Assembly (NCBI GenBank): GCA_900318835.1
Contig: ONLW01000007.1
Coordinates: forward strand, 1 to 64,000
Direction of reading: 5' to 3'
DNA length: 64,000 nucleotides
DNA from: an uncultured Bacteroidales bacterium
GTDB taxonomy: Bacteria; Bacteroidota; Bacteroidia; Bacteroidales; P3
In this document: one piece after another, positions 1 to 64,000 of the stretch
Layout: every line of letters begins with the position of its first letter
Position numbering within the stretch: the first letter of the stretch is position 1
Notes under the pieces: model-generated
Told to the model about the DNA's origin: nothing
The model's database searches: none
What the model saw: only the letters and a program-made list of their open reading frames with translations
Program-made: the position numbers and the translations under genes

Positions 1-45
1 CAACAATAATCAACTCAACGATTTCAAAGAACTCAACAATTCAAA
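1..45. repeat. degenerate 9-bp array at window edge
   Basis: Units of 9 bp related to NNNCTCAAC / NNNTTCAAA repeat in phase about five times. The array lies upstream of the first gene and may extend beyond the window edge. The rest of the leader to 204 is AT-rich, and I see no clear promoter in it. Confidence 0.5.
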
Positions 46-204
46 TGGACAATTATTGTTAAACTTTTAATATGTTAAATTTTTAGTGGACACTAATGTT
101 AATATTTATTAAAATTCGAATGGGGATGTAGAGATTTTGGAAAAAGTCCGTTATATATTTATATGTACTGGTTGGATACCGGTGGTTTATAAAAAGGATA
201 TTGT

Positions 205-1239
205 ATGAAAAAGACAGTTGTGATTTTATTGTTTGCGGCGATGGGCCTGGGGGCGGCGGCTCAGTCGAACCTGAAGCCTCGATTCGGGCTGACAAAGACG
301 CAGATAGAACATATTGACACTCTCCTGGCCCGCATGGCCAAAAGCAAACATGTAAGCCTGCAGTGGGGCATCTGGGAGCGTGACAACCAGTGGGACGGAG
401 CCACGACGATGCAGATTCTCAACCGAATGCTGACGGCCTACGAACTCTACGATTTGGCACTGCACCACACGTCGCCGGCGGTGAGGGTGACGGCGGGCAG
501 CATTCTCGTGGAGCGTTACACGCAGTTGGCGCCGCAGGTGGTGATGGACCTGCTGGCCGACAGCGGGATGTTCCATTCGGCCCAGGGTTGTCTCAGATTT
601 GTCGATTATGTGGGAAGTTGGGTACTGAATAAATCTGTGGAGAATAAGACGATGCCTGACAGTTTGTTGCATATTGTCGACAGCCTTATTCTCCTGCCTG
701 GCTACCGCCACATCGAACGCCGTTGCGATTTGGTGCGCCGCCTGCCGCTCACCGACGAGAACCATGACCTGCTGCTACGCCTGTGGAAAGAGGAGGGACA
801 GCGCGATGCCTTGGGCAGGATTGCCGCTTTCCGCCGCGAGGCCGACACGTCGGTCATCATCGAGGCTTTGCACGACAACAGCCGCAAACGCGTCACACGC
901 AAACCATTTTATCATAACAGTCCAATGGATCAGGCGTTGGAAGCCATCGTCCTGTGGCCCCACGGGGCGTTCAAGCCCCACCTGGAGGCTATGGCCGACA
1001 AGTATACGAGGAACAGCGCCTTCTACGAGACGGTGCTGGCCTTCGACACGGCGTGGGCGGTGACGCTCATCGACAGCATGTTTGCCCGTCTGGCACGCAA
1101 TCCCGAGAACAAGGTGGAGAGCTATGCGCCGCAGGGCCAGATGTCGATGTGGGCGGGTGAGGCTCTCTATAGGGCATACAACAAACGCCCCAACGAAGGG
1201 TTGAGGCGGAGGTTGGGACGTTACATGGTGATTCCTTAG
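205..1239 (+). CDS. secreted hypothetical protein, HEAT-like
   Basis: I do not recognise a named family. The protein has 344 residues and starts with a typical signal peptide of about 20 residues (MKKTVVILLFAAMGLGAAAQ), so it should be exported to the periplasm or cell surface. The mature part is alpha-helical in character, with short stretches around residues 85-130 that look like HEAT-type helical pairs (for example VRVTAGSILVERY). No catalytic motif is visible. The ATG at 205 is the only start that keeps the complete signal peptide. The gene converges on the nucleoside phosphorylase gene, with only 3 bp between the two stop codons. Function unknown. Confidence 0.7.
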   Translation: MKKTVVILLFAAMGLGAAAQSNLKPRFGLTKTQIEHIDTLLARMAKSKHVSLQWGIWERDNQWDGATTMQILNRMLTAYELYDLALHHTSPAVRVTAGSILVERYTQLAPQVVMDLLADSGMFHSAQGCLRFVDYVGSWVLNKSVENKTMPDSLLHIVDSLILLPGYRHIERRCDLVRRLPLTDENHDLLLRLWKEEGQRDALGRIAAFRREADTSVIIEALHDNSRKRVTRKPFYHNSPMDQALEAIVLWPHGAFKPHLEAMADKYTRNSAFYETVLAFDTAWAVTLIDSMFARLARNPENKVESYAPQGQMSMWAGEALYRAYNKRPNEGLRRRLGRYMVIP

Positions 1240-1242
1240 GAA

Positions 1243-2124
1243 TCAGTCTGCCAGACGTTCAACAATTTTACCAACGAGTTGGCGCATCTGGGGGTGGTAG
1301 TTGTTGAGGAAGGTGTCGCGTGGGCGGTTGGCGATGATGAGGCAGACCGTCAGGGCCTCGTGGCCGAGGAGGTGGCTGAAGCCGAAAATGGCCGAAGTTT
1401 CCATCTCTAAATTAGTCACGTTCCATTTTCCATTTTTCTCTTTCCACTCGAAGGTGGCCAGTTTCTCGTTGAGGCCGTCGATGGAAGGGTGCAGGCGGAT
1501 AGTTCTGCCCTGGGGACCATAAAAGCCAGGGGCGGTGGCGGTGATGCCGTGGTGCATGTCGAAAGCAATCTTGTCGAGCAGCATCTCGCTACCCTTAACA
1601 CAGTAGGGACGGGCCAAGTTGTCGTCGAGGCCCATGTGCTTTATAAAAGCATCTTCCATATCTTTCCACTTTCCATTTCCCACTTTCCACTCTTTATAGT
1701 AGTTCATCAGTCCGTCGAGACCGATGGCGTAGGCTGAGGCTACATGGCTGCCGCAGTCGATATCTTCCTGCAGGGAGCCGCTGGTTCCGATGCGGACAAT
1801 TTGGAGGTGGCGGTCTGACTTGTCGGACCAGTCGGACTTGTCAGACAAATGTAACGCCGCGTCGAGTTCGGTCATCACGATGTCGATGTTGTCGCATCCC
1901 ATGCCGGTGCTGAGTGCGGTGAGGCGGGTGCCGTGGTAGGTGCCGGTGAGGGCGTGGATTTCGCGGTTGTGGGACTCGAACTCAACGGTCTCGAAGATGT
2001 CCTTGAACATCTCTACGCGGCCGGGGTCACCAACGAGCAGCACCTTGTCGGCCAAGGTGCTGCTGTTGAGTCGTATGTGGTAGAGTGTGCCGTCGGGGGC
2101 AAGAACCAATTCGCTGGCTTTCAT
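1243..2124 (-). CDS. udp: uridine/nucleoside phosphorylase
   Basis: Cytoplasmic nucleoside phosphorylase of the PNP/UDP family, which cleaves a nucleoside (probably uridine) with phosphate to give the free base and ribose-1-phosphate in pyrimidine salvage. Visible family motifs are GDPGR near residue 32 (phosphate binding), a TGMGCDNIDIV segment, RIGTSGS in the middle, and NLEMETSAIFG near the C-terminus with the substrate-contacting Glu-Met-Glu. At 293 residues it is slightly longer than usual. The excess is explained by three short-period repeat tracts in frame (1421-1448, 1662-1696, 1813-1848), the last of which encodes SDKSDWSDKSDR. It lies 6 bp downstream of the TPSRN-tailed gene and is probably co-transcribed with it. 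Substrate specificity is inferred. Confidence 0.85.
   Translation of the reverse strand: MKASELVLAPDGTLYHIRLNSSTLADKVLLVGDPGRVEMFKDIFETVEFESHNREIHALTGTYHGTRLTALSTGMGCDNIDIVMTELDAALHLSDKSDWSDKSDRHLQIVRIGTSGSLQEDIDCGSHVASAYAIGLDGLMNYYKEWKVGNGKWKDMEDAFIKHMGLDDNLARPYCVKGSEMLLDKIAFDMHHGITATAPGFYGPQGRTIRLHPSIDGLNEKLATFEWKEKNGKWNVTNLEMETSAIFGFSHLLGHEALTVCLIIANRPRDTFLNNYHPQMRQLVGKIVERLAD
1421..1448. repeat. 7-bp array inside udp
   Basis: Four in-phase units of TTCCATT / TTCCACT type inside the udp coding region. It encodes WKEKNGKWN on the minus strand. Confidence 0.7.
1662..1696. repeat. 7-bp array inside udp
   Basis: Five in-phase 7-bp units (CTTTCCA type). It encodes EWKVGNGKWKD in udp. The 35-bp length is not a multiple of three, so the insertion must have been accommodated together with flanking bases. 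Confidence 0.75.
1813..1848. repeat. 9-bp array inside udp
   Basis: Four in-phase 9-bp units (GTCNGACNN). It encodes repeated Ser-Asp-Lys/Trp triplets between two conserved blocks of udp. Confidence 0.8.
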
Positions 2125-2130
2125 GGTGTG

Positions 2131-3228
2131 TTATCTTTTGCGGGTAGAGGGAGTGGTGTTTTTGTTGCGCGAGGAGCTCGTCTCCTTGGTGGCGGAGTTA
2201 TTGCCGTTGTCGCTGTTGCGCGAAGGGGTGACGGAACTGTTACGCGTGGGAGTGGTTGTTGTGCCATTGCTGTTGCGCGAGGGCGTGGTTGTAGTTGCTG
2301 TGTTGTTGCCGCTGTTATTGCGTGACGGAGTGACTGTATTGTTGTTTCGCGAGGGCGTGACGGTGGTGGTGTTGCGCGACGGCGTGGTTGTAGTTGTCGT
2401 GCTGTTGCCGCCGTTGTTACGTGAGGGCGTGACGGTATTGCTGTTGCGCGAGGGGGTGGTTGTGCTGCTACTGCTGTTGCGCGAGGGTGTGACGGTATTG
2501 TTGTTGCGCGACGGTGTAGTTGTGGTGGTGGGTGTGGTGATGGGGGTGGTCACGTTCCTCGAGGAGCTGCTATTGCGGTTGCTGGAGGGGGGATTGGTGC
2601 TGTTGTCGTTGCCGATGTGCGAGTTGTTAGTATTCGGTATCACCGTGGGACGGTCGATACCCGGTGTCCAGCGGTTGGAGGGCATGGGGACTGAGGTACC
2701 GGGAGTGCGCATGTAGTAAGGGTGCATGGGCGGGCGTCCGGAACCCTGTCGGTAGGTGGGAGGCATCCAGCCGTGGCAGTGGATATCGTAGTGATATGTG
2801 CGGACATAGCCGTGGCGGTGCACAACGCGGGTGTAGGGGTTGTAGGGTGGGACACGCCAGACGAGAGAGGGGGTGCGGATATCGACGCGGAAGCGCAGGT
2901 ACTGGGCAGCGTTGTACATGCGGCCGGCACTGTAGAGCCATACGCACTGTAGGTCGAGAGGCATATAGATTTCCTCGCCAGTATAGGCGTCATAGCCGTA
3001 AATCCATATCTCGTAGTAGGAGGAGTTGACGCGCTCCATCCAGATTTCGTTGATGAGCACATAGGTCTCAATCTCATAGTCGTAGCCGCAGTAAATCATC
3101 AGCTCGTTCTGTGTGTTGAGGTAATTGACGGTGCGTTCGGCTTGGCTGTAGGTGAAGTAGTGGATGGACCGAGCCGAAGCTCCCAGGCTCATCAGGACCA
3201 TAACTACAATGATTGCAATGCGTTTCAT
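2131..3228 (-). CDS. secreted protein with TPSRN-repeat tail
   Basis: A 365-residue exported protein of unknown function. A signal peptide (MKRIAIIVVMVLMSLGASA) precedes a compact N-terminal domain of about 150 residues rich in Tyr, Trp and His, which has the look of a small beta-rich fold. From about residue 205 to the end the sequence becomes low-complexity Asn/Ser/Thr/Arg, with nine copies of TPSRN and one TPTRN at irregular spacing. The tail is probably disordered and could span or bind the cell wall. Its repeats make the locus prone to length variation. It is transcribed leftward from a promoter at 3288-3318 and is followed after 6 bp by udp. Confidence 0.7.
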   Translation of the reverse strand: MKRIAIIVVMVLMSLGASARSIHYFTYSQAERTVNYLNTQNELMIYCGYDYEIETYVLINEIWMERVNSSYYEIWIYGYDAYTGEEIYMPLDLQCVWLYSAGRMYNAAQYLRFRVDIRTPSLVWRVPPYNPYTRVVHRHGYVRTYHYDIHCHGWMPPTYRQGSGRPPMHPYYMRTPGTSVPMPSNRWTPGIDRPTVIPNTNNSHIGNDNSTNPPSSNRNSSSSRNVTTPITTPTTTTTPSRNNNTVTPSRNSSSSTTTPSRNSNTVTPSRNNGGNSTTTTTTPSRNTTTVTPSRNNNTVTPSRNNSGNNTATTTTPSRNSNGTTTTPTRNSSVTPSRNSDNGNNSATKETSSSRNKNTTPSTRKR

Positions 3229-3231
3229 GGC

Positions 3232-3266
3232 GTTTAGATTTTAAGGTTTAAGATTTTATGTTTTCT
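3232..3266. repeat. 7-bp array (GTTTAAG type)
   Basis: Five degenerate 7-bp units just upstream of the start codon of the TPSRN-tailed gene, within its 5' leader. Confidence 0.55.
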
Positions 3267-3287
3267 TTTTCTATTAATTCTGTACTG

Positions 3288-3318
3288 CAAAAGTACAAAT
3301 TCTTTTGAATATGGCCAA
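3288..3318 (-). promoter_or_regulatory. Bacteroidota-type promoter, leftward
   Basis: On the minus strand TACTTTTG (3288-3295) matches the -7 consensus TAnnTTTG. A TTG at 3316-3318 lies 20 bp upstream as the -33 element. It drives the TPSRN-tailed gene and udp. Confidence 0.65.
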
Positions 3319-3322
3319 AAAA

Positions 3323-3371
3323 AGGTTTCGGGTTGAGGGTTTAAGGTTTAAGGTTTAAGGTTTAAGGTGGC
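3323..3371. repeat. 7-bp array (AGGTTTA type)
   Basis: Seven in-phase heptamers, with AGGTTTA repeated three times exactly. The array lies between the two divergent promoters of this intergenic region (3229-3472). Confidence 0.85.
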
Positions 3372-3410
3372 TGATATACAGTGTTTTGTGTTTTTTGTAA
3401 AAAAATATTG

Positions 3411-3440
3411 TTGTAAAATCATGTTTTTTTATTATTTTTG
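3411..3440 (+). promoter_or_regulatory. Bacteroidota-type promoter, rightward
   Basis: TTG at 3411-3413, 19 bp, then TATTTTTG at 3433-3440. It precedes the OmpA-like gene by about 33 bp. Confidence 0.75.
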
Positions 3441-3472
3441 CCTTCGGAAATAATATGTAATAATTCGAAAAT

Positions 3473-4921
3473 ATGAAACGATTTTTGATAGGTTTGTTGG
3501 CTTGCGCGCTGATCCTCGGAAGCGTAGATGCGCAGGCTCAGAACAAGAAGAAATCATCTAAGAAAAAAGCTGCGACGACTGCCGCCACTGGCAAGAAGAG
3601 CAAGAAAGCCAAGACTCCGGAGCCTGTGACACCCACGTTTGTCACCCTTCCGGTCAACAGCAACGACTGCCTTTTTGCCATCCCGTTGGAGATTGACAAG
3701 CCCTACGGCCCCACGACGGGGCCCGACGGTGCCGGCCGCATACAGGAGATTGTGGCCGACAAGGCTCATCCCAACATCTTTGAGCGTGAACACAACACTG
3801 TATGGTATAAGTTCAAGGTGCCCTACAACGGCGACCTGGAGATTGCCATCATGCAGGTCTCCCAGTGGGACGACTACGATTTCCTTGTCTATAAGAACAC
3901 CGGCAGCTACTTCTCCAATCAAGTGATGCTGAACAAAGTAAGCCCTGTGGCTGTGAATATGGCCGGTATCGATAGTGCCGCCATGTTTGCCGCCGTAATG
4001 AAAAGTGGCAAAGGAAAGACCGAGAGCACACCGCGCCATGAGGGCTCAAAGAGAAAGGCTGCTGTCGAGAGCGACCTTCCTGTTTTCGACATGGCTCCTG
4101 ACGCCAAACCCACCATCGGCATGTTCTACGATGCCACTGACAAGATGCTCACCAAGAAGCAGATTGGAAAATTCATCAAGTCTATCCCCGTGCGCAAGGG
4201 CGAGGAATATTACATTGTTCTCGACAACCGTACCCTCAATGGACAGGGCCATACCATCAGGGTATCGGTCCATGTCGACGCCTATGAACCCTTGGTGCTA
4301 TTCTACGACAAGAAGGGTAAACGCTATGTCGATGTGAACCTGATGATTCTTGAGCGTGGCGGTAAAGGCGAGGAACGCCCCATTGTGCAGGACGAACATT
4401 ACCGTGGAGGCAAGGTGAAGTTTGTCCCCGGATTCAGCTACCTGCTCTATGCCAAGCGCGACGGCTATTTCTCCATCTACAAAGAATTCAATTCGTGGAA
4501 CCTCATGATGCAGGACACCATCATGCTCTACGACATGGAGCGCACGGAGCGTGGCTCGAGTTTCCAGATCCGTGACCTCAACTTCGAGAGTGACGAGGCC
4601 ACCCTCATCGGCAGCTATGATTCTGTGCTGATGGATTATCTGCTGATGTTCCGCAACCATCCCGAAGTCAACTTTCTTGTCAAGGGCTACGTGCAGAGCT
4701 ACGGCGTGAATGCCGAAGCCGACATGCTGCTCTCCCTTGACCGTGCAAAAGCCATCAAGGAGTGGTTTGTGAAGAACGGTATTGATGCCAAGCGTATCAC
4801 TACGGCAGGCATGACCAAGAACGAAATCAAGCGTGCTGCCGCTGCTGCCCTAAATGAGAAGGGTGGGGGATTCTCCAACATCAAAGCCGAACTCATCATC
4901 ACCGGCAAAGGTGACAGATAA
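3473..4921 (+). CDS. OmpA-family C-terminal domain protein
   Basis: An exported envelope protein of 482 residues. A signal peptide of about 22 residues (cleavage near AQA) is followed by a very basic Lys/Ala-rich segment (residues 24-45). The middle region is beta-rich and unrecognised, and an OmpA-like peptidoglycan-associating domain occupies roughly residues 365-480. The OmpA-like part shows the usual order: LNFESDEATL, a helix, VNFLVKGYVQSYG, LSLDRAKAIKEWF and IDAKRITTAGM. Such domains bind the diaminopimelate peptide of peptidoglycan, so the protein probably links the envelope to the cell wall. It is the first gene behind the promoter at 3411-3440 and is closed by a hairpin terminator before the alpha-2-macroglobulin gene. 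Confidence 0.8.
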   Translation: MKRFLIGLLACALILGSVDAQAQNKKKSSKKKAATTAATGKKSKKAKTPEPVTPTFVTLPVNSNDCLFAIPLEIDKPYGPTTGPDGAGRIQEIVADKAHPNIFEREHNTVWYKFKVPYNGDLEIAIMQVSQWDDYDFLVYKNTGSYFSNQVMLNKVSPVAVNMAGIDSAAMFAAVMKSGKGKTESTPRHEGSKRKAAVESDLPVFDMAPDAKPTIGMFYDATDKMLTKKQIGKFIKSIPVRKGEEYYIVLDNRTLNGQGHTIRVSVHVDAYEPLVLFYDKKGKRYVDVNLMILERGGKGEERPIVQDEHYRGGKVKFVPGFSYLLYAKRDGYFSIYKEFNSWNLMMQDTIMLYDMERTERGSSFQIRDLNFESDEATLIGSYDSVLMDYLLMFRNHPEVNFLVKGYVQSYGVNAEADMLLSLDRAKAIKEWFVKNGIDAKRITTAGMTKNEIKRAAAAALNEKGGGFSNIKAELIITGKGDR

Positions 4922-4938
4922 AATGATTTAAGAATTGT

Positions 4939-4967
4939 AGAGACGCTGCGAGCAGCGTCTCTTTTTT
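4939..4967 (+). terminator. intrinsic terminator
   Basis: Perfect 11-bp stem AGAGACGCTGC / GCAGCGTCTCT with a 2-nt loop, followed by a T run, between the OmpA-like gene and the alpha-2-macroglobulin gene. A very similar stem occurs at 27501-27524 without the T run. Confidence 0.8.
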
Positions 4968-4979
4968 GTATATTTTAAT

Positions 4980-7900
4980 ATGAAAAGAATAATTATCGCG
5001 CTTGCACTATTGGCCTGTTTCCCGATAGCCGCGCAGACCGACTGGAAGAAGATAGACAACCTCATTGAGAACAAGTTCTATAAGACCGCTTATACTCAAG
5101 CGGAGGCTGTTTTCAAAAAGACCAAGAACAGCACGGACCTTCTGACAGCGGCGTGGTATATGGCCCGCGCTGCCGCCGAATACCAGGAGGCCGGCTACGA
5201 CAGCGCCGAGGCCCGCTTCCGCGCCATCCTGCCGCGCCTCGAAGCCCCCGAGCGCGCCGTGTGCTACGTCATCCTTGGCGAACCCGATTCTGCCCTTGTC
5301 GACGAGGAGGTGCTCAAGCGCACTTCCTCCGACCGCATCCGCCGATTCTGCGAGCAGACCGAGTCGAAGGGCATCAACATCACCCCCACGGTCTACGATG
5401 TCGTTGTCCGTCAGCTGATATATGGCCCCGGTTCTAGTTCCCGCAGCAACGACGCATTAGCATTGTTGCAGCGTTTGGTTGACTTCCACCGTGACGATGC
5501 CGAGGAGCTCCGTCTCTACCTCGACATTGAGTTGCTCAACGTGATGGCCAATATGAGGGCGGAACGCTTCAATGAACACCTCCTCCAATCCTACATCAAC
5601 AAATACCGCGGCAGCAAGAGCGTTATGCTGACCGACCTGTACTATGCCATGGCCCTTTATCTGAAACGGGAAATGCGTTACGTCGAGGCCGTGACCTATT
5701 GCGACAGCGCCCTCGCCCTCGCGCCCAAGAGCCGCGGCGGGGCCAACTGTGCCAACATCAAGAACGAGCTTTGCGCTCCCTCTATTAATATCGAGGGCGG
5801 TCAAGCCAGCTGCATCGTTTACCCTGGCCGCTGGTCGCTCAACAGCCTTACCTACTGTAATCTGAACCGCATCTTCTTCTTCGTCTACCCCTTGGAGGGC
5901 GACAAATCCGTTCCGTTCGAGAACCTCCCGCAGCCCGTCAAGCAGTGGCAGCTGGACGTGGAGGACGATGGCAGCCATAAGGATAGATCTATCTACTTCG
6001 AAGTGCCGCCCCTCGAGGCGGGACGCTACCTCCTGGTGGCTTCGCCCAGCGCGAAGGTGAAGGCGGGGAAATATGCCTATTACGAGTTCTTCTGCACCGA
6101 CATGATGGTGGCCCGACATAATTTTATGTTCCAGCTCGTCGATTTCATGAGCGGCAAACCCATTGTCGGGCAGCGCATGGACTTCTGTGTGGACGACAAT
6201 AACGACGACTACATCATCGACAGCGCCTACAGCGATGCCGACGGCCGAGCGGAATATACCGGTGCCCCCAAAACCATTATATTAAAGATCAACCGTGACG
6301 GATGCCTTTATAAACGTGATGCGTGGAACTATCGCAGCACCTCGGAAGAACGCGAGTTGAAGACGCATGTCCAGTTTCTGAACGACCGCCCCATCTACCA
6401 CCTCGGCGACACGGTGCATGTTGCCTTGCTCTGCTACGAGAGCGACGGTGTCGACGGCCGTGTGGTGCCCAATCTCCAAGGCCACTGCACGCTCAAAAAT
6501 CCGCACAGCCAGGCGGTCGACACCTTCTCTTTCGTCTCGGACGAGCACGGCCTGGTCTCGCTCACCTTCGTCATCCCTGCCGACGGAATGGCGGGCTCGT
6601 GGGATTTGGCTGGCTATTATTTCTCCTGGAATGATGACAAGAAAAAAATTAAAATTAACTTTTGGGACGACATCAGGGTGGAGGAGTACAAGCCTCCCAA
6701 GTTCATGGTGTCGCTCGACGACCTGCCGGCTGCCGACTTCAAGGCCCCGGTTTTCGGTGAGCCTTACACCGTTCGTGGCATTGCCCGTGCCTATAGCGGT
6801 GCCTCGCTGGCCGGCGCACAGGTGCGCTACAGGATAGAGAGGTACAGCTGGAGATCTGTGCGCAACGGCATGGTGGCCACGGACACCCTGGAGGTGGCCA
6901 CGGACGGCACCTTCGACATCACCTTCATCCCGTTGCCCGACAGCGACGACGACCTCTCGGGCAAATTCGGATATGATTTCTATGTCAAAGTCGAGGTGAC
7001 CGACCTTAACGGAGAGACGCATGAGGCCCGCGTGCACTTCCAAGTGGGCACCCAGCGCTATAGCCTTTTCCTTTCCGGCATGGAGACGAATGTCTCGCGG
7101 CTCTCCTCGGTAGACTATGTCCTCACCGACGCAAGTTATCGTCCAGTCAAAGGCACCGTGACGGTCAGTGTGCAGCGTCTGGCTGCCGCCCCTCCGTTGA
7201 TGCGCCACCCGGTAAGTTACTATAACAAAAAAGAGGTCCGTGCCACCTTCAGCCGCGAGCAGTTTGCCGAGCACTACCCCGGTTTCGCCTATCCTCTCGA
7301 CCGTTATTCCTATAAGGACCGTGCGGTCGAGTGGTCGTACGAGGTCCGCCATGAGGCCGACGGTGTCTCCTGGCATCAGACCATCGCCCTGCCCGAGGGG
7401 TTGAAGTCGGGCTTCTACCGCATTGTGGCAACCGTCGACGACGACTCCGACACGGTTTACACCACGCTGACCCTCCCCGACGAGCGGCACGTCTGCTCCG
7501 AACAACTTGTTTGGTTCGACCTCTCCGACTCCGTGTGTGAGGTGGGCGACCGTCTCGTCATGCGCTATGGCTCTGCCTTCGACGATGTCAATATCTTCTA
7601 CACCCTCATCGGCCCCGACGGCATGGAGCGCGACCACCGCTGGCTGTCGGCCGGCACCTCCATCAAGCAATTGTCCATCCCTGTCGACACCGCGCTCCTC
7701 GGGGGCTTCCGGGTGAGGCTTGTGGCTGTCAAAAATGGTGTCAACGCCGAAGAGGGAGGGGAGGTGAAGGTGCCCTTCACCCACAAGAAACTCAATGTCG
7801 ACATCGCCACCTTCCGCGACAAACTGCAACCCGGCCAGCAGGAAGAGTGGACCATCAAGGTGACAGCCCCCGACACCTCTCATCTTTCACCTCTCACCTC

Positions 7901-10900
7901 TCACCTTGTAATGACCATGTTCGACGATGCCCTCACCTCCTACGGCTTCCTTGCCGGACAATGGCATGTCTACCCTTGGCGCGGCTATATTGATGACTAC
8001 TGGTCGTTTTCCTGGATGCGGCCGTGGTACCGAGATGACTCCTACAATGCTTTCAACAGGAGGGATTTGTTGAAGGGTAAGGATCCCGACTTGCATAAGT
8101 TGACCATCTTGCGCGATTTCCTCCTCTCCATGAACCGTGGGCGGAGCCAGCTCTATTACTCCTCGAATGGCGGCGAGACCACCGCAGCGTCGCAGGGCGT
8201 GCTGAAAGGGACGGTCACCGACGCGGAGACACGCGAAACGCTCCCGTTCGTCAACATCGTCGTCAAGCAAGACGGCAAGCAGGTTGCTGGCGGCGTTACC
8301 GACTTCGACGGCGTCTATTGCATCAAGCCCCTAAAGGAGGGCACCTACGACATCGAAGTCTCTTTTGTGGGTTACAACCGTTTTGTACGGTCGGGTGTCC
8401 GCGTGAAGCCCACGGGATTCACCGTGCTCAACCTCCAGCTGGCCTCGTGCGCCACCCAACTCGAAGAGGTTGTCATCGAGTGCGAAGAAGTGCCCATGAT
8501 TGAAATCGGCACTGCCCAGTCGGCTACGCGGTCGAACAAAGCAGTCATTGCCGAAAAGTCCGACCAATTGGAGGATGAAGTTGTGGCAGTGGGTGGTATC
8601 GGTTTCGATGACGGTAACAATGCGCCCGTGCAGTCGCGCACCAACCTCAACCCCAGTGCCTTCTTCGTCGCGGGCCTAGAGACCGACAGCACCGGCACCG
8701 CTACCTACCGCTTCCGCGTGCCCGAACTCCTCACCCGTTGGCGTGTCTACGGCCTGGCCTATACCGACGACCTCAGAATAGGCTCCCTCGACACATCCCT
8801 CGTCACGCAGAAATCCCTTATGGTGCAGCCCAACATCCCGCGCTTCCTCCGTCAGGGAGACAGTGTGGTGATGATGGCCAAGGTGGTGAACCTCAGCGAC
8901 AGTGCGCGACGGGTGCGGGTGATGTTTACTCTGAATAATCAGAATGCTCAGAATGTTCAAAAGGGTCTTATTACCAAAATCTATCAGGTGGTTAATGTTC
9001 CTGCCCATGGCTCCAAGCAGGTGACATTCCCTTTCAACAACCTGCCTCGCGACCTTTATGTGGCCACCTACGAAATCACTGCCCAGACCTGCGACGATCA
9101 TGGAGCTCAATACAGTGACGGCGAGCGCGGTCAGATTCCCGTTGTCTCCGACCGTCAGGCCGTCACCCTCTCGCAACCCATATATATCAACGGCGCAGGC
9201 GAAAAAACTTTCCACTTTTCACTTTCCACTTTCCACTCCTCCACAGCCTCGCCCCATTTCCTCGCTGCCGAACTGGTCGACAACCCCGTCTGGCTGGCCG
9301 TCAAATCCATGCCCCATCTCAAGGAGACCGAGAACCCCTCCAACCTCTACCTCGCCAACCGCCTATATGTCAATACCCTTGCCAAGGAAATTCTAGATAA
9401 TCTAGGAAATCTAGATATTCTAGATAATCTAGAAAAACTAGAGAATCTAGCCGACACCGCAAATACCAGCTTGAAAATCAACTCTGACATCCGCCAGACC
9501 CTCCTCGAGGCCACTCCCTGGCTCCGCGATGCCGAAGGCGAGGTGGAGCAGCGTCAGGCCATCGCCAACTACTTCGACAGCACGCGTATATCGAATGAAC
9601 TGGAGAAACTTAACGACCAGATTGCCTCCCGTCAGAATTCCAACGGCGGATGGAGCTGGATGCCCGACGGCGAAAGCTCCCTCTGGGTCACCCGCCAAAT
9701 CCTCCAACGCCTGTCCATACTCAAACAATCAGACAATCAGACAATCAAGCAATCGCTCGACTATGTGGACAAAGAGGAGCAGCGCTGCTATGAGCAATAC
9801 ATCAAACCCTACCTCAAGGGTGACTTTAAGTGGGCTCCGGACAACATTGATTATCTGTACACTCGCTCCTTCTACGGCAAAGGTACCACCGAGGCGTATA
9901 AGTTCTATTACAAGAATGCCCGGAAGAACTACCGCTCCTACACGGGCCTCTACACTCAGGCCCAGCTGGCCCTCATCTTCCACCGTCACGGCGACAAGAA
10001 AGCCGCCCGTGACATCGTCCGCCGCCTCAAGGAGAAGAGTTTGCAGAGCGACGAGATGGGCCTCTACTGGCGCGACAACCGCGGCGGCTGGTGGTGGTAC
10101 GAGCGTCCCGTCGAGACCCAGGCCCTTCTCATCCAGGCTTTTGCCGAAATCACCCCCCAGGACACCGCCACCATCGCCCTCATGCAACAGTGGCTCCTCA
10201 AGCAGAAGCAGGCCAACCATTGGGGCAACGACCGCGCCACCGTCGAGGCCATCAGAGCCCTCATGATTCAGAATAATCAGATTGCTCCGAGTAATCCGAA
10301 TAATCAGATTGCCATGAAAGCCTGTGGTGCAGAGCTTACGGCTCCCACCGAGGGCCTCGAGGGCTACCGCTCACAGCGCTGGGCAGGTCCCGCGCTCGAC
10401 AGCATCATCGCCCTCGGCGACAGCACCATCACCCTTCGCAAGGAGACCCCTGGCATCGCCTGGGGTGCCGTCTACTTCCAGTACACCGACGACATGGACA
10501 AGATCCCCGCCTCCGAGAGTGGCATCACCCTCAAACGCACCTATCTCTATATGAACAACCTGGAGGCTCCCAAGGTCGGCGACCGTGTGAGGATCCGCAT
10601 CGAAATCACCTGTGACCGCACCATGGAGTACCTCGAACTCATTGACAGCCGCCCCTCCTGCGTCGAACCCGTCAGCACCCAGTCGGGGTGGTGTTGGAAT
10701 CAAGGACTGAGGTATTATGTTGAAGTCAAGAATACCGCCACCCATTGTTATATCAACCGCCTCGAAAAAGGTAGTTATATCGTTGAATATGATGCCTTTG
10801 TCACCAACCCCGGCACCTTCCTCGCAGGTCCTGTCACCATGCAGTGTCTCTATGCTCCCGAGTTCCGCGCAACGGCTCCGGCAGAGCGTTTTGTAATCCG

Positions 10901-10904
10901 TTGA
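4980..10904 (+). CDS. alpha-2-macroglobulin family protein
   Basis: A 1974-residue exported protein with a signal peptide (MKRIIIALALLACFPIAAQ). It has a helical TPR-like N-terminal region (to about 260), macroglobulin-type beta domains (the typical VEEYKPPKFMV link is near residue 570), a carboxypeptidase-regulatory-like domain at about 1073-1155 (GVLKGTVTDAETRETLPFVN), the A2M core near 1221-1290 (LLTRWRVYGLAYTDD), and an alpha/alpha-toroid from about 1430. The thioester motif CGEQ is absent, so covalent trapping of proteases by thioester is unlikely. The carboxypeptidase-regulatory-like insert and missing thioester suggest a structural or protease-inhibitory envelope role. Six short-period repeat tracts lie in frame. 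It is probably translated from its own start after the terminator at 4939. Confidence 0.9.
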   Translation: MKRIIIALALLACFPIAAQTDWKKIDNLIENKFYKTAYTQAEAVFKKTKNSTDLLTAAWYMARAAAEYQEAGYDSAEARFRAILPRLEAPERAVCYVILGEPDSALVDEEVLKRTSSDRIRRFCEQTESKGINITPTVYDVVVRQLIYGPGSSSRSNDALALLQRLVDFHRDDAEELRLYLDIELLNVMANMRAERFNEHLLQSYINKYRGSKSVMLTDLYYAMALYLKREMRYVEAVTYCDSALALAPKSRGGANCANIKNELCAPSINIEGGQASCIVYPGRWSLNSLTYCNLNRIFFFVYPLEGDKSVPFENLPQPVKQWQLDVEDDGSHKDRSIYFEVPPLEAGRYLLVASPSAKVKAGKYAYYEFFCTDMMVARHNFMFQLVDFMSGKPIVGQRMDFCVDDNNDDYIIDSAYSDADGRAEYTGAPKTIILKINRDGCLYKRDAWNYRSTSEERELKTHVQFLNDRPIYHLGDTVHVALLCYESDGVDGRVVPNLQGHCTLKNPHSQAVDTFSFVSDEHGLVSLTFVIPADGMAGSWDLAGYYFSWNDDKKKIKINFWDDIRVEEYKPPKFMVSLDDLPAADFKAPVFGEPYTVRGIARAYSGASLAGAQVRYRIERYSWRSVRNGMVATDTLEVATDGTFDITFIPLPDSDDDLSGKFGYDFYVKVEVTDLNGETHEARVHFQVGTQRYSLFLSGMETNVSRLSSVDYVLTDASYRPVKGTVTVSVQRLAAAPPLMRHPVSYYNKKEVRATFSREQFAEHYPGFAYPLDRYSYKDRAVEWSYEVRHEADGVSWHQTIALPEGLKSGFYRIVATVDDDSDTVYTTLTLPDERHVCSEQLVWFDLSDSVCEVGDRLVMRYGSAFDDVNIFYTLIGPDGMERDHRWLSAGTSIKQLSIPVDTALLGGFRVRLVAVKNGVNAEEGGEVKVPFTHKKLNVDIATFRDKLQPGQQEEWTIKVTAPDTSHLSPLTSHLVMTMFDDALTSYGFLAGQWHVYPWRGYIDDYWSFSWMRPWYRDDSYNAFNRRDLLKGKDPDLHKLTILRDFLLSMNRGRSQLYYSSNGGETTAASQGVLKGTVTDAETRETLPFVNIVVKQDGKQVAGGVTDFDGVYCIKPLKEGTYDIEVSFVGYNRFVRSGVRVKPTGFTVLNLQLASCATQLEEVVIECEEVPMIEIGTAQSATRSNKAVIAEKSDQLEDEVVAVGGIGFDDGNNAPVQSRTNLNPSAFFVAGLETDSTGTATYRFRVPELLTRWRVYGLAYTDDLRIGSLDTSLVTQKSLMVQPNIPRFLRQGDSVVMMAKVVNLSDSARRVRVMFTLNNQNAQNVQKGLITKIYQVVNVPAHGSKQVTFPFNNLPRDLYVATYEITAQTCDDHGAQYSDGERGQIPVVSDRQAVTLSQPIYINGAGEKTFHFSLSTFHSSTASPHFLAAELVDNPVWLAVKSMPHLKETENPSNLYLANRLYVNTLAKEILDNLGNLDILDNLEKLENLADTANTSLKINSDIRQTLLEATPWLRDAEGEVEQRQAIANYFDSTRISNELEKLNDQIASRQNSNGGWSWMPDGESSLWVTRQILQRLSILKQSDNQTIKQSLDYVDKEEQRCYEQYIKPYLKGDFKWAPDNIDYLYTRSFYGKGTTEAYKFYYKNARKNYRSYTGLYTQAQLALIFHRHGDKKAARDIVRRLKEKSLQSDEMGLYWRDNRGGWWWYERPVETQALLIQAFAEITPQDTATIALMQQWLLKQKQANHWGNDRATVEAIRALMIQNNQIAPSNPNNQIAMKACGAELTAPTEGLEGYRSQRWAGPALDSIIALGDSTITLRKETPGIAWGAVYFQYTDDMDKIPASESGITLKRTYLYMNNLEAPKVGDRVRIRIEITCDRTMEYLELIDSRPSCVEPVSTQSGWCWNQGLRYYVEVKNTATHCYINRLEKGSYIVEYDAFVTNPGTFLAGPVTMQCLYAPEFRATAPAERFVIR
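7874..7908. repeat. 7-bp array in alpha-2-macroglobulin gene
   Basis: Five in-phase units of CACCTCT type, encoding SHLSPLTSHL. Confidence 0.8.
8931..8966. repeat. 9-bp array in alpha-2-macroglobulin gene
   Basis: Four in-phase units of CAGAATNNT type, encoding NNQNAQNVQKG. Confidence 0.7.
9208..9235. repeat. 7-bp array in alpha-2-macroglobulin gene
   Basis: Four units, CTTTCCA three times and CTTTTCA once, encoding FHFSLSTFHS. Confidence 0.8.
9390..9452. repeat. 9-bp CTAG array in alpha-2-macroglobulin gene
   Basis: Seven in-phase 9-bp units of AATCTAGAN type, each containing CTAG. It encodes a Leu-X-Asn triplet peptide (LDNLGNLDILDNLEKLENLA) in the toroid region. Confidence 0.9.
9723..9754. 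repeat. 8-bp array in alpha-2-macroglobulin gene
   Basis: Four in-phase units of AGACAATC type, encoding KQSDNQTIKQS. Confidence 0.8.
10269..10313. repeat. 9-bp array in alpha-2-macroglobulin gene
   Basis: Five in-phase 9-bp units (CAGAATAAT, CAGATTGCT, CCGAGTAAT, CCGAATAAT, CAGATTGCC), encoding an Asn/Gln-rich peptide. Confidence 0.75.
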
Positions 10905-10908
10905 TAAT

Positions 10909-10996
10909 AAGTACCAACTCCCTATCAACACCCTACCAACTCCTACCCATGTCCTACCATAGTAGGAGTTGGTAGGGTGTTGATAGGTTTTTGATA
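10909..10996. repeat. 11-bp palindromic array, copy 1
   Basis: Eight contiguous 11-bp units in strict phase. The left half is CCCTACCAACT type and the right half its complement (GGGTGTTGATA type). Arms 10922-10946 and 10962-10986 form a perfect 25-bp inverted repeat around a 15-nt loop. It is intergenic between the alpha-2-macroglobulin and arginine deiminase genes and could also act as a transcription terminator or RNA hairpin. Confidence 0.9.
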
Positions 10997-11012
10997 AAAA
11001 TATCGTGTCAAG

Positions 11013-11044
11013 TTTGTGGGGTTTCAATCTTTTTTGTATATTTG
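11013..11044 (+). promoter_or_regulatory. Bacteroidota-type promoter
   Basis: TTTG at 11013-11016, 20 bp, TATATTTG at 11037-11044, about 60 bp before arcA. Confidence 0.8.
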
Positions 11045-11105
11045 CAATTTTACAAGGCTGGCCTTTTTCGGGTGAAGTTGTTGTGTATTAATTATTAATA
11101 AGAAT

Positions 11106-12350
11106 ATGACTAATAAAAATATTACACCGTGTAAGGTTAATGTGAGTTCGGAGACGGGTATGCTGCGTGCTGTGCTGCTGCATCGACCTGGTGTGGAGAT
11201 TGAGCGAATGACCCCCCTGAATGCTGCCCACGCGCTGTATAGTGACATCTTGAATAAACCGATTGTCGATACCGAATATTCCAATTTCTGCGGCGTGCTG
11301 GAGCACTGGACCAACGTCTATTATGTAGAGGATATTCTTGAGGAACTGTTGAAGGACAACGAGATACGCCAACACCTCGTCTACGAGAGTTGTGACATGG
11401 ACAATTGCGACGACGGTCTGGCAGAGCAGTTGATGGAATTGGATTCCAAGCAATTGGCCGATATTTTGATTGAGGGTTACGAAGACCCCGAATGGGATGG
11501 GGGAGAGGACCGCTACCTTTTGAAGCCTCTTTACAACCTCTTTTTCACCCGCGACGCCTCCTCAACGGTCTACAACCGTGTGCTTATCAACTCGATGAGC
11601 TTCGAGGTGCGTGAGCGCGAGACCCTTATCTATGAGGCCATTTTCAAGCACTTCTTCAAAGTTGATACCCTCAATGCCATGGCTTGGGACCGCGACGCGC
11701 GGACCGAGGGCGGCGATGTGCAGATTGCCTCGCCCAACCTGCTCTGTATCGGCCAGGGTATACGTACCAATACTAAGGGTATCAAATACTTGGCACAGAC
11801 TTTTGCCAAGGAGCGCGAAAAGTTCAACATCCTTGTGCAGGAACTGCCGAAGAGCCCCGAAAGTTTCATCCATCTTGACATGGTGTTCACCTTCTTGGGC
11901 AAGCACCAGTGCATGGCTTTCGAGCCGATGCTGAAGAAGACCGGCCTCTTTGCGGGCAAGGATACTACGCTGATTTCCATTGAAAACGGAAAAATTAGCT
12001 ACCACAAGGTGAACAATATCGTTGACGGACTGAATGGCCTCGGATGGGACATTGAGCCTGTCATTGGAGGCGGCAGCGACCCGTGGAATCAGCTGCGCGA
12101 GCAATGGCACAGCGGTGCCAACTTCTTCTCGCTGGGCGATGGCAAGATTATGGGTTACCGTCGTAACACGCACACCATCGATGCCCTCGACAAGGCCGGT
12201 TTCGCCATACTCAAGGCCGAGGATATCTGCAGTGGAAAGGTAAAGATGGCAGACTACGAGAAGTTTGTTGCCGCCTTCCCCGGCAGCGAACTGCCCCGCG
12301 CAGGCGGTGGTGCCCGCTGCATGACTATGCCTATTTTGAGAGAAAACTAA
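11106..12350 (+). CDS. arcA: arginine deiminase
   Basis: Cytoplasmic enzyme that hydrolyses L-arginine to citrulline and ammonia, the first step of the arginine deiminase pathway. The 414 residues fit the family length. Visible active-site elements of the guanidino-group-modifying fold are FTRD (147-150), EGGD (201-204), the catalytic His in HLDMVFT (His 256), and the nucleophilic Cys in GGARCMTMP (Cys 405), so the enzyme should be active. It has its own promoter. No ornithine carbamoyltransferase, carbamate kinase or arginine-ornithine antiporter gene is adjacent, so the rest of the pathway must be encoded elsewhere if present. The DUF2723 gene follows after 12 bp and may be co-transcribed. 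Confidence 0.93.
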   Translation: MTNKNITPCKVNVSSETGMLRAVLLHRPGVEIERMTPLNAAHALYSDILNKPIVDTEYSNFCGVLEHWTNVYYVEDILEELLKDNEIRQHLVYESCDMDNCDDGLAEQLMELDSKQLADILIEGYEDPEWDGGEDRYLLKPLYNLFFTRDASSTVYNRVLINSMSFEVRERETLIYEAIFKHFFKVDTLNAMAWDRDARTEGGDVQIASPNLLCIGQGIRTNTKGIKYLAQTFAKEREKFNILVQELPKSPESFIHLDMVFTFLGKHQCMAFEPMLKKTGLFAGKDTTLISIENGKISYHKVNNIVDGLNGLGWDIEPVIGGGSDPWNQLREQWHSGANFFSLGDGKIMGYRRNTHTIDALDKAGFAILKAEDICSGKVKMADYEKFVAAFPGSELPRAGGGARCMTMPILREN

Positions 12351-12362
12351 TTAACTAACACA

Positions 12363-15300
12363 ATGAAACAATACCATCTAGCAAACAACATCATCGGATG
12401 GGTAATCTGCTTGATTGCCTGCACGGTGTACATCATGACGGCGGAAGCTACCGCGTCGTGGTGGGATTGCGGTGAGTACATCGCCACCGCCTTTAAACTG
12501 CAAGTGGGACACCCTCCGGGAGCCCCAACCTTCCAACTGCTTGGACGCCTGTTCTCTATGTTCAGTGACACGACGACAGCAGCCCATGCCGTCAACGTGC
12601 TGAGCGCCGTTTGCAGCGGTTTTACTATTCTGTTCCTTTTCTGGGCTATCACTTTGTTGGGCAAGCATTTGCTTCCCGACCCGAAGAATCCCAGCCTGAA
12701 GGACTGGAAGACTTGGGCGGTCTTTGCCGCCGGTATTGTGGGTTCGTTGGCCTACTGCTTCAGCGACACCTTCTGGTTCTCGGCTGTCGAGGGCGAGGTC
12801 TATGCCATGAGTAGCTTCTTCACGGCACTAGTGTTCTGGGCCATCCTGAAATGGGAGGAACAGAGCGATGACCCGCACGCGCTGCGCTGGCTCATCCTCA
12901 TCAGCCTGCTGGTGGGCGTGGCCATCGGTGTCCATCTGTTGAACCTGCTTACCGTGCCTGCCATCTTCTATGTTGTGTACTTCAAGAAATGGCCTAAAAC
13001 TACCTGGAAGGGTTTCATTGTCACGGGATTGCTTTCGTTGGTAACTCTCGGCATCATTCTTTGGGGTATCATCCCCGGTATTGTGAATGTCGACTCGGCC
13101 TTCGATGTTTTCTTTGTCAATACGCTGCACCTGCCGTTCAACAGTGGCACCATCTTCTTCTTCACGTTGCTCGTGGCCCTGATTGTTTGGGGCCTGTGGT
13201 TCACATGGAAGAAGAAACATCCGGTGATTAATGCCGCCATTCTGAGCTTTGCGATGCTGGTTATTGGCTATTCGACTTTCTTTGTGCTCGTTATCCGAGC
13301 CAATACCAACACGCCGCTCAACGAGAACGCTCCGAAGGACGCTGTGGCCATGAGGGCTTATCTGGGACGTGAGCAGTACGGCGACACGCCGCTCTTCAGC
13401 GGTCAGTACTACACTGCCGGACGTCCCATTGATTCCAAGAAGGGCTATACCAAGTATGTACGAGGAAAGGACGAGCAGGGCCGCGACCGCTACATTGCAG
13501 CCGACTATGCCCGTGAACTTATCTACCGTGAGGAACATACAGGCTTCTTCCCTCGCATGTGGAGCAGCGACGGCACCCGCCAGCACCCGAAGTTTTATGA
13601 ATATTGGGCCGGTTCCGCTCCCAGCGGCATGAAGCCTACTTTCGGACAAAATCTGAAGTTCTTCAACCGCTACCAGTTGGGCTGGATGTATTGGCGCTAC
13701 TTCATGTGGAACTTTGCCGGTCGTCAGAACGATGAGCAGGGCCATTATTTCAACGACGATGGCACACGCGACTATTTGCATGGCAACTGGATTAGCGGTA
13801 TCAAGTTCCTTGATGAAAGCCGTTTGGGTCCCCAGACCGACTTGCCCGAGGCGATGCAGAACGACCGCTCCCGCAATGTCTACTATCTGTTGCCGTTGAT
13901 TCTGGGTCTCCTTGGCCTTGTCTACCATCTGCGCAAACACCCGAAAGATGCATTCATCGTCTTCATCATGTTCTTCATGACGGGTTTGGCCATCGCCATC
14001 TATCTGAACATGCCGCCGCGCCAGCCGCGTGAGCGTGACTACGCTTTCGTGGGATCTTTCAGTTTCTTCGCCATCTGGATTGGCTTGGGAGTGATTGGCT
14101 TGGCCGAGTGGATCAGTGCTCTTTTCAAGAAGAACAAGGAGAAGATGTACAAGGTAGTGATGCCTGTGGTCTTCGTGCTTTGTTTCGCCGGTGTGCCGAT
14201 GCTCATGGCTTGCCAGAACTGGGACGACCACGATCGCAGTGAGAAGACTGCCGCCCGTGACTTTGCTCAGAACTATCTGCAGAGTATTAAAAAGAATGGC
14301 GTCCTTATCACTTTCGGCGACAACGATACCTTCCCCCTGTGGTATGCCCAGGAGGTAGAGGGTACCCGCACCGACGTGCGCATATTGAACTTCACCCTGT
14401 CGGGCATGTACTGGTATGTGGAGCAGCTCTTCAACAAGCTTTATGAGAGCGAGCCTCTGCCATTCACACTGCCTAAGGAATTCTACGGGCTTGGCAAGGA
14501 CCAGTATTATGTTTTTGACAATTCGACCGAGTATCTGGAGGTGACAGAGGTTCTAGGGCTGCTGCGCGACCATCCGGAGCGCTTCACGTTGACCGACCAG
14601 CGTACTGGCGATACTTTCATGGCGCTGCCCACCAAGCGCTTCAAGATAACGCTTGACATTCCCGCATTAGTTGAGGCCGGCATGATTCCCGCCGAGATAG
14701 CCGACCAGGTGCCTCCCGAGATTCGCTGGGAACTCAACCTCAAGCCCAATGCCCCGTTTGTCTTCCGTCATGAACTTATGCTCCTCGACATTCTGGGAAC
14801 CAACAAGTTCATGCGCGATATCTATATAATGAATCCCGGTTCGAGTGGCATCCCCGACATCTTCCCGCCGGTCTACACCTACACCATTCAGGATGGCATG
14901 AACTACAAGTTCATCCCTTACCCCAAGAACAAACGCTTCACCGATGGGACTGCCGACTACTTCGTCAACGGCGTTGACGGTCAGCCACTGAAATGGGGTA
15001 ACCTCAACAGCGACATCTATGTCGACCCGGTTTCCCGTCAGCAATTTGTTCCTGCAGTGCATCAGACTATTTTGGTGTTGGCTCACGACGAGATTGCCAG
15101 AGGTAATGTCGACAAGGCTCGCCGTCTGCTTGAGATGTACGACAACAATTTCCCTGAAAAGAATTTCCATCCCGATGTCACCACAGCCTACTTCCCTGCC
15201 AGTGTCCCCATCGATGTGGTGGCTATGTACAAGGAATTGTTTGGTCTGGAGAGAGCCCGCCAGCAGTGGGACAAGGCCTTCAAATTCTTTAGTCAGCAAG

Positions 15301-15479
15301 TGGTCTACCTCAGTCGATTCCAAGGTGAGAAGGCCATTGGTGTGCGTGGAGAACTTCAGTATGACCTTCGTGTGATGGGAGCATTGAGAGACATTGCCCG
15401 CAATACGCTCGAAGACAAGGAAGCCGTGACTCAGGTTGATGCTGTGCTGGCACCGTTCAAGGGATTGATGTACGAATAA
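12363..15479 (+). CDS. DUF2723 family membrane protein (GT-C-like)
   Basis: A 1038-residue integral membrane protein of the DUF2723 family, which is classed with GT-C-type glycosyltransferases (GT117) common in Bacteroidota. The N-terminus carries the family signature (ATASWWDCGEYIATA, then VGHPPGAPTFQLLGR), followed by about ten hydrophobic segments to residue 600 and a soluble C-terminal half. A second conserved block, LNMPPRQPRERDYAF, lies near residue 545. The acidic residues in WWDCGEY are in the place expected for a GT-C catalytic or donor site. The role is probably transfer of sugar from a lipid carrier on the periplasmic face; the acceptor is unknown. A 3-bp spacer separates it from the next small gene. 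Confidence 0.88.
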   Translation: MKQYHLANNIIGWVICLIACTVYIMTAEATASWWDCGEYIATAFKLQVGHPPGAPTFQLLGRLFSMFSDTTTAAHAVNVLSAVCSGFTILFLFWAITLLGKHLLPDPKNPSLKDWKTWAVFAAGIVGSLAYCFSDTFWFSAVEGEVYAMSSFFTALVFWAILKWEEQSDDPHALRWLILISLLVGVAIGVHLLNLLTVPAIFYVVYFKKWPKTTWKGFIVTGLLSLVTLGIILWGIIPGIVNVDSAFDVFFVNTLHLPFNSGTIFFFTLLVALIVWGLWFTWKKKHPVINAAILSFAMLVIGYSTFFVLVIRANTNTPLNENAPKDAVAMRAYLGREQYGDTPLFSGQYYTAGRPIDSKKGYTKYVRGKDEQGRDRYIAADYARELIYREEHTGFFPRMWSSDGTRQHPKFYEYWAGSAPSGMKPTFGQNLKFFNRYQLGWMYWRYFMWNFAGRQNDEQGHYFNDDGTRDYLHGNWISGIKFLDESRLGPQTDLPEAMQNDRSRNVYYLLPLILGLLGLVYHLRKHPKDAFIVFIMFFMTGLAIAIYLNMPPRQPRERDYAFVGSFSFFAIWIGLGVIGLAEWISALFKKNKEKMYKVVMPVVFVLCFAGVPMLMACQNWDDHDRSEKTAARDFAQNYLQSIKKNGVLITFGDNDTFPLWYAQEVEGTRTDVRILNFTLSGMYWYVEQLFNKLYESEPLPFTLPKEFYGLGKDQYYVFDNSTEYLEVTEVLGLLRDHPERFTLTDQRTGDTFMALPTKRFKITLDIPALVEAGMIPAEIADQVPPEIRWELNLKPNAPFVFRHELMLLDILGTNKFMRDIYIMNPGSSGIPDIFPPVYTYTIQDGMNYKFIPYPKNKRFTDGTADYFVNGVDGQPLKWGNLNSDIYVDPVSRQQFVPAVHQTILVLAHDEIARGNVDKARRLLEMYDNNFPEKNFHPDVTTAYFPASVPIDVVAMYKELFGLERARQQWDKAFKFFSQQVVYLSRFQGEKAIGVRGELQYDLRVMGALRDIARNTLEDKEAVTQVDAVLAPFKGLMYE

Positions 15480-15482
15480 CTT

Positions 15483-15737
15483 ATGAACAAAAAGAAGACC
15501 CCCAAACCGAAGAAGTACACTCTCACGCTCAGCGAGCGTGAGAGTGCACGTCTCGGTGCCTATGCCGACAGCCTAGGCATTAGTCGTCCGCAGGCATTGC
15601 AACGTTTGACCAAACAGGCATTGCGCCAGGTGGCCGATGTCCCGGCCGATAGGTGCGACGCCAACCAGTTGGGGCTCTTCGATACCCTACAGATTGACAT
15701 CTTCAACAACACTGCAGTAGTAAATAATAAGGAATAA
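15483..15737 (+). CDS. small RHH-like protein
   Basis: An 84-residue basic protein. Residues 10-45 (KKYTLTLSERESARLGAYAD, then SLGISRPQALQRL) have the strand-helix-helix pattern of ribbon-helix-helix DNA-binding proteins. The C-terminal 35 residues show no recognised domain. It sits 3 bp after the DUF2723 gene and 5 bp before atpB, the place where some Bacteroidota ATP synthase operons carry a small AtpI-like membrane protein, but it has no membrane segment. It may be a regulator of this operon; the function is inferred from pattern only. Confidence 0.65.
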   Translation: MNKKKTPKPKKYTLTLSERESARLGAYADSLGISRPQALQRLTKQALRQVADVPADRCDANQLGLFDTLQIDIFNNTAVVNNKE

Positions 15738-15742
15738 TAAAT

Positions 15743-16843
15743 ATGAGGAAGATAATAGTTCTCGCTATGATGGCGCTCTTTATGGCTATGCCTGCCACCA
15801 TGCGTGCCGAGGAGAGTGAACAGTTCGATGCCGGCTCGATGATTATCGGCCATGTGACTGACGCACACTCGTGGCATCTGTTTGACTATAAATCCTCCGA
15901 TGGCGAGGATCATGCCGTAGCCATCCCATTACCCGTCATCCTATGGAACGACGGGCACCTTGATGTCTTCATGTCGAGCAAATTCCACCATGGTCATGCT
16001 GACTACAACGGCTATCGCCTAATTGGCGGTGGAGCCGAAAAGGAAGAGGTGGCTTGCGTGGGGGCCGACGGCGAGCTGATGCTTGATGCAGACGGCAATG
16101 TGGTGAAACCGCTCGACCTGAGTATCACCAAGACCGCGGCAGCCATCATTATTGCTGTAGCATTGCTCATCGTTATCATCATGGTGGCCAAGAAGGGTTA
16201 TAAAAAGCGCCCCAACCAGGCTCCCCATGGCCTCCAGAGCCTCGTGGAGTTGCTGGTGGTCTTTGTGCGCGACGACATTGTCAAGCCCATGATAGGGGAG
16301 AAACACTACCGTCGTTTTTTGCCCTATCTGCTCACGCTCTTTTTCTTTATTTTCTTCTGCAACATCTTAGGACTCATACCCATCTTCCCTGCAGGTGCCA
16401 ACATCAACGGCAGTTTGGCCGTCACCGCCACCTTGGCCGTTATCACCTTCCTCATTACCAATATCAGTGGTAACAAGCATTATTGGACCGACATCTTCAA
16501 TACTCCTGGTGTACCGGCATGGCTGAAGGTCTTCCCGTTGATGCCTGTGGTTGAGTTGGTGGGTGTCTTCACCAAACCCATTGTACTGATGATTCGACTT
16601 TTTGCCAATATGACCGCTGGCCATATTGTTATCCTCGGATTCATTGTCATCATCTACATTATAAGCCAACTCTTCGGTGTCGTTGCCGGTGGGGCTGTGT
16701 CGGTGGTGAGTGTCCTCTTCTGCGTGTTCATCAGCCTGCTGGAGTGCCTGGTGGCCTACTTGCAAGCCTTTGTCTTCACCATGCTCTCGGCCCTCTACAT
16801 CGGCATGGCCGTGGAAGAGCCTCATCACGCCGAAGCCCATTAA
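15743..16843 (+). CDS. atpB: F-type ATP synthase subunit a
   Basis: Membrane subunit a of the F1Fo ATP synthase, which forms the proton (or sodium) half-channels against the c-ring. The 366 residues include a signal peptide and a long periplasmic N-terminal extension (to about 130), as in other Bacteroidota. Five to six membrane helices follow. The key motif IRLFANMTAGHIV, with the essential Arg at about residue 283, is intact, as is FFCNILGLIP near 205. It is followed directly by pgk, not by atpE, atpF, atpH or atpA, so subunit a is separated from the rest of the complex. The spacer to pgk is a 9-bp array. Confidence 0.92.
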   Translation: MRKIIVLAMMALFMAMPATMRAEESEQFDAGSMIIGHVTDAHSWHLFDYKSSDGEDHAVAIPLPVILWNDGHLDVFMSSKFHHGHADYNGYRLIGGGAEKEEVACVGADGELMLDADGNVVKPLDLSITKTAAAIIIAVALLIVIIMVAKKGYKKRPNQAPHGLQSLVELLVVFVRDDIVKPMIGEKHYRRFLPYLLTLFFFIFFCNILGLIPIFPAGANINGSLAVTATLAVITFLITNISGNKHYWTDIFNTPGVPAWLKVFPLMPVVELVGVFTKPIVLMIRLFANMTAGHIVILGFIVIIYIISQLFGVVAGGAVSVVSVLFCVFISLLECLVAYLQAFVFTMLSALYIGMAVEEPHHAEAH

Positions 16844-16845
16844 TT

Positions 16846-16881
16846 TTGCCCAATAACCCATTAACCCCATAAACCCATGAA
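16846..16881. repeat. 9-bp array containing the pgk start codon
   Basis: Four in-phase units (TTGCCCAAT, AACCCATTA, ACCCCATAA, ACCCATGAA). It fills the whole atpB-pgk spacer, and the ATG of pgk (16877-16879) is part of the last unit. The same unit type, inverted, is found at 28081-28116. Confidence 0.8.
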
Positions 16882-18073
16882 AAGTATAAAAGATACCAAT
16901 TTCGCAGGCCGCAAGGTACTGCTCCGCGTGGACTTCAACGTCCCCATGAACGACCAGAAGCAGATTACCGACGACACCCGCATGCGTGAGTCGATGCCCA
17001 CCATCGAGAAACTGCTCAAGGATGGTGCCGCCATCATTATCATGGCCCACTTTGGCCGTCCAAAGAAAGGAGGCTTCGAGCCTGAACTGTCCCTCGAACC
17101 TGTGGCCAAATACCTTGAGACCCTTGTGAACCGTCCCGTGAAGTTCACCCAGGAACTCCTTGGCAGTGGCAAGCCCGAAGCTATGGCAAAGGAACTGAAG
17201 GGTGGCGAAGTGATGCTCCTCGAGAACATCCGCTTCTATCCCGAAGAGACCAAAGGCGGAGAGGATCTCGCCCGCCAGCTGGCCGCCCTCGGCGACTGCT
17301 ACATCAACGATGCCTTCGGTGCCGCCCACCGCGAGCACTCGTCGACTGCCGTCATTGCTAAGTTCTTCCCCAACGACAAGTATTTCGGATTCCTCATGGA
17401 GAACGAGGTGCGCAACCTTGAGAAGCTGATGCAGAATCCCCCGCGTCCCTTCACCGCCATCATTGGCGGCAGCAAGGTCAGCAGCAAGATTGGCATCCTT
17501 GAAAACCTCCTCGACAAGGTTGACAATATGATTATCATCGGCGGCATGCGCTATACCTTCACAAAGGCCCTCGGTGGCAAGATTGGCAACAGCATCTGCG
17601 AGGACGACAAACTCGACCTGGCTCGCGAACTCATGCGCCGCATGGATGAGAAGGGCGTGAAGTACTACCTGCCCGTCGACAGTGTCATCGGTGACAAGTT
17701 CGGCAACGATGCCAACACCAAGATTGTCCCCTCCGGCGAGGTGCCCGACGGCTGGGAGAGCATGGACTGCGGCCCCGAGAGCTGCAAGGCCATCCACGAC
17801 ATTGTTATGAACAGCAAGACCATCCTCTGGAACGGCCCCGCAGGTGTCTTCGAGCTCGAGACCTTCGCCCGTGGCACCAAGGCCATCGCCCAGAGCGTGG
17901 CTGAGAGCTGCAAGCAGGGCTGCTTCGCCGCCGTGGGAGGTGGCGACAGCGTGGCTGCCGTCAAGCAGATGAAACTTGCCGACCGGATGAGCTATGTCTC
18001 CACCGGCGGTGGCGCCATGCTCGAATACCTCGAAGGCAAAGTCCTCCCCGGCATCAAAGCCATCCAAGACTAA
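16877..18073 (+). CDS. pgk: phosphoglycerate kinase
   Basis: Glycolytic enzyme that transfers the acyl phosphate of 1,3-bisphosphoglycerate to ADP, giving ATP and 3-phosphoglycerate. The 398 residues match the usual length. Signatures: RKVLLRVDFNVPMN near residue 12 (substrate loop), AHFGRPKKG near 58, GGSKVSSKIGILENLL in the hinge region, and the nucleotide-binding GGGDSVAAV near 355. The start codon lies inside a 9-bp repeat array that forms the entire leader after atpB. A strong hairpin terminator follows at 18109. Confidence 0.96.
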   Translation: MKSIKDTNFAGRKVLLRVDFNVPMNDQKQITDDTRMRESMPTIEKLLKDGAAIIIMAHFGRPKKGGFEPELSLEPVAKYLETLVNRPVKFTQELLGSGKPEAMAKELKGGEVMLLENIRFYPEETKGGEDLARQLAALGDCYINDAFGAAHREHSSTAVIAKFFPNDKYFGFLMENEVRNLEKLMQNPPRPFTAIIGGSKVSSKIGILENLLDKVDNMIIIGGMRYTFTKALGGKIGNSICEDDKLDLARELMRRMDEKGVKYYLPVDSVIGDKFGNDANTKIVPSGEVPDGWESMDCGPESCKAIHDIVMNSKTILWNGPAGVFELETFARGTKAIAQSVAESCKQGCFAAVGGGDSVAAVKQMKLADRMSYVSTGGGAMLEYLEGKVLPGIKAIQD

Positions 18074-18108
18074 AAATAAACCTACTACTCAATATTTCAA
18101 AGAACTCT

Positions 18109-18150
18109 CACACGTCCGTCCTCCCACCCCGCAGGACGGACGTGTGTTAT
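18109..18150 (+). terminator. intrinsic terminator after pgk
   Basis: Perfect 14-bp stem CACACGTCCGTCCT / AGGACGGACGTGTG (18109-18122 with 18133-18146) followed by an AT-rich tract. Confidence 0.75.
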
Positions 18151-18253
18151 ATATATAAAATAAGGCCACTTTGATGGGACATTTGTTTTTTAACTAAAAT
18201 TTAACACATTGGCCATGCTTTTCCCGTTGGTAAAGTATTGTTAATAATAATGT

Positions 18254-18284
18254 TTTGCCGTTTCAAAAAGATTGCGTATCTTTG
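18254..18284 (+). promoter_or_regulatory. Bacteroidota-type promoter
   Basis: TTTG at 18254-18257, 19 bp, TATCTTTG at 18277-18284. It overlaps the upstream in-frame ATG at 18255, which therefore cannot be the translation start of the next gene. Confidence 0.85.
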
Positions 18285-18317
18285 CAAATTGAAAAAAACA
18301 CAGAAATATACTGTGAG

Positions 18318-21300
18318 ATGGATTACAAAATTTTAAATCCCACGCAGGCAATTGCCAAAGTGCTGCTTCGTCAGTCTTCACAAATGGACGAGGTGCAAAC
18401 ATTCCGCGCTGCCATGCGGGAGTTGTTGTCGCATATTGATTCTGAAGAATCAGAAGAATTCAACAAGAACCTTGTAGTAGAATTCCTCAACAAGAGCCTC
18501 TATCGCGACCGCACCTATATGGTTAATACCTATCAGCGTACCGACCTTGCCATATACACCAACAGGGGGACAAAAGAAGAACACCCTGTTGTGCTGTTTG
18601 AATTCAAAGGCCCTGGACGTCCGGATATGGTAACGGTGGACGATCTAAAACGCAAAGCTCTTTACGAACTCATTCTCTATTATATTCGTGAGGAAGTACG
18701 CGAACGCAATACCGACATCAAACACTTGGTGATAACTAACTGTTGGGAGTATTTTGTATTCGAAAAGAAACTGTTCTACCAGCTTTTTGTCCGCAATCGC
18801 CGTTTTGCCGACCGTGTAATAGAGGCCGATACAGGTGATGACAAGAAGGAATATATTTACGATGAAATTATTCGTCCCGAAGTGGAACGCATAGAACATC
18901 GGCTTCAGTTCGTATATGTTGACCTTCGAAAAATGAAGAGGCGCATTGCCAGCGACGAAGTCATCCGAAATCGCCAATTCCTGTCTGTCTTCAAATTCTT
19001 CTCCCCAACACATCTTCTGAAGCTTCCTTTCTCCTCTGACCACAACACCCTGAATCGTGCTTTTTATGCAGAACTACTCTACATCATGGGTGTTGAGGAG
19101 GTGACTGACAATAATGCTCGCAAGATTAAACGTCTCCGAAATGGACGTCAGCAGTATTCCTTGGTGGAACAGGCATACGTGAAACTTGAAGACTATTCAA
19201 GTATCACCACCGAAGAACAACGCTTTGAAGCAGCATTGGGGTTGGCTCTAACATGGATAAACCGTATCCTCTTTCTGAAACTATTGGAGTCGCAACTTGT
19301 GAGTTTCAATCGAGGCAACGATGTCCGTTTTCTCGATACAAATCATATTGGCGATTATGATGCCCTTCACGACCTCTTCATGCAAGTGTTGGCCAAGCCT
19401 GTCGATGAGCGGAACGAAGAGATGCGTAACAAGTTTCCAAATGTACCATACCTCAATAGTTCCTTATTTGAGCTGTCAAAGGTTGAACAGGATTACTTCC
19501 CCGTGACTGGTATTCGGTTGGGCGACATGCAAGTCTATTCGCGCACGGTGCTGAAGGATGGGAGCGGCAGACGCATCACCGGCATTCTTTCATCGCTCGA
19601 TTATCTATTGCGTTTTCTCGATGCATACGATTTTGGTAGCAACGCAACCGACGATGACACCATAAGGGCGGAAAGTAAGACACTAATAAACGCTTCGGTT
19701 CTTGGACTTATCTTCGAGAAGATAAACGGCTATAAGGACGGTTCTTTCTTTACCCCAGGCTACATCACAGAGTATATTTGTAAAGAAACATTGCGTAATG
19801 CCGTTGTCGACAAATTCAACAAGGCAAAAAAGTGGCATTGTAAAGACTTCGATGACCTAAAAGAACAAATTGACTATGGTAACCGTGAATTTCGCATCGA
19901 AGCAAATACGATTGTCAACAGTTTGCGCATCTGTGACCCTGCTGTGGGAAGTGGCCACTTCCTTGTATCGGCCCTCAACGAGATAATTGCCATCAAGAGT
20001 GAATTGGGCATTTTACAAGATAGGCAGGAACAACCTAAACGCATCCGCGATTATGATGTACGGGTGGAGTACGATGAGTTGGTCGTTGCAGACGAGGATG
20101 GTGATGTGTTCAAGTACAATCCTTCAGAATCAGCCAGTCAGCGTATCCAAGAGACGCTCTTCGAGGAGAAACGTACCATCATCGAGAACTGCCTGTTCGG
20201 TGTCGACCTCAACCCCAAGAGTGTAGAGATATGCCGTCTGCGCCTATGGATTGAACTACTCAAGAACGCTTATTATTACCGCACAGACGATGGCAAACGC
20301 CAACTTCAGACGCTGCCTAATATCGATATCAACATCAAATGTGGCAACTCGCTTGCATCGGTTCATCCTGTGTATATTGGAAAGAAAATCTCCGAAAGTT
20401 TCGGTATGCAGAATCTTGTAAGAGACTATAAGAGAAATGTCAGAGAATATAAAAACTGCCGTTCCAAGTCCACAAAGAATCAGTTGAATAAAGATATTTT
20501 GGCTCTCAAATCCAAACTATTGCCTGGCATACAATCTAATCTTTTTGACACTAACAACGAGCAGATTGGCAATCGTCAAATAGTGATGAAACAGGCTTTG
20601 GAGTGGATGATTGAATTTCCTGAGGTGTTGCGTGAGGATGGTTCTTTCGATGGCTTTGATGTGGTAGTTGGCAATCCGCCATATATTAGTTTGGAAAGCC
20701 TTTCTCGTGATTCGGAGGTGTATCGGTGTATGAATCAACGTGACGAATCTGGGCAGCCAACGGCGACATATAAGACCCTTGAATCACGAGGCGACATTTA
20801 TACACTCTTTGTCGAACGGGGACTTCAAATATTGCGAAAAGGAGGTATCCTGTCGTTTATCATACCAAACAAATGGGAGGAAGTGATGTATGGTCGCCCG
20901 TTGCGGCAGCTGTTCCTTGACAACAACCTCTCGCACTTGATTGATTTCGGTGACAATCAGATTTTCGAGGATGCCACCACATATACTTGCATTATCCGAA
21001 TGAAAAAAGAGCCTTCTTTAGGGCAACTACAAGTCTCCACCATAGAAAAAGTGAATGCAGAGACATTATCGGACGATGTGGAGGAACAACGTGAGCTTTT
21101 CGATAAAACCGAAATGGATAGCGACATTTGGGTGGTGTCAAGTTTGGAGAACTTCCACCATGTGAGGCGGCTCAAACGAGAGATGCCCACGTTGGGCGAA
21201 TATGTTGGAGAAGAAGAGTATTACGGAATAAAGACAGGTTTGTCAGATGCCTTCAATGTAACGCCCGAGCAAGCCAACCAATTAATAACCGAACATGAAA

Positions 21301-21980
21301 GTTCGAAAGAGTTGTTGCGCCCGTTCATACAGGGTCGAGGCCTGGTTGCCTATGGAAAACCGGAAATATCGACTTACTTGGTGTTTATCCCCAAAGGATT
21401 TACGCTAAAAGGGTTGGGCATAGCGTTGACTGAAGAGGATAGAAGGAATAGGACAAGAAGAAATGAACTGATGCCTTCGGAAGAGGCCGCATGGGAATGG
21501 TTCAGCTCCAACTATCCCGCCGTTGCGGGATGGATGCTGCCTTTCGCCAAGAGAGCACGAGCACGTTCTGACAAGGGTGACTATTGGTGGGAATTGAGAG
21601 CTTGCGACTACTACGACAAGTTTGAGAATTCTAAGATATTCTATCAAGTATTCCAAACAAAACCCTGCTTTATTTACGACGATTCTTCAACGTTTTGTAA
21701 TAACTCCATGTACTTCCTCTCTGTTAGTGACAAACGCTTACTGACGTTGTTATGTTCAAGTGTGGGATGGTGGCTTATCACAGAATTCTGCCCACCCATA
21801 CAAAATGGCAGGCAACTCATCTGGGACAACTTCCGCCAGATACCCATCCCCAAAGAATTGCCTGAAGAGTTGAACGATTATGCCGACCGTCTAATGACCG
21901 CCCGAAACAACGAAACCGAATTCACCCGTCTAAGTGCCGAAGTGGACGCTATCATCAAAGAATGTTATGGGTTGAAATAA
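18318..21980 (+). CDS. type IIG-like restriction-modification protein
   Basis: A single polypeptide of 1220 residues that appears to combine a nuclease and an N6-adenine DNA methyltransferase. An N-terminal PD-(D/E)xK-like site is formed by Asp 76 and Glu95-Phe-Lys97. Methyltransferase motif I is DPAVGSGHF (540-548, SAM binding) and motif IV is NPPY (786-789, catalytic). A TaqI/Eco57I-like specificity region occupies the C-terminal third. It should methylate one strand of an asymmetric site and cut nearby. The start at 18318 is chosen because the in-frame ATG at 18255 lies inside the promoter. It opens a three-gene defence island (with SIR2 and GIY-YIG genes). BREX-type PglX proteins share this fold, but no other BREX gene is present. 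Confidence 0.85.
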   Translation: MDYKILNPTQAIAKVLLRQSSQMDEVQTFRAAMRELLSHIDSEESEEFNKNLVVEFLNKSLYRDRTYMVNTYQRTDLAIYTNRGTKEEHPVVLFEFKGPGRPDMVTVDDLKRKALYELILYYIREEVRERNTDIKHLVITNCWEYFVFEKKLFYQLFVRNRRFADRVIEADTGDDKKEYIYDEIIRPEVERIEHRLQFVYVDLRKMKRRIASDEVIRNRQFLSVFKFFSPTHLLKLPFSSDHNTLNRAFYAELLYIMGVEEVTDNNARKIKRLRNGRQQYSLVEQAYVKLEDYSSITTEEQRFEAALGLALTWINRILFLKLLESQLVSFNRGNDVRFLDTNHIGDYDALHDLFMQVLAKPVDERNEEMRNKFPNVPYLNSSLFELSKVEQDYFPVTGIRLGDMQVYSRTVLKDGSGRRITGILSSLDYLLRFLDAYDFGSNATDDDTIRAESKTLINASVLGLIFEKINGYKDGSFFTPGYITEYICKETLRNAVVDKFNKAKKWHCKDFDDLKEQIDYGNREFRIEANTIVNSLRICDPAVGSGHFLVSALNEIIAIKSELGILQDRQEQPKRIRDYDVRVEYDELVVADEDGDVFKYNPSESASQRIQETLFEEKRTIIENCLFGVDLNPKSVEICRLRLWIELLKNAYYYRTDDGKRQLQTLPNIDINIKCGNSLASVHPVYIGKKISESFGMQNLVRDYKRNVREYKNCRSKSTKNQLNKDILALKSKLLPGIQSNLFDTNNEQIGNRQIVMKQALEWMIEFPEVLREDGSFDGFDVVVGNPPYISLESLSRDSEVYRCMNQRDESGQPTATYKTLESRGDIYTLFVERGLQILRKGGILSFIIPNKWEEVMYGRPLRQLFLDNNLSHLIDFGDNQIFEDATTYTCIIRMKKEPSLGQLQVSTIEKVNAETLSDDVEEQRELFDKTEMDSDIWVVSSLENFHHVRRLKREMPTLGEYVGEEEYYGIKTGLSDAFNVTPEQANQLITEHESSKELLRPFIQGRGLVAYGKPEISTYLVFIPKGFTLKGLGIALTEEDRRNRTRRNELMPSEEAAWEWFSSNYPAVAGWMLPFAKRARARSDKGDYWWELRACDYYDKFENSKIFYQVFQTKPCFIYDDSSTFCNNSMYFLSVSDKRLLTLLCSSVGWWLITEFCPPIQNGRQLIWDNFRQIPIPKELPEELNDYADRLMTARNNETEFTRLSAEVDAIIKECYGLK

Positions 21981-22059
21981 TTATCATTTTGTAAGTGTTC
22001 TTCACATAATTAAACGTGGATTTATTACAAAAAGAGGAATAAAAAAGAAATACGGAAAC

Positions 22060-24936
22060 ATGGATAATACAAGTATAGCTCATTTAATCAAACTCCATAA
22101 AGCATATAAACAAGGAAGATTGGTTGTCTTTGTTGGGGCGGGTGTATCTGCAAATTCTGGTGTACCCACATGGGGAAAACTCATCAAAGCTCTAAAAGAT
22201 GATTTGCCAGATAATTTCGAAGCCGAGAAGGATGATTTGAAAGTTGCTCAAATATATAAAGATTCCCATGGTTACAAAAACTACGTTGAAAAAGTACGAG
22301 ATGTTTTAAAGGATGGGAGAGCAACATATAACCCCATTCACCAAGCAATTCTTGAACTTAATCCCATCCATATCATTACTACCAATTATGATGATTTAAT
22401 TGAACAGGCAATACAAGCTGACTGTAAACAATATGAGGTTATTGCAAGGGATAGCGATTTACCATATTATCGTTATCCCAATAAGCTGGTGAAAATGCAC
22501 GGAGACTTTAAATCTGGCAATATTGTACTTACAGAAGAAGATTATTACAATTATTCATCCCGTTTTCCTTTAATTCGTTCTTTTGTCACCTCTCTTTTTA
22601 CCACTAATATAGTATTGTTTGTTGGCTTCTCTTTTAATGATTTAAATCTAAAAGTCATTTTAAATGAACTAAAGAATATACTGGACAAAGACATGCAAAG
22701 GGTTTATCTTCTTTCTGATCTTTTGTCCATAGATTATTCAACATATAACTATTATGAGCAAAAAGGAATTGCTGTAGTCAACATCCATAACGCAGACGAA
22801 CTTATTTTACGATATGATATTGCTGTAGATGAAGCTGCAATTAATAAAATAAGTACACAAAAAGGCCAAACTCTATACAAACAGTTACAACTAATTCGCC
22901 TTATTGAAGAAGACCATTCGACAGAAGTTCTCAAGATTATTTCGTCTCGTTTAAAATCAATACAAACAGAACTTACTGTATTAGACGAAGGTCTAAAATA
23001 TTTATTTCCCCCCAAAACTTTTCAATACTGGAATTTCTATTCAAGAGGATTGCAACTGGAGTCGAAATATTTTAATGGATTATATAAGACATTAGGTACC
23101 GTGTCTGGAAGACGAAAATTTGTTTCTGAATTTCCAAGGTCAGAACGAAAGTTTCTCCTTCAACAAGCAATGCTTAATCGCGTATATTCTATAGATGCTT
23201 TAAGTATTATTACAGATAAAAATAGTGAAAAAGTACGAAACGAATATGATAGCGATACTCCTGCGTTATTTTTTTACGATTTAAAGTTTGAAGAACTAGA
23301 TAATACCATTTCATCTCTACGGAAACAAGGGTTTTACTATGATAAAAGGGATCTTTTTTTGCCATTTTTGCTATGTCGCATCGGTAGATTTTACGAAGCA
23401 TATTTGATATACAAGAAATTGATTCCTGAATTTTGGAATAAAAGCCTATATGTGTTGTACTTTATAAGTATTTATAACTTATGTAATATTCGTGGCGGAA
23501 TATGGAATGATGTCTGGAACAGAAAGGATATTAATGTTGACGCAATATTAGATGAGATTGATGGGTTTGATACAGAAACAATATTATCAAAACTACCGAT
23601 AGGGGATATTGAAAGGAAGACATTAAAAGATTTATTGTCTAATAAAATCTTCAGTAGGGTTACTATAAAGGCCGATGAGTTATCATCAAAGATCCATCTA
23701 CAAAGAAAAAAATCCGAATATGGGAGTGTGTCAACTAATAGTAATATTTATGGATTGCTCTCTCGTTTTTGGCGAATGTTTTTCTTTTGCATAAGAAATA
23801 GTATCGAATATAGAAATGAATACTTCGATATTATTGTAAAAGACACTATTGTGGGAATATTAAATAGTCATACAACTACCAAGGGGGTTATTGCCAATAT
23901 TTTCGAAAACACTAGGATAGATGCACTAGAGAGTGGCCATTTATTTATTATCATTTCATTTGTTTCCACAAAGGAATTGGCAGAGATTCTTACTCAATAT
24001 GAAATTAAAAAAATCAAATGTAATGATCAAGCAATAAATTACAGTGAAGAGATGGTGGAGAATCTTCACAAATCAATAATAGGAGAACATTCAACTAATA
24101 ATCTTTCTTTTGATTCGAAATACATCAGTCATATTTTAGGTAATATCATTTTAATGTTAGATCTGGCGACAAACGATTTGTCACCAGAATGTATAACAAA
24201 AATTTATGAAATAGCTATTTTGGAATGGCATTTGTTGTACAATGATGGAAATGTTATTACTGCATTGAGCCATCTTGTGAACAAATATCCTCCCAATGAG
24301 GATGTCGCAAAAAAACTTCTTAACAATTGTGTTCACACACCTTATATAGCAAATAAAAATTTAACATTCTCTGTTGCAAAATTGCTGACGGCATCAGGTT
24401 ACCAGTATCCGAACACTTTAGAAGACTCTTACCTGATGGGTGATTATGGCTGGAATGGTTATGCTCTTTATAAAGTGCTCCACAAAAAAGTTAGGGCACA
24501 TTATGTTTCTCTGTTACAGAAATCTTCAAAGGATTTGTTTGAATATTCAAACATTCTTCTTCTTCTTAAAGTCAAAATAAAAGATGAAAACCAATTCGGA
24601 ACACTTTTGAACAAGGTAAAAATTGCGAAAGGATCAAGTAATGAAAGGAAGTGGGCTCTTATTTCTAATCTTGCTAGATTAAGAAAAGACCGAAGGTTTT
24701 CGAATATTCATAGCATATTAGACGAATTTGGAGAAAAACATAAGGAATATCTTTTTTTAATGAATCCTACGAAATATGACATAATTGAAGAAATAGAACC
24801 TATATGGATGTTAGCCTGCACAAGAAAGGAATTGAAAGAATTGTTAAAAAATGAAGTTTTAAGAAAGAAAATGAAAGACTATATTATCTCTGATGCGGGA
24901 CGACAGTATTTTGATTCAATTTTCCCCCTATTATAA
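22060..24936 (+). CDS. SIR2-domain defence protein
   Basis: A 958-residue protein with an N-terminal SIR2-like NAD-binding domain (about 1-260) and a long, mostly helical C-terminal region with no recognised motif. The NADase-type site is visible: VGAGVS (25-30), TTNYDD (107-112), the catalytic His in KMHGDF (His 147) and VGFSFNDLNL (188-197). Large SIR2 proteins of this build, such as the DSR1/DSR2 anti-phage sirtuins, deplete cellular NAD when the C-terminal part senses a phage protein; that role is inferred here. The gene is clearly more AT-rich than its neighbours, with codon use to match, which suggests recent horizontal transfer. It lies 79 bp after the restriction gene. Confidence 0.85.
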   Translation: MDNTSIAHLIKLHKAYKQGRLVVFVGAGVSANSGVPTWGKLIKALKDDLPDNFEAEKDDLKVAQIYKDSHGYKNYVEKVRDVLKDGRATYNPIHQAILELNPIHIITTNYDDLIEQAIQADCKQYEVIARDSDLPYYRYPNKLVKMHGDFKSGNIVLTEEDYYNYSSRFPLIRSFVTSLFTTNIVLFVGFSFNDLNLKVILNELKNILDKDMQRVYLLSDLLSIDYSTYNYYEQKGIAVVNIHNADELILRYDIAVDEAAINKISTQKGQTLYKQLQLIRLIEEDHSTEVLKIISSRLKSIQTELTVLDEGLKYLFPPKTFQYWNFYSRGLQLESKYFNGLYKTLGTVSGRRKFVSEFPRSERKFLLQQAMLNRVYSIDALSIITDKNSEKVRNEYDSDTPALFFYDLKFEELDNTISSLRKQGFYYDKRDLFLPFLLCRIGRFYEAYLIYKKLIPEFWNKSLYVLYFISIYNLCNIRGGIWNDVWNRKDINVDAILDEIDGFDTETILSKLPIGDIERKTLKDLLSNKIFSRVTIKADELSSKIHLQRKKSEYGSVSTNSNIYGLLSRFWRMFFFCIRNSIEYRNEYFDIIVKDTIVGILNSHTTTKGVIANIFENTRIDALESGHLFIIISFVSTKELAEILTQYEIKKIKCNDQAINYSEEMVENLHKSIIGEHSTNNLSFDSKYISHILGNIILMLDLATNDLSPECITKIYEIAILEWHLLYNDGNVITALSHLVNKYPPNEDVAKKLLNNCVHTPYIANKNLTFSVAKLLTASGYQYPNTLEDSYLMGDYGWNGYALYKVLHKKVRAHYVSLLQKSSKDLFEYSNILLLLKVKIKDENQFGTLLNKVKIAKGSSNERKWALISNLARLRKDRRFSNIHSILDEFGEKHKEYLFLMNPTKYDIIEEIEPIWMLACTRKELKELLKNEVLRKKMKDYIISDAGRQYFDSIFPLL

Positions 24937-25015
24937 TAAGGTAATAATTACAAGAAACTATTTGTATTTTAGGGTGTTATATTAATAGATACCAAAGAGA
25001 TTAAAAAAATTAGAT

Positions 25016-25645
25016 ATGGAATATGGAATAGTTTATCTTTTAACAAACCCAGTGATGCCTGGTTTGGTCAAGATAGGGATGACCGCACAGGAGGATATCG
25101 ACAAACGGATGCGGGACCTTTATACAACGGGAGTTCCTGTGCCGTTTGAATGTAAGTTTGCGTGTAAGGTCAAGAAAAGTGACTGCCTCAAGATAGAGAA
25201 AGCGTTGCACAAGGCTTTCGACCCGCAACGAATCAACCAGAACCGTGAATTCTTCCGCATCAACGTGGAACAGGCCCAGGCAATATTGGAACTCTTTCAT
25301 CATGAAGATGTGACGGAAGATGTGAGCGAGGAAATCCAAAACGACCTTACCGATGAAGACAAGGCCGCCAGTTCCAAAGCACAATCCAAACGGCCAATGT
25401 TGAATTTCTTCGAAATGGGATTTAGGAAAGGTGATGTCCTTGTCTGGAAAGACGACCCTTCAAAATCCGTCACAATCATATCAGAACGCAAAGTTATCTA
25501 CGACGGAGAAGAGACCTCGATAAGTGCCTTATCGGCAAAACTGAAGGGATACAACGTCAAGCATATCGCCCCCGGTGCACATTGGCTTTTCAACGACAAA
25601 CTATTAAGCGACATCTACGACGAGACATATCCATTTGAGGAATAG
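25016..25645 (+). CDS. GIY-YIG (T5orf172-like) protein
   Basis: A 209-residue protein. Residues 1-95 form a GIY-YIG nuclease-type domain of the T5orf172 class: GIVYLLTNPVMPGLVKIGMT, then RMRDLYTTGVPVPF with the conserved Arg, and NREFFRI. The C-terminal part (140-205) resembles the DUF4357-type module (KGDVLVWKDDPS, then YDGEETSISALSAKL, ending PGAHWLFNDKLL) that accompanies GIY-YIG and restriction proteins. It probably binds or cuts DNA. It follows the SIR2 gene by 79 bp and closes the defence island. Its base composition is closer to the host than that of the SIR2 gene. Confidence 0.8.
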   Translation: MEYGIVYLLTNPVMPGLVKIGMTAQEDIDKRMRDLYTTGVPVPFECKFACKVKKSDCLKIEKALHKAFDPQRINQNREFFRINVEQAQAILELFHHEDVTEDVSEEIQNDLTDEDKAASSKAQSKRPMLNFFEMGFRKGDVLVWKDDPSKSVTIISERKVIYDGEETSISALSAKLKGYNVKHIAPGAHWLFNDKLLSDIYDETYPFEE

Positions 25646-25698
25646 GCATTAGGAAGCCTGCTACAAAAATAGCAACTCGTGATGGGTAAATTTACACT

Positions 25699-27489
25699 AT
25701 GGGACATTTTCTGCCGATAACGTTGGAGGAGGTGAAGCGCCTGGGATGGGAGCAGGTGGACGTGGTGCTGGTCACTGGCGACGCCTATATTGACCATCCG
25801 TCGTTTGGTACCGCGGTCATCGGGCGGACGCTGGAGGCGGCAGGGTACCGCGTGGCTATCATTCCGCAGCCCAACTGGCGCGACGACTTGCGCGACTTCC
25901 GCAAGTTCGGTGCCCCGAGGCTCTTCTTCGGCGTGACCAGCGGCGCTATGGACAGTATGGTGAACCACTACACCGCCGCACGCCGCCTGCGCCACGACGA
26001 CGCCTACACCCCCGGCGGCCAGGCGGGGTTCCGCCCCGACCGCGCCACCTATGTCTACTCGCGCATCCTCAAGCAGCTGTACCCCGACGTGCCGGTCGTC
26101 ATCGCCGGCATCGAGGCCAGCATGCGCCGTCTGGCACACTACGACTACTGGGACGACAAGCTGTTTCCCAGCATCCTCATCGACACCCCTGCCGACCTGC
26201 TGAACTATGGCATGGGCGAGCGCACCACGCTCAAGATAGCTAAACTCCTCTCCGAAGGCAAAGGCATCGAGGCCTGCCACTCCCTCCCGCAAACAGCCTA
26301 TATCGCCCATTCGCCCCATTTAACCGAGAATACCATCGAGCTCCATTCTTTCGAGGAGTGCCAGAAGAGCAAGCGCTGCGAGGCGGAGAATTATCAAATT
26401 ATTGAACGTGAGAGCAACAAGATAGAGTGCGCGACGCTCGTCCAGCGTCACGGCGACCGCTATGTGATGGTGAACCCGCCCGAGCCGCCAATGACGACGG
26501 AGGAGGTGGATGCCAGTTTCGACCTGCCCTATCTGCGCCTGCCGCACCCCAAGTACAAGAAGCGCGGCCCCATCCCCGCCTTCGAAATGATACGCTGGAG
26601 CGTCAACACCCACCGCGGCTGCTTCGGCGGCTGCTCGTTCTGCACCATCAGCGCCCACCAGGGCAAGCAGATAGCCAGTCGCAGCGAGGAATCGATACTC
26701 AACGAGGTGAACCTCATCACCAACGACCCCGACTTCCACGGCGTGCTCACCGACCTCGGCGGTCCCTCGGCCAACATGTGGCGTATGAAAGGAAGAAACC
26801 TCGACCTCTGCCGCAAGTGCAGCCGCTACAGCTGCTCGATGCCAAGCATCTGCAAGAACCTCGACAGCGACCACCGCCCCATGATAGCCCTTTTAAGAAA
26901 GGTGAATGCCAACCCCAAGGTAAAGCACCTCTACGTCGGCAGCGGTATCCGCTGCGACCTCTTTGCCGAGGGCAACGCCGGCTGGGAGTATTTCAAACAG
27001 GTGGTTGTCAATCACACCTCCGGCCGTCTGAAGGTGGCGCCGGAGCACACCTCCGACCATGTGCTGGCGCTCATGAGGAAACCCTCCTTCAACCTCTTCC
27101 GGGAGACAAAGCGCCGTTTCGACGAGATATGCAAACAGGCGGGATTGCGCTACCAGTTGATACCTTATTTCATCAGCAGCCACCCCGGCTGCCGTCTCGA
27201 GGATATGGCGCAACTGGCTGTGGATATGAAACAAATGGGCTACCGACTGGAGCAGATACAGGATTTCACTCCCACCCCCATGACCCTCAGCACCGAGGCA
27301 TACTATACTGGCATCGACCCTGCCACCATGAAGCCCGTCTACGTGGCCACCACCCCCGGCGACAAGGCCGACCAGCGCCGCCTCTTCTTCTTCTACAAGC
27401 CCGACCAGCAGCGCGACATCATCGCCAGCCTCCGCCGAAATAATCTCACACACTTCATTTCCAAGCTTTTCCCAGGAAAAGGGCGATAA
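25699..27489 (+). CDS. YgiQ family radical SAM protein
   Basis: Cytoplasmic radical SAM enzyme of the YgiQ family (UPF0313), 596 residues. The N-terminal domain has the family signatures LVTGDAYIDHPSFG and GIEASMRRLAHYDYWDD. The [4Fe-4S] cluster motif CxxxCxxC is in RGCFGGCSFCTI (about 308-318). The reaction catalysed by this family is not known to me. The upstream gap of 53 bp from the GIY-YIG gene has no obvious promoter. Downstream lie an AGAGACGC hairpin and an 11-bp palindromic array. The high GC contrasts with the defence genes just before it and marks the return to host-like sequence. Confidence 0.9.
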   Translation: MGHFLPITLEEVKRLGWEQVDVVLVTGDAYIDHPSFGTAVIGRTLEAAGYRVAIIPQPNWRDDLRDFRKFGAPRLFFGVTSGAMDSMVNHYTAARRLRHDDAYTPGGQAGFRPDRATYVYSRILKQLYPDVPVVIAGIEASMRRLAHYDYWDDKLFPSILIDTPADLLNYGMGERTTLKIAKLLSEGKGIEACHSLPQTAYIAHSPHLTENTIELHSFEECQKSKRCEAENYQIIERESNKIECATLVQRHGDRYVMVNPPEPPMTTEEVDASFDLPYLRLPHPKYKKRGPIPAFEMIRWSVNTHRGCFGGCSFCTISAHQGKQIASRSEESILNEVNLITNDPDFHGVLTDLGGPSANMWRMKGRNLDLCRKCSRYSCSMPSICKNLDSDHRPMIALLRKVNANPKVKHLYVGSGIRCDLFAEGNAGWEYFKQVVVNHTSGRLKVAPEHTSDHVLALMRKPSFNLFRETKRRFDEICKQAGLRYQLIPYFISSHPGCRLEDMAQLAVDMKQMGYRLEQIQDFTPTPMTLSTEAYYTGIDPATMKPVYVATTPGDKADQRRLFFFYKPDQQRDIIASLRRNNLTHFISKLFPGKGR

Positions 27490-27500
27490 AACCCCTCCGT

Positions 27501-27524
27501 AGAGACGCAGCAGGCTGCGTCTCT
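27501..27524. repeat. AGAGACGC hairpin
   Basis: Perfect 11-bp stem AGAGACGCAGC / GCTGCGTCTCT, extended by CCGT...GCGG, with no T run. It is the same stem type as the terminator at 4939-4967, so it may be a dispersed hairpin family rather than a simple terminator. Confidence 0.6.
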
Positions 27525-27552
27525 GCGGGGGAGGGGGAATTAGGTAGAAAGA

Positions 27553-27651
27553 GCTACCACCGACCTACCATCACCCTATCATCTCCGACCATGGTAGGAG
27601 TTGGTAGGGAGTTGATACGGTGTTGGGTCGGTGTTGATAGGGAGTTGGTGC
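27553..27651. repeat. 11-bp palindromic array, copy 2
   Basis: Nine in-phase 11-bp units (for example CCTATCATCTC, CGACCATGGTA, GGAGTTGGTAG, GGAGTTGATAC, GGTGTTGGGTC, GGTGTTGATAG). It lies in the convergent spacer between ygiQ-like and PII-like genes. Of the remaining spacer (27490-27789), 27740-27788 is a gene remnant. Confidence 0.9.
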
Positions 27652-27739
27652 TTAGTATCAGGTAGTTAGAAATGTTAAAAAAACCGCGATTTTCGGAAAA
27701 ATCGCGGTTTTTTGATGAATGTTCGTAATCTGTTAAATA

Positions 27740-27788
27740 TCAGACCATTTGCTCGATATTCCATACAAATGCCCTATTGGGGGCTTCA
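27740..27788 (-). pseudogene. remnant copy of the PII-like gene 3' end
   Basis: Read on the minus strand in one frame this gives NEAPNRAFVWNIEQMV and a stop. The intact gene just upstream ends NEEVGIRAFVWTIDQMV and a stop. The two are thus diverged copies of the same C-terminal 16-17 codons placed end to end. It is too short to function and marks an old tandem duplication or recombination scar. Confidence 0.8.
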
Positions 27789-27789
27789 T

Positions 27790-28083
27790 TTAGACCATCT
27801 GGTCGATGGTCCAGACGAAGGCCCGGATACCGACCTCTTCGTTGCGCTTGTCGAGTTTGCGGACGGAGAGGAGGAGGTCCTCGACTTTGTCGTCCTCGAC
27901 TACGGTCATGATGGCGTTGTTGAGTTCGGGCCAGGTGTGGGTGCCGCGGTGCGGGTCTCCGACTTCATGACCACGGCCTTGCACGTTCTCCCAGAAGGTG
28001 AATCCGCGGATGCCGAGGGTGTCGAGCATGTATTCCACACGTTCGTTGTTGGCCTGATTGTATACTATTAAAACTGATTTCAT
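27790..28083 (-). CDS. PII-like protein of the RND operon
   Basis: A 97-residue cytoplasmic protein with the length and beta-alpha-beta rhythm of PII-like (ferredoxin-fold) signalling proteins: an initial strand MKSVLIVYNQA, a helix with RVEYMLDTLGIRGFT, a loop with GRGHEVGDPHRGTHTWPE, a strand NNAIMTVV and a final AFVWTIDQMV. It is the last gene of the tetR-tolC-adaptor-RND operon, 22 bp after the pump gene, which suggests that it modulates or senses something for the pump. Its start codon lies inside a 9-bp array. The PII assignment is by pattern, and ligand and partner are unknown. A degenerate duplicate of its 3' end follows it. Confidence 0.65.
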   Translation of the reverse strand: MKSVLIVYNQANNERVEYMLDTLGIRGFTFWENVQGRGHEVGDPHRGTHTWPELNNAIMTVVEDDKVEDLLLSVRKLDKRNEEVGIRAFVWTIDQMV

Positions 28084-28116
28084 GGGGTGAATGGGTTTAA
28101 TGGGTTTATTGGGCGT
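28081..28116. repeat. 9-bp array spanning RND stop and PII-like start
   Basis: Four in-phase units (AATGGGTTT type on the plus strand). It covers the stop codon of the RND gene (28106-28108) and the start codon of the PII-like gene (28081-28083). The unit is the reverse complement of that in the atpB-pgk spacer. Confidence 0.8.
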
Positions 28117-31100
28117 TGTTGTCGAGTTCGATATTCATGAATACGAATTTCTTGCGTTCCTTCTCCTTCTTCTCGATGTCGCCACGGCGGTTGAAGACGC
28201 CGTAGAGGACGGGGACGATGATGAGAGTGATGAAGGTGGAGACCAGCAGACCGCCGATGACCACGAGACCCATGGTGGTCCATATCTCCGAGCCCTCGGA
28301 GGTGGAGGTTGCCATGGGAATCATGCCGAGGATGGTGGTGAAGGCGGTCATCAACACGGGACGCAGACGGCTTTGGCCGCTGATGGCGATGGCCTCGTTG
28401 AGAGCTATGCCACGCTCGCGCATGAGGTTGATGTAGTCGACCAGCACGATACCGTTCTTCACCACGATGCCGATGAGGAGGATGAGGCCGAGGAGACCCA
28501 CCATGTCGATGTTGTTCCCGGTGAAGAACATCATGAGCACCACGCCGCTGATGGCAAAGGGGATGGAGAACATGATGATGAAGGGTTTGCTGAAGGACTC
28601 GAACTGCGAAGCCATGACGATGTAGACGAGCATGAGGATGAGCGCACCGAGCAAGCCCATGTCGCGTGTGGAATCTTGCTGGTCCTTGTAGTTACCGGCG
28701 AGGGCGACGTGAACCTCGGAGGGGATGTCCATCTGGTCGATTTCCTTTTGGACGCTTTGGGCCAGTTCCTGAAGCGAGGTGTTGAAAGGCATGACGGTGA
28801 GGGTGAGGTAGCGTTGGCGGTTCTTGCGCTCGATGGTGGGCGGGCACCAGTATTCCTCAACCTTGGCGACCTCTTCAAGCTTGATAATCTTGCCGGTGGC
28901 TGTGGGGAGGGAGAGTTGCTCGATGTCGGAGATGGAGGAACGGTATTCCTCGCGGAGACGCACCACGATGTTGTACTCCTCGCCGTCCTCTTTGAGGTAT
29001 CCGGCGGCCATGCCGTTGACGCGGTTGCGAACATACATGGCCACAGTGGAGCCGTTGAGTCCGTGGAGGGCAAGTTTCTGCTTGTTGAAGGTGATTTTGA
29101 GTTCGGGACGGTCCTCGTCACGGCTGATTTTGGTGTCGCGGGCACCGGGAACGTTCTGTTCGACACGTTTTTTGAGTTCCTGAGTGAAGCGTGTGGTTTG
29201 GTCGAAGTCGTAGCCGTAGATCTCGACAGAGAGCGAGTTGTTGCTACCCATGCCGAAGCCACCCTGCGAGACTTGGAAGTTGACAATCTCGGGGTACTCG
29301 GCGAAGCACTGGCGGAGTTTTTCCTGGAGTTGGAAGATGGTCTCGTCGCGGTCGTACTTCTTGGTGCAGCGTACGGTCATGGAAATCTTGTTGTTGGTGG
29401 TGGAGTTGAAGAGGGCGGCAAAGCCTGCATCGTCGTTGGAGCCTGCCGAAGTGGATACCACAAGGACATCCTTGCCGAGGATGCGGTAGATGTCGTCTTC
29501 CATGTGGCGTGCGGTCTTGAGGGTCTCCTCGATGCGTGTGCCGCGCTGCAGCTCGGCACTGACGCTGATCTGGCCGTTATCCTGCATTTTCATGAAGTCC
29601 ATACCAATCTTGCCGGCAAACAGAGGGATGAGAGTGACCACAAAGAATGCCAGAGCGATGAGGAGTGTGGCTTTCTTGTGGTGGAGACACCAGCGGAGGA
29701 GGTTGGCATAGGCCGCATCGACAGCGTTGAAGGCACGGATGACGGTGCGGTTGTAGAGGCTGTTATCGTGTTTGGCCTTGTAGGCCTCTTCCTCTTCTTT
29801 CTTGAAGAAGAAGGGACGCTCCTTGAGCATCTTGCTGGAGAGCATGGGGATGAGGGTGATGGCGGCACAGGTGGAGACGCAGACCACGATAGTAATGATC
29901 CAGCCCATCTCTTTCATGAAGATACCCATCATGCCGGGCAGCATGGTGAGAGGCACGAAGACGGCGACAAGCACCAAGGTGGTGGCGATGACGGAGGTCC
30001 ACACCTCGTTGGTGGCGCAGATGGCGGCCTCGCGCGGATTCTCTCCGCGGTCGATATGCTTGGAGATGTTTTCCAAGACCACGATGGCATCGTCGACCAC
30101 CATGCCGATGGCCACGGTCAGCGAGGCCAGTGATATGATATTCAGAGAACTGTCGGCGATGAGGAGGTAGATGAACGAGGTGACGAGGGAGATGGGGATG
30201 GTGAGGGATATGATGACGGTGGCGCGCCAGTTTCCGAGGAAGACGAGCACCACGATAACAACGAAGAGCAAAGCATAGAAGATACTCTCACTGAGGCCGT
30301 TGATGGCGTTGACAATCTCCTCGGAGCCATCGCGGATGAGGGTGGCCTCGATGTCGGGAGGCAGGGTCTTCTGGATACGCTCCATCTCGGCTTTCACCTC
30401 GCGGGCAATCTGGACGGTGTTGGCACCGGTTTGCTTCGAGATGATGATACGGGCACCGTCCTCACGGTTAATCTTCTCGTCGAGTGAGAGGTCCTTGATG
30501 GTGTCGCGCACGGTGGCGAGATCGCGCACAAAGACCTGTTTTCCGCTCATGGTGGTGGTGACGGCGATGTCTGCGATTTCAGAACTCTCGACATATTCAC
30601 CCTTGACACGCATCTGGTACTGTTCCTTGCCCATCTTGACGGTGCCGGAGGCAAGGTCGAGGTTGTTGGCGCTGATGGCGTTGCCCACCTGCTCGACACT
30701 AAGACCATAGGCATCGAGTTGTTTGGGGTCGAGGTCGATATAAACATAGCGCTGAGGGGCACCGGAAACGGTGATATTGCCGATGCCGTCGATGCGGTTA
30801 AGCTCGTTGACGACGTTGTCTTCAAGGATGCGGTCCAATCCTGAATAACTCTCTTTGGCGGTGAAACCGTAAATCATGACGGGCATGGCCGAGGAATTGA
30901 GCTTCAGGATCATGGGGCGGCTGACGCCGTCGGGCAGGTTGTCGAAGACCAGGTCGACGTAGGATCGGATGTCGTTTAACGCTTCGTCGATGTTCTCGCC
31001 CCACTCGAACTCAAGGGTGACAACGGAGATGTTGTCCTTCGAGGTGGAGGTGATGTTCTTCAGTCCGTCGACAGAGTTGAGCGAGTTCTCGATGATTTTG

Positions 31101-31291
31101 GTGATATTGGTCTCGATGTCGCTGGCGTTGGCACCGGCGTAGGTGGTCATCACGGTGACGTATGGCGGGTCCATCTCGGGCATCTGGTCGATAGGCAGAC
31201 GCATGAGTGAGAAGAGACCCAGCACAATGACGGCCACAAAGACCAGTCCCGTGGTGATGGGTTTATTGATAGCGGTTTTGTAAATTGCCAT
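28106..31291 (-). CDS. RND multidrug efflux permease
   Basis: A 1061-residue inner-membrane proton-driven pump of the AcrB/HAE1 type. It has the expected twelve membrane helices in two halves, each with a large periplasmic loop. The first helix follows MAIYKTAINKPITTG. Helix 4 carries the proton-relay Asp pair in AIGMVVDDAIVVLENI (about residues 395-410), and the second half has LLIGIVVKNGIVLVDYI. It works with the adaptor and TolC-like channel encoded directly upstream to export drugs, bile salts or metabolites; the substrate is not predictable. The spacer to the adaptor gene is a 9-bp CTAG array. Confidence 0.95.
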   Translation of the reverse strand: MAIYKTAINKPITTGLVFVAVIVLGLFSLMRLPIDQMPEMDPPYVTVMTTYAGANASDIETNITKIIENSLNSVDGLKNITSTSKDNISVVTLEFEWGENIDEALNDIRSYVDLVFDNLPDGVSRPMILKLNSSAMPVMIYGFTAKESYSGLDRILEDNVVNELNRIDGIGNITVSGAPQRYVYIDLDPKQLDAYGLSVEQVGNAISANNLDLASGTVKMGKEQYQMRVKGEYVESSEIADIAVTTTMSGKQVFVRDLATVRDTIKDLSLDEKINREDGARIIISKQTGANTVQIAREVKAEMERIQKTLPPDIEATLIRDGSEEIVNAINGLSESIFYALLFVVIVVLVFLGNWRATVIISLTIPISLVTSFIYLLIADSSLNIISLASLTVAIGMVVDDAIVVLENISKHIDRGENPREAAICATNEVWTSVIATTLVLVAVFVPLTMLPGMMGIFMKEMGWIITIVVCVSTCAAITLIPMLSSKMLKERPFFFKKEEEEAYKAKHDNSLYNRTVIRAFNAVDAAYANLLRWCLHHKKATLLIALAFFVVTLIPLFAGKIGMDFMKMQDNGQISVSAELQRGTRIEETLKTARHMEDDIYRILGKDVLVVSTSAGSNDDAGFAALFNSTTNNKISMTVRCTKKYDRDETIFQLQEKLRQCFAEYPEIVNFQVSQGGFGMGSNNSLSVEIYGYDFDQTTRFTQELKKRVEQNVPGARDTKISRDEDRPELKITFNKQKLALHGLNGSTVAMYVRNRVNGMAAGYLKEDGEEYNIVVRLREEYRSSISDIEQLSLPTATGKIIKLEEVAKVEEYWCPPTIERKNRQRYLTLTVMPFNTSLQELAQSVQKEIDQMDIPSEVHVALAGNYKDQQDSTRDMGLLGALILMLVYIVMASQFESFSKPFIIMFSIPFAISGVVLMMFFTGNNIDMVGLLGLILLIGIVVKNGIVLVDYINLMRERGIALNEAIAISGQSRLRPVLMTAFTTILGMIPMATSTSEGSEIWTTMGLVVIGGLLVSTFITLIIVPVLYGVFNRRGDIEKKEKERKKFVFMNIELDNNAQ

Positions 31292-31345
31292 ATCTTTCTA
31301 GTTTTTCTAGTATTACTAGTATGACTAGTATAACTGGTTTATTCT
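31292..31345. repeat. 9-bp CTAG array in adaptor-RND spacer
   Basis: Six in-phase units (GTTTTTCTA, GTATTACTA, GTATGACTA type). It fills the 47-bp spacer between adaptor and pump genes and runs into the adaptor stop codon. Confidence 0.85.
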
Positions 31346-32370
31346 ACAATTTCTAACTTGTCTCCATCGACTAGTCTAGCCTGACCGGTGACAACGAGGC
31401 GGTCGCCAGCCTTGATGGCTCCAGCTTCAACGGGGATGACCTCGATGCGGTCGTCAAAGCGCTGGCCAAGGGTCACGGCCACGCGGCGGGCCTGGTCTCC
31501 ATCGGCAACAAATACATAACGGTCGTTCGAGCCGGTGAGTTTCAGCACACTCTGGTAGGGGACAACGATAGCGTCGATTTCGCCAATGGCCAGAGTGGCA
31601 CGTACATACATACCCGGACGGATCTTCTCACCGCTGTTGGGAATGTTGAGTTTGGCCTGGAAGGTGTGGCTGGCGGGGTCGACGGTGGGGTAGACAATCT
31701 CGATGGTGGCGGGGAAGGTCTTGCCTGGATAGATGTCGCTGGCGATGTCGACCTTCATGCCGGTCTTCACCAAGGGGAAGTAGGTCTCGGGGATGTTGAT
31801 GATGGCTTTGAGGCGGCTGATTTGGGTCAGTGTGAGGATGGGCTGGCCGGCATACATCTCGCCGTCCTCATAGTTCTTGGCGCTGATGACGCCGGCGAAC
31901 TGGGCCTTGACAAAGGTGTTCTCGTTGAGGAAACGCTCGTTTTCCACCAGCTGGTCGTAGCCGGCCTTGGTCTGGTCGTAGACCTGCTGGCTGACGGAAC
32001 CACTGGTTTTTAGGGCGGTGACGCGGTCGAGTTCGGTCTTGGTGGAGGCGAGGTTGATGCGGGTGGTGTTGAGTTGTGTTTGGTCCATGCGGACGAGCAT
32101 GGAGCCTTTTTGCACGCGGCTGCCAACCTCAACATAGATGTGCTCAATGTGGCCGGTGACCGAGGGGGCGATGTTCATAGTCTCGTATCCTTCGAGGGTG
32201 GAAGAAAGTTCGAGGCTCTTGGCGATGCGCTCGCTTTCGAGGACCTGCACTTTGACCTTCTCGGCCTCTTTCTTTGTGGTGGTGGCTGCTTTGTCGCCAC
32301 CTTTGCCGCCACAAGCCGTCATGGAGACGACGGCAAGGGCGATGGCTGCAATTCTGAAGTACTTGTTCAT
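31339..32370 (-). CDS. RND efflux periplasmic adaptor lipoprotein
   Basis: A 343-residue membrane fusion protein of the AcrA type. The signal peptide ends in a lipobox (VSMTAC), so the protein should be lipid-anchored at Cys 21. The biotinyl-lipoyl-like half motif (ESERIAKSLELSSTLEGYE and SVTGHIEHIYVEVGSRVQKG), a short helical hairpin and the beta-barrel segments (PETYFPLVKTGMKVDI, then GEKIRPGMYVRATL) are in the normal order. It bridges the RND pump to the TolC-like channel. It lies 6 bp downstream of the tolC-like gene. Confidence 0.93.
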   Translation of the reverse strand: MNKYFRIAAIALAVVSMTACGGKGGDKAATTTKKEAEKVKVQVLESERIAKSLELSSTLEGYETMNIAPSVTGHIEHIYVEVGSRVQKGSMLVRMDQTQLNTTRINLASTKTELDRVTALKTSGSVSQQVYDQTKAGYDQLVENERFLNENTFVKAQFAGVISAKNYEDGEMYAGQPILTLTQISRLKAIINIPETYFPLVKTGMKVDIASDIYPGKTFPATIEIVYPTVDPASHTFQAKLNIPNSGEKIRPGMYVRATLAIGEIDAIVVPYQSVLKLTGSNDRYVFVADGDQARRVAVTLGQRFDDRIEVIPVEAGAIKAGDRLVVTGQARLVDGDKLEIVE

Positions 32371-32376
32371 ATCGTA

Positions 32377-33681
32377 TTATTGTTTATTCAAAAGGTTTTC
32401 TAATGCTGTCTGGGCGGAAATGACGTTCATCACGGCTTGAATGTAGCTGTTCTGGGCAGCGATGATGTCGTTGGACGAGGTTGTGACCTCGAGGCTGGAG
32501 GCGCGTCCGTATTTATATTTCTCGCTCACATTGGCGAAGACACGCTGGGTGACCTCGAGGTTGCGATGCTGTATGTCGTAGGTCTCAAGAGCCGACGCAA
32601 GGTCGTAACGCAGCTGGTTGTACTGCACCAGCAGGCCGTCTTCGGCTTGCTTCTTGCTATTCTGGGTCTCCTGAAGGGCTATGCGGGCGCTCTTGATGTT
32701 GGCGTAGCGGGTGCCGGAGGTGACCAGGGGCCAAGAGATGGAGATTCCCACCATGTTGGGGGGCGTCATGTTCATACCTTCTTCCTTGCCGAAATAGGTC
32801 TTGGCACTATATTGATAGTAGGCCGAGAGGGTGGGGAGGAAGTCCATCCACGCCATATTTACGTTCTTTCTGGCAATTTCTTCGTTTTTTTCGAGCAGTT
32901 GATAGTTGTAGTTCTTCTCGATTTCGAACGACTCGTTGAGGAATGCCAGAGCGCCATCGACGTTGAGAATCTGTTCCACGGGGGTGGTGAGCTCAATGGT
33001 GGCGTTGACATCGGCACCCAACTGTATCAGCAATGAGTTGCGGAGCATCTGCAGTGAGCGGTTGGTGGCGTTGATGCTGCTGCGTAGTGTGGCCACCTGC
33101 ACCTGTAGTTTGTCGGCGTCCACCTGCTCGGCAGCACCTACGTTGACGGCCTCCTGGCTTGTGGTGGCGAGGCGTTCGAGGTTGGCGAGGCTGGAATCCA
33201 GCAGGCCCACAGTCTCTTCCATGATGAGGATAGAGACATAGATGTTTTTCACTTGTGAGCGAGTGCTCTGCTCGGTCTGTTGACGCGTGATGTCGGTCAT
33301 CTCCATGGCTATGTTCTGTAGCATGGTACCCACAATCTGGCTACCGGTGAGGGCCACGGCTGCAGTGATGCTAAAGCTGCCCGAAGGATTGAGGGGAATG
33401 GAAATGGAGGTTCCACCCATGCCCATGTGCATTTCGTAACCGAGCATGTTCTGGTAGTCGAATCCTGCTTTGACGGTGGGCAGCATGGAAGAGAGGGTCT
33501 TCCAGCGGTCGAGCTCGGCCTTCTTCACATCAAGGTCGGCGTTCTTCATCGTGGCATTGTGCTCGACGGCATACTGCTGAGCTTCATCCAGAGTGAGGCG
33601 CAGGGATTGCGTCTGCTGGGCTGTGGCGGAAAGGCCGAGGGAAGCGACGATGAGTGCTAATGTCAGTCTTTTTAATTTCAT
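32377..33681 (-). CDS. TolC family outer-membrane channel
   Basis: A 434-residue outer-membrane efflux protein. A signal peptide (MKLKRLTLALIVASLGLSATAQ) is followed by two helical OEP repeats. The first starts LTLDEAQQYAVEHNATMKNADLDV, split here by family periodicity, and the second falls around residues 260-420 (EKNEEIARKNVNMAW, QKVFANVSEKY-like). Such proteins trimerise to form the outer-membrane duct and periplasmic tunnel for the tripartite pump encoded in the same operon. It lies 13 bp downstream of the tetR-like gene. Confidence 0.9.
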   Translation of the reverse strand: MKLKRLTLALIVASLGLSATAQQTQSLRLTLDEAQQYAVEHNATMKNADLDVKKAELDRWKTLSSMLPTVKAGFDYQNMLGYEMHMGMGGTSISIPLNPSGSFSITAAVALTGSQIVGTMLQNIAMEMTDITRQQTEQSTRSQVKNIYVSILIMEETVGLLDSSLANLERLATTSQEAVNVGAAEQVDADKLQVQVATLRSSINATNRSLQMLRNSLLIQLGADVNATIELTTPVEQILNVDGALAFLNESFEIEKNYNYQLLEKNEEIARKNVNMAWMDFLPTLSAYYQYSAKTYFGKEEGMNMTPPNMVGISISWPLVTSGTRYANIKSARIALQETQNSKKQAEDGLLVQYNQLRYDLASALETYDIQHRNLEVTQRVFANVSEKYKYGRASSLEVTTSSNDIIAAQNSYIQAVMNVISAQTALENLLNKQ

Positions 33682-33694
33682 TTTATATTAATAC

Positions 33695-34354
33695 TTATTT
33701 ATTATTATCGTTTTTGTCTTCCTGCATCGCGAGTTCTTCTATTATTTGACGGAAATGAGGCTCCGATTGCTCATAACGCTCGATAGTTTCGATGGTCATC
33801 AAGCCTCGCATAAAGGTAAAGCATATCTCGTTGATTTTTCTGGCGTAGGCGATGGGGTCCGAGACTTCCGACATCCGTCGTTGTTGGATGAGGTCGCAGA
33901 TGAAGTCGATGGCCACATCTATGTCGGCATCGGAGCGCAGGTAGTTGTGCTGGCGCACATAGTCCATGCCATGTTGTATCATTGTACGCATGGATTCGGT
34001 GTGAATCTTGAAGTAACGGTCGTGGATTTCAGGATAGTAGCGTTCTGATTCCTCGATGAGCCTGTGGTAGCGGTGGTTGCTGTAGACGTTGGCACGGAGC
34101 ATGTACATGGCCACCAGTAACGGTTCATCTACCTTATTGTGGGCTTTGCGGTGCATGTCGTTGATGCGGTCGTGCACGCGCATCAGGCATTCCGATAGCA
34201 GTTCCTCTTTATTGGCAAAGGTTTCGTAGAGGGTGCGCTTCGACATGTGGAGCGACTGGGCGATATCGTCCATCGTCACCCCTTTGCAACCGCGCGAACT
34301 GAACAGTTGCAATGCCGATTCTACGATTTTTTCTCTTATCTCTTCTGATGCCAT
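33695..34354 (-). CDS. TetR/AcrR family repressor of the efflux operon
   Basis: A 219-residue regulator. The N-terminal TetR helix-turn-helix is clear: REKIVESALQLFSSRGCKG, then VTMDDIAQSLHMSKRTLYE and TFANKEELL (residues 6-58). The C-terminal ligand-binding part is divergent, as usual. It is the first gene of the leftward operon and should repress it together with its own gene. A palindrome overlapping the predicted transcription start (34396-34425) is a good operator candidate. The inducing ligand is unknown but is presumably a pump substrate. Confidence 0.92.
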   Translation of the reverse strand: MASEEIREKIVESALQLFSSRGCKGVTMDDIAQSLHMSKRTLYETFANKEELLSECLMRVHDRINDMHRKAHNKVDEPLLVAMYMLRANVYSNHRYHRLIEESERYYPEIHDRYFKIHTESMRTMIQHGMDYVRQHNYLRSDADIDVAIDFICDLIQQRRMSEVSDPIAYARKINEICFTFMRGLMTIETIERYEQSEPHFRQIIEELAMQEDKNDNNK

Positions 34355-34395
34355 TTGTTTGTAAGTTGTTGCTTATCAGTTATAGACAAACAAAT

Positions 34396-34425
34396 ATCGC
34401 TTTCTCCACAAGGCGGAAAAGCGAT
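34396..34425. promoter_or_regulatory. candidate TetR operator
   Basis: Palindrome with perfect 8-bp outer arms ATCGCTTT / AAAGCGAT and inner TCC / GGA. It lies immediately downstream of the -7 box on the minus strand, where a repressor would block initiation. The role is inferred from position and symmetry. Confidence 0.6.
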
Positions 34426-34426
34426 G

Positions 34427-34434
34427 CAAAGATA
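34427..34434 (-). promoter_or_regulatory. -7 box of the efflux operon
   Basis: TATCTTTG on the minus strand matches TAnnTTTG. No clear -33 TTTG is seen about 20 bp upstream. It is about 73 bp before the tetR-like start. Confidence 0.6.
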
Positions 34435-34497
34435 CGAATAAAACTGGAAAAACTGATGAAGTTTTCCGAGTTTTCTATTAAAAAAACTTAAAGGAGA

Positions 34498-34794
34498 TTA
34501 TTTCTCTTTTTGTACAGGAATGGGCTGTAGGGTGCCGATTTGTACCTTCATGCGGGCTCCGGGAGCAGCTTCAACGGTGGCCATCGATCCCTCGCGACTG
34601 ACGAAAGTGACGTGGATGCCGTCGGCGGTCATCAGGCGGTCGCCTTTTTTCAGGCTGTCGCGGTAGGCCTGTTCCTTTTTGGCCTTTTGGCTCTGCGGGC
34701 GGATGAGGAAGAGGTAGAACACGGCTATCATCAGTACAATCATGATGGCGGTTTTCCAACCGTTGGCAATGTCCAGGAGTATGAATTCAGTCAT
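34498..34794 (-). CDS. yajC: preprotein translocase subunit YajC
   Basis: A 98-residue inner-membrane accessory protein of the SecDF-YajC complex. It has one N-terminal membrane helix (about 12-33, ending FYLFLIRPQSQKAKKEQ, the typical YajC juncture), then a small cytoplasmic domain with LKKGDRLMTADGIHVTFV. I place the start at 34794 because the family begins a few residues before the membrane helix; the open frame runs further upstream to 34908 without family similarity. It is divergent from the murL-like gene, and the two 5' regions overlap. Confidence 0.88.
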   Translation of the reverse strand: MTEFILLDIANGWKTAIMIVLMIAVFYLFLIRPQSQKAKKEQAYRDSLKKGDRLMTADGIHVTFVSREGSMATVEAAPGARMKVQIGTLQPIPVQKEK

Positions 34795-34897
34795 ATCGTT
34801 GTCTATTTTTTTGTTGATGTGGTAAAAACGCCTCGAATCCTTTTTTATTGCATAAATGGTACAATATTTTTTTGTCTCCGTCGTTAAAAGAATTAGT

Positions 34898-36232
34898 ATG
34901 AATGACATGAATGCAAAATATCGGGAGTTGCGGGAGCGTTATCCAGAGTTTGAATATTTGGCTTATCATCATGAGGTCACAGAAAAAGGATTGCGCCTGT
35001 GGTTTGATTTCCGCATGGGCGAGGTGGAGTTCCATCCTGAGGCTCTGTTTGAGGCTCGCCCTTTTCTCAATCTTAAGGCCGTGAATCTTGACCGTTTGGT
35101 CTTCGATATCGGCATGATTGAACTGATAAGCTACTGGAAATGCGCATGTACGCCGACGGTCAAGGTCTCCTGCGGCAGTCTTGCCGACGAGCAGATAGCC
35201 TTTTGGAAAAAACTCTACTGGAATGGTCTGGGAGAGTTTTTCTACACCAATGGAATCAACTCGAACGTCACTGACTTTATGAATATTGAGGGGACACAGC
35301 GCTCCCTGCCCGCAGGTGTTTTTATTGAGAAACGCGACTCGTATCTGGTGCCGGTTGGCGGCGGAAAGGACAGTGTTGTTACCCTTGAACTGCTCCGCCG
35401 AGCAGGAAAAACTATCCGTCCGCTAATCATGAACCCTCGCGGAGCCACCACGGAGTGTGCCCGCGTAGCGGGATTTCCGATGGAGGAGGTGTTGGTCATT
35501 CGTCGTAAGATTGACCCCGTTTTGCTGGATCTCAACGCTCAAGGATACCTCAACGGACACACGCCTTTCTCGGCCATGCTGGCATTTTACACACGCCTGG
35601 CTTCGGCCTTGAGTGGCATTCCCAACGTGGCTTTGAGCAACGAGAGTTCTGCCAACGAAAGCACCGTGATTGGCACTTCGGTGAACCATCAATACAGCAA
35701 GAGCCTGGAGTTTGAGGATGATTTTCGCTGCTACTGCCCAGGATTCAACTATTTCAGCTTCCTTCGTCCGCTCTCCGAGTTGCAGATTGCCATGCTCTTC
35801 AGCCGATTTACGGCCTACCATGATGTCTTCCGCAGCTGCAATGTGGGCAGCAAGCAGGACATCTGGTGCGGACATTGTGCCAAATGCCTTTTTGCCTACA
35901 TCATCCTCGCGCCCTTCATTGAGCCAGAACGACTGAATCAGATCTTCGGCAAGTCGATGCTCGATGACATTTCTTTACGGCTTGAGTTTGAACAACTTAT
36001 AGGCGAGGCCGAAACCAAGCCATTTGAGTGCGTGGGCACCGTCGGCGAGGTTCGCCAAGCCCTTGCGATGACTATCGACTGCTGGTATAATGTGGGTCGC
36101 AGGCCAGCCCTCCTGGAGAATTTGGAAATACGAGAAAGTCTAGTGCAACTAGACAAACTAGCGAATCTAGGCAACCTCACCTCCGAAGAACGCTTAATCC
36201 TTCAACAAGCATGTACCGAGAAGAACAACTGA
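34898..36232 (+). CDS. murL: UDP-MurNAc-L-Ala-L-Glu epimerase (MurL-like)
   Basis: The 444-residue protein resembles MurL, the ATP-dependent enzyme that epimerises the terminal L-Glu of UDP-MurNAc-L-Ala-L-Glu to D-Glu, first described in Xanthomonas as an alternative to glutamate racemase. Supporting blocks: GLGEFFYTNGI, VPVGGGKDSVVTLELL (GGGKDS 154-159, ATP-loop type), NGHTPFSAMLAF, NESSANESTV, and WCGHCAKCLFAYIILAPFI near 323. It overlaps the murD gene by 22 bp, as expected for a MurL-MurD2 pair. A 9-bp CTAG array (36116-36178) encodes residues near the C-terminus. ATG at 34898 is preferred; 34907 is possible. The assignment is by remembered motif similarity. Confidence 0.75.
   Translation: MNDMNAKYRELRERYPEFEYLAYHHEVTEKGLRLWFDFRMGEVEFHPEALFEARPFLNLKAVNLDRLVFDIGMIELISYWKCACTPTVKVSCGSLADEQIAFWKKLYWNGLGEFFYTNGINSNVTDFMNIEGTQRSLPAGVFIEKRDSYLVPVGGGKDSVVTLELLRRAGKTIRPLIMNPRGATTECARVAGFPMEEVLVIRRKIDPVLLDLNAQGYLNGHTPFSAMLAFYTRLASALSGIPNVALSNESSANESTVIGTSVNHQYSKSLEFEDDFRCYCPGFNYFSFLRPLSELQIAMLFSRFTAYHDVFRSCNVGSKQDIWCGHCAKCLFAYIILAPFIEPERLNQIFGKSMLDDISLRLEFEQLIGEAETKPFECVGTVGEVRQALAMTIDCWYNVGRRPALLENLEIRESLVQLDKLANLGNLTSEERLILQQACTEKNN
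36116..36178. repeat. 9-bp CTAG array in murL
   Basis: Seven in-phase 9-bp units (GAGAATTTG, GAAAGTCTA, GACAAACTA, GCGAATCTA type). It encodes LENLEIRESLVQLDKLANLG near the C-terminus. Confidence 0.85.
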
Positions 36233-37461
36233 AAGCCCTGCTTGAAGGTCGCAGGATATTGATTGCCGGCTACGGTCGCGAGGGTAAGAGCGCGGAACGA
36301 CTTGTCCAGCGGCTTGTGCCCAATGTCGAATATGTCATTGCCGATGGCAACGAGCAGATTGCCACCGAGGCATCCAAAGATTATGACTTGATAATCAAGA
36401 GTCCCGGTGTGCCTATGCGTGTCATGGGTGGGGTGGAGTGCTCGTCACTCACCGACCTTTTCCTGCAGGTCTATGGCGACATGACCATTGGCGTCACCGG
36501 CACTAAGGGCAAGTCCACCACCGCCAGCCTCATCCACCACCTGCTACCAGGTAGCATCCTGGCTGGCAACATTGGTATTCCGTTGTTCGATATTCTCGAC
36601 GAACTTCGCGAGGATTCTATTGTGGTGGCGGAACTCAGTTGTCACCAGCTTGAGAATATCCATCGCGCACCGCATACCTCGGTGCTTCTCAACCTCTTCC
36701 AGGAGCACCTCGACCACTACGAGAACTACCTCGGCTACAAGATGGCCAAGCTCCAGATAGCCCTTCGCCAGCATCCTGGCGACCATTTCTTCTATTGCAC
36801 CGACAATGCCGAGCTCGCCGACCTCGTCGCGCAGCATTCCGCAGCCATTGCCTCAGTCGTGCACCCTTATTCCATCAATGGTGTCTCCGTCGATGAGAGC
36901 ACGCTCCTCGACGCTTGTCCCCTCGATGGCGAGCATAACCGCAGCAATGCCCTTGTGGCCTGCCGCGTGGCATCGCTTGTGACGCGTCAGCCACTTAAAA
37001 CTTACAGCTTAAAACTTAAAACCTTCCAAGGGTTGCATCACCGCATGGAGAAAATAGGCGTGTATAAAGGTGTCACATGGTACGACGACAGCATCTCCAC
37101 CATCCCCGCCGCCGCCATCGCCGCCGTACGCGCCCTCGGCCGTGTCGACACACTCATCCTCGGTGGCTTCGACCGTGGCATCGACTATACGCCTCTCGTC
37201 GACTTCCTGAAAGAAAACCCGATAGCGAACCTTGTTTTCGTCGGACAAGCGGGCCGCAGGATATACAATCTCCTTTCACCTTTCACCTCTCACCTTTCAC
37301 CTTTAATAGAGGACGACTACACCAAGATTGTCCCATGGTGTGCCGAGCATACGCCACAGGGTGGGGTAGTGCTGCTCTCGCCTGCCGCCGCCAGCTATGA
37401 CGCTTTTAAGAACTTCGAGGTGCGCGGAGACTTCTACAGGGAACAGATTCTAAAGCTATGA
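36211..37461 (+). CDS. murD: Mur ligase, MurD type (MurD2-like)
   Basis: A 416-residue Mur ligase that adds glutamate to UDP-MurNAc-L-Ala with ATP. The N-terminal Rossmann segment is RRILIAGYGREGKSAERL, the ATP loop is GVTGTKGKSTTASL (about 94-107), and a central block is VAELSCHQLENI with LLNLFQEHLDHYENY. The C-terminal domain has VTWYDDSISTIPAAAIAAVRAL and GGFDRGIDYTPL. Since it overlaps murL, it is probably the L-Glu-specific MurD2 variant, whose product MurL then epimerises; specificity cannot be proved from sequence alone. Two 7-bp arrays lie in frame (36993-37027, 37272-37306). It overlaps the next gene by 4 bp (ATGA). Confidence 0.88.
   Translation: MYREEQLKALLEGRRILIAGYGREGKSAERLVQRLVPNVEYVIADGNEQIATEASKDYDLIIKSPGVPMRVMGGVECSSLTDLFLQVYGDMTIGVTGTKGKSTTASLIHHLLPGSILAGNIGIPLFDILDELREDSIVVAELSCHQLENIHRAPHTSVLLNLFQEHLDHYENYLGYKMAKLQIALRQHPGDHFFYCTDNAELADLVAQHSAAIASVVHPYSINGVSVDESTLLDACPLDGEHNRSNALVACRVASLVTRQPLKTYSLKLKTFQGLHHRMEKIGVYKGVTWYDDSISTIPAAAIAAVRALGRVDTLILGGFDRGIDYTPLVDFLKENPIANLVFVGQAGRRIYNLLSPFTSHLSPLIEDDYTKIVPWCAEHTPQGGVVLLSPAAASYDAFKNFEVRGDFYREQILKL
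36993..37027. repeat. 7-bp array in murD
   Basis: Five in-phase units (ACTTAAA, ACTTACA, GCTTAAA, ACTTAAA, ACCTTCC), encoding LKTYSLKLKTF. Confidence 0.8.
37272..37306. repeat. 7-bp array in murD
   Basis: Five in-phase units of CCTTTCA type, encoding SPFTSHLSPL. Confidence 0.85.
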
Positions 37462-38543
37462 TTGATTACAAGGAGATTCGGTATCAGCTCCATGAGCATC
37501 CGCAGACGGCTGGCTACGAGCAGTTTGCACATGATTTGATTGTCAAGCATCTGCAATCGCTTCATCCCGACAAGGTGTATACCAATGTTGGGGGCTATGG
37601 TGTAATCGCTGTTTGGGGGGTAGATCCCGCTGTTCCCACTGTTGCCTTCCGTGCCGACAATGATGCCCTGCCCATTGGCCACCGCTGCGGCCACGACGGC
37701 CACACGACAATATTGTTGCGGTTGGCAGAGCTTGTTGACGCTGCCAACAGTGACGTCAACAAACTCCTTCTTTGGCAGCCTGCCGAGGAGACGGGCACTG
37801 GCTCTCGTGCTGTGCTTGAGACGGGCATCCTTCAGCTGTATAACATCAAGGCTTTCTATGCTCTGCATAACCTCCCCGGCTATCCGTTGGGCACCGTCGT
37901 CCTTTGTCCGAGGACATTTGCCGCCGCCTCAACGGGCGTTGTCTACCACCTCGATGGGCGTGAAACCCATGCTTCGACACCCGAAATGGGCTTGAATCCA
38001 GGAATGGCTATCGCCGAGATAATCAATAGGTTTGATGGGTTTAATGGGGCGGGTGCTCCCGCTGAGCATTATAGTGGGGAGTTTCGTCAGTCCACACTCA
38101 TCTGTGTCCGTATAGGGCAGCCGTCTTTCGGCACCTCGGCCGGTCACGGCGAGGTGATGTTCACCCTCCGTGCCTTCACCAATAGCGAAATGGAGAGGAT
38201 GTTGGCTGATGCCAACAACATGGTGGCTGAGGTTGCAGAGCGCTATGGGCTGACGGTCAGCCGCTCGCTGGTGGAGCCTTTTCGCGCTACGGAGAACAAC
38301 CCAGACTGCGTGAATGCAATAGAAAAAGCGGCAAATGAATTGCCGCTAAATATTCAGTATCAAGAAACTCCCAACCGCTGGAGCGAAGACTTCGCCGAGT
38401 ATCTGTTGGAGTTCAAGGGAGCCATGTTCGGTATCGGCAGTGGCGAAACCCATGCCGAGCTTCATCATCCCGATTACGACTTCCCCGACGACCTCATTGA
38501 GCCCGCCGCCCAACTTTTTTTACGCCTCAGCTCTTCTTTTTAG
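37458..38543 (+). CDS. M20D family amidohydrolase
   Basis: A 361-residue zinc-dependent peptidase/amidohydrolase of the M20D (HipO/aminoacylase-like) group. Metal-site motifs: FRADNDALPIGHRCGHDGHT (about 64-84), QPAEETGTG with the catalytic Glu (about 112), a lid-domain DGRETHAS and a C-terminal GSGETHAELHHPDYDF. It hydrolyses N-acyl or N-aminoacyl amino acids or similar amides. The 4-bp overlap with murD suggests translational coupling and perhaps a role in trimming peptidoglycan-derived peptides or controlling the free amino-acid pool, but that is inference from position. A 9-bp array lies in frame at 38025. Its 3' end overlaps the convergent lipoprotein gene by 17 bp. Confidence 0.88.
   Translation: MIDYKEIRYQLHEHPQTAGYEQFAHDLIVKHLQSLHPDKVYTNVGGYGVIAVWGVDPAVPTVAFRADNDALPIGHRCGHDGHTTILLRLAELVDAANSDVNKLLLWQPAEETGTGSRAVLETGILQLYNIKAFYALHNLPGYPLGTVVLCPRTFAAASTGVVYHLDGRETHASTPEMGLNPGMAIAEIINRFDGFNGAGAPAEHYSGEFRQSTLICVRIGQPSFGTSAGHGEVMFTLRAFTNSEMERMLADANNMVAEVAERYGLTVSRSLVEPFRATENNPDCVNAIEKAANELPLNIQYQETPNRWSEDFAEYLLEFKGAMFGIGSGETHAELHHPDYDFPDDLIEPAAQLFLRLSSSF
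38025..38051. repeat. 9-bp array in M20 gene
   Basis: Three in-phase units (AATAGGTTT, GATGGGTTT, AATGGGGCG), encoding NRFDGFNGA. It is the same unit family as 28081-28116. Confidence 0.7.
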
Positions 38544-39168
38544 AAAGGGTGCTGGTTTTGCCAGTGTTTTTAGTGGTGCCAGTTTTCTTCTCCAGCGTGA
38601 TGTAGTTGGGGAAAGGAACCTGCGTGGTACCGACCGAGAGGCTGGGTTTCACACGGAGACCCACCTTCGACGAGGTGCCGTCGGAGGTGAAGCTGCTGGC
38701 GAAATTCTTCAGCGCATCCAAACCTTTTTTCGAGAACAGCTGGCCGAGGTCAGTGCTCACCGGCAGCGGCACCATGGTGGTGGTGCTGGGCTTGATGGTG
38801 TAGCTGCGACTGTTGACGCCGTTGGCGATGTCGGTGCCGTCGATGGCCAGAATCCAGTCGAGTGCCGTCATGGCGGCTTGCGTCTTGGTGGGATTGGTGA
38901 TGTCGACGTTGACGTCGAGGGCCAGCGGCACCTGTTTGCTCTGGTAGGCCGCCACGAGTTTCACAATGTCGGTGGCCGACAGGTTGCCCTGAGTCAGGTT
39001 TTTAACATTTACGCCCGCCACGCTTACGTTGGAAACGTTTTTGAGGGCGAATTCACAATTGGCTAAGTTGGCCACAGAGGAAAATTGCGAGGCAAGTTGA
39101 TTGATTACATCGCACGAACTCAGCAGGATAGAACCTGCCATAACTAAAGCAAGGGTTATCTTTTTCAT
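38527..39168 (-). CDS. lipoprotein, LEA-type-2-like
   Basis: A 213-residue lipoprotein: the signal peptide ends in a lipobox (ILLSSC, Cys 19). The mature part is beta-rich and alternates short hydrophobic strands (CEFALKNVSNVSVAGVNV, then VPLALDVNVDITNPT) in the way seen in LEA-type-2/WHy-like domains, with the typical NP(T) after a strand. The C-terminus is Lys/Thr/Ser-rich. Function unknown, but such domains are usually envelope-associated. It is transcribed leftward and overlaps the 3' end of the M20 gene by 17 bp. Confidence 0.7.
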   Translation of the reverse strand: MKKITLALVMAGSILLSSCDVINQLASQFSSVANLANCEFALKNVSNVSVAGVNVKNLTQGNLSATDIVKLVAAYQSKQVPLALDVNVDITNPTKTQAAMTALDWILAIDGTDIANGVNSRSYTIKPSTTTMVPLPVSTDLGQLFSKKGLDALKNFASSFTSDGTSSKVGLRVKPSLSVGTTQVPFPNYITLEKKTGTTKNTGKTSTLSKKKS

Positions 39169-39212
39169 GCTGCAAAAATACTACTTTTTTCGGATATGGG
39201 AGGAAAAAAATC

Positions 39213-39311
39213 CATCCCACCGACGTACCATCACCCTATCATCTCCGACCATGGTCGATGATGGTACGGAGATGGTACGGAATTGATACGGTTTTGGGTC
39301 GGTGTTGGTCC
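39213..39311. repeat. 11-bp palindromic array, copy 3
   Basis: Nine in-phase 11-bp units: CATCCCACCGA, CGTACCATCAC, CCTATCATCTC, CGACCATGGTC, GATGATGGTAC, GGAGATGGTAC, GGAATTGATAC, GGTTTTGGGTC, GGTGTTGGTCC. The first four resemble the complement of the last five, so the array is an imperfect palindrome centred near 39253. Confidence 0.92.
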
Positions 39312-39406
39312 CTATGAGGTATTGAGTATCAGTAATTTATGTGGTGTTTATAGTAAAGATGTTATATTATTGATTATCAATATCTTGGGTTTTGTTCAGA
39401 AAAAAG

Positions 39407-39438
39407 TTTGCAGAGGTGGGATTTTTTGTGTATTTTTG
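39407..39438 (+). promoter_or_regulatory. Bacteroidota-type promoter
   Basis: TTTG at 39407-39410, 20 bp, TATTTTTG at 39431-39438, 55 bp before glnS. Confidence 0.8.
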
Positions 39439-39492
39439 TAGATTGATTTTTGATAATTATATATATATAAATATAATAGTATTCAATTTGTT

Positions 39493-41187
<1,695 letters not shown>

Positions 41188-41193
41188 TACAAG

Positions 41194-41769
41194 ATGAGTA
41201 CACCATACCTTATATTGTTGGCTGTCATTGCAGCGGCGTGCTTGTTTTTCGCTCGGCGGAAGAAGGAGGAGGAAAAAAGTAGTGACTTCGAGGAAAAGAC
41301 GAAGGTGGATGCCGAGCGTGTCATTTGTGTCTACGACATGGATAAAGAGCGTTTGCAGGAAACCATTGACGGGTTCATCAATATGTATTCCGACAATGGT
41401 GACGTGGAGCGTCCGACAGTCAGGCATGAGGGTATATATTATCGGCTTTCCTTTAGCTCGAAGGTGGACTATGTCTCCTTGGCTTACTGGGTCAACTATC
41501 TTGTTTATTGCGACGAAAAGCAGCTGCAGCGCTTCATGGTGCGCGGATGGTATCCTTTTGGAGAGGTGCTGATTAAAGGCAAAATGATGCCTTTCAGCAA
41601 CCAGACCGTAATGCTCTATGTGGACAGGGAGGACAAAGAATGCGACAACATCTCCTTAGTCACCCCCGACGGCAACCATTACCTACAGCCATTCGCCATC
41701 AGTGGCAATCTTAAGCTCCTCGACCAAGGCAGCGAGAGTTATCAGCCATTGCCGCAGGTGCCGGATTAA
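41194..41769 (+). CDS. membrane-anchored hypothetical protein
   Basis: A 191-residue protein with one N-terminal membrane helix (residues 4-20) followed by a basic RRKKEEEK stretch and a soluble domain of about 150 residues. No known motif is visible. The mixed alpha/beta pattern and the Tyr/Trp-rich core (SLAYWVNYLVYC, MVRGWYPFGEV) suggest a compact cytoplasmic domain. It starts 6 bp after glnS and is likely in the same transcript. Function unknown. Confidence 0.65.
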   Translation: MSTPYLILLAVIAAACLFFARRKKEEEKSSDFEEKTKVDAERVICVYDMDKERLQETIDGFINMYSDNGDVERPTVRHEGIYYRLSFSSKVDYVSLAYWVNYLVYCDEKQLQRFMVRGWYPFGEVLIKGKMMPFSNQTVMLYVDREDKECDNISLVTPDGNHYLQPFAISGNLKLLDQGSESYQPLPQVPD

Positions 41770-41811
41770 CAACGACTATACAATAAATCAGACAATCTGT
41801 TTTATAGTGGC

Positions 41812-42246
41812 ATGGATAAGATACGGTACATAAACCTTTGTATTGTGGAGTTCGGCAAGCGGAATGGCATGCCTGCAGCGTTAGCGTTCAACTATCTGAA
41901 CAAATACAAAGGTTTCTATTTTCTTGACCGTAACTATGAGGCAGAGCATTTGCTGCCATTGGACGACACTCTGACCGACCTCGCCGAATACTGTAGACGT
42001 CACGGAGGGACCTCTTTGGCACAGAACGAGCCAAGCATCACACAGGATCAGTTGCAGTTTATCATCAACAGCGATGTGGAGCATATTGTCAGCCGACTAC
42101 AGGGCGAGAAAGGAATGCCATTGGACGAAGGTTTTAACTGTGTATATAACTCCAATACCTACAAGAAATTGTTGAATGTTGACACCGGCCTTTATTTACA
42201 GAGTGCCGACTACATATATGACTACCTGAAAGAAGAGCTTTGTTGA
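41812..42246 (+). CDS. DUF3791-like double-domain protein
   Basis: A 144-residue cytoplasmic protein. Residues 1-50 (RYINLCIVEFGKRNGMPAAL, LNKYKGFYFLDRNYE) resemble DUF3791. The last 55 residues (EEKGMPL-type start GEKGMPLDEGFN, then TGLYLQSADYIYDYLKEEL) resemble the separate short proteins often encoded beside DUF3791 genes in toxin-antitoxin-like clusters. Here both are in one polypeptide. The usual DUF3990 partner is missing; instead a DUF5674-like gene follows after 17 bp. A role in a toxin-antitoxin-like or defence-related module is possible but unproven. Confidence 0.55.
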   Translation: MDKIRYINLCIVEFGKRNGMPAALAFNYLNKYKGFYFLDRNYEAEHLLPLDDTLTDLAEYCRRHGGTSLAQNEPSITQDQLQFIINSDVEHIVSRLQGEKGMPLDEGFNCVYNSNTYKKLLNVDTGLYLQSADYIYDYLKEELC

Positions 42247-42263
42247 TGTAAAACGACGATTGT

Positions 42264-42605
42264 ATGCAAATTATTGAAAATCCGACAGACAGAAAGGTGT
42301 TGATGCCCATGATGCCAAACTATTTTGGCGACATGGTGAAAGCTGTGGTGGATATTGAGCGGAAGATTATCGGTGTGGATGCCGAGTTGCATGCCGACAT
42401 AGAGCAGACGCTGTTGGGACAGGGTTCTTCGCAGTATGACCTATGGGGTATCAATCTGTATCCCGAAATGGAGGGGGAGGATTTTATTGAGTTTGACTCG
42501 ATGATTAACATACGCCCCGGACAGGGCAACCGCAGTCGCGACGTGCAGGATGCCGACACGCGGCAGAGGATAATAGACACAGTAAACTATCTGCTGCCAT
42601 GTTGA
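42264..42605 (+). CDS. DUF5674-like protein
   Basis: A 113-residue cytoplasmic protein resembling DUF5674: VKAVVDIERKIIGVDAELHA (middle), then LLGQGSSQYDLWGINLYPE, an acidic strand EDFIEFDSMINIRPGQGNRS, and a C-terminal helix RQRIIDTVNYLL. The family has no known function to my knowledge. The conserved Asp/Glu and GQGS features hint at nucleotide or metal binding. It overlaps the next gene by 7 bp and follows the DUF3791-like gene by 17 bp, so the three probably form one operon. Confidence 0.7.
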   Translation: MQIIENPTDRKVLMPMMPNYFGDMVKAVVDIERKIIGVDAELHADIEQTLLGQGSSQYDLWGINLYPEMEGEDFIEFDSMINIRPGQGNRSRDVQDADTRQRIIDTVNYLLPC

Positions 42606-42940
42606 CGATGGAGTTCCAACATAAGGACTTGGCCAATGGCCGGTGGGCGCAGATGTCGCTGGCCGAGCAGATGCTGAACATCGGCAGCGAGGTGTCGCGT
42701 GCCAACCGTTGGAAAGCCAAAGGCAACGAAGAGCAGTGCCGCCGTGCCGCCGACCGTGCCTTGGAGCTGGTGTCGCTAACCATCGATGCCCACACGCACC
42801 GCCCCGGCTTGAAGGAACTCTGTCGCCTCTACGAGGTGATGGCTGATTACTACTACGACAAGAACACTTACCAAACCGACCCCAATGCCCTGCAGCGGTA
42901 TTTTGATGTGTTCTACTTCGATAAAAACAAAACAGAATAG
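42599..42940 (+). CDS. small all-helical hypothetical protein
   Basis: A 113-residue protein, probably a helical bundle: SLAEQMLNIGSEVSRANRW, QCRRAADRALELVSLTI, and KELCRLYEVMADYYYD. I recognise no family. The start at 42599 overlaps the preceding DUF5674-like gene by 7 bp. An internal ATG at 42608 would remove the overlap and is equally plausible. It probably works with the two preceding small proteins. The C-terminal stretch ends FYFDKNKTE. Confidence 0.6.
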   Translation: MLTMEFQHKDLANGRWAQMSLAEQMLNIGSEVSRANRWKAKGNEEQCRRAADRALELVSLTIDAHTHRPGLKELCRLYEVMADYYYDKNTYQTDPNALQRYFDVFYFDKNKTE

Positions 42941-43292
42941 ATGGTATTATTTGCGCTAAATTTGAAAACCGAAACAATGAAATAAAAAGAACAATAATTA
43001 AGACAACATATTGAGCTAACCGCCCATTATTCTCCCTATTAGAATCTGCAAAATTCAAAGCGTAAGAGAATAAGCTCGCGGGAGTTCACGCTTGGGCGTG
43101 GATTATTCGCACCTTATTATTACGCTGGCTTTGCAGAGCCTTAATAGGTGATAAGGAGCAACAAAGAATAATTCAACGCCTTTTTTATATGAAACACAAA
43201 TCATCTTTCTTTTTTCACTACTTAACAATGGTATTAATTGTTTTCTTGGCCTGCCGCAGGTTTTGTGGCTTATTCTATAATTTGAGTGTAAT
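42941..43292. other. intergenic region with hairpin and small reading frame
   Basis: 352 bp of AT-rich sequence. It holds an imperfect hairpin at 43112-43156 (outer arms CCTTAT / ATAAGG, inner GGCT / AGCC) and a 35-codon reading frame at 43189-43296. The sequence upstream of the hairpin has no recognised feature and may be a decayed element. Confidence 0.5.
43112..43156. other. imperfect hairpin
   Basis: Nested stems CCTTAT/ATAAGG, TATTA/TAATA and GGCT/AGCC. It could be the 3' end of a small RNA or a terminator, but no T run follows. Confidence 0.4.
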
Positions 43293-43296
43293 ATGA
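43189..43296 (+). CDS. possible 35-residue hydrophobic peptide
   Basis: A short frame MKHKSSFFFHYL... with a hydrophobic core (TMVLIVFLAC), like a signal peptide or a tiny membrane protein. Its stop codon overlaps the start codon of the following lipoprotein gene as ATGA, which is typical of translational coupling. No ribosome-binding evidence can be judged in this group. It may be a leader peptide or the decayed start of an older gene. Confidence 0.3.
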   Translation: MKHKSSFFFHYLTMVLIVFLACRRFCGLFYNLSVI

Positions 43297-44027
43297 AACC
43301 CATTTTTCCTTTACTTGTTGGCGTATTGTTGATGTCGTCATGTAGCAATACAGATAGCAACAAATCATCAGAACCATTGGTTGACATTTGGTTTAAATAT
43401 GACGAGCCTGTAAATGGGTATGATATCAAATTGCACTGTCGGCAAGCCTTCGATGGGTATCCGAATTATTTTAGTTTAGAATTATACCTAAATCAGGGGC
43501 ATAGACGCATAAAAGAATTTACGACAGAACTTATTGCATTAGAGCGTATTTGGAGAGATGATTTTATTGGCCAAGACACAATAATACTCCATAACACACA
43601 TGAAGAAATTGGTTCTCCTTTTATTGACTGCAAAAACATTGTTTATTTCGAGGATATGAATTTTGATGGGAAGAAAGACCTTGTTATTTGTATGTTTCCA
43701 GGCGGTGCTCCAAATGTAGGGGATTGTGAGAATTATCTCGTATATTCCATTAATGATTATGGCATGACTTTGTGCGATAACACGTTCACTCGCGAAATAG
43801 GAAAGGCTGTTTGTAGGGCGGACTACACGGTGGATAGCCTAAACAAAAGTATTACACTAACTGAGTATGACACGTATATAGGATACACCGAGAAAAAATA
43901 TTGGTTCAAAAATGGATACCCATACAAATACGACTATACGAAAGTCTATGACGATGAAAAGTTTCAATACCACATCAAATTATATGATGCCGAACTTGAT
44001 GTAGCAGAGAATTATTGGCCGTATTAA
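43293..44027 (+). CDS. hypothetical lipoprotein
   Basis: A 244-residue exported lipoprotein with a lipobox LLMSSC (Cys 17). The mature domain is beta-rich and contains FEDMNFDGKKDLVI (about residues 123-136), the Asp-rich pattern of an FG-GAP/XAC2610-like calcium-binding blade. No enzymatic motif is visible. The gene is markedly AT-rich and begins a three-gene AT-rich islet (to 45151), which suggests horizontal origin. The following gene starts 13 bp later. The role is unknown; immunity proteins of contact-dependent toxins sometimes have this general form. Confidence 0.65.
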   Translation: MKPIFPLLVGVLLMSSCSNTDSNKSSEPLVDIWFKYDEPVNGYDIKLHCRQAFDGYPNYFSLELYLNQGHRRIKEFTTELIALERIWRDDFIGQDTIILHNTHEEIGSPFIDCKNIVYFEDMNFDGKKDLVICMFPGGAPNVGDCENYLVYSINDYGMTLCDNTFTREIGKAVCRADYTVDSLNKSITLTEYDTYIGYTEKKYWFKNGYPYKYDYTKVYDDEKFQYHIKLYDAELDVAENYWPY

Positions 44028-44040
44028 AAAAAGGACTATT

Positions 44041-44730
44041 ATGGAAAACAATATCTCATTGTCTGAATATTTGAAGAAATACGAATTTCTCAAATATGGT
44101 ATGATAGCACAATGTGCGCTAATAAAGGAAATAGAAATTTATGCCTTTGCTAATTGTAGCAAGGATATGTTTGAGAAGTTTAGGTATAACCAGTACCACT
44201 TACTTGGAATCGTTGACAAGGATTCGACGCACCAAGTTATTCGAGGAACATATATGTACCAAGTGGTTGAATGGTATGACGGCGAAAAGGTACAGCACAC
44301 TGGAATAACGACACCTCTTTATTTAGGACTACGGTTATCGAAGGAAGATACGGAGATGGATATTGCGAATTTGTATATTCCTGACTTAATCTCTAATGAA
44401 TTGTACAAAATAATTCGTTCCCGTAGAGGTTCTGGTGTAGAAGTAACTCCTCAGTTGGTAAACAGGTATAAAGTACCCAAGGGAATACATGATATATGGT
44501 CTTCGCATAATATTGAAGTCAAGGATGGAAAGGCCTACCTGCCGGTTAAGAAAGGCGACATTTTATGCATTCATGCAGTAGACCATGCAATAAAAAGCAT
44601 TGGTCAAGAGATTATAGCAATATGCAGATACACATGTAAAGAAACAGGACGTTTGGTCTACGCAAATTTCAATCTTGATGAATTGACAATTGAGGATAAA
44701 GACGACAACGGGTATTATGATTTACTTTGA
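44041..44730 (+). CDS. hypothetical cytoplasmic protein
   Basis: A 229-residue protein that I do not recognise. It has no signal peptide or membrane segment. The pattern is mixed alpha/beta with a central acidic stretch (LSKEDTEMDIANLYIPDLI) and a C-terminal beta segment (LPVKKGDILCIHAVDHAIK, then ETGRLVYANFNLDEL). AT-rich composition matches both neighbours. It follows the lipoprotein gene by 13 bp and overlaps the next gene by 14 to 41 bp depending on that gene's start. Together they look like one transferred operon. Confidence 0.6.
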   Translation: MENNISLSEYLKKYEFLKYGMIAQCALIKEIEIYAFANCSKDMFEKFRYNQYHLLGIVDKDSTHQVIRGTYMYQVVEWYDGEKVQHTGITTPLYLGLRLSKEDTEMDIANLYIPDLISNELYKIIRSRRGSGVEVTPQLVNRYKVPKGIHDIWSSHNIEVKDGKAYLPVKKGDILCIHAVDHAIKSIGQEIIAICRYTCKETGRLVYANFNLDELTIEDKDDNGYYDLL

Positions 44731-45151
44731 AGCATTGGCACAAACATTTGATTTTGGTAAATTTAAGGGATGTGATCTTGGAGAAGTTTTAATGTGTGCA
44801 CCAGATTACATAACTTGGGTTACTAATAATATCGAGGGCGAAAGATGTGCTTTTTCTGAAGAGATTATTGAGCAAATGAGAACCGTATTCCCATATATTG
44901 AATTGACAGATGATTTGTTGAGAAAAATTGAACAACGAAGAGATGAATACTTAGAAGACCAATACTTCAAAACAGTAACACTTGAGGAAATGCTGGAAAG
45001 CGATAGGGAGGATGAAGAGTGTAGAATGGCTATAGAAGAAACTTATGATAGATATAACGGTACATATGCACAGGACGAAATGGGCTATAGTGATGACGAC
45101 ATTGACACAATATTTGATGGAGACCCCTCTGCGTACTGGAATATTGATTAG
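44717..45151 (+). CDS. ExoX C-terminal-like small acidic protein
   Basis: A 144-residue acidic protein starting MIYFEALAQTFDFGKFKG. Residues 10-35 (FDFGKFKGCDLGEVLMCAPDY, then ITWV) match the short module found at the C-terminus of exodeoxyribonuclease X-like proteins and in DUF3820-type small proteins (FGKyKG ... dp.Yl.Wv). The remainder is a strongly acidic helical region (RREDEYLED-like, DREDEECRMAIEE). I prefer the ATG at 44717; one at 44690 is also in frame. It overlaps the preceding gene's end by 14 bp. It is possibly a nucleic-acid-associated accessory protein. Confidence 0.55.
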   Translation: MIYFEALAQTFDFGKFKGCDLGEVLMCAPDYITWVTNNIEGERCAFSEEIIEQMRTVFPYIELTDDLLRKIEQRRDEYLEDQYFKTVTLEEMLESDREDEECRMAIEETYDRYNGTYAQDEMGYSDDDIDTIFDGDPSAYWNID

Positions 45152-45163
45152 GAACCGACATGT

Positions 45164-45255
45164 ATCCGACTACGTGCGCACTAATGGTCGGACTACGTGT
45201 GGGCATGTGGTCGCACTAGATGTGGGCATGTAGTCGCACTAGGTGTGCGTGCCTA
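45164..45255. repeat. 23-bp tandem array
   Basis: Four adjacent 23-bp units (GTCGCACTAGATGTGGGCAT-like), each made of a 12-bp and an 11-bp half (CGACTACGTG / GGGCATGTG type). Confidence 0.85.
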
Positions 45256-45479
45256 GTTGAAGGTCGAGAAAAGATTATATCTTTTTTGCAAGAAGATATG
45301 CTTTTTTTTTATGATTGGGTATATGTTTTGGGGTCAGAAAAAAGACTATACATAGACCGCCGACTCATCGCCGAGGGATCACCGAGAGGTCATGGGGTGA
45401 TGGTTTTGAAAATCAATGTTTTGTATGTTTATTGTGCTGCTTTATATATTGGGCTGGTTTTCAGTGGTTTTGTTGTTGC

Positions 45480-45534
45480 CGCAAAGAAGGCGCAAAGAAT
45501 ACACGAAGAAGGAGAGAAGAAGGCATAAAGAGCT
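45480..45534. repeat. 11-bp array (CGCAAAGAAGG type)
   Basis: Five in-phase 11-bp units: CGCAAAGAAGG, CGCAAAGAATA, CACGAAGAAGG, AGAGAAGAAGG, CATAAAGAGCT. The sequence is unlike the palindromic 11-bp arrays but has the same period. Confidence 0.75.
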
Positions 45535-45611
45535 GTCAATTACTGAGCCATAAATGATGGAGAGATTTTGCTTGTTTTTTGGGGAGTCAATTCCAAGAAA
45601 ATTATAATATT

Positions 45612-45644
45612 TTTGGAGTGTATTCCAAAAAAGTTGTATATTTG
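45612..45644 (+). promoter_or_regulatory. Bacteroidota-type promoter
   Basis: TTTG at 45612-45615, 21 bp, TATATTTG at 45637-45644, about 20 bp before the DUF4143 gene. Confidence 0.8.
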
Positions 45645-45664
45645 CAGTCGGAAAATATACGGTT

Positions 45665-46792
45665 ATGATAGAGCGTTTTTTGTATAAAAGCATTGAGAAT
45701 AAACTTTTTAAAGGTAAGGTTATTATCCTTGCCGGTGCTCGTCAGGTGGGCAAAACTACCTTGTTGAAGCAAATTCTTCGCAACAAAGAGGGGGTTTTAT
45801 GGCTGAACGGAGACGAGTTGCAGGTGCAAAATCTCTTTAACAACGCCTCGGCCGACAGGCTATTGTCGGAATTTGGCGGCAGCAAGATTGTAATTCTTGA
45901 CGAAGCGCAACGTATTGAGAATGTTGGTTTGCGGTTGAAACTGATTGCCGATGCCGACAGCGATATACAGATAATAGCCACTGGTAGCTCTGCCTTTGAG
46001 CTGGCAAACAGGGTTAATGAGCCATTGACGGGACGAAAGTGGGAATACCAGATGTTTCCGCTGTCGTTTGGAGAGATGGTGGCGCACCATGGGAAAATGA
46101 AGGAGATGAGGATGCTTCCACGGCGTATCGTTTACGGGTATTACCCAGAGGTGGTAACAAACGAAGGTAACGAGGTGGAGATACTTAAATTGTTGACCGA
46201 TGCCTATCTGTACAAAGATATTCTTTCGTGGGAAAATATCAAGCATCCGGACAAGTTACAGACACTGCTTCGTGCATTGGCCTATCAGATGGGGGCGCAA
46301 GTGTCGTTCAACGAGTTGAGTCAGATGTGCTCTCTTGATAGCAAGACGGTGGAACGCTATATCACACTGTTGGAGCAATGCTATGTCATCTTCAGATTGC
46401 CGTCGTATTCACGCAATCTGCGTCATGAGCTCAAGGCAAGTCGCAAGATATACTTTTACGATAACGGTATCCGTAACGCCTTGATAGCTGATTATACTGC
46501 TCCAGAAATAAGGCAAGACATCGGTGCATTATGGGAGAACTTTGTTATTTCGGAGAGGATGAAATACAACGAATACTATCGTCGCTGGGTAAATCGATAC
46601 TTCTGGCGCACAACACAACAGCAAGAGATTGACTATTTAGAGGAAGGAGGGGGAAAACTTTATGCATACGAAATGAAATGGAACCCTCGCAAAAGGGCCT
46701 CTGTCACTAAAACGTTTACGGACGCCTATCCTGGCAGCGACTTCAAAGTGATTACTCCAGATAATATTGCGGAGTTCTTATTACCCGAGTGA
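45665..46792 (+). CDS. AAA ATPase with DUF4143 domain
   Basis: A 375-residue ATPase of the AAA_14/DUF4143 group. The Walker A is GARQVGKTTLL (about 24-34), the Walker B is KIVILDEAQRI (about 75-85), sensor 1 is IIATGSSAFEL, and the C-terminal DUF4143 part has GALWENFVISERMKYNE and a nuclease-like YFWRTTQQQEIDYLEE with a Lys in YAYEMKW, the D/E-x-K pattern of a restriction-endonuclease-like fold. The cellular role of the family is unclear; members are common and often transferred between strains. It is a single gene with its own promoter directly upstream of the pheT promoter. Confidence 0.88.
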   Translation: MIERFLYKSIENKLFKGKVIILAGARQVGKTTLLKQILRNKEGVLWLNGDELQVQNLFNNASADRLLSEFGGSKIVILDEAQRIENVGLRLKLIADADSDIQIIATGSSAFELANRVNEPLTGRKWEYQMFPLSFGEMVAHHGKMKEMRMLPRRIVYGYYPEVVTNEGNEVEILKLLTDAYLYKDILSWENIKHPDKLQTLLRALAYQMGAQVSFNELSQMCSLDSKTVERYITLLEQCYVIFRLPSYSRNLRHELKASRKIYFYDNGIRNALIADYTAPEIRQDIGALWENFVISERMKYNEYYRRWVNRYFWRTTQQQEIDYLEEGGGKLYAYEMKWNPRKRASVTKTFTDAYPGSDFKVITPDNIAEFLLPE

Positions 46793-46801
46793 TTTTTATT
46801 G

Positions 46802-46831
46802 TTGTAGTTTCATGAAAAAGTTGTATCTTTG
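46802..46831 (+). promoter_or_regulatory. Bacteroidota-type promoter of pheT
   Basis: TTG at 46802-46804, 19 bp, TATCTTTG at 46824-46831, 49 bp before pheT. Confidence 0.8.
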
Positions 46832-46880
46832 CAGTTTGAATGCAAAGTATATATATTATTGATAATAAACTGATACATAT

Positions 46881-49442
46881 ATGAATATTTCTTTTGATTG
46901 GCTTAAAGAGTATGTGGATATTGAGGATATGACTCCTCAAGAGCTGGACGACCTGCTGACGTTCTCCGGCTTGGAGGTGGACAGCATGGAGAAGGTGGAG
47001 ACCATCAAGGGCGGCCTGGAGCATGTGGTTATTGCACAGGTGCTGACCTGCGAGCCGCATCCTGATAGCGACCACCTGCACCTCACCACCGTCGACGTGG
47101 GCGGCGAGCGTCCGCTGAACATCGTCTGCGGCGCCCCCAATGTGGCCGCCGGACAGAAGGTGGTGTGCGCACAGATTGGCACCAAGATATACACCTCGGA
47201 TACCGAATACTACGAGATTAAGAAAGGTAAGCTGCGCGGCGCCGTCAGCGAGGGTATGCTCTGTGCTGCCGACGAGCTGCAGCTCGGCACCGACCACGCC
47301 GGCATCATGGTGCTGCCCGACGATGCCCCTGTCGGAATGCCCGCCAAGGAGTACTTCCATGTGAAAGACGACTGCATGCTCGAGGTGGCTATCACCGCCA
47401 ACCGCATGGACGCCATCTCGCACATCGGCGTGGCCCGCGACGTGGTGGCCGTAAGAAATACCCGTGAAGGAAAACAGTTGAAGATTAAGTGGCCGGAGGT
47501 GGCCAATTTCAATGATGAATGTGGAATGAGGAATGAGGAATTAAATGGCGCAGCAGCCAATTCATCATTCAACACTCCTCATTCCTCATTACCTATCAGG
47601 GTGACTGTCGAGGAGCCCGACCTCTGTCCGCGCTATACCGGCATCACGCTGCGCAACGTGAAGGTAGGGGAGAGCCCCGAGTGGCTTCAGAACCGCCTGC
47701 GCACCGTGGGCTTGCGTCCCATCAACAACGTGGTGGACGTCACCAACTTCGTTATGATGGAGGTGGGTCAGCCGCTGCATGCCTTCGACGCCGACAAAAT
47801 CGAGGGCGGCCACGTCATCGTGAAGCGCCTGCCGCAGGGCACCAAATTCGTCACCCTCGACGGCGTGGAGCGCACGCTTGACGCCCGCGACCTGATGATT
47901 TGCAACGCTGGTAGGGGCGTACCCCCGTGTACGCCCGAACCCATGTGCATCGCCGGTGTCTTCGGTGGACTGAAGAGCGGCACCACCATGGAGACCAAGA
48001 ACGTTTTCCTCGAGAGCGCCTTCTTCAATCCCGTGAGCATCCGCAAGACCAGCCAGCGCCACACCTTGAAGACCGACGCCAGCTACCGCTACGAGCGCAC
48101 CTGCGACCCCAACATCACCGAGTGGGCTCTGCGCCGTGCCGTGAAGCTCATCCAAGAGCTCGCTGGCGGCGAGATTTGCGGCCAGATGGTGGACCTTTAT
48201 CCCAACAAGATTGAGCGCCCGACGGTGGAGGTGAACTTCCGCCGCATGTTCGACCTCGTGGGTCAGGACATCCCGCTGGAGGCCGTCCGCACCGCCCTCA
48301 CCTCGCTCGACATCGAGATTGTGAACGAGACCGCCGAGGGCATGACCCTGAAGGTGCCCACCTGCAAGGCCGACGTCACCCGCGAGTGCGACATCGTGGA
48401 GGAAATCATGCGCATCTACGGCTACAACAACATCCATATCGGCGACACCGTCAACAGCTGCCTCTCTTACGGCAAGAAACCCGACCCCCTCAAGCTCAAG
48501 AACGCCGTCAGCGACTACCTCACCGACAACGGTTTCAGCGAGATTATGAACAACTCGCTGACCAAGAGCGAGTATTATGAGGACAACTCCGACTTCCCCG
48601 CCGACCGCTGCATCCCCATCATCAACCCCCTCTCGAAGGAACTCAACGTCATGCGCCAGACGCTGCTCTACAGCGGCCTCGAGTGCATCGCCCGCAATAT
48701 CAACTTCCGCATCCTCGACCAGAAACTCTACGAGTTCGGCCACTGCTATGTAAAGACCGACGAGGCCGCCAATCAGGAACTGCCGGTGACAAAGAGGTTC
48801 AATGAGACCGAGCACGTCAGCATCTTCATGACCGGCAACATGACGCCCGAGAGCTGGAAGATGAAGCCCGCCGAGACCGATTTCTTCTACCTTAAGGCCT
48901 ATGTCATGGATATCCTGCACCGCATGCGCGTCAACATGGGCCGCGTGGAGATGGTGCCGACGCAGTACAAGTTCTTCGCTGAAGGCCTCGACATCATCCA
49001 GCGCGACAGCAAGAAGATGCTCGGTACCATCGGCCGCATCGGTCGCGAGACGCTCAAGAAGATGGACATCAAGCAGCCCGTCTTCTATGCCGACCTCAAT
49101 TGGACGCTCCTGCTGAAGCAGTACCCCACCAAAGAGGTGCTCTACCAGGAGGTGGCCAAGTTCCCCGAGGTGCGCCGCGACCTGGCCCTCATCCTGAAGA
49201 AAGATGTCACCTTCGCTCAGGTCGAGCAGGCCGCCATGCAGTGCGAGAAGAAACTGCTCAAGAATGTCAGCCTCTTCGACGTCTATGAAGGCAAGGGTAT
49301 CGCCGAAGGCTTCAAGTCCTACGCCGTCAGCTTCACCCTGCAGGACAAAGACAAGACCCTCGCCGACAAGCAGATCGAGGCAACCATGTCCAAAATCCAG
49401 AAGACCCTCGAGACGCAGCTCGGCGCCAAGATTCGTGGATAG
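46881..49442 (+). CDS. pheT: phenylalanyl-tRNA synthetase beta subunit
   Basis: The beta chain of the (alpha-beta)2 class II synthetase, which provides editing and tRNA-binding domains. 853 residues, somewhat longer than the usual 800-820. Domains in order: N-terminal MNISFDWLKEYVDI, EMAP-like tRNA-binding domain (about 40-150), B3/B4 editing domain with NNVVDVTNFVMMEVGQPLHAF, B5 domain, catalytic-core-like region and the C-terminal FDX-ACB domain (EVRRDLALIL, then FDVYEGKGI). The excess length is due to an inverted pair of 7-bp arrays (47514-47594) and a small GC-rich palindrome (47913-47936), both in frame. The alpha subunit gene pheS is not in the window. Confidence 0.95.
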   Translation: MNISFDWLKEYVDIEDMTPQELDDLLTFSGLEVDSMEKVETIKGGLEHVVIAQVLTCEPHPDSDHLHLTTVDVGGERPLNIVCGAPNVAAGQKVVCAQIGTKIYTSDTEYYEIKKGKLRGAVSEGMLCAADELQLGTDHAGIMVLPDDAPVGMPAKEYFHVKDDCMLEVAITANRMDAISHIGVARDVVAVRNTREGKQLKIKWPEVANFNDECGMRNEELNGAAANSSFNTPHSSLPIRVTVEEPDLCPRYTGITLRNVKVGESPEWLQNRLRTVGLRPINNVVDVTNFVMMEVGQPLHAFDADKIEGGHVIVKRLPQGTKFVTLDGVERTLDARDLMICNAGRGVPPCTPEPMCIAGVFGGLKSGTTMETKNVFLESAFFNPVSIRKTSQRHTLKTDASYRYERTCDPNITEWALRRAVKLIQELAGGEICGQMVDLYPNKIERPTVEVNFRRMFDLVGQDIPLEAVRTALTSLDIEIVNETAEGMTLKVPTCKADVTRECDIVEEIMRIYGYNNIHIGDTVNSCLSYGKKPDPLKLKNAVSDYLTDNGFSEIMNNSLTKSEYYEDNSDFPADRCIPIINPLSKELNVMRQTLLYSGLECIARNINFRILDQKLYEFGHCYVKTDEAANQELPVTKRFNETEHVSIFMTGNMTPESWKMKPAETDFFYLKAYVMDILHRMRVNMGRVEMVPTQYKFFAEGLDIIQRDSKKMLGTIGRIGRETLKKMDIKQPVFYADLNWTLLLKQYPTKEVLYQEVAKFPEVRRDLALILKKDVTFAQVEQAAMQCEKKLLKNVSLFDVYEGKGIAEGFKSYAVSFTLQDKDKTLADKQIEATMSKIQKTLETQLGAKIRG
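47514..47594. repeat. inverted pair of 7-bp arrays in pheT
   Basis: Left arm: four units of GAGGAAT type (47514-47541). Right arm: five units of ATTCCTC type (47560-47594). The arms are largely complementary and could form a hairpin. It encodes about 27 extra residues between the tRNA-binding and B3/B4 domains. Confidence 0.85.
47913..47936. repeat. GGGGCGTAC palindrome in pheT
   Basis: Inverted repeat GGGCGTAC / GTACGCCC around a C-rich loop, inserted in frame and encoding GRGVPPCTPE in the B3/B4 domain. Confidence 0.6.
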
Positions 49443-49632
49443 AGCCCTGTAAGGGCGACAGATGTTAGCCGTGGGCGTGAGCCCACGGGACACATGACAC
49501 CCAACAGTTAGAGTCCCGGAGGGGCGACACAAACCATCGTTGGAATGTGCCGCCCCTCCGGGGCTCAAAACATACGCCTCCTTCGTTCCGTGGGCTCACG
49601 CCCACGGCTAACCAATGCCGCCCCTCTGGGGC
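49443..49632. repeat. nested palindromic element
   Basis: A perfect 25-bp inverted repeat (49464-49488 with 49588-49612), each arm itself palindromic (CCGTGGGC/GCCCACGG), encloses a second 20-bp inverted repeat (49511-49530 with 49547-49566, two mismatches; GGAGGGGCG core). It looks like a MITE- or REP-like intergenic element. No open reading frame is convincing inside it. Confidence 0.75.
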
Positions 49633-49657
49633 TCCCCTGCCTTCCGACGTGACAATA

Positions 49658-49699
49658 AAAAATCCCGATGGGACTTTCCAATTTCCCATCGGGATTTTT
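49658..49699. terminator. bidirectional terminator
   Basis: Perfect 16-bp stem AAAAATCCCGATGGGA / TCCCATCGGGATTTTT, A-rich on the left and T-rich on the right. It serves pheT and the convergent barrel gene. Confidence 0.8.
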
Positions 49700-49705
49700 C
49701 ATTTT

Positions 49706-49740
49706 CCCCACGGGATTTTGCAAAATCCCGTGGGGATTTT
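49706..49740. terminator. second hairpin terminator
   Basis: A 15-bp perfect inverted repeat with no unpaired loop (CCCCACGGGATTTTG with its complement) followed by T-rich sequence. Confidence 0.75.
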
Positions 49741-49753
49741 TATCGAGGTCAAT

Positions 49754-50359
49754 TTAGAACCTCATACCTATCTTAAAGCATAATGTGCTCGCTGTGGTAT
49801 TAACCTCCTCTGAACTTGCTCCATCGTAGTAGCTGTACTCATAACGGTCGTAGTGTAATTTTTGCAGATTGATGCCAACTTGAAAATAAAGAGATGTTTT
49901 TTCTTCGAGGCTAATATCAACGCCAAATGCTGGTTCCCAATAAAAACCCACAGCATTACCTTCTACCGAGCCAACATTGATTGTGTATCCGGCATCACAT
50001 AGTAACATGGGTTTGACTTTTGTCGTTGTAAAGTTGTATTGAATTCGAGCAAATATGGGCAATAAATAATCACCCGAATAAGAGTCACTGGATTCAAAAT
50101 GTAAGCTGCCGTACTGCATATAAGACCTCCATGTATGCATAAATAATGCGTCTGTATACTTAAATCCAACACCGATACCAGCATACAGATTGGGAATTAT
50201 TCTGTAGCCATTGACCATGGAAATTCCCAATGAGTATTTTGTGCATTTATTCATGGCCGGACCTCCGTTTATCTCAATGGATTTCTCGTAACCGGTGTTT
50301 TGCGCTTTTGCAGTCATTGAGAGAACAACTGCGGTTAAAAGGATTATTATTTTCTTCAT
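49754..50359 (-). CDS. outer-membrane beta-barrel protein
   Basis: A 201-residue exported protein with signal peptide MKKIIILLTAVVLSMTAKAQ and alternating hydrophobic/polar strands of 9-11 residues rich in Tyr and Gly (NLYAGIGVGFKYTD, LPIFARIQYNF, SLYFQVGINLQKL). It ends in the aromatic C-terminal residue typical of outer-membrane barrels (FKIGMRF). The pattern suits a small eight-strand porin-like barrel. It is moderately AT-rich. Its 5' region (50360-50601) is long and has a -7 box at 50594. Function unknown. Confidence 0.75.
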   Translation of the reverse strand: MKKIIILLTAVVLSMTAKAQNTGYEKSIEINGGPAMNKCTKYSLGISMVNGYRIIPNLYAGIGVGFKYTDALFMHTWRSYMQYGSLHFESSDSYSGDYLLPIFARIQYNFTTTKVKPMLLCDAGYTINVGSVEGNAVGFYWEPAFGVDISLEEKTSLYFQVGINLQKLHYDRYEYSYYDGASSEEVNTTASTLCFKIGMRF

Positions 50360-50687
50360 TTTTATTCTTTTTGCGCTCTCCCGTGCCCCGTTAAGCGATT
50401 AATATAGAAGCGTGACACCGTATGCCATTTCTTTAGTTGGAGGTCGTAGGAAACCTTTGAAAGCAGAACTGGTAATGGTACCACGCTAAAACAGCGCGAA
50501 CCGTTACACCGAACTTGCTTTCTATGGAAGTGTCCTACGTTTCCAACTTCAAGAACGGGCATAACGCCTCGTGATTTACTCTGAAATCGACTGCAAAGAT
50601 ACGAACATTTTCCGATATGGCGAAATTTATTTTCCCCTGGGGTGGAAAAGAGGCAATATTGCAGAGGGTTTTACGTTAATAGGAACG
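50360..50687. other. long leader or small RNA region
   Basis: 328 bp without an assigned gene. On the minus strand a -7 box (50594-50601) could start a transcript of about 230 nt leading into the barrel gene. A 66-codon frame at 50362-50562 (minus) exists, but I cannot support it as a protein. The sequence is of mixed composition, not AT-rich spacer, which suggests a structured RNA or a remnant. Confidence 0.4.
50594..50601 (-). promoter_or_regulatory. possible -7 box
   Basis: TATCTTTG on the minus strand matches TAnnTTTG. No clear -33 TTG is present at the expected distance. Confidence 0.4.
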
Positions 50688-51257
50688 ATGAAAGGCTTGG
50701 AGCAATACGATGTGAAGTTGCTGCTGGCGCTGGTGAAGAGCGTCAGCGGGCGGACGGATTTCTTCAAGGTGCTGGTCGAGGGGCCGCATCCCGAGCTAGC
50801 GGCTTTCAGCAACGCCATCCGTGGCGACGACGACGCGATGGTGTGGCTCTTCAAGCACGACTTCGCCTGGCTGGCCATCCTCAGCAACGCCTGCGACGGC
50901 GACGAGAAGGCCATCGACTGGGTCCGCAACGGCCTGACGCCTGTGAACCTCCGCTTCGCCTTGGCCTGTCGCCACGATGTGGACTCGCTGAAATGGCTCT
51001 ACAAAAACAAACTCGGCGTGCTGCTGATGCTGGTACGTGAGGTGGAGAAGTTCTTGAAGTACCAGGAAAAGGAATATGCCTGGCCCTACGTGATGCATTT
51101 TGGCGGACACTACCGTGCCATGATGGAACTGGAAGAATGGAAGAGCGCGACCGAAGAGGAGCGAATTGAACCACAGAAACAAAATAAAAAAGACAATGAT
51201 AAAGAACAACAAACCGAACAAGGAGAACAAAGAGGAGAAGAAGACCAGAGAGGGTAG
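50688..51257 (+). CDS. hypothetical protein preceding rluB
   Basis: A 189-residue cytoplasmic protein. The helical core (YDVKLLLALVKSVSGRTDFF, FKVLVEGPHPELAAFSNAI, then DDDAMVWLFKHDFAWLAIL) has the repeated short helices of an ankyrin- or HEAT-like protein. The last 30 residues are a Lys/Gln/Glu-rich tail encoded by sequence that also encodes the start of the following pseudouridine synthase (overlap 51196-51257). I choose ATG 50688 over the in-frame start at 50571 because the upstream extension crosses a minus-strand promoter box and lacks coding character. Unknown function. Confidence 0.6.
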   Translation: MKGLEQYDVKLLLALVKSVSGRTDFFKVLVEGPHPELAAFSNAIRGDDDAMVWLFKHDFAWLAILSNACDGDEKAIDWVRNGLTPVNLRFALACRHDVDSLKWLYKNKLGVLLMLVREVEKFLKYQEKEYAWPYVMHFGGHYRAMMELEEWKSATEEERIEPQKQNKKDNDKEQQTEQGEQRGEEDQRG

Positions 51258-52092
51258 ACCTGTTAGAGAATCTAGATTTTCTAGAGAGTCTAGAGATTCT
51301 AGACCTGCTAGAAGAGGCACCCGCCCGGCGGGCAAAAAGCCCACAATGCAGAAACCCAAGGAGCCCCATGCCGAAGGTGCCATGCGCCTGAACAAGTATA
51401 TCGCCCATGCGGGCATCTGCTCACGCCGCGAGGCCGACGAGCTCATCGCCGCCGGCAGCGTGAAGGTTAACGGCAAGGTAGTCACCGAGATGGGCTACCA
51501 AGTGATGCCCGGCGACGAGGTGCAGTACGGCGGCGAGAAGCTCCGCAGCGAGCGCCTGCGCTACTTCCTCCTCAACAAACCCAAAGGCTTCATCACCACC
51601 ACCGACGACCCGCAGGAGCGCCGCACGGTGATGATGCTCATGGACGGCTGCTGTGCCGAACGCATATACCCCGTCGGCCGCCTCGACCGCGCCACCACCG
51701 GCCTGCTGCTCTTCACCAACGACGGCGAGCTGGCCAAGAAGCTGACGCACCCCTCCACGCAGGTCTATAAGATCTACCAGGTGGAGCTCAACAAGCCCGT
51801 CACCAAGGAGGACATGAAACGCCTCCTCGAAGGCATCGAGCTTGAGGACGGCCCCATGCATGTGGATGACATCCAGTATGCCGCCGTCGGCAAGACCATC
51901 GACAAGCGCATCGTGGGCGTTGAGCTGCACAGCGGCCGCAACCGCATCGTGCGCCGCCTCTTCGAAGCCCTCGGCTACGAAGTCCACAAGCTCGACCGCA
52001 CCACCTTCGCCGGCCTCACCAAGAAAGACCTCCCCCGCGGCCGCTGGCGCGAACTGACAGAAAAGGAAGTCGGCTTTCTCAAAATGATTTGA
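51196..52092 (+). CDS. rluB: RsuA/RluB-family pseudouridine synthase
   Basis: rRNA pseudouridine synthase, 298 residues from ATG 51196 (51166 is an alternative). Residues 1-55 form a basic, disordered extension whose RESRFSRESRDSRPAR part is encoded by a 9-bp CTAG array. An S4 RNA-binding domain follows (MRLNKYIAHAGICSRREADE), then the catalytic domain with the LNKPKGFITTTDD block and the active-site Asp in YPVGRLDRATTGLLLFTND. It isomerises a specific uridine in 23S (or 16S) rRNA; the exact target is inferred from family. It overlaps the preceding gene by 62 bp, and its stop codon sits inside a terminator hairpin. Confidence 0.88.
   Translation: MIKNNKPNKENKEEKKTREGRPVRESRFSRESRDSRPARRGTRPAGKKPTMQKPKEPHAEGAMRLNKYIAHAGICSRREADELIAAGSVKVNGKVVTEMGYQVMPGDEVQYGGEKLRSERLRYFLLNKPKGFITTTDDPQERRTVMMLMDGCCAERIYPVGRLDRATTGLLLFTNDGELAKKLTHPSTQVYKIYQVELNKPVTKEDMKRLLEGIELEDGPMHVDDIQYAAVGKTIDKRIVGVELHSGRNRIVRRLFEALGYEVHKLDRTTFAGLTKKDLPRGRWRELTEKEVGFLKMI
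51257..51310. repeat. 9-bp CTAG array in rluB
   Basis: Six in-phase units (GAGAATCTA, GATTTTCTA, GAGAGTCTA, GAGATTCTA type), encoding Arg-X-Ser triplets in the basic extension. Confidence 0.88.
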
Positions 52093-52102
52093 GAAAGCCG
52101 AC
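52069..52102 (+). terminator. terminator overlapping the rluB stop
   Basis: Perfect 15-bp stem GTCGGCTTTCTCAAA / TTTGAGAAAGCCGAC with a 4-nt loop. The last codons and stop of rluB lie inside the stem. A second weaker stem (52094-52121) with a T run follows. Confidence 0.7.
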
Positions 52103-52174
52103 TACCTTTTTGGTGGGCTTTTTGAAGATGATATAGGATATAATAAATATATGTATACTGCGTTATAGTATATT

Positions 52175-52846
52175 ATGATTGCAGAGAACATAGCCAAGAT
52201 TCGTGCTGAGCTGCCCGAAGGCGTACGCCTGATAGCGGTCTCCAAGCTGAAGCCCGTGGAGGACATCCAGGAAGCCTATGCTGCCGGTCAGCGCCTCTTC
52301 GGTGAGAACTACGCCACCGAGTTGCGCGACAAGCACCCTCAGTTGCCGAATGACATCGAGTGGCACTTCATAGGCCACCTGCAGGGTAAGCAACTGAAAT
52401 ACTACATCCCCTTCGTGAGCATGATTCACGGCGTGGACAGCATCGAGCACCTCGAGGAGGTGGAGAAGACCGCCGCCAAGGTGGGCCGCACCGTCGATGT
52501 GCTGCTGCAGGTGCATGTGGCGCAGGAGGAGACCAAGTTTGGTTTCCTGCCGGAAGAACTAGAGAATCTAGATAATCTAGGGAATCTAGAGCATACCAGA
52601 ATCTGCGGTGTCATGGGCATGGCTTCTCACACTGATGATGAGGCCCGTGTCCGCGCCGACTTCCGCGCCATCCGTGCCATCTTCGACCACCTCAAGGCCG
52701 GCCCTTTTGCCAGTCATCCCGAGTTCAAGGAAATCTCCATGGGTATGAGCCACGACTGGCACATCGCCGTCGAGGAGGGCAGCACCCTCATCCGCCTCGG
52801 AACTTCCATCTTCGGTCCCAGAGATTACTCTAAAATTAAAAATTAA
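52175..52846 (+). CDS. YggS/PLPBP pyridoxal phosphate homeostasis protein
   Basis: A 223-residue TIM-barrel protein that binds pyridoxal 5'-phosphate and helps maintain vitamin B6 and amino-acid balance. Signatures: RLIAVSKLKPVEDI with the PLP-binding Lys (about 25), GENYATEL, WHFIGHLQGKQ, and near the C-terminus SMGMSHDWHIAVEEGSTLIR, ending RLGTSIFG. A 9-bp CTAG array (52553-52597) encodes LEELENLDNLGNLEHT in the middle, in a position that is a loop in the family. The stop codon lies within a 7-bp array. Confidence 0.93.
   Translation: MIAENIAKIRAELPEGVRLIAVSKLKPVEDIQEAYAAGQRLFGENYATELRDKHPQLPNDIEWHFIGHLQGKQLKYYIPFVSMIHGVDSIEHLEEVEKTAAKVGRTVDVLLQVHVAQEETKFGFLPEELENLDNLGNLEHTRICGVMGMASHTDDEARVRADFRAIRAIFDHLKAGPFASHPEFKEISMGMSHDWHIAVEEGSTLIRLGTSIFGPRDYSKIKN
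52553..52597. repeat. 9-bp CTAG array in yggS
   Basis: Five in-phase units (GAAGAACTA, GAGAATCTA, GATAATCTA, GGGAATCTA, GAGCATACC). Confidence 0.88.
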
Positions 52847-52865
52847 TAATTAATAATTAAAAATC
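52831..52865. repeat. 7-bp AT-rich array, left of four-helix gene
   Basis: Five in-phase units (AAAAATT / AATAATT). It starts in the last codons of yggS and ends directly before the ATG of the four-helix-bundle gene. Confidence 0.85.
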
Positions 52866-53219
52866 ATGGGTAACGTGATTCTTGACAAGAGCGTTGATTT
52901 TGCAGTGCGGTGTGTGAAGTTCTACAACTATCTGCGCGATGAAAAGAGGGAATATGTCATGAGTAAGCAAATGTTGCGGAGTGGAACCAGTATTGGTGCT
53001 AATATTAGCGAAAGTCAAGGATCTCAATCCAACCCGGATTTTATAGCCAAATTGCATATTTCGCTCAAAGAAGCCCAAGAAACATCCTATTGGCTTTTGG
53101 TTCTTTATAGATCGGAAATTATTAGCGAGACAGAATATGATTCCATGAACAACGATTTAAAAGAGATAATCGCCTTGCTTATATCAATCATCAAATCCGT
53201 TAAAGTCAACTCTAAATAA
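52866..53219 (+). CDS. four-helix-bundle protein (23S IVP family)
   Basis: A 117-residue protein of the S23/23S rRNA-intervening-sequence family (four-helix bundle), with the hallmark MLRSGTSIGANISESQGSQS (about 38-57) followed by DFIAKLHISLKEAQETSYWL. Members form pentameric rings and occur as free-standing genes in Bacteroidota or beside diversity-generating retroelements; no reverse transcriptase is present here. The function is unknown. The gene is framed by 7-bp AT-rich arrays in opposite orientation (52831-52865 and 53232-53266), and it splits what may have been a yggS-yitT operon, so it looks like an inserted unit. Confidence 0.9.
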   Translation: MGNVILDKSVDFAVRCVKFYNYLRDEKREYVMSKQMLRSGTSIGANISESQGSQSNPDFIAKLHISLKEAQETSYWLLVLYRSEIISETEYDSMNNDLKEIIALLISIIKSVKVNSK

Positions 53220-53231
53220 TTTGGTCAAATA

Positions 53232-53266
53232 TTTTTAATTCTTAATTCTTAATTTTTAATTTATAT
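53232..53266. repeat. 7-bp AT-rich array, right of four-helix gene
   Basis: Five in-phase units (TTTTTAA / TTCTTAA), roughly the reverse complement of the left array at 52831-52865. Confidence 0.85.
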
Positions 53267-53270
53267 TAAG

Positions 53271-54167
53271 ATGCAAATATTTAAGAACAGCAAGCAAATC
53301 ATCATGTCCTACGTGATTATCACCATCGGACTGATGACCTACACCTTTGGATGGTCGGCCTTCATGCTGCCGGCGCGGATTGTCGGCGGCGGTGTCAGTG
53401 GCCTCTCCGCCATCCTCTATTATGCCGTGGGCATCCACATCCCTATCGGTATCCTCAACCTCATCTTCAATGGCATTCTGGTGGCCATCGGCTTCAAGAT
53501 GCTGGGATCGAAGTTCGGTGCCAACACCATCTACGGCATCGCTATGAGCAGTGTCTTCTTCATCATGTGGCAGCAAGGCCTCCATGTGGAGAACCTCTTC
53601 ATGAACCCCGATGGCACCATGCAGTTCGACCCCTTCATGTGCGCCATCATCGGCGGCGCCCTCTGCGGCTTGGGTATCGGTCTGAGCTTCATCATGGGAG
53701 GCAACACCGGCGGCACCGACATCATTGCCCTCATCATTTGCAAGTATCATAACATCTCGCCCGGCCGCGTCATCATGCTTATCGATATCGTCATTGTGGG
53801 CTGCTCCTTCTTTGTCTCTGGCAAGCTTGGCAACGTGGTTTATGGCTATGTTGTCATGGGCGTGATGACTTATGTGCTCGATATGGTGCTCGATGGCAAC
53901 AAGCAGAGTTACCAGATTATGGTCTTCTCGCAGAAGAACGAGGAGATTGGCGACACCGTGGCCCGCGAGGTGGGCCGTGGTGCCACGCTCCTCGACGCCG
54001 AAGGATGCTACACCAAGCAGGGCCAGAAGGTGCTCCTCATGATGGTGCACCGCACCGACAAGTCCCACGTCATGCAGATTATCCACCGCATCGACGAGAA
54101 CGCCTTCATCTCGGTCAACAAAGCCCAGGGCGTCTATGGAAAAAACTTTGAAAAACTGAAATTGTAA
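53271..54167 (+). CDS. YitT family membrane protein
   Basis: A 298-residue inner-membrane protein with five to six helices (first YVIITIGLMTYTFGWSAFML) and the family blocks RIVGGGVSGLSAILYY and GLSFIMGGNTGGTDIIALII. A cytoplasmic DUF2179 domain (about 210-298, KVLLMMVHRTDKSHVMQI) closes the protein. The substrate of the family is unknown. Two nucleotides after the stop an 8-bp array starts and fills the spacer to rpe. Confidence 0.9.
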   Translation: MQIFKNSKQIIMSYVIITIGLMTYTFGWSAFMLPARIVGGGVSGLSAILYYAVGIHIPIGILNLIFNGILVAIGFKMLGSKFGANTIYGIAMSSVFFIMWQQGLHVENLFMNPDGTMQFDPFMCAIIGGALCGLGIGLSFIMGGNTGGTDIIALIICKYHNISPGRVIMLIDIVIVGCSFFVSGKLGNVVYGYVVMGVMTYVLDMVLDGNKQSYQIMVFSQKNEEIGDTVAREVGRGATLLDAEGCYTKQGQKVLLMMVHRTDKSHVMQIIHRIDENAFISVNKAQGVYGKNFEKLKL

Positions 54168-54169
54168 CA

Positions 54170-54201
54170 CAAGCAATCAGACAATAACACAATCAAGCAA
54201 T
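54170..54201. repeat. 8-bp array containing the rpe start codon
   Basis: Four in-phase units (CAAGCAAT, CAGACAAT, AACACAAT, CAAGCAAT). The final AT is the beginning of the rpe ATG (54200-54202). Confidence 0.85.
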
Positions 54202-54844
54202 GAAATTGATATCCCCTTCGTTATTAAGTGCCGACTTCGGCAACCTCCAGCGCGACATTGAGATGCTCAATGCCAGCGAGTGCGACTGGCTGCATGTCGA
54301 CGTCATGGATGGCATCTTCGTCCCCAACATCTCCTTTGGCCAGCCGATAGTGAAACATATCAAAAAGCACGCGCAGAAACCTCTCGACGTGCACCTGATG
54401 ATTATGGACCCCGGCCGCTATGTGCAGGATTTTAAAGATGCCGGTGCCGACATTCTTACCATCCACTACGAGGCCTGCCATCACCACGACCGCGTGCTCC
54501 ACGCCATCCACGACGCGGGCATGAAGGCCGGTGTGGTGCTCAACCCCTCGTCGCCCGTCAGTCTGTTGGAGGACATTATCCAGGAGTGCGACATGGTGCT
54601 ACTCATGAGCGTCAACCCCGGCTTCGGTGGACAGAAGTTCATCGAGAACACCTACTCCAAGGTGCGCCAGCTGCGCGAGCTCTGCAACCGCAAGAATCCA
54701 AAGTGCCTCATCGAGGTTGACGGCGGTGTCAACCTGCAGAACGCCCCCTTGCTCTTCGATGCTGGTGCCAATGTCCTTGTGGCTGGCAATGCCGTTTTTA
54801 AGAGTGAGAATCCTGCCGCCACCATCCACCAGATGAAACAATGA
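54200..54844 (+). CDS. rpe: ribulose-phosphate 3-epimerase
   Basis: Pentose-phosphate pathway enzyme that interconverts D-ribulose 5-phosphate and D-xylulose 5-phosphate; a metal-dependent TIM barrel of 214 residues. Catalytic and metal-site motifs are complete: ISPSLLSADF, HVDVMDGIFVPN (Asp and His), DVHLMI, SVNPGFGGQKFI, IEVDGGVN and GNAVF. The start codon lies in an 8-bp repeat array. It overlaps the next gene by 4 bp (ATGA), so translation is probably coupled. Confidence 0.96.
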   Translation: MKLISPSLLSADFGNLQRDIEMLNASECDWLHVDVMDGIFVPNISFGQPIVKHIKKHAQKPLDVHLMIMDPGRYVQDFKDAGADILTIHYEACHHHDRVLHAIHDAGMKAGVVLNPSSPVSLLEDIIQECDMVLLMSVNPGFGGQKFIENTYSKVRQLRELCNRKNPKCLIEVDGGVNLQNAPLLFDAGANVLVAGNAVFKSENPAATIHQMKQ

Positions 54845-56040
54845 ACAGACCTCGTTTAGTCATAGCCCCCGGCAAGGAAAAAGCCATCCTGCGTCGTCAC
54901 CCGTGGATATTCTCGGGTGCCGTGCGACGTATCGAGGGCAATCCGCAGGAGGGTGACCTTGTCGATGTCGTCGACGCCCGCGGCCAGTGGATGGCCTCCG
55001 GACACTACCAGAACGAGAGCATCATCTGCAAGGTGCTCTCCTTCGACACACCGCAGATTGACGTTGACTTCTTCCGTTCCCGTCTCCGCTCTGCCATCGC
55101 CTATCGCGCTCATCTCGGATTCTTCAACACTCAGGACACTAATGTCTTCCGTCTTATCCATGCCGAGGGAGACTATCTGCCTGGCCTTGTTGCCGACTGG
55201 TACAACGGCGTGCTGGTGTTGCAGGCCCATTCGGTGGGCATGCACCTCATCTTCCCCCAGTTGGTGGAAATCTTCAAGGAGGAACTCGCCTCCTATGGTC
55301 TCCAGTCCATCTTCGACAAAAGCAGTGCCACCGTGTCGTCGACTTCAGTTGACGACGGCTACCTCTATGGCCCCGAGCCTCCCGAACATGAAATCACTGA
55401 GAGCGGCAACCGCCTGCTCATCAATTTCTACGAGGGTCAAAAGACGGGTTTTTTCGTCGACCAGCGCGAGAACCGGAAGCTGGTGCAGGAGTTGGCCCGG
55501 AGGCACCGTGTCCTCAATTGTTTCGGCTACACCGGCGGTTTCTCTCTTGCCGCCCTCCGCGGCGGTGCCGAATATGTGGAGACTGTGGATATCAGCCGTA
55601 AAGCCATCGACCTCTGTAACCGCAATGTGGATCTGAACTACGGCCACGACGCCCCGCACCAGGGCACCGTTGCAGATGTTCTCCATTTTTTAAGTGCAAA
55701 AGAATCTTTCACCTCTAACTTTTCACCTTTCACCTTTATCATATTAGACCCTCCCGCTTTTGCCAAGAATCACCGTTCCCTGCAACAGGGCCTGAAAGGC
55801 TACCGCGCCATCAACCAGCGCGCCATAGAGGCTTTGCCTGCAGGAGGATTGCTGATGACCTTCAGTTGCAGTCAGGCCGTTAGCAAGGAGGACTTCCAGA
55901 CCATGGTCTTCACCTCGGCTATGAATGCTGGCCGTCGTGTCCGCATCGTCCGCCAGCTCCCCCATGCGATGGACCATCCCGTCTCCATCCATCACCCTGA
56001 GGGTGAGTATCTTAAGGGACTTTTACTGGAAGTGGAATAA
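54841..56040 (+). CDS. RlmI-like 23S rRNA cytosine methyltransferase
   Basis: A 399-residue SAM-dependent methyltransferase of the RlmI/COG1092 family, which makes 5-methylcytosine in 23S rRNA. It has an N-terminal PUA-type domain (RHPWIFSGAVRRIEG, then EGDLVDVVDARGQW), a linker, and a Rossmann domain with GQKTGFFVDQRENR, VLNCFGYTGGFSLAALRGGA (SAM motif), and ILDPPAFAK (catalytic/target motif). A 7-bp array (55706-55740) encodes FTSNFSPFTF just before the DPPAF strand. It is coupled to rpe. Confidence 0.88.
   Translation: MNRPRLVIAPGKEKAILRRHPWIFSGAVRRIEGNPQEGDLVDVVDARGQWMASGHYQNESIICKVLSFDTPQIDVDFFRSRLRSAIAYRAHLGFFNTQDTNVFRLIHAEGDYLPGLVADWYNGVLVLQAHSVGMHLIFPQLVEIFKEELASYGLQSIFDKSSATVSSTSVDDGYLYGPEPPEHEITESGNRLLINFYEGQKTGFFVDQRENRKLVQELARRHRVLNCFGYTGGFSLAALRGGAEYVETVDISRKAIDLCNRNVDLNYGHDAPHQGTVADVLHFLSAKESFTSNFSPFTFIILDPPAFAKNHRSLQQGLKGYRAINQRAIEALPAGGLLMTFSCSQAVSKEDFQTMVFTSAMNAGRRVRIVRQLPHAMDHPVSIHHPEGEYLKGLLLEVE
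55706..55740. repeat. 7-bp array in rlmI-like gene
   Basis: Five in-phase units (CTTTCAC, CTCTAAC, TTTTCAC, CTTTCAC, CTTTATC). Confidence 0.82.
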
Positions 56041-56048
56041 CCTCACAA

Positions 56049-56076
56049 AACCGATACTTGTAATCGGTTGATTTTT
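56049..56076 (+). terminator. weak hairpin terminator
   Basis: A 7-bp stem AACCGAT / ATCGGTT with a 7-nt loop, followed by GATTTTT, just after the rlmI-like gene. Confidence 0.5.
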
Positions 56077-56089
56077 AGTATGCTCTAGA

Positions 56090-56199
56090 GACCAACACCG
56101 TCCTAAAACCGTACCAGCGACGTACCATTCCCCGACCATCCCCGACGATGGTCGGAGATGATAGGGTGAGGGTAGGGTGTTGGTATGTTGGATGGGGTA
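56090..56199. repeat. 11-bp palindromic array, copy 4
   Basis: Ten in-phase 11-bp units: GACCAACACCG, TCCTAAAACCG, TACCAGCGACG, TACCATTCCCC, GACCATCCCCG, ACGATGGTCGG, AGATGATAGGG, TGAGGGTAGGG, TGTTGGTATGT, TGGATGGGGTA. The switch from the ACC- to the GGT-rich strand occurs at the centre (about 56145). Confidence 0.92.
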
Positions 56200-56258
56200 A
56201 AAAAATAATATGCCCAGAATATACTTTGGGCAAGTTTTTTGCGTTATTATATACTAAA

Positions 56259-56876
56259 ATGAAAAATGAAATGGAATTAGGATACCAGAAAATAGACAAA
56301 TACGACGAAGCGTGTGTCAGCGAGATGGCTGAACACTACAAAGCTATCATCAAACTCCTGGGAGAAGACCCTGAGCGCGAGGGACTGTTGAAGAGTCCGG
56401 AACGTATCGCCAAGGCCATGCTTTTCTTCACCAACGGCTACGACCTCAACCCCGAGGAAATCCTCCGCTCGGCCATGTTCCATGAGGATTACAAACAGAT
56501 GGTCGTAGTGAAGGATATCGAGCTCTATTCGCTCTGCGAGCACCACATGGTGCCTTTCGTCGGCAAGGCCCACGTGGCCTACATCCCCAACGGTACTATT
56601 GTGGGTCTGAGTAAGATACCGCGTGTGGTGGATGCCTTCGCCCGCCGTCTGCAGGTGCAGGAACGTCTCACCAAGCAAATCAAGGACTGCATCCAGAATG
56701 TCCTCAACCCCCTCGGCGTGGCTGTGGTCATCGAGGCGCAGCACATGTGCATGTCCATGCGCGGCGTGCAGAAGCAGAACAGCGTCACCACCACCTCCGA
56801 CTTCACCGGCGCCTTCATGAAAGACCCCAAGACCCGCGAGGAGTTTATGAACATTATCGGTGTTAATCTTCATTGA
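56259..56876 (+). CDS. folE: GTP cyclohydrolase I
   Basis: First enzyme of tetrahydrofolate synthesis, converting GTP to dihydroneopterin triphosphate and formate. About 205 residues from ATG 56259. The catalytic core has the zinc ligands and active site in [20 protein letters not shown] (Cys and His), [20 protein letters not shown], and [17 protein letters not shown] (second Cys), ending FMNIIGV. I choose 56259 because the longer open frame from 56148 runs through the 11-bp palindromic array and lacks family similarity. The next gene starts 2 bp after the stop. Confidence 0.95.
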
Positions 56877-56878
56877 TT

Positions 56879-57526
56879 ATGAAAAAGTTACTTATAGGCC
56901 TTATAGGCCTTATAGGGTTTATAAGCGGTGTCCAGGCTCAGATTACGCATAACTCGCAAGGTCGCCTCGACGAGAATGCCACCGAGGTGCTGGGCAAGGC
57001 TGCCAAGAAGTTGCAAAGCGTCAAGGGCAGCGTGACCCTCACCTTGCTCGACAGTGAGAAGAAGCAGACCGGCAAGTACACCGCCGAGATTGTCTACTGG
57101 AAAGGCAAATACCATCTCACGACCGATGGCATGGAAATATGGTGCGACGGCACCACCGTATGGCAGTGGAACAAGACGGCCAAGGAGATTGTCATCAATA
57201 ATATGCCGCCCGACAGCGAGATAGACCTCCTCAACCCCGGCCGCCTCATCGTAAACTACGCCAAGAACTTCCGCGCCAAGTATATCCGCACCGAGGACGA
57301 CGGTACTGCCATCATCGACCTCCAGCCGCGTTCGGCGCAGAGCTACCACAAGATACGCCTCTTCATCGACGAGGAGTCGGGCGTGCTCAAGCGCATGGAG
57401 GTGCAGAAATACGACTCCAGCCGCGAGATATACGATTTCTCCAAACTCAAGTTTATTCCCATCAAGGGTGCCTTCAAGTTCAACCCCGAGCAACACCCCG
57501 AGGCCGAAGTAATTGACATGCGATGA
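56879..57526 (+). CDS. LolA-like outer-membrane lipoprotein carrier
   Basis: A 215-residue periplasmic protein of the LolA family, which shuttles lipoproteins to the outer membrane. A signal peptide (about 20 residues, ending GVQAQ) is followed by a half-barrel domain: KAAKKLQSVKGSVTLTLL, YWKGKYHLTTDGMEIWCDG, TTVWQWNKTAKEIVINN, and late LFIDEESGVLKRMEV. The hydrophobic core of the signal peptide (LIGLIGLIGF) is encoded by a 9-bp array. ATG at 56879 is preferred over an in-frame TTG at 56873. It overlaps tsaB by 4 bp. Confidence 0.82.
   Translation: MKKLLIGLIGLIGFISGVQAQITHNSQGRLDENATEVLGKAAKKLQSVKGSVTLTLLDSEKKQTGKYTAEIVYWKGKYHLTTDGMEIWCDGTTVWQWNKTAKEIVINNMPPDSEIDLLNPGRLIVNYAKNFRAKYIRTEDDGTAIIDLQPRSAQSYHKIRLFIDEESGVLKRMEVQKYDSSREIYDFSKLKFIPIKGAFKFNPEQHPEAEVIDMR
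56894..56929. repeat. 9-bp array in the lolA signal peptide
   Basis: Four in-phase units (ATAGGCCTT, ATAGGCCTT, ATAGGGTTT, ATAAGCGGT), encoding Ile-Gly-Leu triplets of the h-region. Confidence 0.82.
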
Positions 57527-58227
57527 AAATACTTCTGATAGAAACAGCTACCCAGATATGCTCCGTGGCGCTGGCCCTCGACGGCCGTATTGCCGTGCGC
57601 CGCGACAGCGATACCCCCAACGCGCATTCCACTCGCCTCTCGGTATTTATTGACGAGGTGTTGAAAGAGAGCTACTTGCAGCCGCGCGACCTTGACGCTG
57701 TCTGCGTTTCTGCCGGTCCTGGCAGCTACACGGGCCTCCGCATCGGTGTGAGCACTGCCAAAGGTTTTTGTTACGCCCTCGGCATTCCGCTTATTTCGGT
57801 GCCCACACTGCTCTCCATGGCTGCACTCTACAGCCTTAAGCATCCAGAATACAAGGGCCTTATCTGCCCCATGATTGACGCCCGCCGCATGGAGTGCTAC
57901 ACCATGATAGTAAAAGGTGAAATGGAAATACTCCGTGACACCCATGCCGATATCCTTGACGACGCCTCTCACCTTTCACTTTTCACCTCTTACCTTGATG
58001 GGGGAGAGGTGATGTTCATCGGCGACGGTGCCGAGAAGACACGCGACCTCCTTGGAATTCATCCCAATGCACATTATGATAGCACTTTCCGCCTTTCGGC
58101 TGAAGGAATGCTTCAACTCGCCGAGGCCAAACTGAAGGCCGGGCAGACCGAAGATGTGGCCTACTTCGAACCTTTTTATTTGAAAGATTTTGTTGCCAAG
58201 AAAAGTGTTGTCCACGGACTGAGGTAA
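57523..58227 (+). CDS. tsaB: tRNA t6A synthesis protein TsaB
   Basis: A 234-residue ASKHA-fold protein that pairs with TsaD (and TsaE) to make threonylcarbamoyladenosine at position 37 of ANN-decoding tRNAs. Signatures: LLIETATQICSVALAL at the N-terminus, NAHSTRLSVFIDEVL, SAGPGSYTGLRIGVSTAKGF (about 66-85), and PMIDARRMECYT. The C-terminal part is shorter than in E. coli. A 7-bp array (57965-57999) encodes HLSLFTSYL in it. It sits in a tight folE-lolA-tsaB-permease series with 2- to 4-bp junctions. Confidence 0.93.
   Translation: MKILLIETATQICSVALALDGRIAVRRDSDTPNAHSTRLSVFIDEVLKESYLQPRDLDAVCVSAGPGSYTGLRIGVSTAKGFCYALGIPLISVPTLLSMAALYSLKHPEYKGLICPMIDARRMECYTMIVKGEMEILRDTHADILDDASHLSLFTSYLDGGEVMFIGDGAEKTRDLLGIHPNAHYDSTFRLSAEGMLQLAEAKLKAGQTEDVAYFEPFYLKDFVAKKSVVHGLR
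57965..57999. repeat. 7-bp array in tsaB
   Basis: Five in-phase units (CCTCTCA, CCTTTCA, CTTTTCA, CCTCTTA, CCTTGAT). Confidence 0.82.
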
Positions 58228-58229
58228 GT

Positions 58230-59306
58230 ATGCTGCGCTATGTGGGAAAACGGCTGTTGTATGGATTCCTGGTGCTGCTGGGAGTCGTTACGCTGGTGTT
58301 TTTTCTCTTCAACATCCTGCCAGGAGATCCTGCGCGCATGATGCTCGGCCAGCATGCCGATGCTGAGAGTATTGAGGTCATCAACCGCGACCTCGGACTT
58401 GACAAGCCCCTGATGACGCAGTTTGCAGGCTACCTCAACGACCTCTCGCCACTTTCGTTTCATAACAACACCGACCCGCAGAGTTTCTTCTATCTCTCGC
58501 CCGACAAATACCATTACGCCACGCTTCTCAAGCTGGGCTCCACCTCGCTTGTCGTCAAAGCGCCCTATCTGCGTCGCAGCTACCAAAGCCAGCGCCGTGT
58601 GAGTGAGATTATTGCCACGGCTTTCCCCCAGACCGCCGTGCTTGCCCTTGTGGCCATGTTTTTTGCGTTGGTGGTGGGCATCACGCTGGGCGTCATCTGT
58701 GCCCTGCACAAAGACACGTGGATAGACCGCACAACACTTGTCCTCAGCACCCTTGGTATGTCGCTGCCATCGTTCTTCGCTGCCATCCTCATTGCCTGGT
58801 TCTTCGCCTATGTACTGGCTGACTGGACGCACCTCAATATGTTTGGCAACCTTTTCACCGTCGATGACTATGGTGAGGGTGAATACCTTGACCTTAAGAA
58901 TCTTATCCTTCCCGCTCTCACCCTTGGCATCCGCCCTTTGGCTACGCTCACGCAGCTCACCAAGAACTCGATGCTCGAGGCCCTGAGTCAGGATTATATA
59001 CGTACCGCGCGCGCCAAAGGCCTCAGCCATCGCCGTGTGGTGGTACACCATGCCTTGCGCAACGCCCTCAACCCCGTGGTTACATCGGCCTCGGGATGGC
59101 TGGCAGGATTGCTGGCTGGTGCCGTTTTCGTGGAGTATGTCTTCGATTGGAAGGGGATGGGCGTGGTGATTGTCGACGCCCTCGATACCTATGACTTCCC
59201 CGTTGTCATGGGAACCATCCTATTCATTTGTGTCTTGTTGGTGATAATCAATATCCTCACTGACCTTGTCTATGGCCTCCTTGATCCTCGCGTGCGCCTA
59301 CAGTGA
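58230..59306 (+). CDS. oligopeptide ABC permease (DppB/OppB type)
   Basis: A 358-residue inner-membrane permease of the peptide/nickel ABC transporter family. It starts with the typical YVGKRLLYGFLVLLGVVTLV helix and NILPGDPARMMLG, and has the EAA-loop block QDYIRTARAKGLSHRRVVVHHALRN, split here as QDYIRTARAKGLSHRR and HHALRNALNPVVT. The C-terminus has FVEYVFDWKGMG. An unusual periplasmic segment of about 60 residues (75-130) is larger than in E. coli DppB. No partner permease, ATPase or binding-protein gene is adjacent, so it must assemble with products encoded elsewhere. It is 2 bp after tsaB. The 3' end overlaps the convergent glycosyltransferase gene by 9 bp. Confidence 0.88.
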   Translation: MLRYVGKRLLYGFLVLLGVVTLVFFLFNILPGDPARMMLGQHADAESIEVINRDLGLDKPLMTQFAGYLNDLSPLSFHNNTDPQSFFYLSPDKYHYATLLKLGSTSLVVKAPYLRRSYQSQRRVSEIIATAFPQTAVLALVAMFFALVVGITLGVICALHKDTWIDRTTLVLSTLGMSLPSFFAAILIAWFFAYVLADWTHLNMFGNLFTVDDYGEGEYLDLKNLILPALTLGIRPLATLTQLTKNSMLEALSQDYIRTARAKGLSHRRVVVHHALRNALNPVVTSASGWLAGLLAGAVFVEYVFDWKGMGVVIVDALDTYDFPVVMGTILFICVLLVIINILTDLVYGLLDPRVRLQ

Positions 59307-60419
59307 GGCGATGGCGGAGGTCATCTTGTCCCAGCCGTATTTCTGTTTCTCGATGCGGCAGCCTTCTGTGAGGCGTTCTTGCCAATCCTCCTCAAAGTAG
59401 CGTACGATGGCGTCGGCGATATGCTGTGCGTTGGGCTCCACCACAAAACCGGCTTTTTCGTTGGGTACAATCTCGGGCAGACCACCCACGCGGGTAACTA
59501 CCATGGGCTTTTCGAAGTGGTAGGCTATCTGGCTTACGCCGCTCTGTGTGGCGGTCTTGTAGGGTTGCGCGACGAGGTCGGAGGCGCAGAAGTAGCGGTT
59601 CACCTCATGGTCGGGGATAAAGTCGGTGTGCATCACCACGCGGTCGCCGATGTCGAGGCGGGCAATCTGCTCCTGATAGGGCTTGGGGTCGCCGTAGAAC
59701 TCGCCGGCCACGATGAGTTTCACTCCCAGGCGCGACATGCGTTCGTCGGCCATGGCGTCGAGCAGCAGGTCGAGGCCCTTGTATTCGCGGATGAAGCCGA
59801 AAAAGAGCACGTAGCGTTGGCTCTCGCGCAGGCCGATGAGGTCGAGAGCCTCTTTGCGGCTGAGGGTGTCACCGTATTGGTCGTAGAGGGGATGTGGACT
59901 GAATAGGCGTGGCTTCAATCCATTGGGGTCGAAGAGGTTGAGTTCCTCAAGAACCGATTTGCTGAGGGTGACAAAACCGTCGTTGGAGCCCACGAAGAAT
60001 CGCGAGAATTGCTTGTCGCCCGGCCGGTGCTCGTGGGGAATGAGGTTGTGGAGGATGGCCACGCGTTTCATCCCCTTGCGCTTGGCCACGCGGCAGGCTG
60101 AACCCAAAGCCGGTGCCATGAAGGGCAGCCAGAAGGGGGTGACCAGCAAGTCGGGCTTCTGCCGTTTGATGTATCTACCTGTGCGCCACCAGGTGAAAGG
60201 ATTGATGGCGTTGAGTTTGCGGCAAATCTTCAGCCCTTCGGGAGCGGGCTCTTCGCTGTATTGTGTCTTGCCGGGGAAGAGGAACGAGGGGTACTGGAGG
60301 GTGAATGTGACCACCTCCACCTCGTGGCCTTCCTGTTGGTATTGGCGCGCCAACCTTTCGCTGAAGGCCGCGATGCCGCCACGGTAGGGCCATGCGGGAC
60401 CCAGGATGATGACTTTCAT
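59298..60419 (-). CDS. glycosyltransferase family 4 (GT-B)
   Basis: A 373-residue GT-B glycosyltransferase. The N-terminal domain has the Gly-rich acceptor loop GPAWPYRGGIAAFSERLARQ. The C-terminal donor domain has VLFFGFIREYKGLDLLLDAM, the KPYQEQIARLDIGDRVV segment, and the E-x7-E-like block PYKTATQSGVSQIAYHFEKP with VTRVGGLPEIV. It transfers a sugar from a nucleotide donor, probably in surface glycan synthesis; donor and acceptor are unknown. It has 6 bp to the TonB-C gene upstream and is in the same leftward operon. Confidence 0.9.
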   Translation of the reverse strand: MKVIILGPAWPYRGGIAAFSERLARQYQQEGHEVEVVTFTLQYPSFLFPGKTQYSEEPAPEGLKICRKLNAINPFTWWRTGRYIKRQKPDLLVTPFWLPFMAPALGSACRVAKRKGMKRVAILHNLIPHEHRPGDKQFSRFFVGSNDGFVTLSKSVLEELNLFDPNGLKPRLFSPHPLYDQYGDTLSRKEALDLIGLRESQRYVLFFGFIREYKGLDLLLDAMADERMSRLGVKLIVAGEFYGDPKPYQEQIARLDIGDRVVMHTDFIPDHEVNRYFCASDLVAQPYKTATQSGVSQIAYHFEKPMVVTRVGGLPEIVPNEKAGFVVEPNAQHIADAIVRYFEEDWQERLTEGCRIEKQKYGWDKMTSAIASL

Positions 60420-60425
60420 GGGATG

Positions 60426-60860
60426 TTATTTCAGTGAGAAGTTGATGGGTAGATTGTATTGCACGCGCTCGGGATTGCCGTGCTGGCGGCCGGGTTTCCA
60501 TTTGGGCATGAGGTTGACTACACGCAAGGCCTCTTCCCCGAATCCATGGTCAGGGCAGGGGTCGCGCAACACTCTGGCGTTGCTCACGCTGCCGTCTTTC
60601 TCGATGACGAAGGTGATGTATACCTTTCCGGAGCATTCGCAGTCGTTGCAGGGGTACTTGAGGTTGGCCGCGAGGAACTGATAGAGGGCTTCGTCGCCTC
60701 CCGGAAACTCAGGCTTCTGCTCAATCACGGTGAATATTTGGGTCCCGGATTCCGCCACCTTGGAGCCGTCGGGGGTCACTTTGACCTCTACCTTCGTATT
60801 CTGTGCCAATGCTATTCCGCTGGATAACAGTAGGAAAGTAAGGAATATCGCTCGTCTCAT
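60426..60860 (-). CDS. secreted TonB C-terminal domain protein
   Basis: A 144-residue exported protein: signal peptide (MRRAIFLTFLLLSSGIALAQ), a short linker with KPEFPGGDEALYQFLAANLKYP, and a TonB C-terminal (energy-transducer-like) domain with GKVYITFVIEKDGSVSNARV, then LRDPCPDHGFGEEALRVVNL and MPKWKPGRQHG. Real TonB proteins have an N-terminal membrane anchor; this one has a cleavable signal, so it belongs to the common Bacteroidota class of soluble TonB-C proteins of uncertain role. Its first 140 bp overlap the 3' end of the DUF6266-like gene in another frame. Confidence 0.85.
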   Translation of the reverse strand: MRRAIFLTFLLLSSGIALAQNTKVEVKVTPDGSKVAESGTQIFTVIEQKPEFPGGDEALYQFLAANLKYPCNDCECSGKVYITFVIEKDGSVSNARVLRDPCPDHGFGEEALRVVNLMPKWKPGRQHGNPERVQYNLPINFSLK

Positions 60861-61554
60861 GGTCGTGCTTATTACTAATGTTTTCCACTATTAACGCGCG
60901 ATTTTCGGGAATATTGTATCGGTCGGCGAATAAATATCCAATGTAGACGCTGTCGGAGGCGCGTCCGGCATAGTCGGTGACGAAGCCGTAGAGGTGCACT
61001 TCGAGGCCTGTCCAGTTTTCAGGCAAAGAGATGGAAACCTGACGGTTGCGGCGGAAGGCGGGGGCGGAGAGTGTGCCCTGCTGCAGCGACGGGCACCAGG
61101 CGTAGAGATACACCTCGTCGTCGCTCGACGAGCTGAGGTGCAGGGGATTCTTCTCGAAAGGCAAGGTGATTCCCGCCTCGCCGACCGTCGGTTCGGCGAA
61201 TCCCACCGGCGCCACGGGCCCCACGGCAACGAGGAGGTTCTCGTAGTCGACATGCAACTGGTTGTCGGCGAGCGAGAAACATGGTGTGTTGAGACTCATG
61301 AAGTGGTTGCATTCGGTGCGATGCGCCTTGAGGGCCTGGTTGCGCATGCCGAGGCGGAGTACGGAGCGCATCCTCGAAGCCAGTTGCGAGGCGTGGGCGA
61401 AAAGACCGCGCGCCGCCATCTGCTTGGGGGTGCGTGGGTTGCGCACAAAGCGCGGGCGCGAGCGCAGGCACCACTTGCCGCGCCACTGATAACCGATGAC
61501 AGTCCCGACGGTCCCGCGGTAGCCGTCGTTGATTCCGAAACTTTGCTTTGCCAT
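60721..61554 (-). CDS. DUF6266-like protein
   Basis: A 277-residue protein with the start typical of DUF6266: GINDGYRGTVGTVIGYQWRG, then KWCLRSRPRFVRNPRTPKQM. It has no signal peptide. The central part has beta-rich hydrophobic segments (VYLYAWCPSL, VHLYGFVTDYAGRAS). Function unknown. The last 46 codons lie over the start of the TonB-C gene in a different frame. The C-terminal 40 residues look non-family (rich in Arg, Gly, Asn), so the frame may read through after loss of an earlier stop or after a frameshift, and the natural end may be near 60860-60900. Confidence 0.7.
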   Translation of the reverse strand: MAKQSFGINDGYRGTVGTVIGYQWRGKWCLRSRPRFVRNPRTPKQMAARGLFAHASQLASRMRSVLRLGMRNQALKAHRTECNHFMSLNTPCFSLADNQLHVDYENLLVAVGPVAPVGFAEPTVGEAGITLPFEKNPLHLSSSSDDEVYLYAWCPSLQQGTLSAPAFRRNRQVSISLPENWTGLEVHLYGFVTDYAGRASDSVYIGYLFADRYNIPENRALIVENISNKHDHETSDIPYFPTVIQRNSIGTEYEGRGQSDPRRLQGGGIRDPNIHRD

Positions 61555-61581
61555 AACTGCTTATTTTTTTTCTTAATTTAA

Positions 61582-61738
61582 CGGCGAATTCTACGAATTA
61601 GGCGAATTGTTCTTTATTAATTACAAGCGAATTACGCAGATCTCGCCTGCGGAAGTTGCCGCGCGAAGCGAGCGGCATTAGCGGAATTCGCCAGCAATTG
61701 ACCTGCGTAGCATTCGTTCAATTCGTTTAATTCGCCGT
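61582..61738. repeat. palindromic element with 9-bp arms
   Basis: Left arm CGGCGAATT, CTACGAATT, AGGCGAATT (61582-61608). Right arm ATTCGTTCA, ATTCGTTTA, ATTCGCCGT (61712-61738), the approximate complement. Two smaller hairpins lie between (CGCAG/CTGCG at 61635-61651 and GCCGC/GCGGC at 61658-61676). Confidence 0.75.
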
Positions 61739-61826
61739 TGTGAAATTAACCTGCATATAATATAAGCCGAAAATGTTCCGTTGTCAAGTGGAAAAATGTT
61801 AATTAACAGTTTTTATAAAAAATCAC

Positions 61827-61925
61827 CCTATTCCCGCCGTACCATCTCCGGCCATGGATGGCGATGATACGAGGGGTATACGGCTGTGGTACGCCGATGG
61901 GACGGTGTTGGTGGTTGGATGGGCT
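61827..61925. repeat. 11-bp palindromic array, copy 5
   Basis: Nine in-phase 11-bp units: CCTATTCCCGC, CGTACCATCTC, CGGCCATGGAT, GGCGATGATAC, GAGGGGTATAC, GGCTGTGGTAC, GCCGATGGGAC, GGTGTTGGTGG, TTGGATGGGCT. Confidence 0.88.
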
Positions 61926-62017
61926 GAAAAAGAGCGCGGTATGAAGGGCTCCAAAAGGGGATTTGACGAAATGAATAAAAATTTATAGATTTTTCGTCTG
62001 GATTGAAATTTTTTTTG

Positions 62018-62025
62018 TATCTTTG
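62018..62025 (+). promoter_or_regulatory. -7 box of kdd
   Basis: TATCTTTG matches TAnnTTTG, 64 bp before kdd. The nearest upstream TTG (62003-62005) is only 12 bp away, so the -33 element is unclear. Confidence 0.6.
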
Positions 62026-62089
62026 TTCTCTAATTGATATGCAAAAAGTCAATTAATTTAATTAATAATCAATAAAATAACCTATTATT

Positions 62090-63163
62090 ATGCAGAAAAA
62101 AGGCAACAAGTACGGTACCCACCGCGTCATCGAGCCGAAGGGTGTTCTCCCTCAGCCGGCCAACAAGCTTGACAACAACATGGATGAGATTTGGGACAAT
62201 GAGATCCTCATCGACGTTCAGACCCTGAATATCGACAGCGCTTCGTTCACCGACATCCACAACTATGCCAAGCAGCAGGCCGGCGAAGGTGCCAGCCAGG
62301 AGAAAATCATGGAAGAGGTCAAGAAGGAGATGCTCCTCAACGTCGAGCTCCAGGGCAAGCACCGCAACCGTCGCACCGGTTCGGGCGGCATGCTCCTCGG
62401 CAAGGTGGAGAAGATTGGCGACGCCCTGAAGGGCAAGATCGACCTCAAAGAGGGCGACCGCATCGCCACCCTCGTCAGCCTTTCGCTGACTCCTCTCCGC
62501 ATCGACGAGATCCTCGAGATCCGTCCCGAGGTCGACCAGGTGGACATCAAGGGTAAGGCCATCCTCTTCGAGAGCGGTATCTATGCCAAGATCCCGACCG
62601 ACATGCCCGAGAAACTCGCCCTGAGCGCCCTCGACGTGGCCGGTGCTCCCGCCCAGACCGCCAAGCTGTGCCAGTATGGCCAGACTGTCGTCATCCTCGG
62701 CGCCGGTGGCAAGAGCGGTATGCTCTGCTGCTACGAGGCCAAGAAGCGCGTCGGTGTGACCGGTAAGGTCATCGGCATCGCCAACAGCCCCAAGAGCACC
62801 CAGCGCATCAAGGACCTCGGCTTCTGCGACATCGTGGAGAGTGCCGCCGGCATGACCCCCGTCCAGGTTTACGAGCTGATTGAGAAGCTCACCAACGGCA
62901 AGATGGCCGACGTCACCATCAACTGCGTCAACGTTCCCGACCAGGAGATGACCGCCGTGCTCTGTACCAAGGATGACGGTATCGTCTATTTCTTCAGCAT
63001 GGCCACCAGCTTCACCAAGGCCAGCCTCGGTGCCGAGGGTATTGGCAGCGACGTGAACATGATCATGGGCAACGGCTACACCAAAGGCCACGCCGAGTTC
63101 ACCCTGCAGGAGCTCCGCGAGAGCCCCAAGCTGCGCAAGATCTTCGAAGAGCTCTACGCCTAA
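62090..63163 (+). CDS. kdd: L-erythro-3,5-diaminohexanoate dehydrogenase
   Basis: NAD-dependent oxidative deaminase of the lysine-fermentation pathway, converting L-erythro-3,5-diaminohexanoate to (S)-5-amino-3-oxohexanoate. 357 residues. The N-terminus (YGTHRVIEPKGVLPQPANKL) and the long central part match Kdd. The Rossmann loop is VVILGAGGKSGMLCCYEAKK (about 203-222). High GC and strongly biased codons suggest high expression. The other pathway genes (kamA, kamDE, kce, kal, butyrate genes) are not adjacent, unlike the clusters known from fermenting Firmicutes and Porphyromonas. It ends at a perfect 19-bp hairpin terminator. Confidence 0.92.
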   Translation: MQKKGNKYGTHRVIEPKGVLPQPANKLDNNMDEIWDNEILIDVQTLNIDSASFTDIHNYAKQQAGEGASQEKIMEEVKKEMLLNVELQGKHRNRRTGSGGMLLGKVEKIGDALKGKIDLKEGDRIATLVSLSLTPLRIDEILEIRPEVDQVDIKGKAILFESGIYAKIPTDMPEKLALSALDVAGAPAQTAKLCQYGQTVVILGAGGKSGMLCCYEAKKRVGVTGKVIGIANSPKSTQRIKDLGFCDIVESAAGMTPVQVYELIEKLTNGKMADVTINCVNVPDQEMTAVLCTKDDGIVYFFSMATSFTKASLGAEGIGSDVNMIMGNGYTKGHAEFTLQELRESPKLRKIFEELYA

Positions 63164-63187
63164 GCTTTAACTAAAAGGTTAAAACTA

Positions 63188-63233
63188 AAAAGTAAAAGGC
63201 TGTCGCCTCAATGTGCGACAGCCTTTTACTTTT
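63188..63233. terminator. bidirectional terminator
   Basis: Perfect 19-bp stem (AAAAGTAAAAGGCTGTCGC with its complement) and an 8-nt loop, A-rich on one side and T-rich on the other, between the convergent kdd and tcdA genes. Confidence 0.88.
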
Positions 63234-63248
63234 GTCAATTCTTCTTTT

Positions 63249-64000
63249 CTATTTTTTAGTTTTGCAGAGGTCTTGGATGATGAGGCCGGCGAGGGTGAAG
63301 CCGTAGATGGCGGTGATGTGGGCTGTGGTGCCGTTTATTTGGGCTTTGGCGGTGCACCACTCGTGGTCGGCGAGGTCGGCACGGCCTTCTCCATTGCCTT
63401 TTTTGGGACACATGCAGGCTGAGGTGCCGCAGGTGCGGGCTTGGCCGAGGTTTGGGAGCACCTCGGGACTCCACACACACTGGAATCTACGGCCGGGGAA
63501 GCGCTTCTGCTTACGCATGCGGCGACGCAGCACGGCGGCCAAGGGACAGCCGTCGACCTGCCAGAATTCGCTGATATGCACCTGTGTGGGGTCCATCTTG
63601 AGGGCTGCCCCCATGGAGCTGTAGAACTTCGGTTTCGCAAGGGTTTTGTCGGTGGCGCGCACGATGAGCTCAATTTTATCTTTCAGGCTGTCGATGGCAT
63701 CAATGATATAGTCGTATTCTTCGAGGTGAAAACTGTCGGCGGTATCGGCGGAGAAAATCTCCTGGATGGCAGTGATTTCGGCGGCAGGGTTGATTTCCAG
63801 CAGACGTTCTTTCAGGGCGTCGACTTTCACGCGCCCCACGGTCTGGGTGGTGGCCATGGCCTGGCGGTTGACATTGGTGATGCAGACGCGGTCGGAGTCG
63901 ACGATGGTCATCCTCCGTATGCCGCTGCGCACAAGGCTCTCGGCGCACCAGGAGCCCACGCCGCCCACACCGAAAATGATGACACGGGCGTTGGCGATGC
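63249..64000 (-). CDS. tcdA: tRNA threonylcarbamoyladenosine dehydratase (partial)
   Basis: E1-like ThiF/MoeB-fold enzyme that cyclises t6A37 in tRNA to ct6A using ATP. The window cuts off its 5' end; the frame stays open to base 64000 (ARVIIFGVGGVGSWCAESL). Visible features: the ATP-binding GVGGVGSW, SGIRRMTIVDSDRVCITNVN with the adenylation Asp and Arg, RQAMATTQTVGRVK, DYIIDAIDSLKDKIELI, and the catalytic-region KPKFYSSMGAALKMDPT. The Cys-rich end (CGTSACMCP) is as in CsdL/TcdA. It is transcribed leftward and converges on kdd. Confidence 0.9.
   Translation of the reverse strand, partial: IANARVIIFGVGGVGSWCAESLVRSGIRRMTIVDSDRVCITNVNRQAMATTQTVGRVKVDALKERLLEINPAAEITAIQEIFSADTADSFHLEEYDYIIDAIDSLKDKIELIVRATDKTLAKPKFYSSMGAALKMDPTQVHISEFWQVDGCPLAAVLRRRMRKQKRFPGRRFQCVWSPEVLPNLGQARTCGTSACMCPKKGNGEGRADLADHEWCTAKAQINGTTAHITAIYGFTLAGLIIQDLCKTKK

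What the first reader, a model, noticed from the sequence alone, without database searches (positions are those of the whole stretch)
10909..61925. Five intergenic palindromes built from strictly phased 11-bp units
At 10909-10996, 27553-27651, 39213-39311, 56090-56199 and 61827-61925 the sequence splits without gaps into 8-10 consecutive 11-bp units. Left-half units look like CCTATCATCTC or CGTACCATCAC and right-half units like their complement (GGAGATGGTAC, GGTGTTGGGTC). Units differ between copies and inside a copy, yet the 11-bp frame is kept in all five. Ordinary REP or MITE copies share sequence and not only phase; here phase is conserved better than sequence. Eleven bp is the pitch of an A-form RNA duplex and close to one DNA turn, so selection on a folded RNA or on regularly spaced protein contacts, or a templated stepwise synthesis mechanism, are possible explanations (inference).
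Basis: seen in the sequence. Interest (0 to 1): 0.82.

Follow-up and report, generated by a model that had tools for sequence, protein, structure and literature searches.

The report
Evenly spaced 11-bp-phased intergenic palindromes
A group of rumen bacteria carries, about every 10,000 bases between genes, arrays (often palindromic) built from 11-base steps; the step length and the spacing are kept while the letters are replaced between species, which suggests sites that organise the chromosome through DNA shape more than sequence.

Summary
In 772 kb sampled from the window's 2.34-Mb genome there are 69 such palindromes; all 65 that could be placed are intergenic (4 lie at contig ends). Four of the window's five belong to one sequence family; the fifth is degenerate.

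Three things were not foreseen. (1) Even spacing: mean 10.8 kb, none closer than 4.5 kb, CV 0.43 against 0.84-0.88 for random intergenic gaps; G009 and G002 agree, G004 does not show it. (2) Across the genus the 11-bp phase persists while unit sequence is replaced; in G012, 21 places with four unrelated unit families share one spacing, and in the window's genome and G009 arrays of other units lie in the long gaps of the main series. (3) Arms do not covary beyond shuffles, 23 of 65 copies lie between divergent genes, and total unit number (about 8) is held while arm lengths trade off.

This argues for a DNA-level site contacted once per helical turn, not a folded RNA. Best guess: a wrapping site (gyrase or a nucleoid protein), about one per supercoil domain; the binder is unknown. 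Main rival: a REP/MITE-like mobile element with target avoidance.

The parts
10909..10997 (.). Copy 1 of the 11-bp-phased palindrome; dyad between 10959 and 10960
   Evidence: score 113; between two same-strand predicted genes, 55 bp after one and 248 bp before the next
27554..27651 (.). Copy 2; dyad between 27591 and 27592; edge motif CTGATACTAA (reverse strand) 70 bp from the dyad
   Evidence: (score 100); convergent spacer
39214..39311 (.). Copy 3; dyad between 39251 and 39252; edge motif 81 bp from the dyad
   Evidence: (score 79); divergent spacer
56090..56199 (.). Copy 4; dyad between 56148 and 56149
   Evidence: score 71; co-directional spacer
61827..61925 (.). Copy 5, degenerate; dyad between 61854 and 61855
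   Evidence: score 15.6; divergent spacer
45478..45524 (.). Candidate lag-11 array of another unit in the 17-kb gap between copies 3 and 4; weak, and it overlaps a mechanical ORF (45220-45528)
   Evidence: results do not depend on it

Best explanation
These are DNA-level chromosome-organising sites, not RNA genes. Shown: in the main family each is a dyad with about eight 11-bp units in all, intergenic, about one per 10 kb, evenly spaced, and the spacing extends over unrelated unit sequences; lengths change by whole units and neighbouring units are homogenised. Inferred: an 11-bp unit puts the same bases on the same face once per helical turn, so a protein complex touches or wraps about 100-130 bp around the dyad and reads phase and deformability more than letters; units can then be replaced by slippage and homogenisation while phase, total length and spacing stay. 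Most likely job (inference): about one strong wrapping site per supercoil domain. DNA gyrase is the leading candidate because its E. coli site is a symmetric, degenerate 130-bp pattern with 10.75-bp periodicity; a wrapping nucleoid protein is the alternative. The confidence given is for the DNA-level organising site; gyrase in particular I put at about 0.25.
For: Even spacing in G000 (57 intervals, CV 0.43 vs 0.84-0.88, 0 vs 15-17 pairs under 4.5 kb), G009 (32 copies, CV 0.40, 0 of 3000 draws as low) and G002 (7 copies, CV 0.17, 1 of 3000). Spacing across unit families: G012, 21 places, CV 0.50 vs 0.87 (p 0.002), 0 vs 5.5 pairs under 3.5 kb; in G000 and G009 arrays of other units sit far from main-family copies (8 arrays, median 10.6 kb vs 4.3 kb for random empty gaps, 0 of 5000). 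No arm covariation beyond shuffles. Copies between divergent genes, 23 of 65. Total units 7.9, variance 1.93 vs 3.11 when arms are re-paired, 0 of 5000. Whole-unit steps of an edge motif, 15 of 16 at 59, 70 or 81 bp. Gyrase motif: symmetric, 130 bp, 10.75-bp period (PMC6379681, section 23); gyrases of three species share a 10-11-bp GC preference (PMC12324340, passages); 10-kb domains (PMC3420936, abstract and passages).
Against: No binding, supercoiling or contact data exist here. The GC-phase test is inconclusive: main family, G012 A and G017 peak 4.5-6.1 bp from the dyad (mod 11), G022 at 2.6, G012 B weakly at 2.4, G012 C/D incoherent. The units are far more alike than a GC rhythm alone needs. 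Places are not kept for long: outside the G009-G000 pair no orthologous spacer has an element in both species, 15 have it in one. G004 gave 7 intervals with CV 0.77. In G002 and G014 lag 11 is not the commonest array lag, and in G002 palindromic lag-7 arrays (14) outnumber lag-11 ones (5).
Confidence: 0.45

Rival explanations
1. A mobile, non-autonomous repeat (REP- or MITE-like) spread by a transposase and kept apart by target avoidance or by selection against close copies; the 11-bp units are transposase binding sites and families turn over as in other mobile repeats.
For: Dispersed, intergenic, high copy, families private to species; the A family of G012 has near-identical copies with shared inverted flanks; spacers with an element are longer than orthologous ones without.
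Against: Spacing is even across unrelated families and other arrays fill the gaps, so avoidance would have to ignore sequence. G009, rich in copies and 95% complete, has no Y1 transposase match. No target duplication could be recognised in the empty-site alignments, though the spacers are too diverged to exclude one. No exact core in viral contigs.
Confidence: 0.25
2. Binding arrays for a dedicated oligomeric DNA-binding protein (ParR-like or similar) whose specificity changes between species together with the units.
For: 11-bp repeats bound by an oligomer are known: ParR of plasmid R1 needs at least two 11-bp repeats (PMC9426499, passages). Neighbouring units in an arm are alike (z 4.4-7.1).
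Against: G012 holds four unrelated unit types, with mixed places, under one spacing; several proteins would have to share one spacing rule. No linked protein was looked for.
Confidence: 0.15
3. A transcribed hairpin: terminator, 3' UTR or small RNA.
For: The arms can pair (folds; 68.7% of cells paired, more than in slid versions, 33-50%). The A family of G012 is near-perfect with mirrored variants. Columns 4, 9, 20 and 48 show some mirror matching (z 2.8-3.5).
Against: All 500 shuffles reach the observed covariation score (0.114, mean 0.136); outer units match their mirror less than chance (z -2.5 to -3.7); 23 of 65 between divergent genes; no Rfam family.
Confidence: 0.08
4. Neutral slippage of short tandem repeats, without function.
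For: Units are homogenised within arms and these genomes hold many 7-, 8- and 9-bp arrays.
Against: Neutral slippage predicts neither even spacing nor a held total length. In the four species with 11-bp palindromic arrays, lags 10, 12 and 13 give none. 11-bp elements are almost never in predicted genes (1 of 156), whereas many 7-bp arrays are.
Confidence: 0.07

Closest known systems
REP/BIME elements (BIME-2 of E. coli) and RAYT transposases
   Same: Intergenic palindromic repeats, more than 100 copies per genome; BIME-2 binds gyrase (PMC2817692 and PMC6379681, passages)
   Different: Unit is 11 bp and repeated in phase outward from a dyad; unrelated unit sequences coexist under one even spacing; no Y1 match in G009
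DNA gyrase sites (E. coli Topo-Seq motif, Mu strong gyrase site)
   Same: Symmetric about a centre, about 100-130 bp, period close to 11 bp, degenerate in sequence (PMC6379681)
   Different: Gyrase sites number in the thousands and show a GC rhythm only; here units are near-identical repeats, about one per 10 kb; binding untested, GC phase inconclusive
MITEs
   Same: Short, non-coding, dispersed; one G012 family has inverted flanks
   Different: No target duplication recognised; even spacing across unrelated families
ParR-parC plasmid centromere (R1, 11-bp repeats)
   Same: 11-bp repeats, DNA wrapped by an oligomer (PMC9426499, passages)
   Different: Hundreds of chromosomal places expected from the density instead of one plasmid site; inverted about a dyad; no partner gene looked for

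Membership tests
REP/BIME with RAYT | Many intergenic palindromic copies | tested here: met
   69 copies in 772 kb; 65 of 65 placed copies intergenic
REP/BIME with RAYT | A Y1 (RAYT-type) transposase in the genome | tested here: not met
   G000 has two matches, but G009, rich in copies, has none; 18 of 25 genus genomes have one
REP/BIME with RAYT | One conserved repeat sequence per family | tested here: inconclusive
   Met for the main family in G000, G009 and G002, but other unit types share its spacing
Gyrase site | Symmetric, about 130 bp, helically periodic | tested here: met
   Dyad, 11-bp phase, about 97 bp of recognisable units, edge motif at 59-81 bp
Gyrase site | GC rhythm in one phase relative to the centre | tested here: inconclusive
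   Shared by three unit types, not by the others
Gyrase site | Binding and cleavage by gyrase | not testable with these tools
   Needs an experiment
MITE | Terminal inverted repeats and target duplication | tested here: inconclusive
   Inverted flanks in G012 family A; no duplication recognised, spacers diverged
Structured RNA / terminator | Compensatory changes in the stem | tested here: not met
   Covariation score below the shuffles, 500 of 500 as high
ParR-parC | Cognate binding-protein gene beside the repeats | not tested
   No search for a linked protein was made

The most novel reading that the evidence does not exclude
A genus-wide chromosomal ruler defined by helical phase and not by sequence: one 11-bp-phased array of about 100 bp per roughly 10 kb, with interchangeable and fast-replaced unit sequences, acting as wrapping or anchoring sites that set supercoil domains.
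Probability: 0.4. Interest if true: 0.93.

Novelty: categorically new. Interest (0 to 1): 0.83.

Why it matters
Whether bacterial supercoil domains have sites written into the genome is an open question. Evenly spaced elements whose phase and spacing are kept while their letters are replaced would be a natural case in which recognition by shape alone, and the length of a domain, can be read from sequence and tested. They also show that intergenic elements can escape sequence-based repeat finding and still look constrained.

Tried and rejected
RNA structure: rejected as the main reading. REP with RAYT: a defining feature is not met in G009. Phage origin: no exact core in viral contigs. Simple microsatellite: 7-bp arrays are common in some species but often overlap predicted genes (G002 12 of 38, G012 7 of 20, G001 8 of 14, G000 7 of 12). 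GC-phase test of the gyrase idea: inconclusive. Even spacing in G004: not shown; 8 arrays, 7 intervals, CV 0.77, shortest 5.8 kb; with looser settings lag 12 becomes as common as lag 11 and two arrays lie 131 bp apart. G001 spacing was not tested. Literature: searches (2 papers; one opened by passages, unrelated; 0 papers) gave no description of this in the titles and abstracts listed; only these four searches back that statement, and most subscription papers are not held.

Dropped before counts: copies of score under 60 and under 40; contig C9 (no usable gap). In one search, matches within 70 bp were merged, so the G012 place at 80.1 kb, which looks like two adjacent arrays of different units, counts as one; its B pattern has 4 matches in the reversed control against 10. 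Of the ten non-profile arrays one is AT-rich and one is a half copy of the main family; one search repeats the test without them (8 arrays) and without two more doubtful ones (6 arrays; median still 0 of 5000, mean 0.02). Hold-out: 53 elements on 18 unsampled contigs, copied from the capped listing, give 35 intervals, none under 6.1 kb; the list is incomplete, so it shows only that no close pair is listed. A scan starting from at least three in-phase units could miss very short copies, which could add to the negative arm correlation; the symmetric scan found one further copy. Genes come from a simple codon-score script of mine, so gene edges are rough.
Full report
What was checked. The window is bases 1-64000 of contig C17 of a 2.34-Mb, 43-contig genome. 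The relative G009 is probably RUG11699, because two contig lengths agree (263,661 and 157,928).

In the window's genome. In 771,919 sampled bases (33%) there are 65 lag-11 clusters, 3 at lag 10, 16 at lag 12, 35 at lag 7 and 42 at lag 9; the Markov control has none at any of these lags. A scan for three in-phase units finds 69 places, 47 with both arms. A symmetric profile finds 69 with score 10 or more and 0 in reversed sequence; 68 of these score 40 or more. The consensus outward from the dyad is TGGTAGGAGTTGGTAGGGAGTTGGTAG, and units begin 5 bp out. All 65 copies that could be placed are between predicted genes: 32 co-directional, 23 divergent, 10 convergent; 4 more are at contig ends. Occupied and unoccupied gaps differ mildly in type (chi-square p 0.03).

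Even spacing. Intervals between neighbouring copies average 10.8 kb (n = 57), the shortest is 4.5 kb, CV 0.43. The same number of intergenic gaps chosen at random gives mean CV 0.84-0.88 (lowest of 3000 draws 0.54-0.60 by gap size) and 15-17 pairs under 4.5 kb against 0 observed. G009: 32 copies on two contigs, CV 0.40, 0 of 3000 draws as low, 0 against 8.1 pairs under 4.4 kb. G002: 7 copies, mean 23.7 kb, CV 0.17, 1 of 3000. G004 does not show it.

Phase without sequence. The main family's profile hits 14 of 41 genomes, all of them in the genus, some weakly; only the best candidates per genome were scored. Other species carry 11-bp-phased arrays of unrelated units: G012 has GTAGTATTACG, GAGTTCGACTT, CTGTTCTTTTA and TTGTTCTTCGG types; G001, G014, G016 and G021 have others. 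Among arrays of lags 8-16, lag 11 is commonest in 6 of 8 species and not in G002 (lags 8 and 9 lead) or G014 (lag 9 leads). A search needing both periodicity and an inverted partner gives 23, 20, 9 and 5 elements at lag 11 in G009, G000, G012 and G002 and none there at lags 10, 12 or 13; it gives none at lag 11 in G001, G014, G016 and G021, so there the arrays are mostly direct repeats. Lag 7 gives 14 in G002, 8 in G012, 6 in G001, 4 in G000 and 2 in G009. In small samples of 17 further species of the genus (253 kb) 11 lag-11 arrays occur, in 7 of the 17; lag 9 gives 8, lag 12 gives 6 and lag 8 gives 5. In 16 other families of the order (258 kb) there are none at lag 11. Of 156 elements or arrays in eight species 1 lies inside a predicted gene.

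Spacing across sequences. In 200 kb of G012, 21 places of the four families, four of them with more than one unit type, are never closer than 3.9 kb; CV 0.50 against 0.87 (p 0.002); 0 pairs under 3.5 kb against 5.5 expected. One of the mixed places is probably two adjacent arrays counted as one. In G000 and G009 ten lag-11 arrays were not part of a profile hit; without an AT-rich stretch and a half copy of the main family, eight remain, at a median 10.6 kb from the nearest main-family copy against 4.3 kb for random empty gaps (0 of 5000); without two more doubtful ones the median test holds and the mean test gives 0.02. Lag-9 intergenic arrays do not behave so (11 of 11 within 5.5 kb); of seven lag-8 arrays four are within 3.2 kb and three are 9-36 kb away. 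So the spacing seems to belong to the 11-bp architecture and not to a sequence family. This is the strongest result.

Not a folded RNA. On 60 aligned copies all 500 shuffles reach the observed covariation score (0.114; shuffled mean 0.136). The slid versions score 0.082-0.103 and pair less, as expected of a true palindrome. On 91 copies of G000 and G009 mirrored positions match no better than shuffled ones in the inner 27 bp (block z 0.3 to 1.3; columns 4, 9, 20 and 48 reach 2.8-3.5) and worse in the outer units (z -2.5 to -3.7), while neighbouring units of one arm are more alike than chance (z 4.4-7.1). By eye the A family of G012 is an exception, near-perfect with mirrored variants.

Length and turnover. 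Among 98 copies of score 40 or more the total number of units is 7.9, sd 1.4; its variance is 1.93 against 3.11 when arms are re-paired (0 of 5000), and long arms go with short ones (r -0.38). An edge motif, CTGATACTA with at most one mismatch, was found on 16 of 101 copies, at 59, 70 or 81 bp from the dyad in 15. By nucleotide flanks, 5 of 7 spacers of G000 elements found in G009 also hold one there. By gene pairs, 3 of 26 shared spacers have an element in both, 1 only in G000, 22 in neither; in all other species pairs 0 have both and 15 have one. At shared places the arrays align in frame, and at one of them T-to-G changes appear in successive units and across the dyad.

Mechanism. Shown: architecture, intergenic place, even and cross-family spacing, length constraint, unit homogenisation. 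Inferred: protein contact once per turn over about 100-130 bp, reading shape. Gyrase leads because the E. coli gyrase motif is symmetric, 130 bp long and periodic at 10.75 bp (PMC6379681: section 23 read; other passages, among them BIME-2), gyrases of three species share a 10-11-bp GC preference (PMC12324340, passages), gyrase has been seen on a short palindrome (PMC12393610, passages), and diffusible supercoils move in 10-kb domains (PMC3420936, abstract and passages). The GC-phase test is inconclusive. The mobile-element rival keeps real weight. PMC2817692 (passages) was used for REP/RAYT and PMC9426499 (passages) for ParR.

Novelty. Four searches of the held literature listed no description of such elements. 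I rate the sequence class as categorically new because I know of no family defined by phase with interchangeable letters and even spacing (recalled, beyond those searches); its function may still prove to be a known one, such as gyrase sites.

Noticed in passing
window 3322-3368, 52832-52864, 53231-53262; G002, G012 and G001 contigs: Many 7-bp tandem arrays (types such as ATTTTCA, CACTCAT, TTTCACC), very common in G002 (38 in 200 kb), often overlapping predicted genes, some palindromic. A separate class from the 11-bp arrays.
   Followed up: partly
window 49443-49488 (-) and 49588-49633 (+): Two Acido-Lenti-1 RNA matches (RF01687) facing each other 100 bp apart, in a Bacteroidales-like genome.
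   Followed up: no
window 45185-45257: 23-bp tandem repeats (about 2.7 copies).
   Followed up: no
window 2237-2517: Overlapping 27-, 33-, 72- and 99-bp tandem repeats inside predicted ORFs, probably a repetitive protein.
   Followed up: no
G000:C23:53309-53650 and G000:C32:25057-25347: Two Y1 (IS200/RAYT-type) transposase domains; 18 of 25 genus genomes have a match, and G006, G008, G009, G014, G016, G017 and G019 have none.
   Followed up: partly
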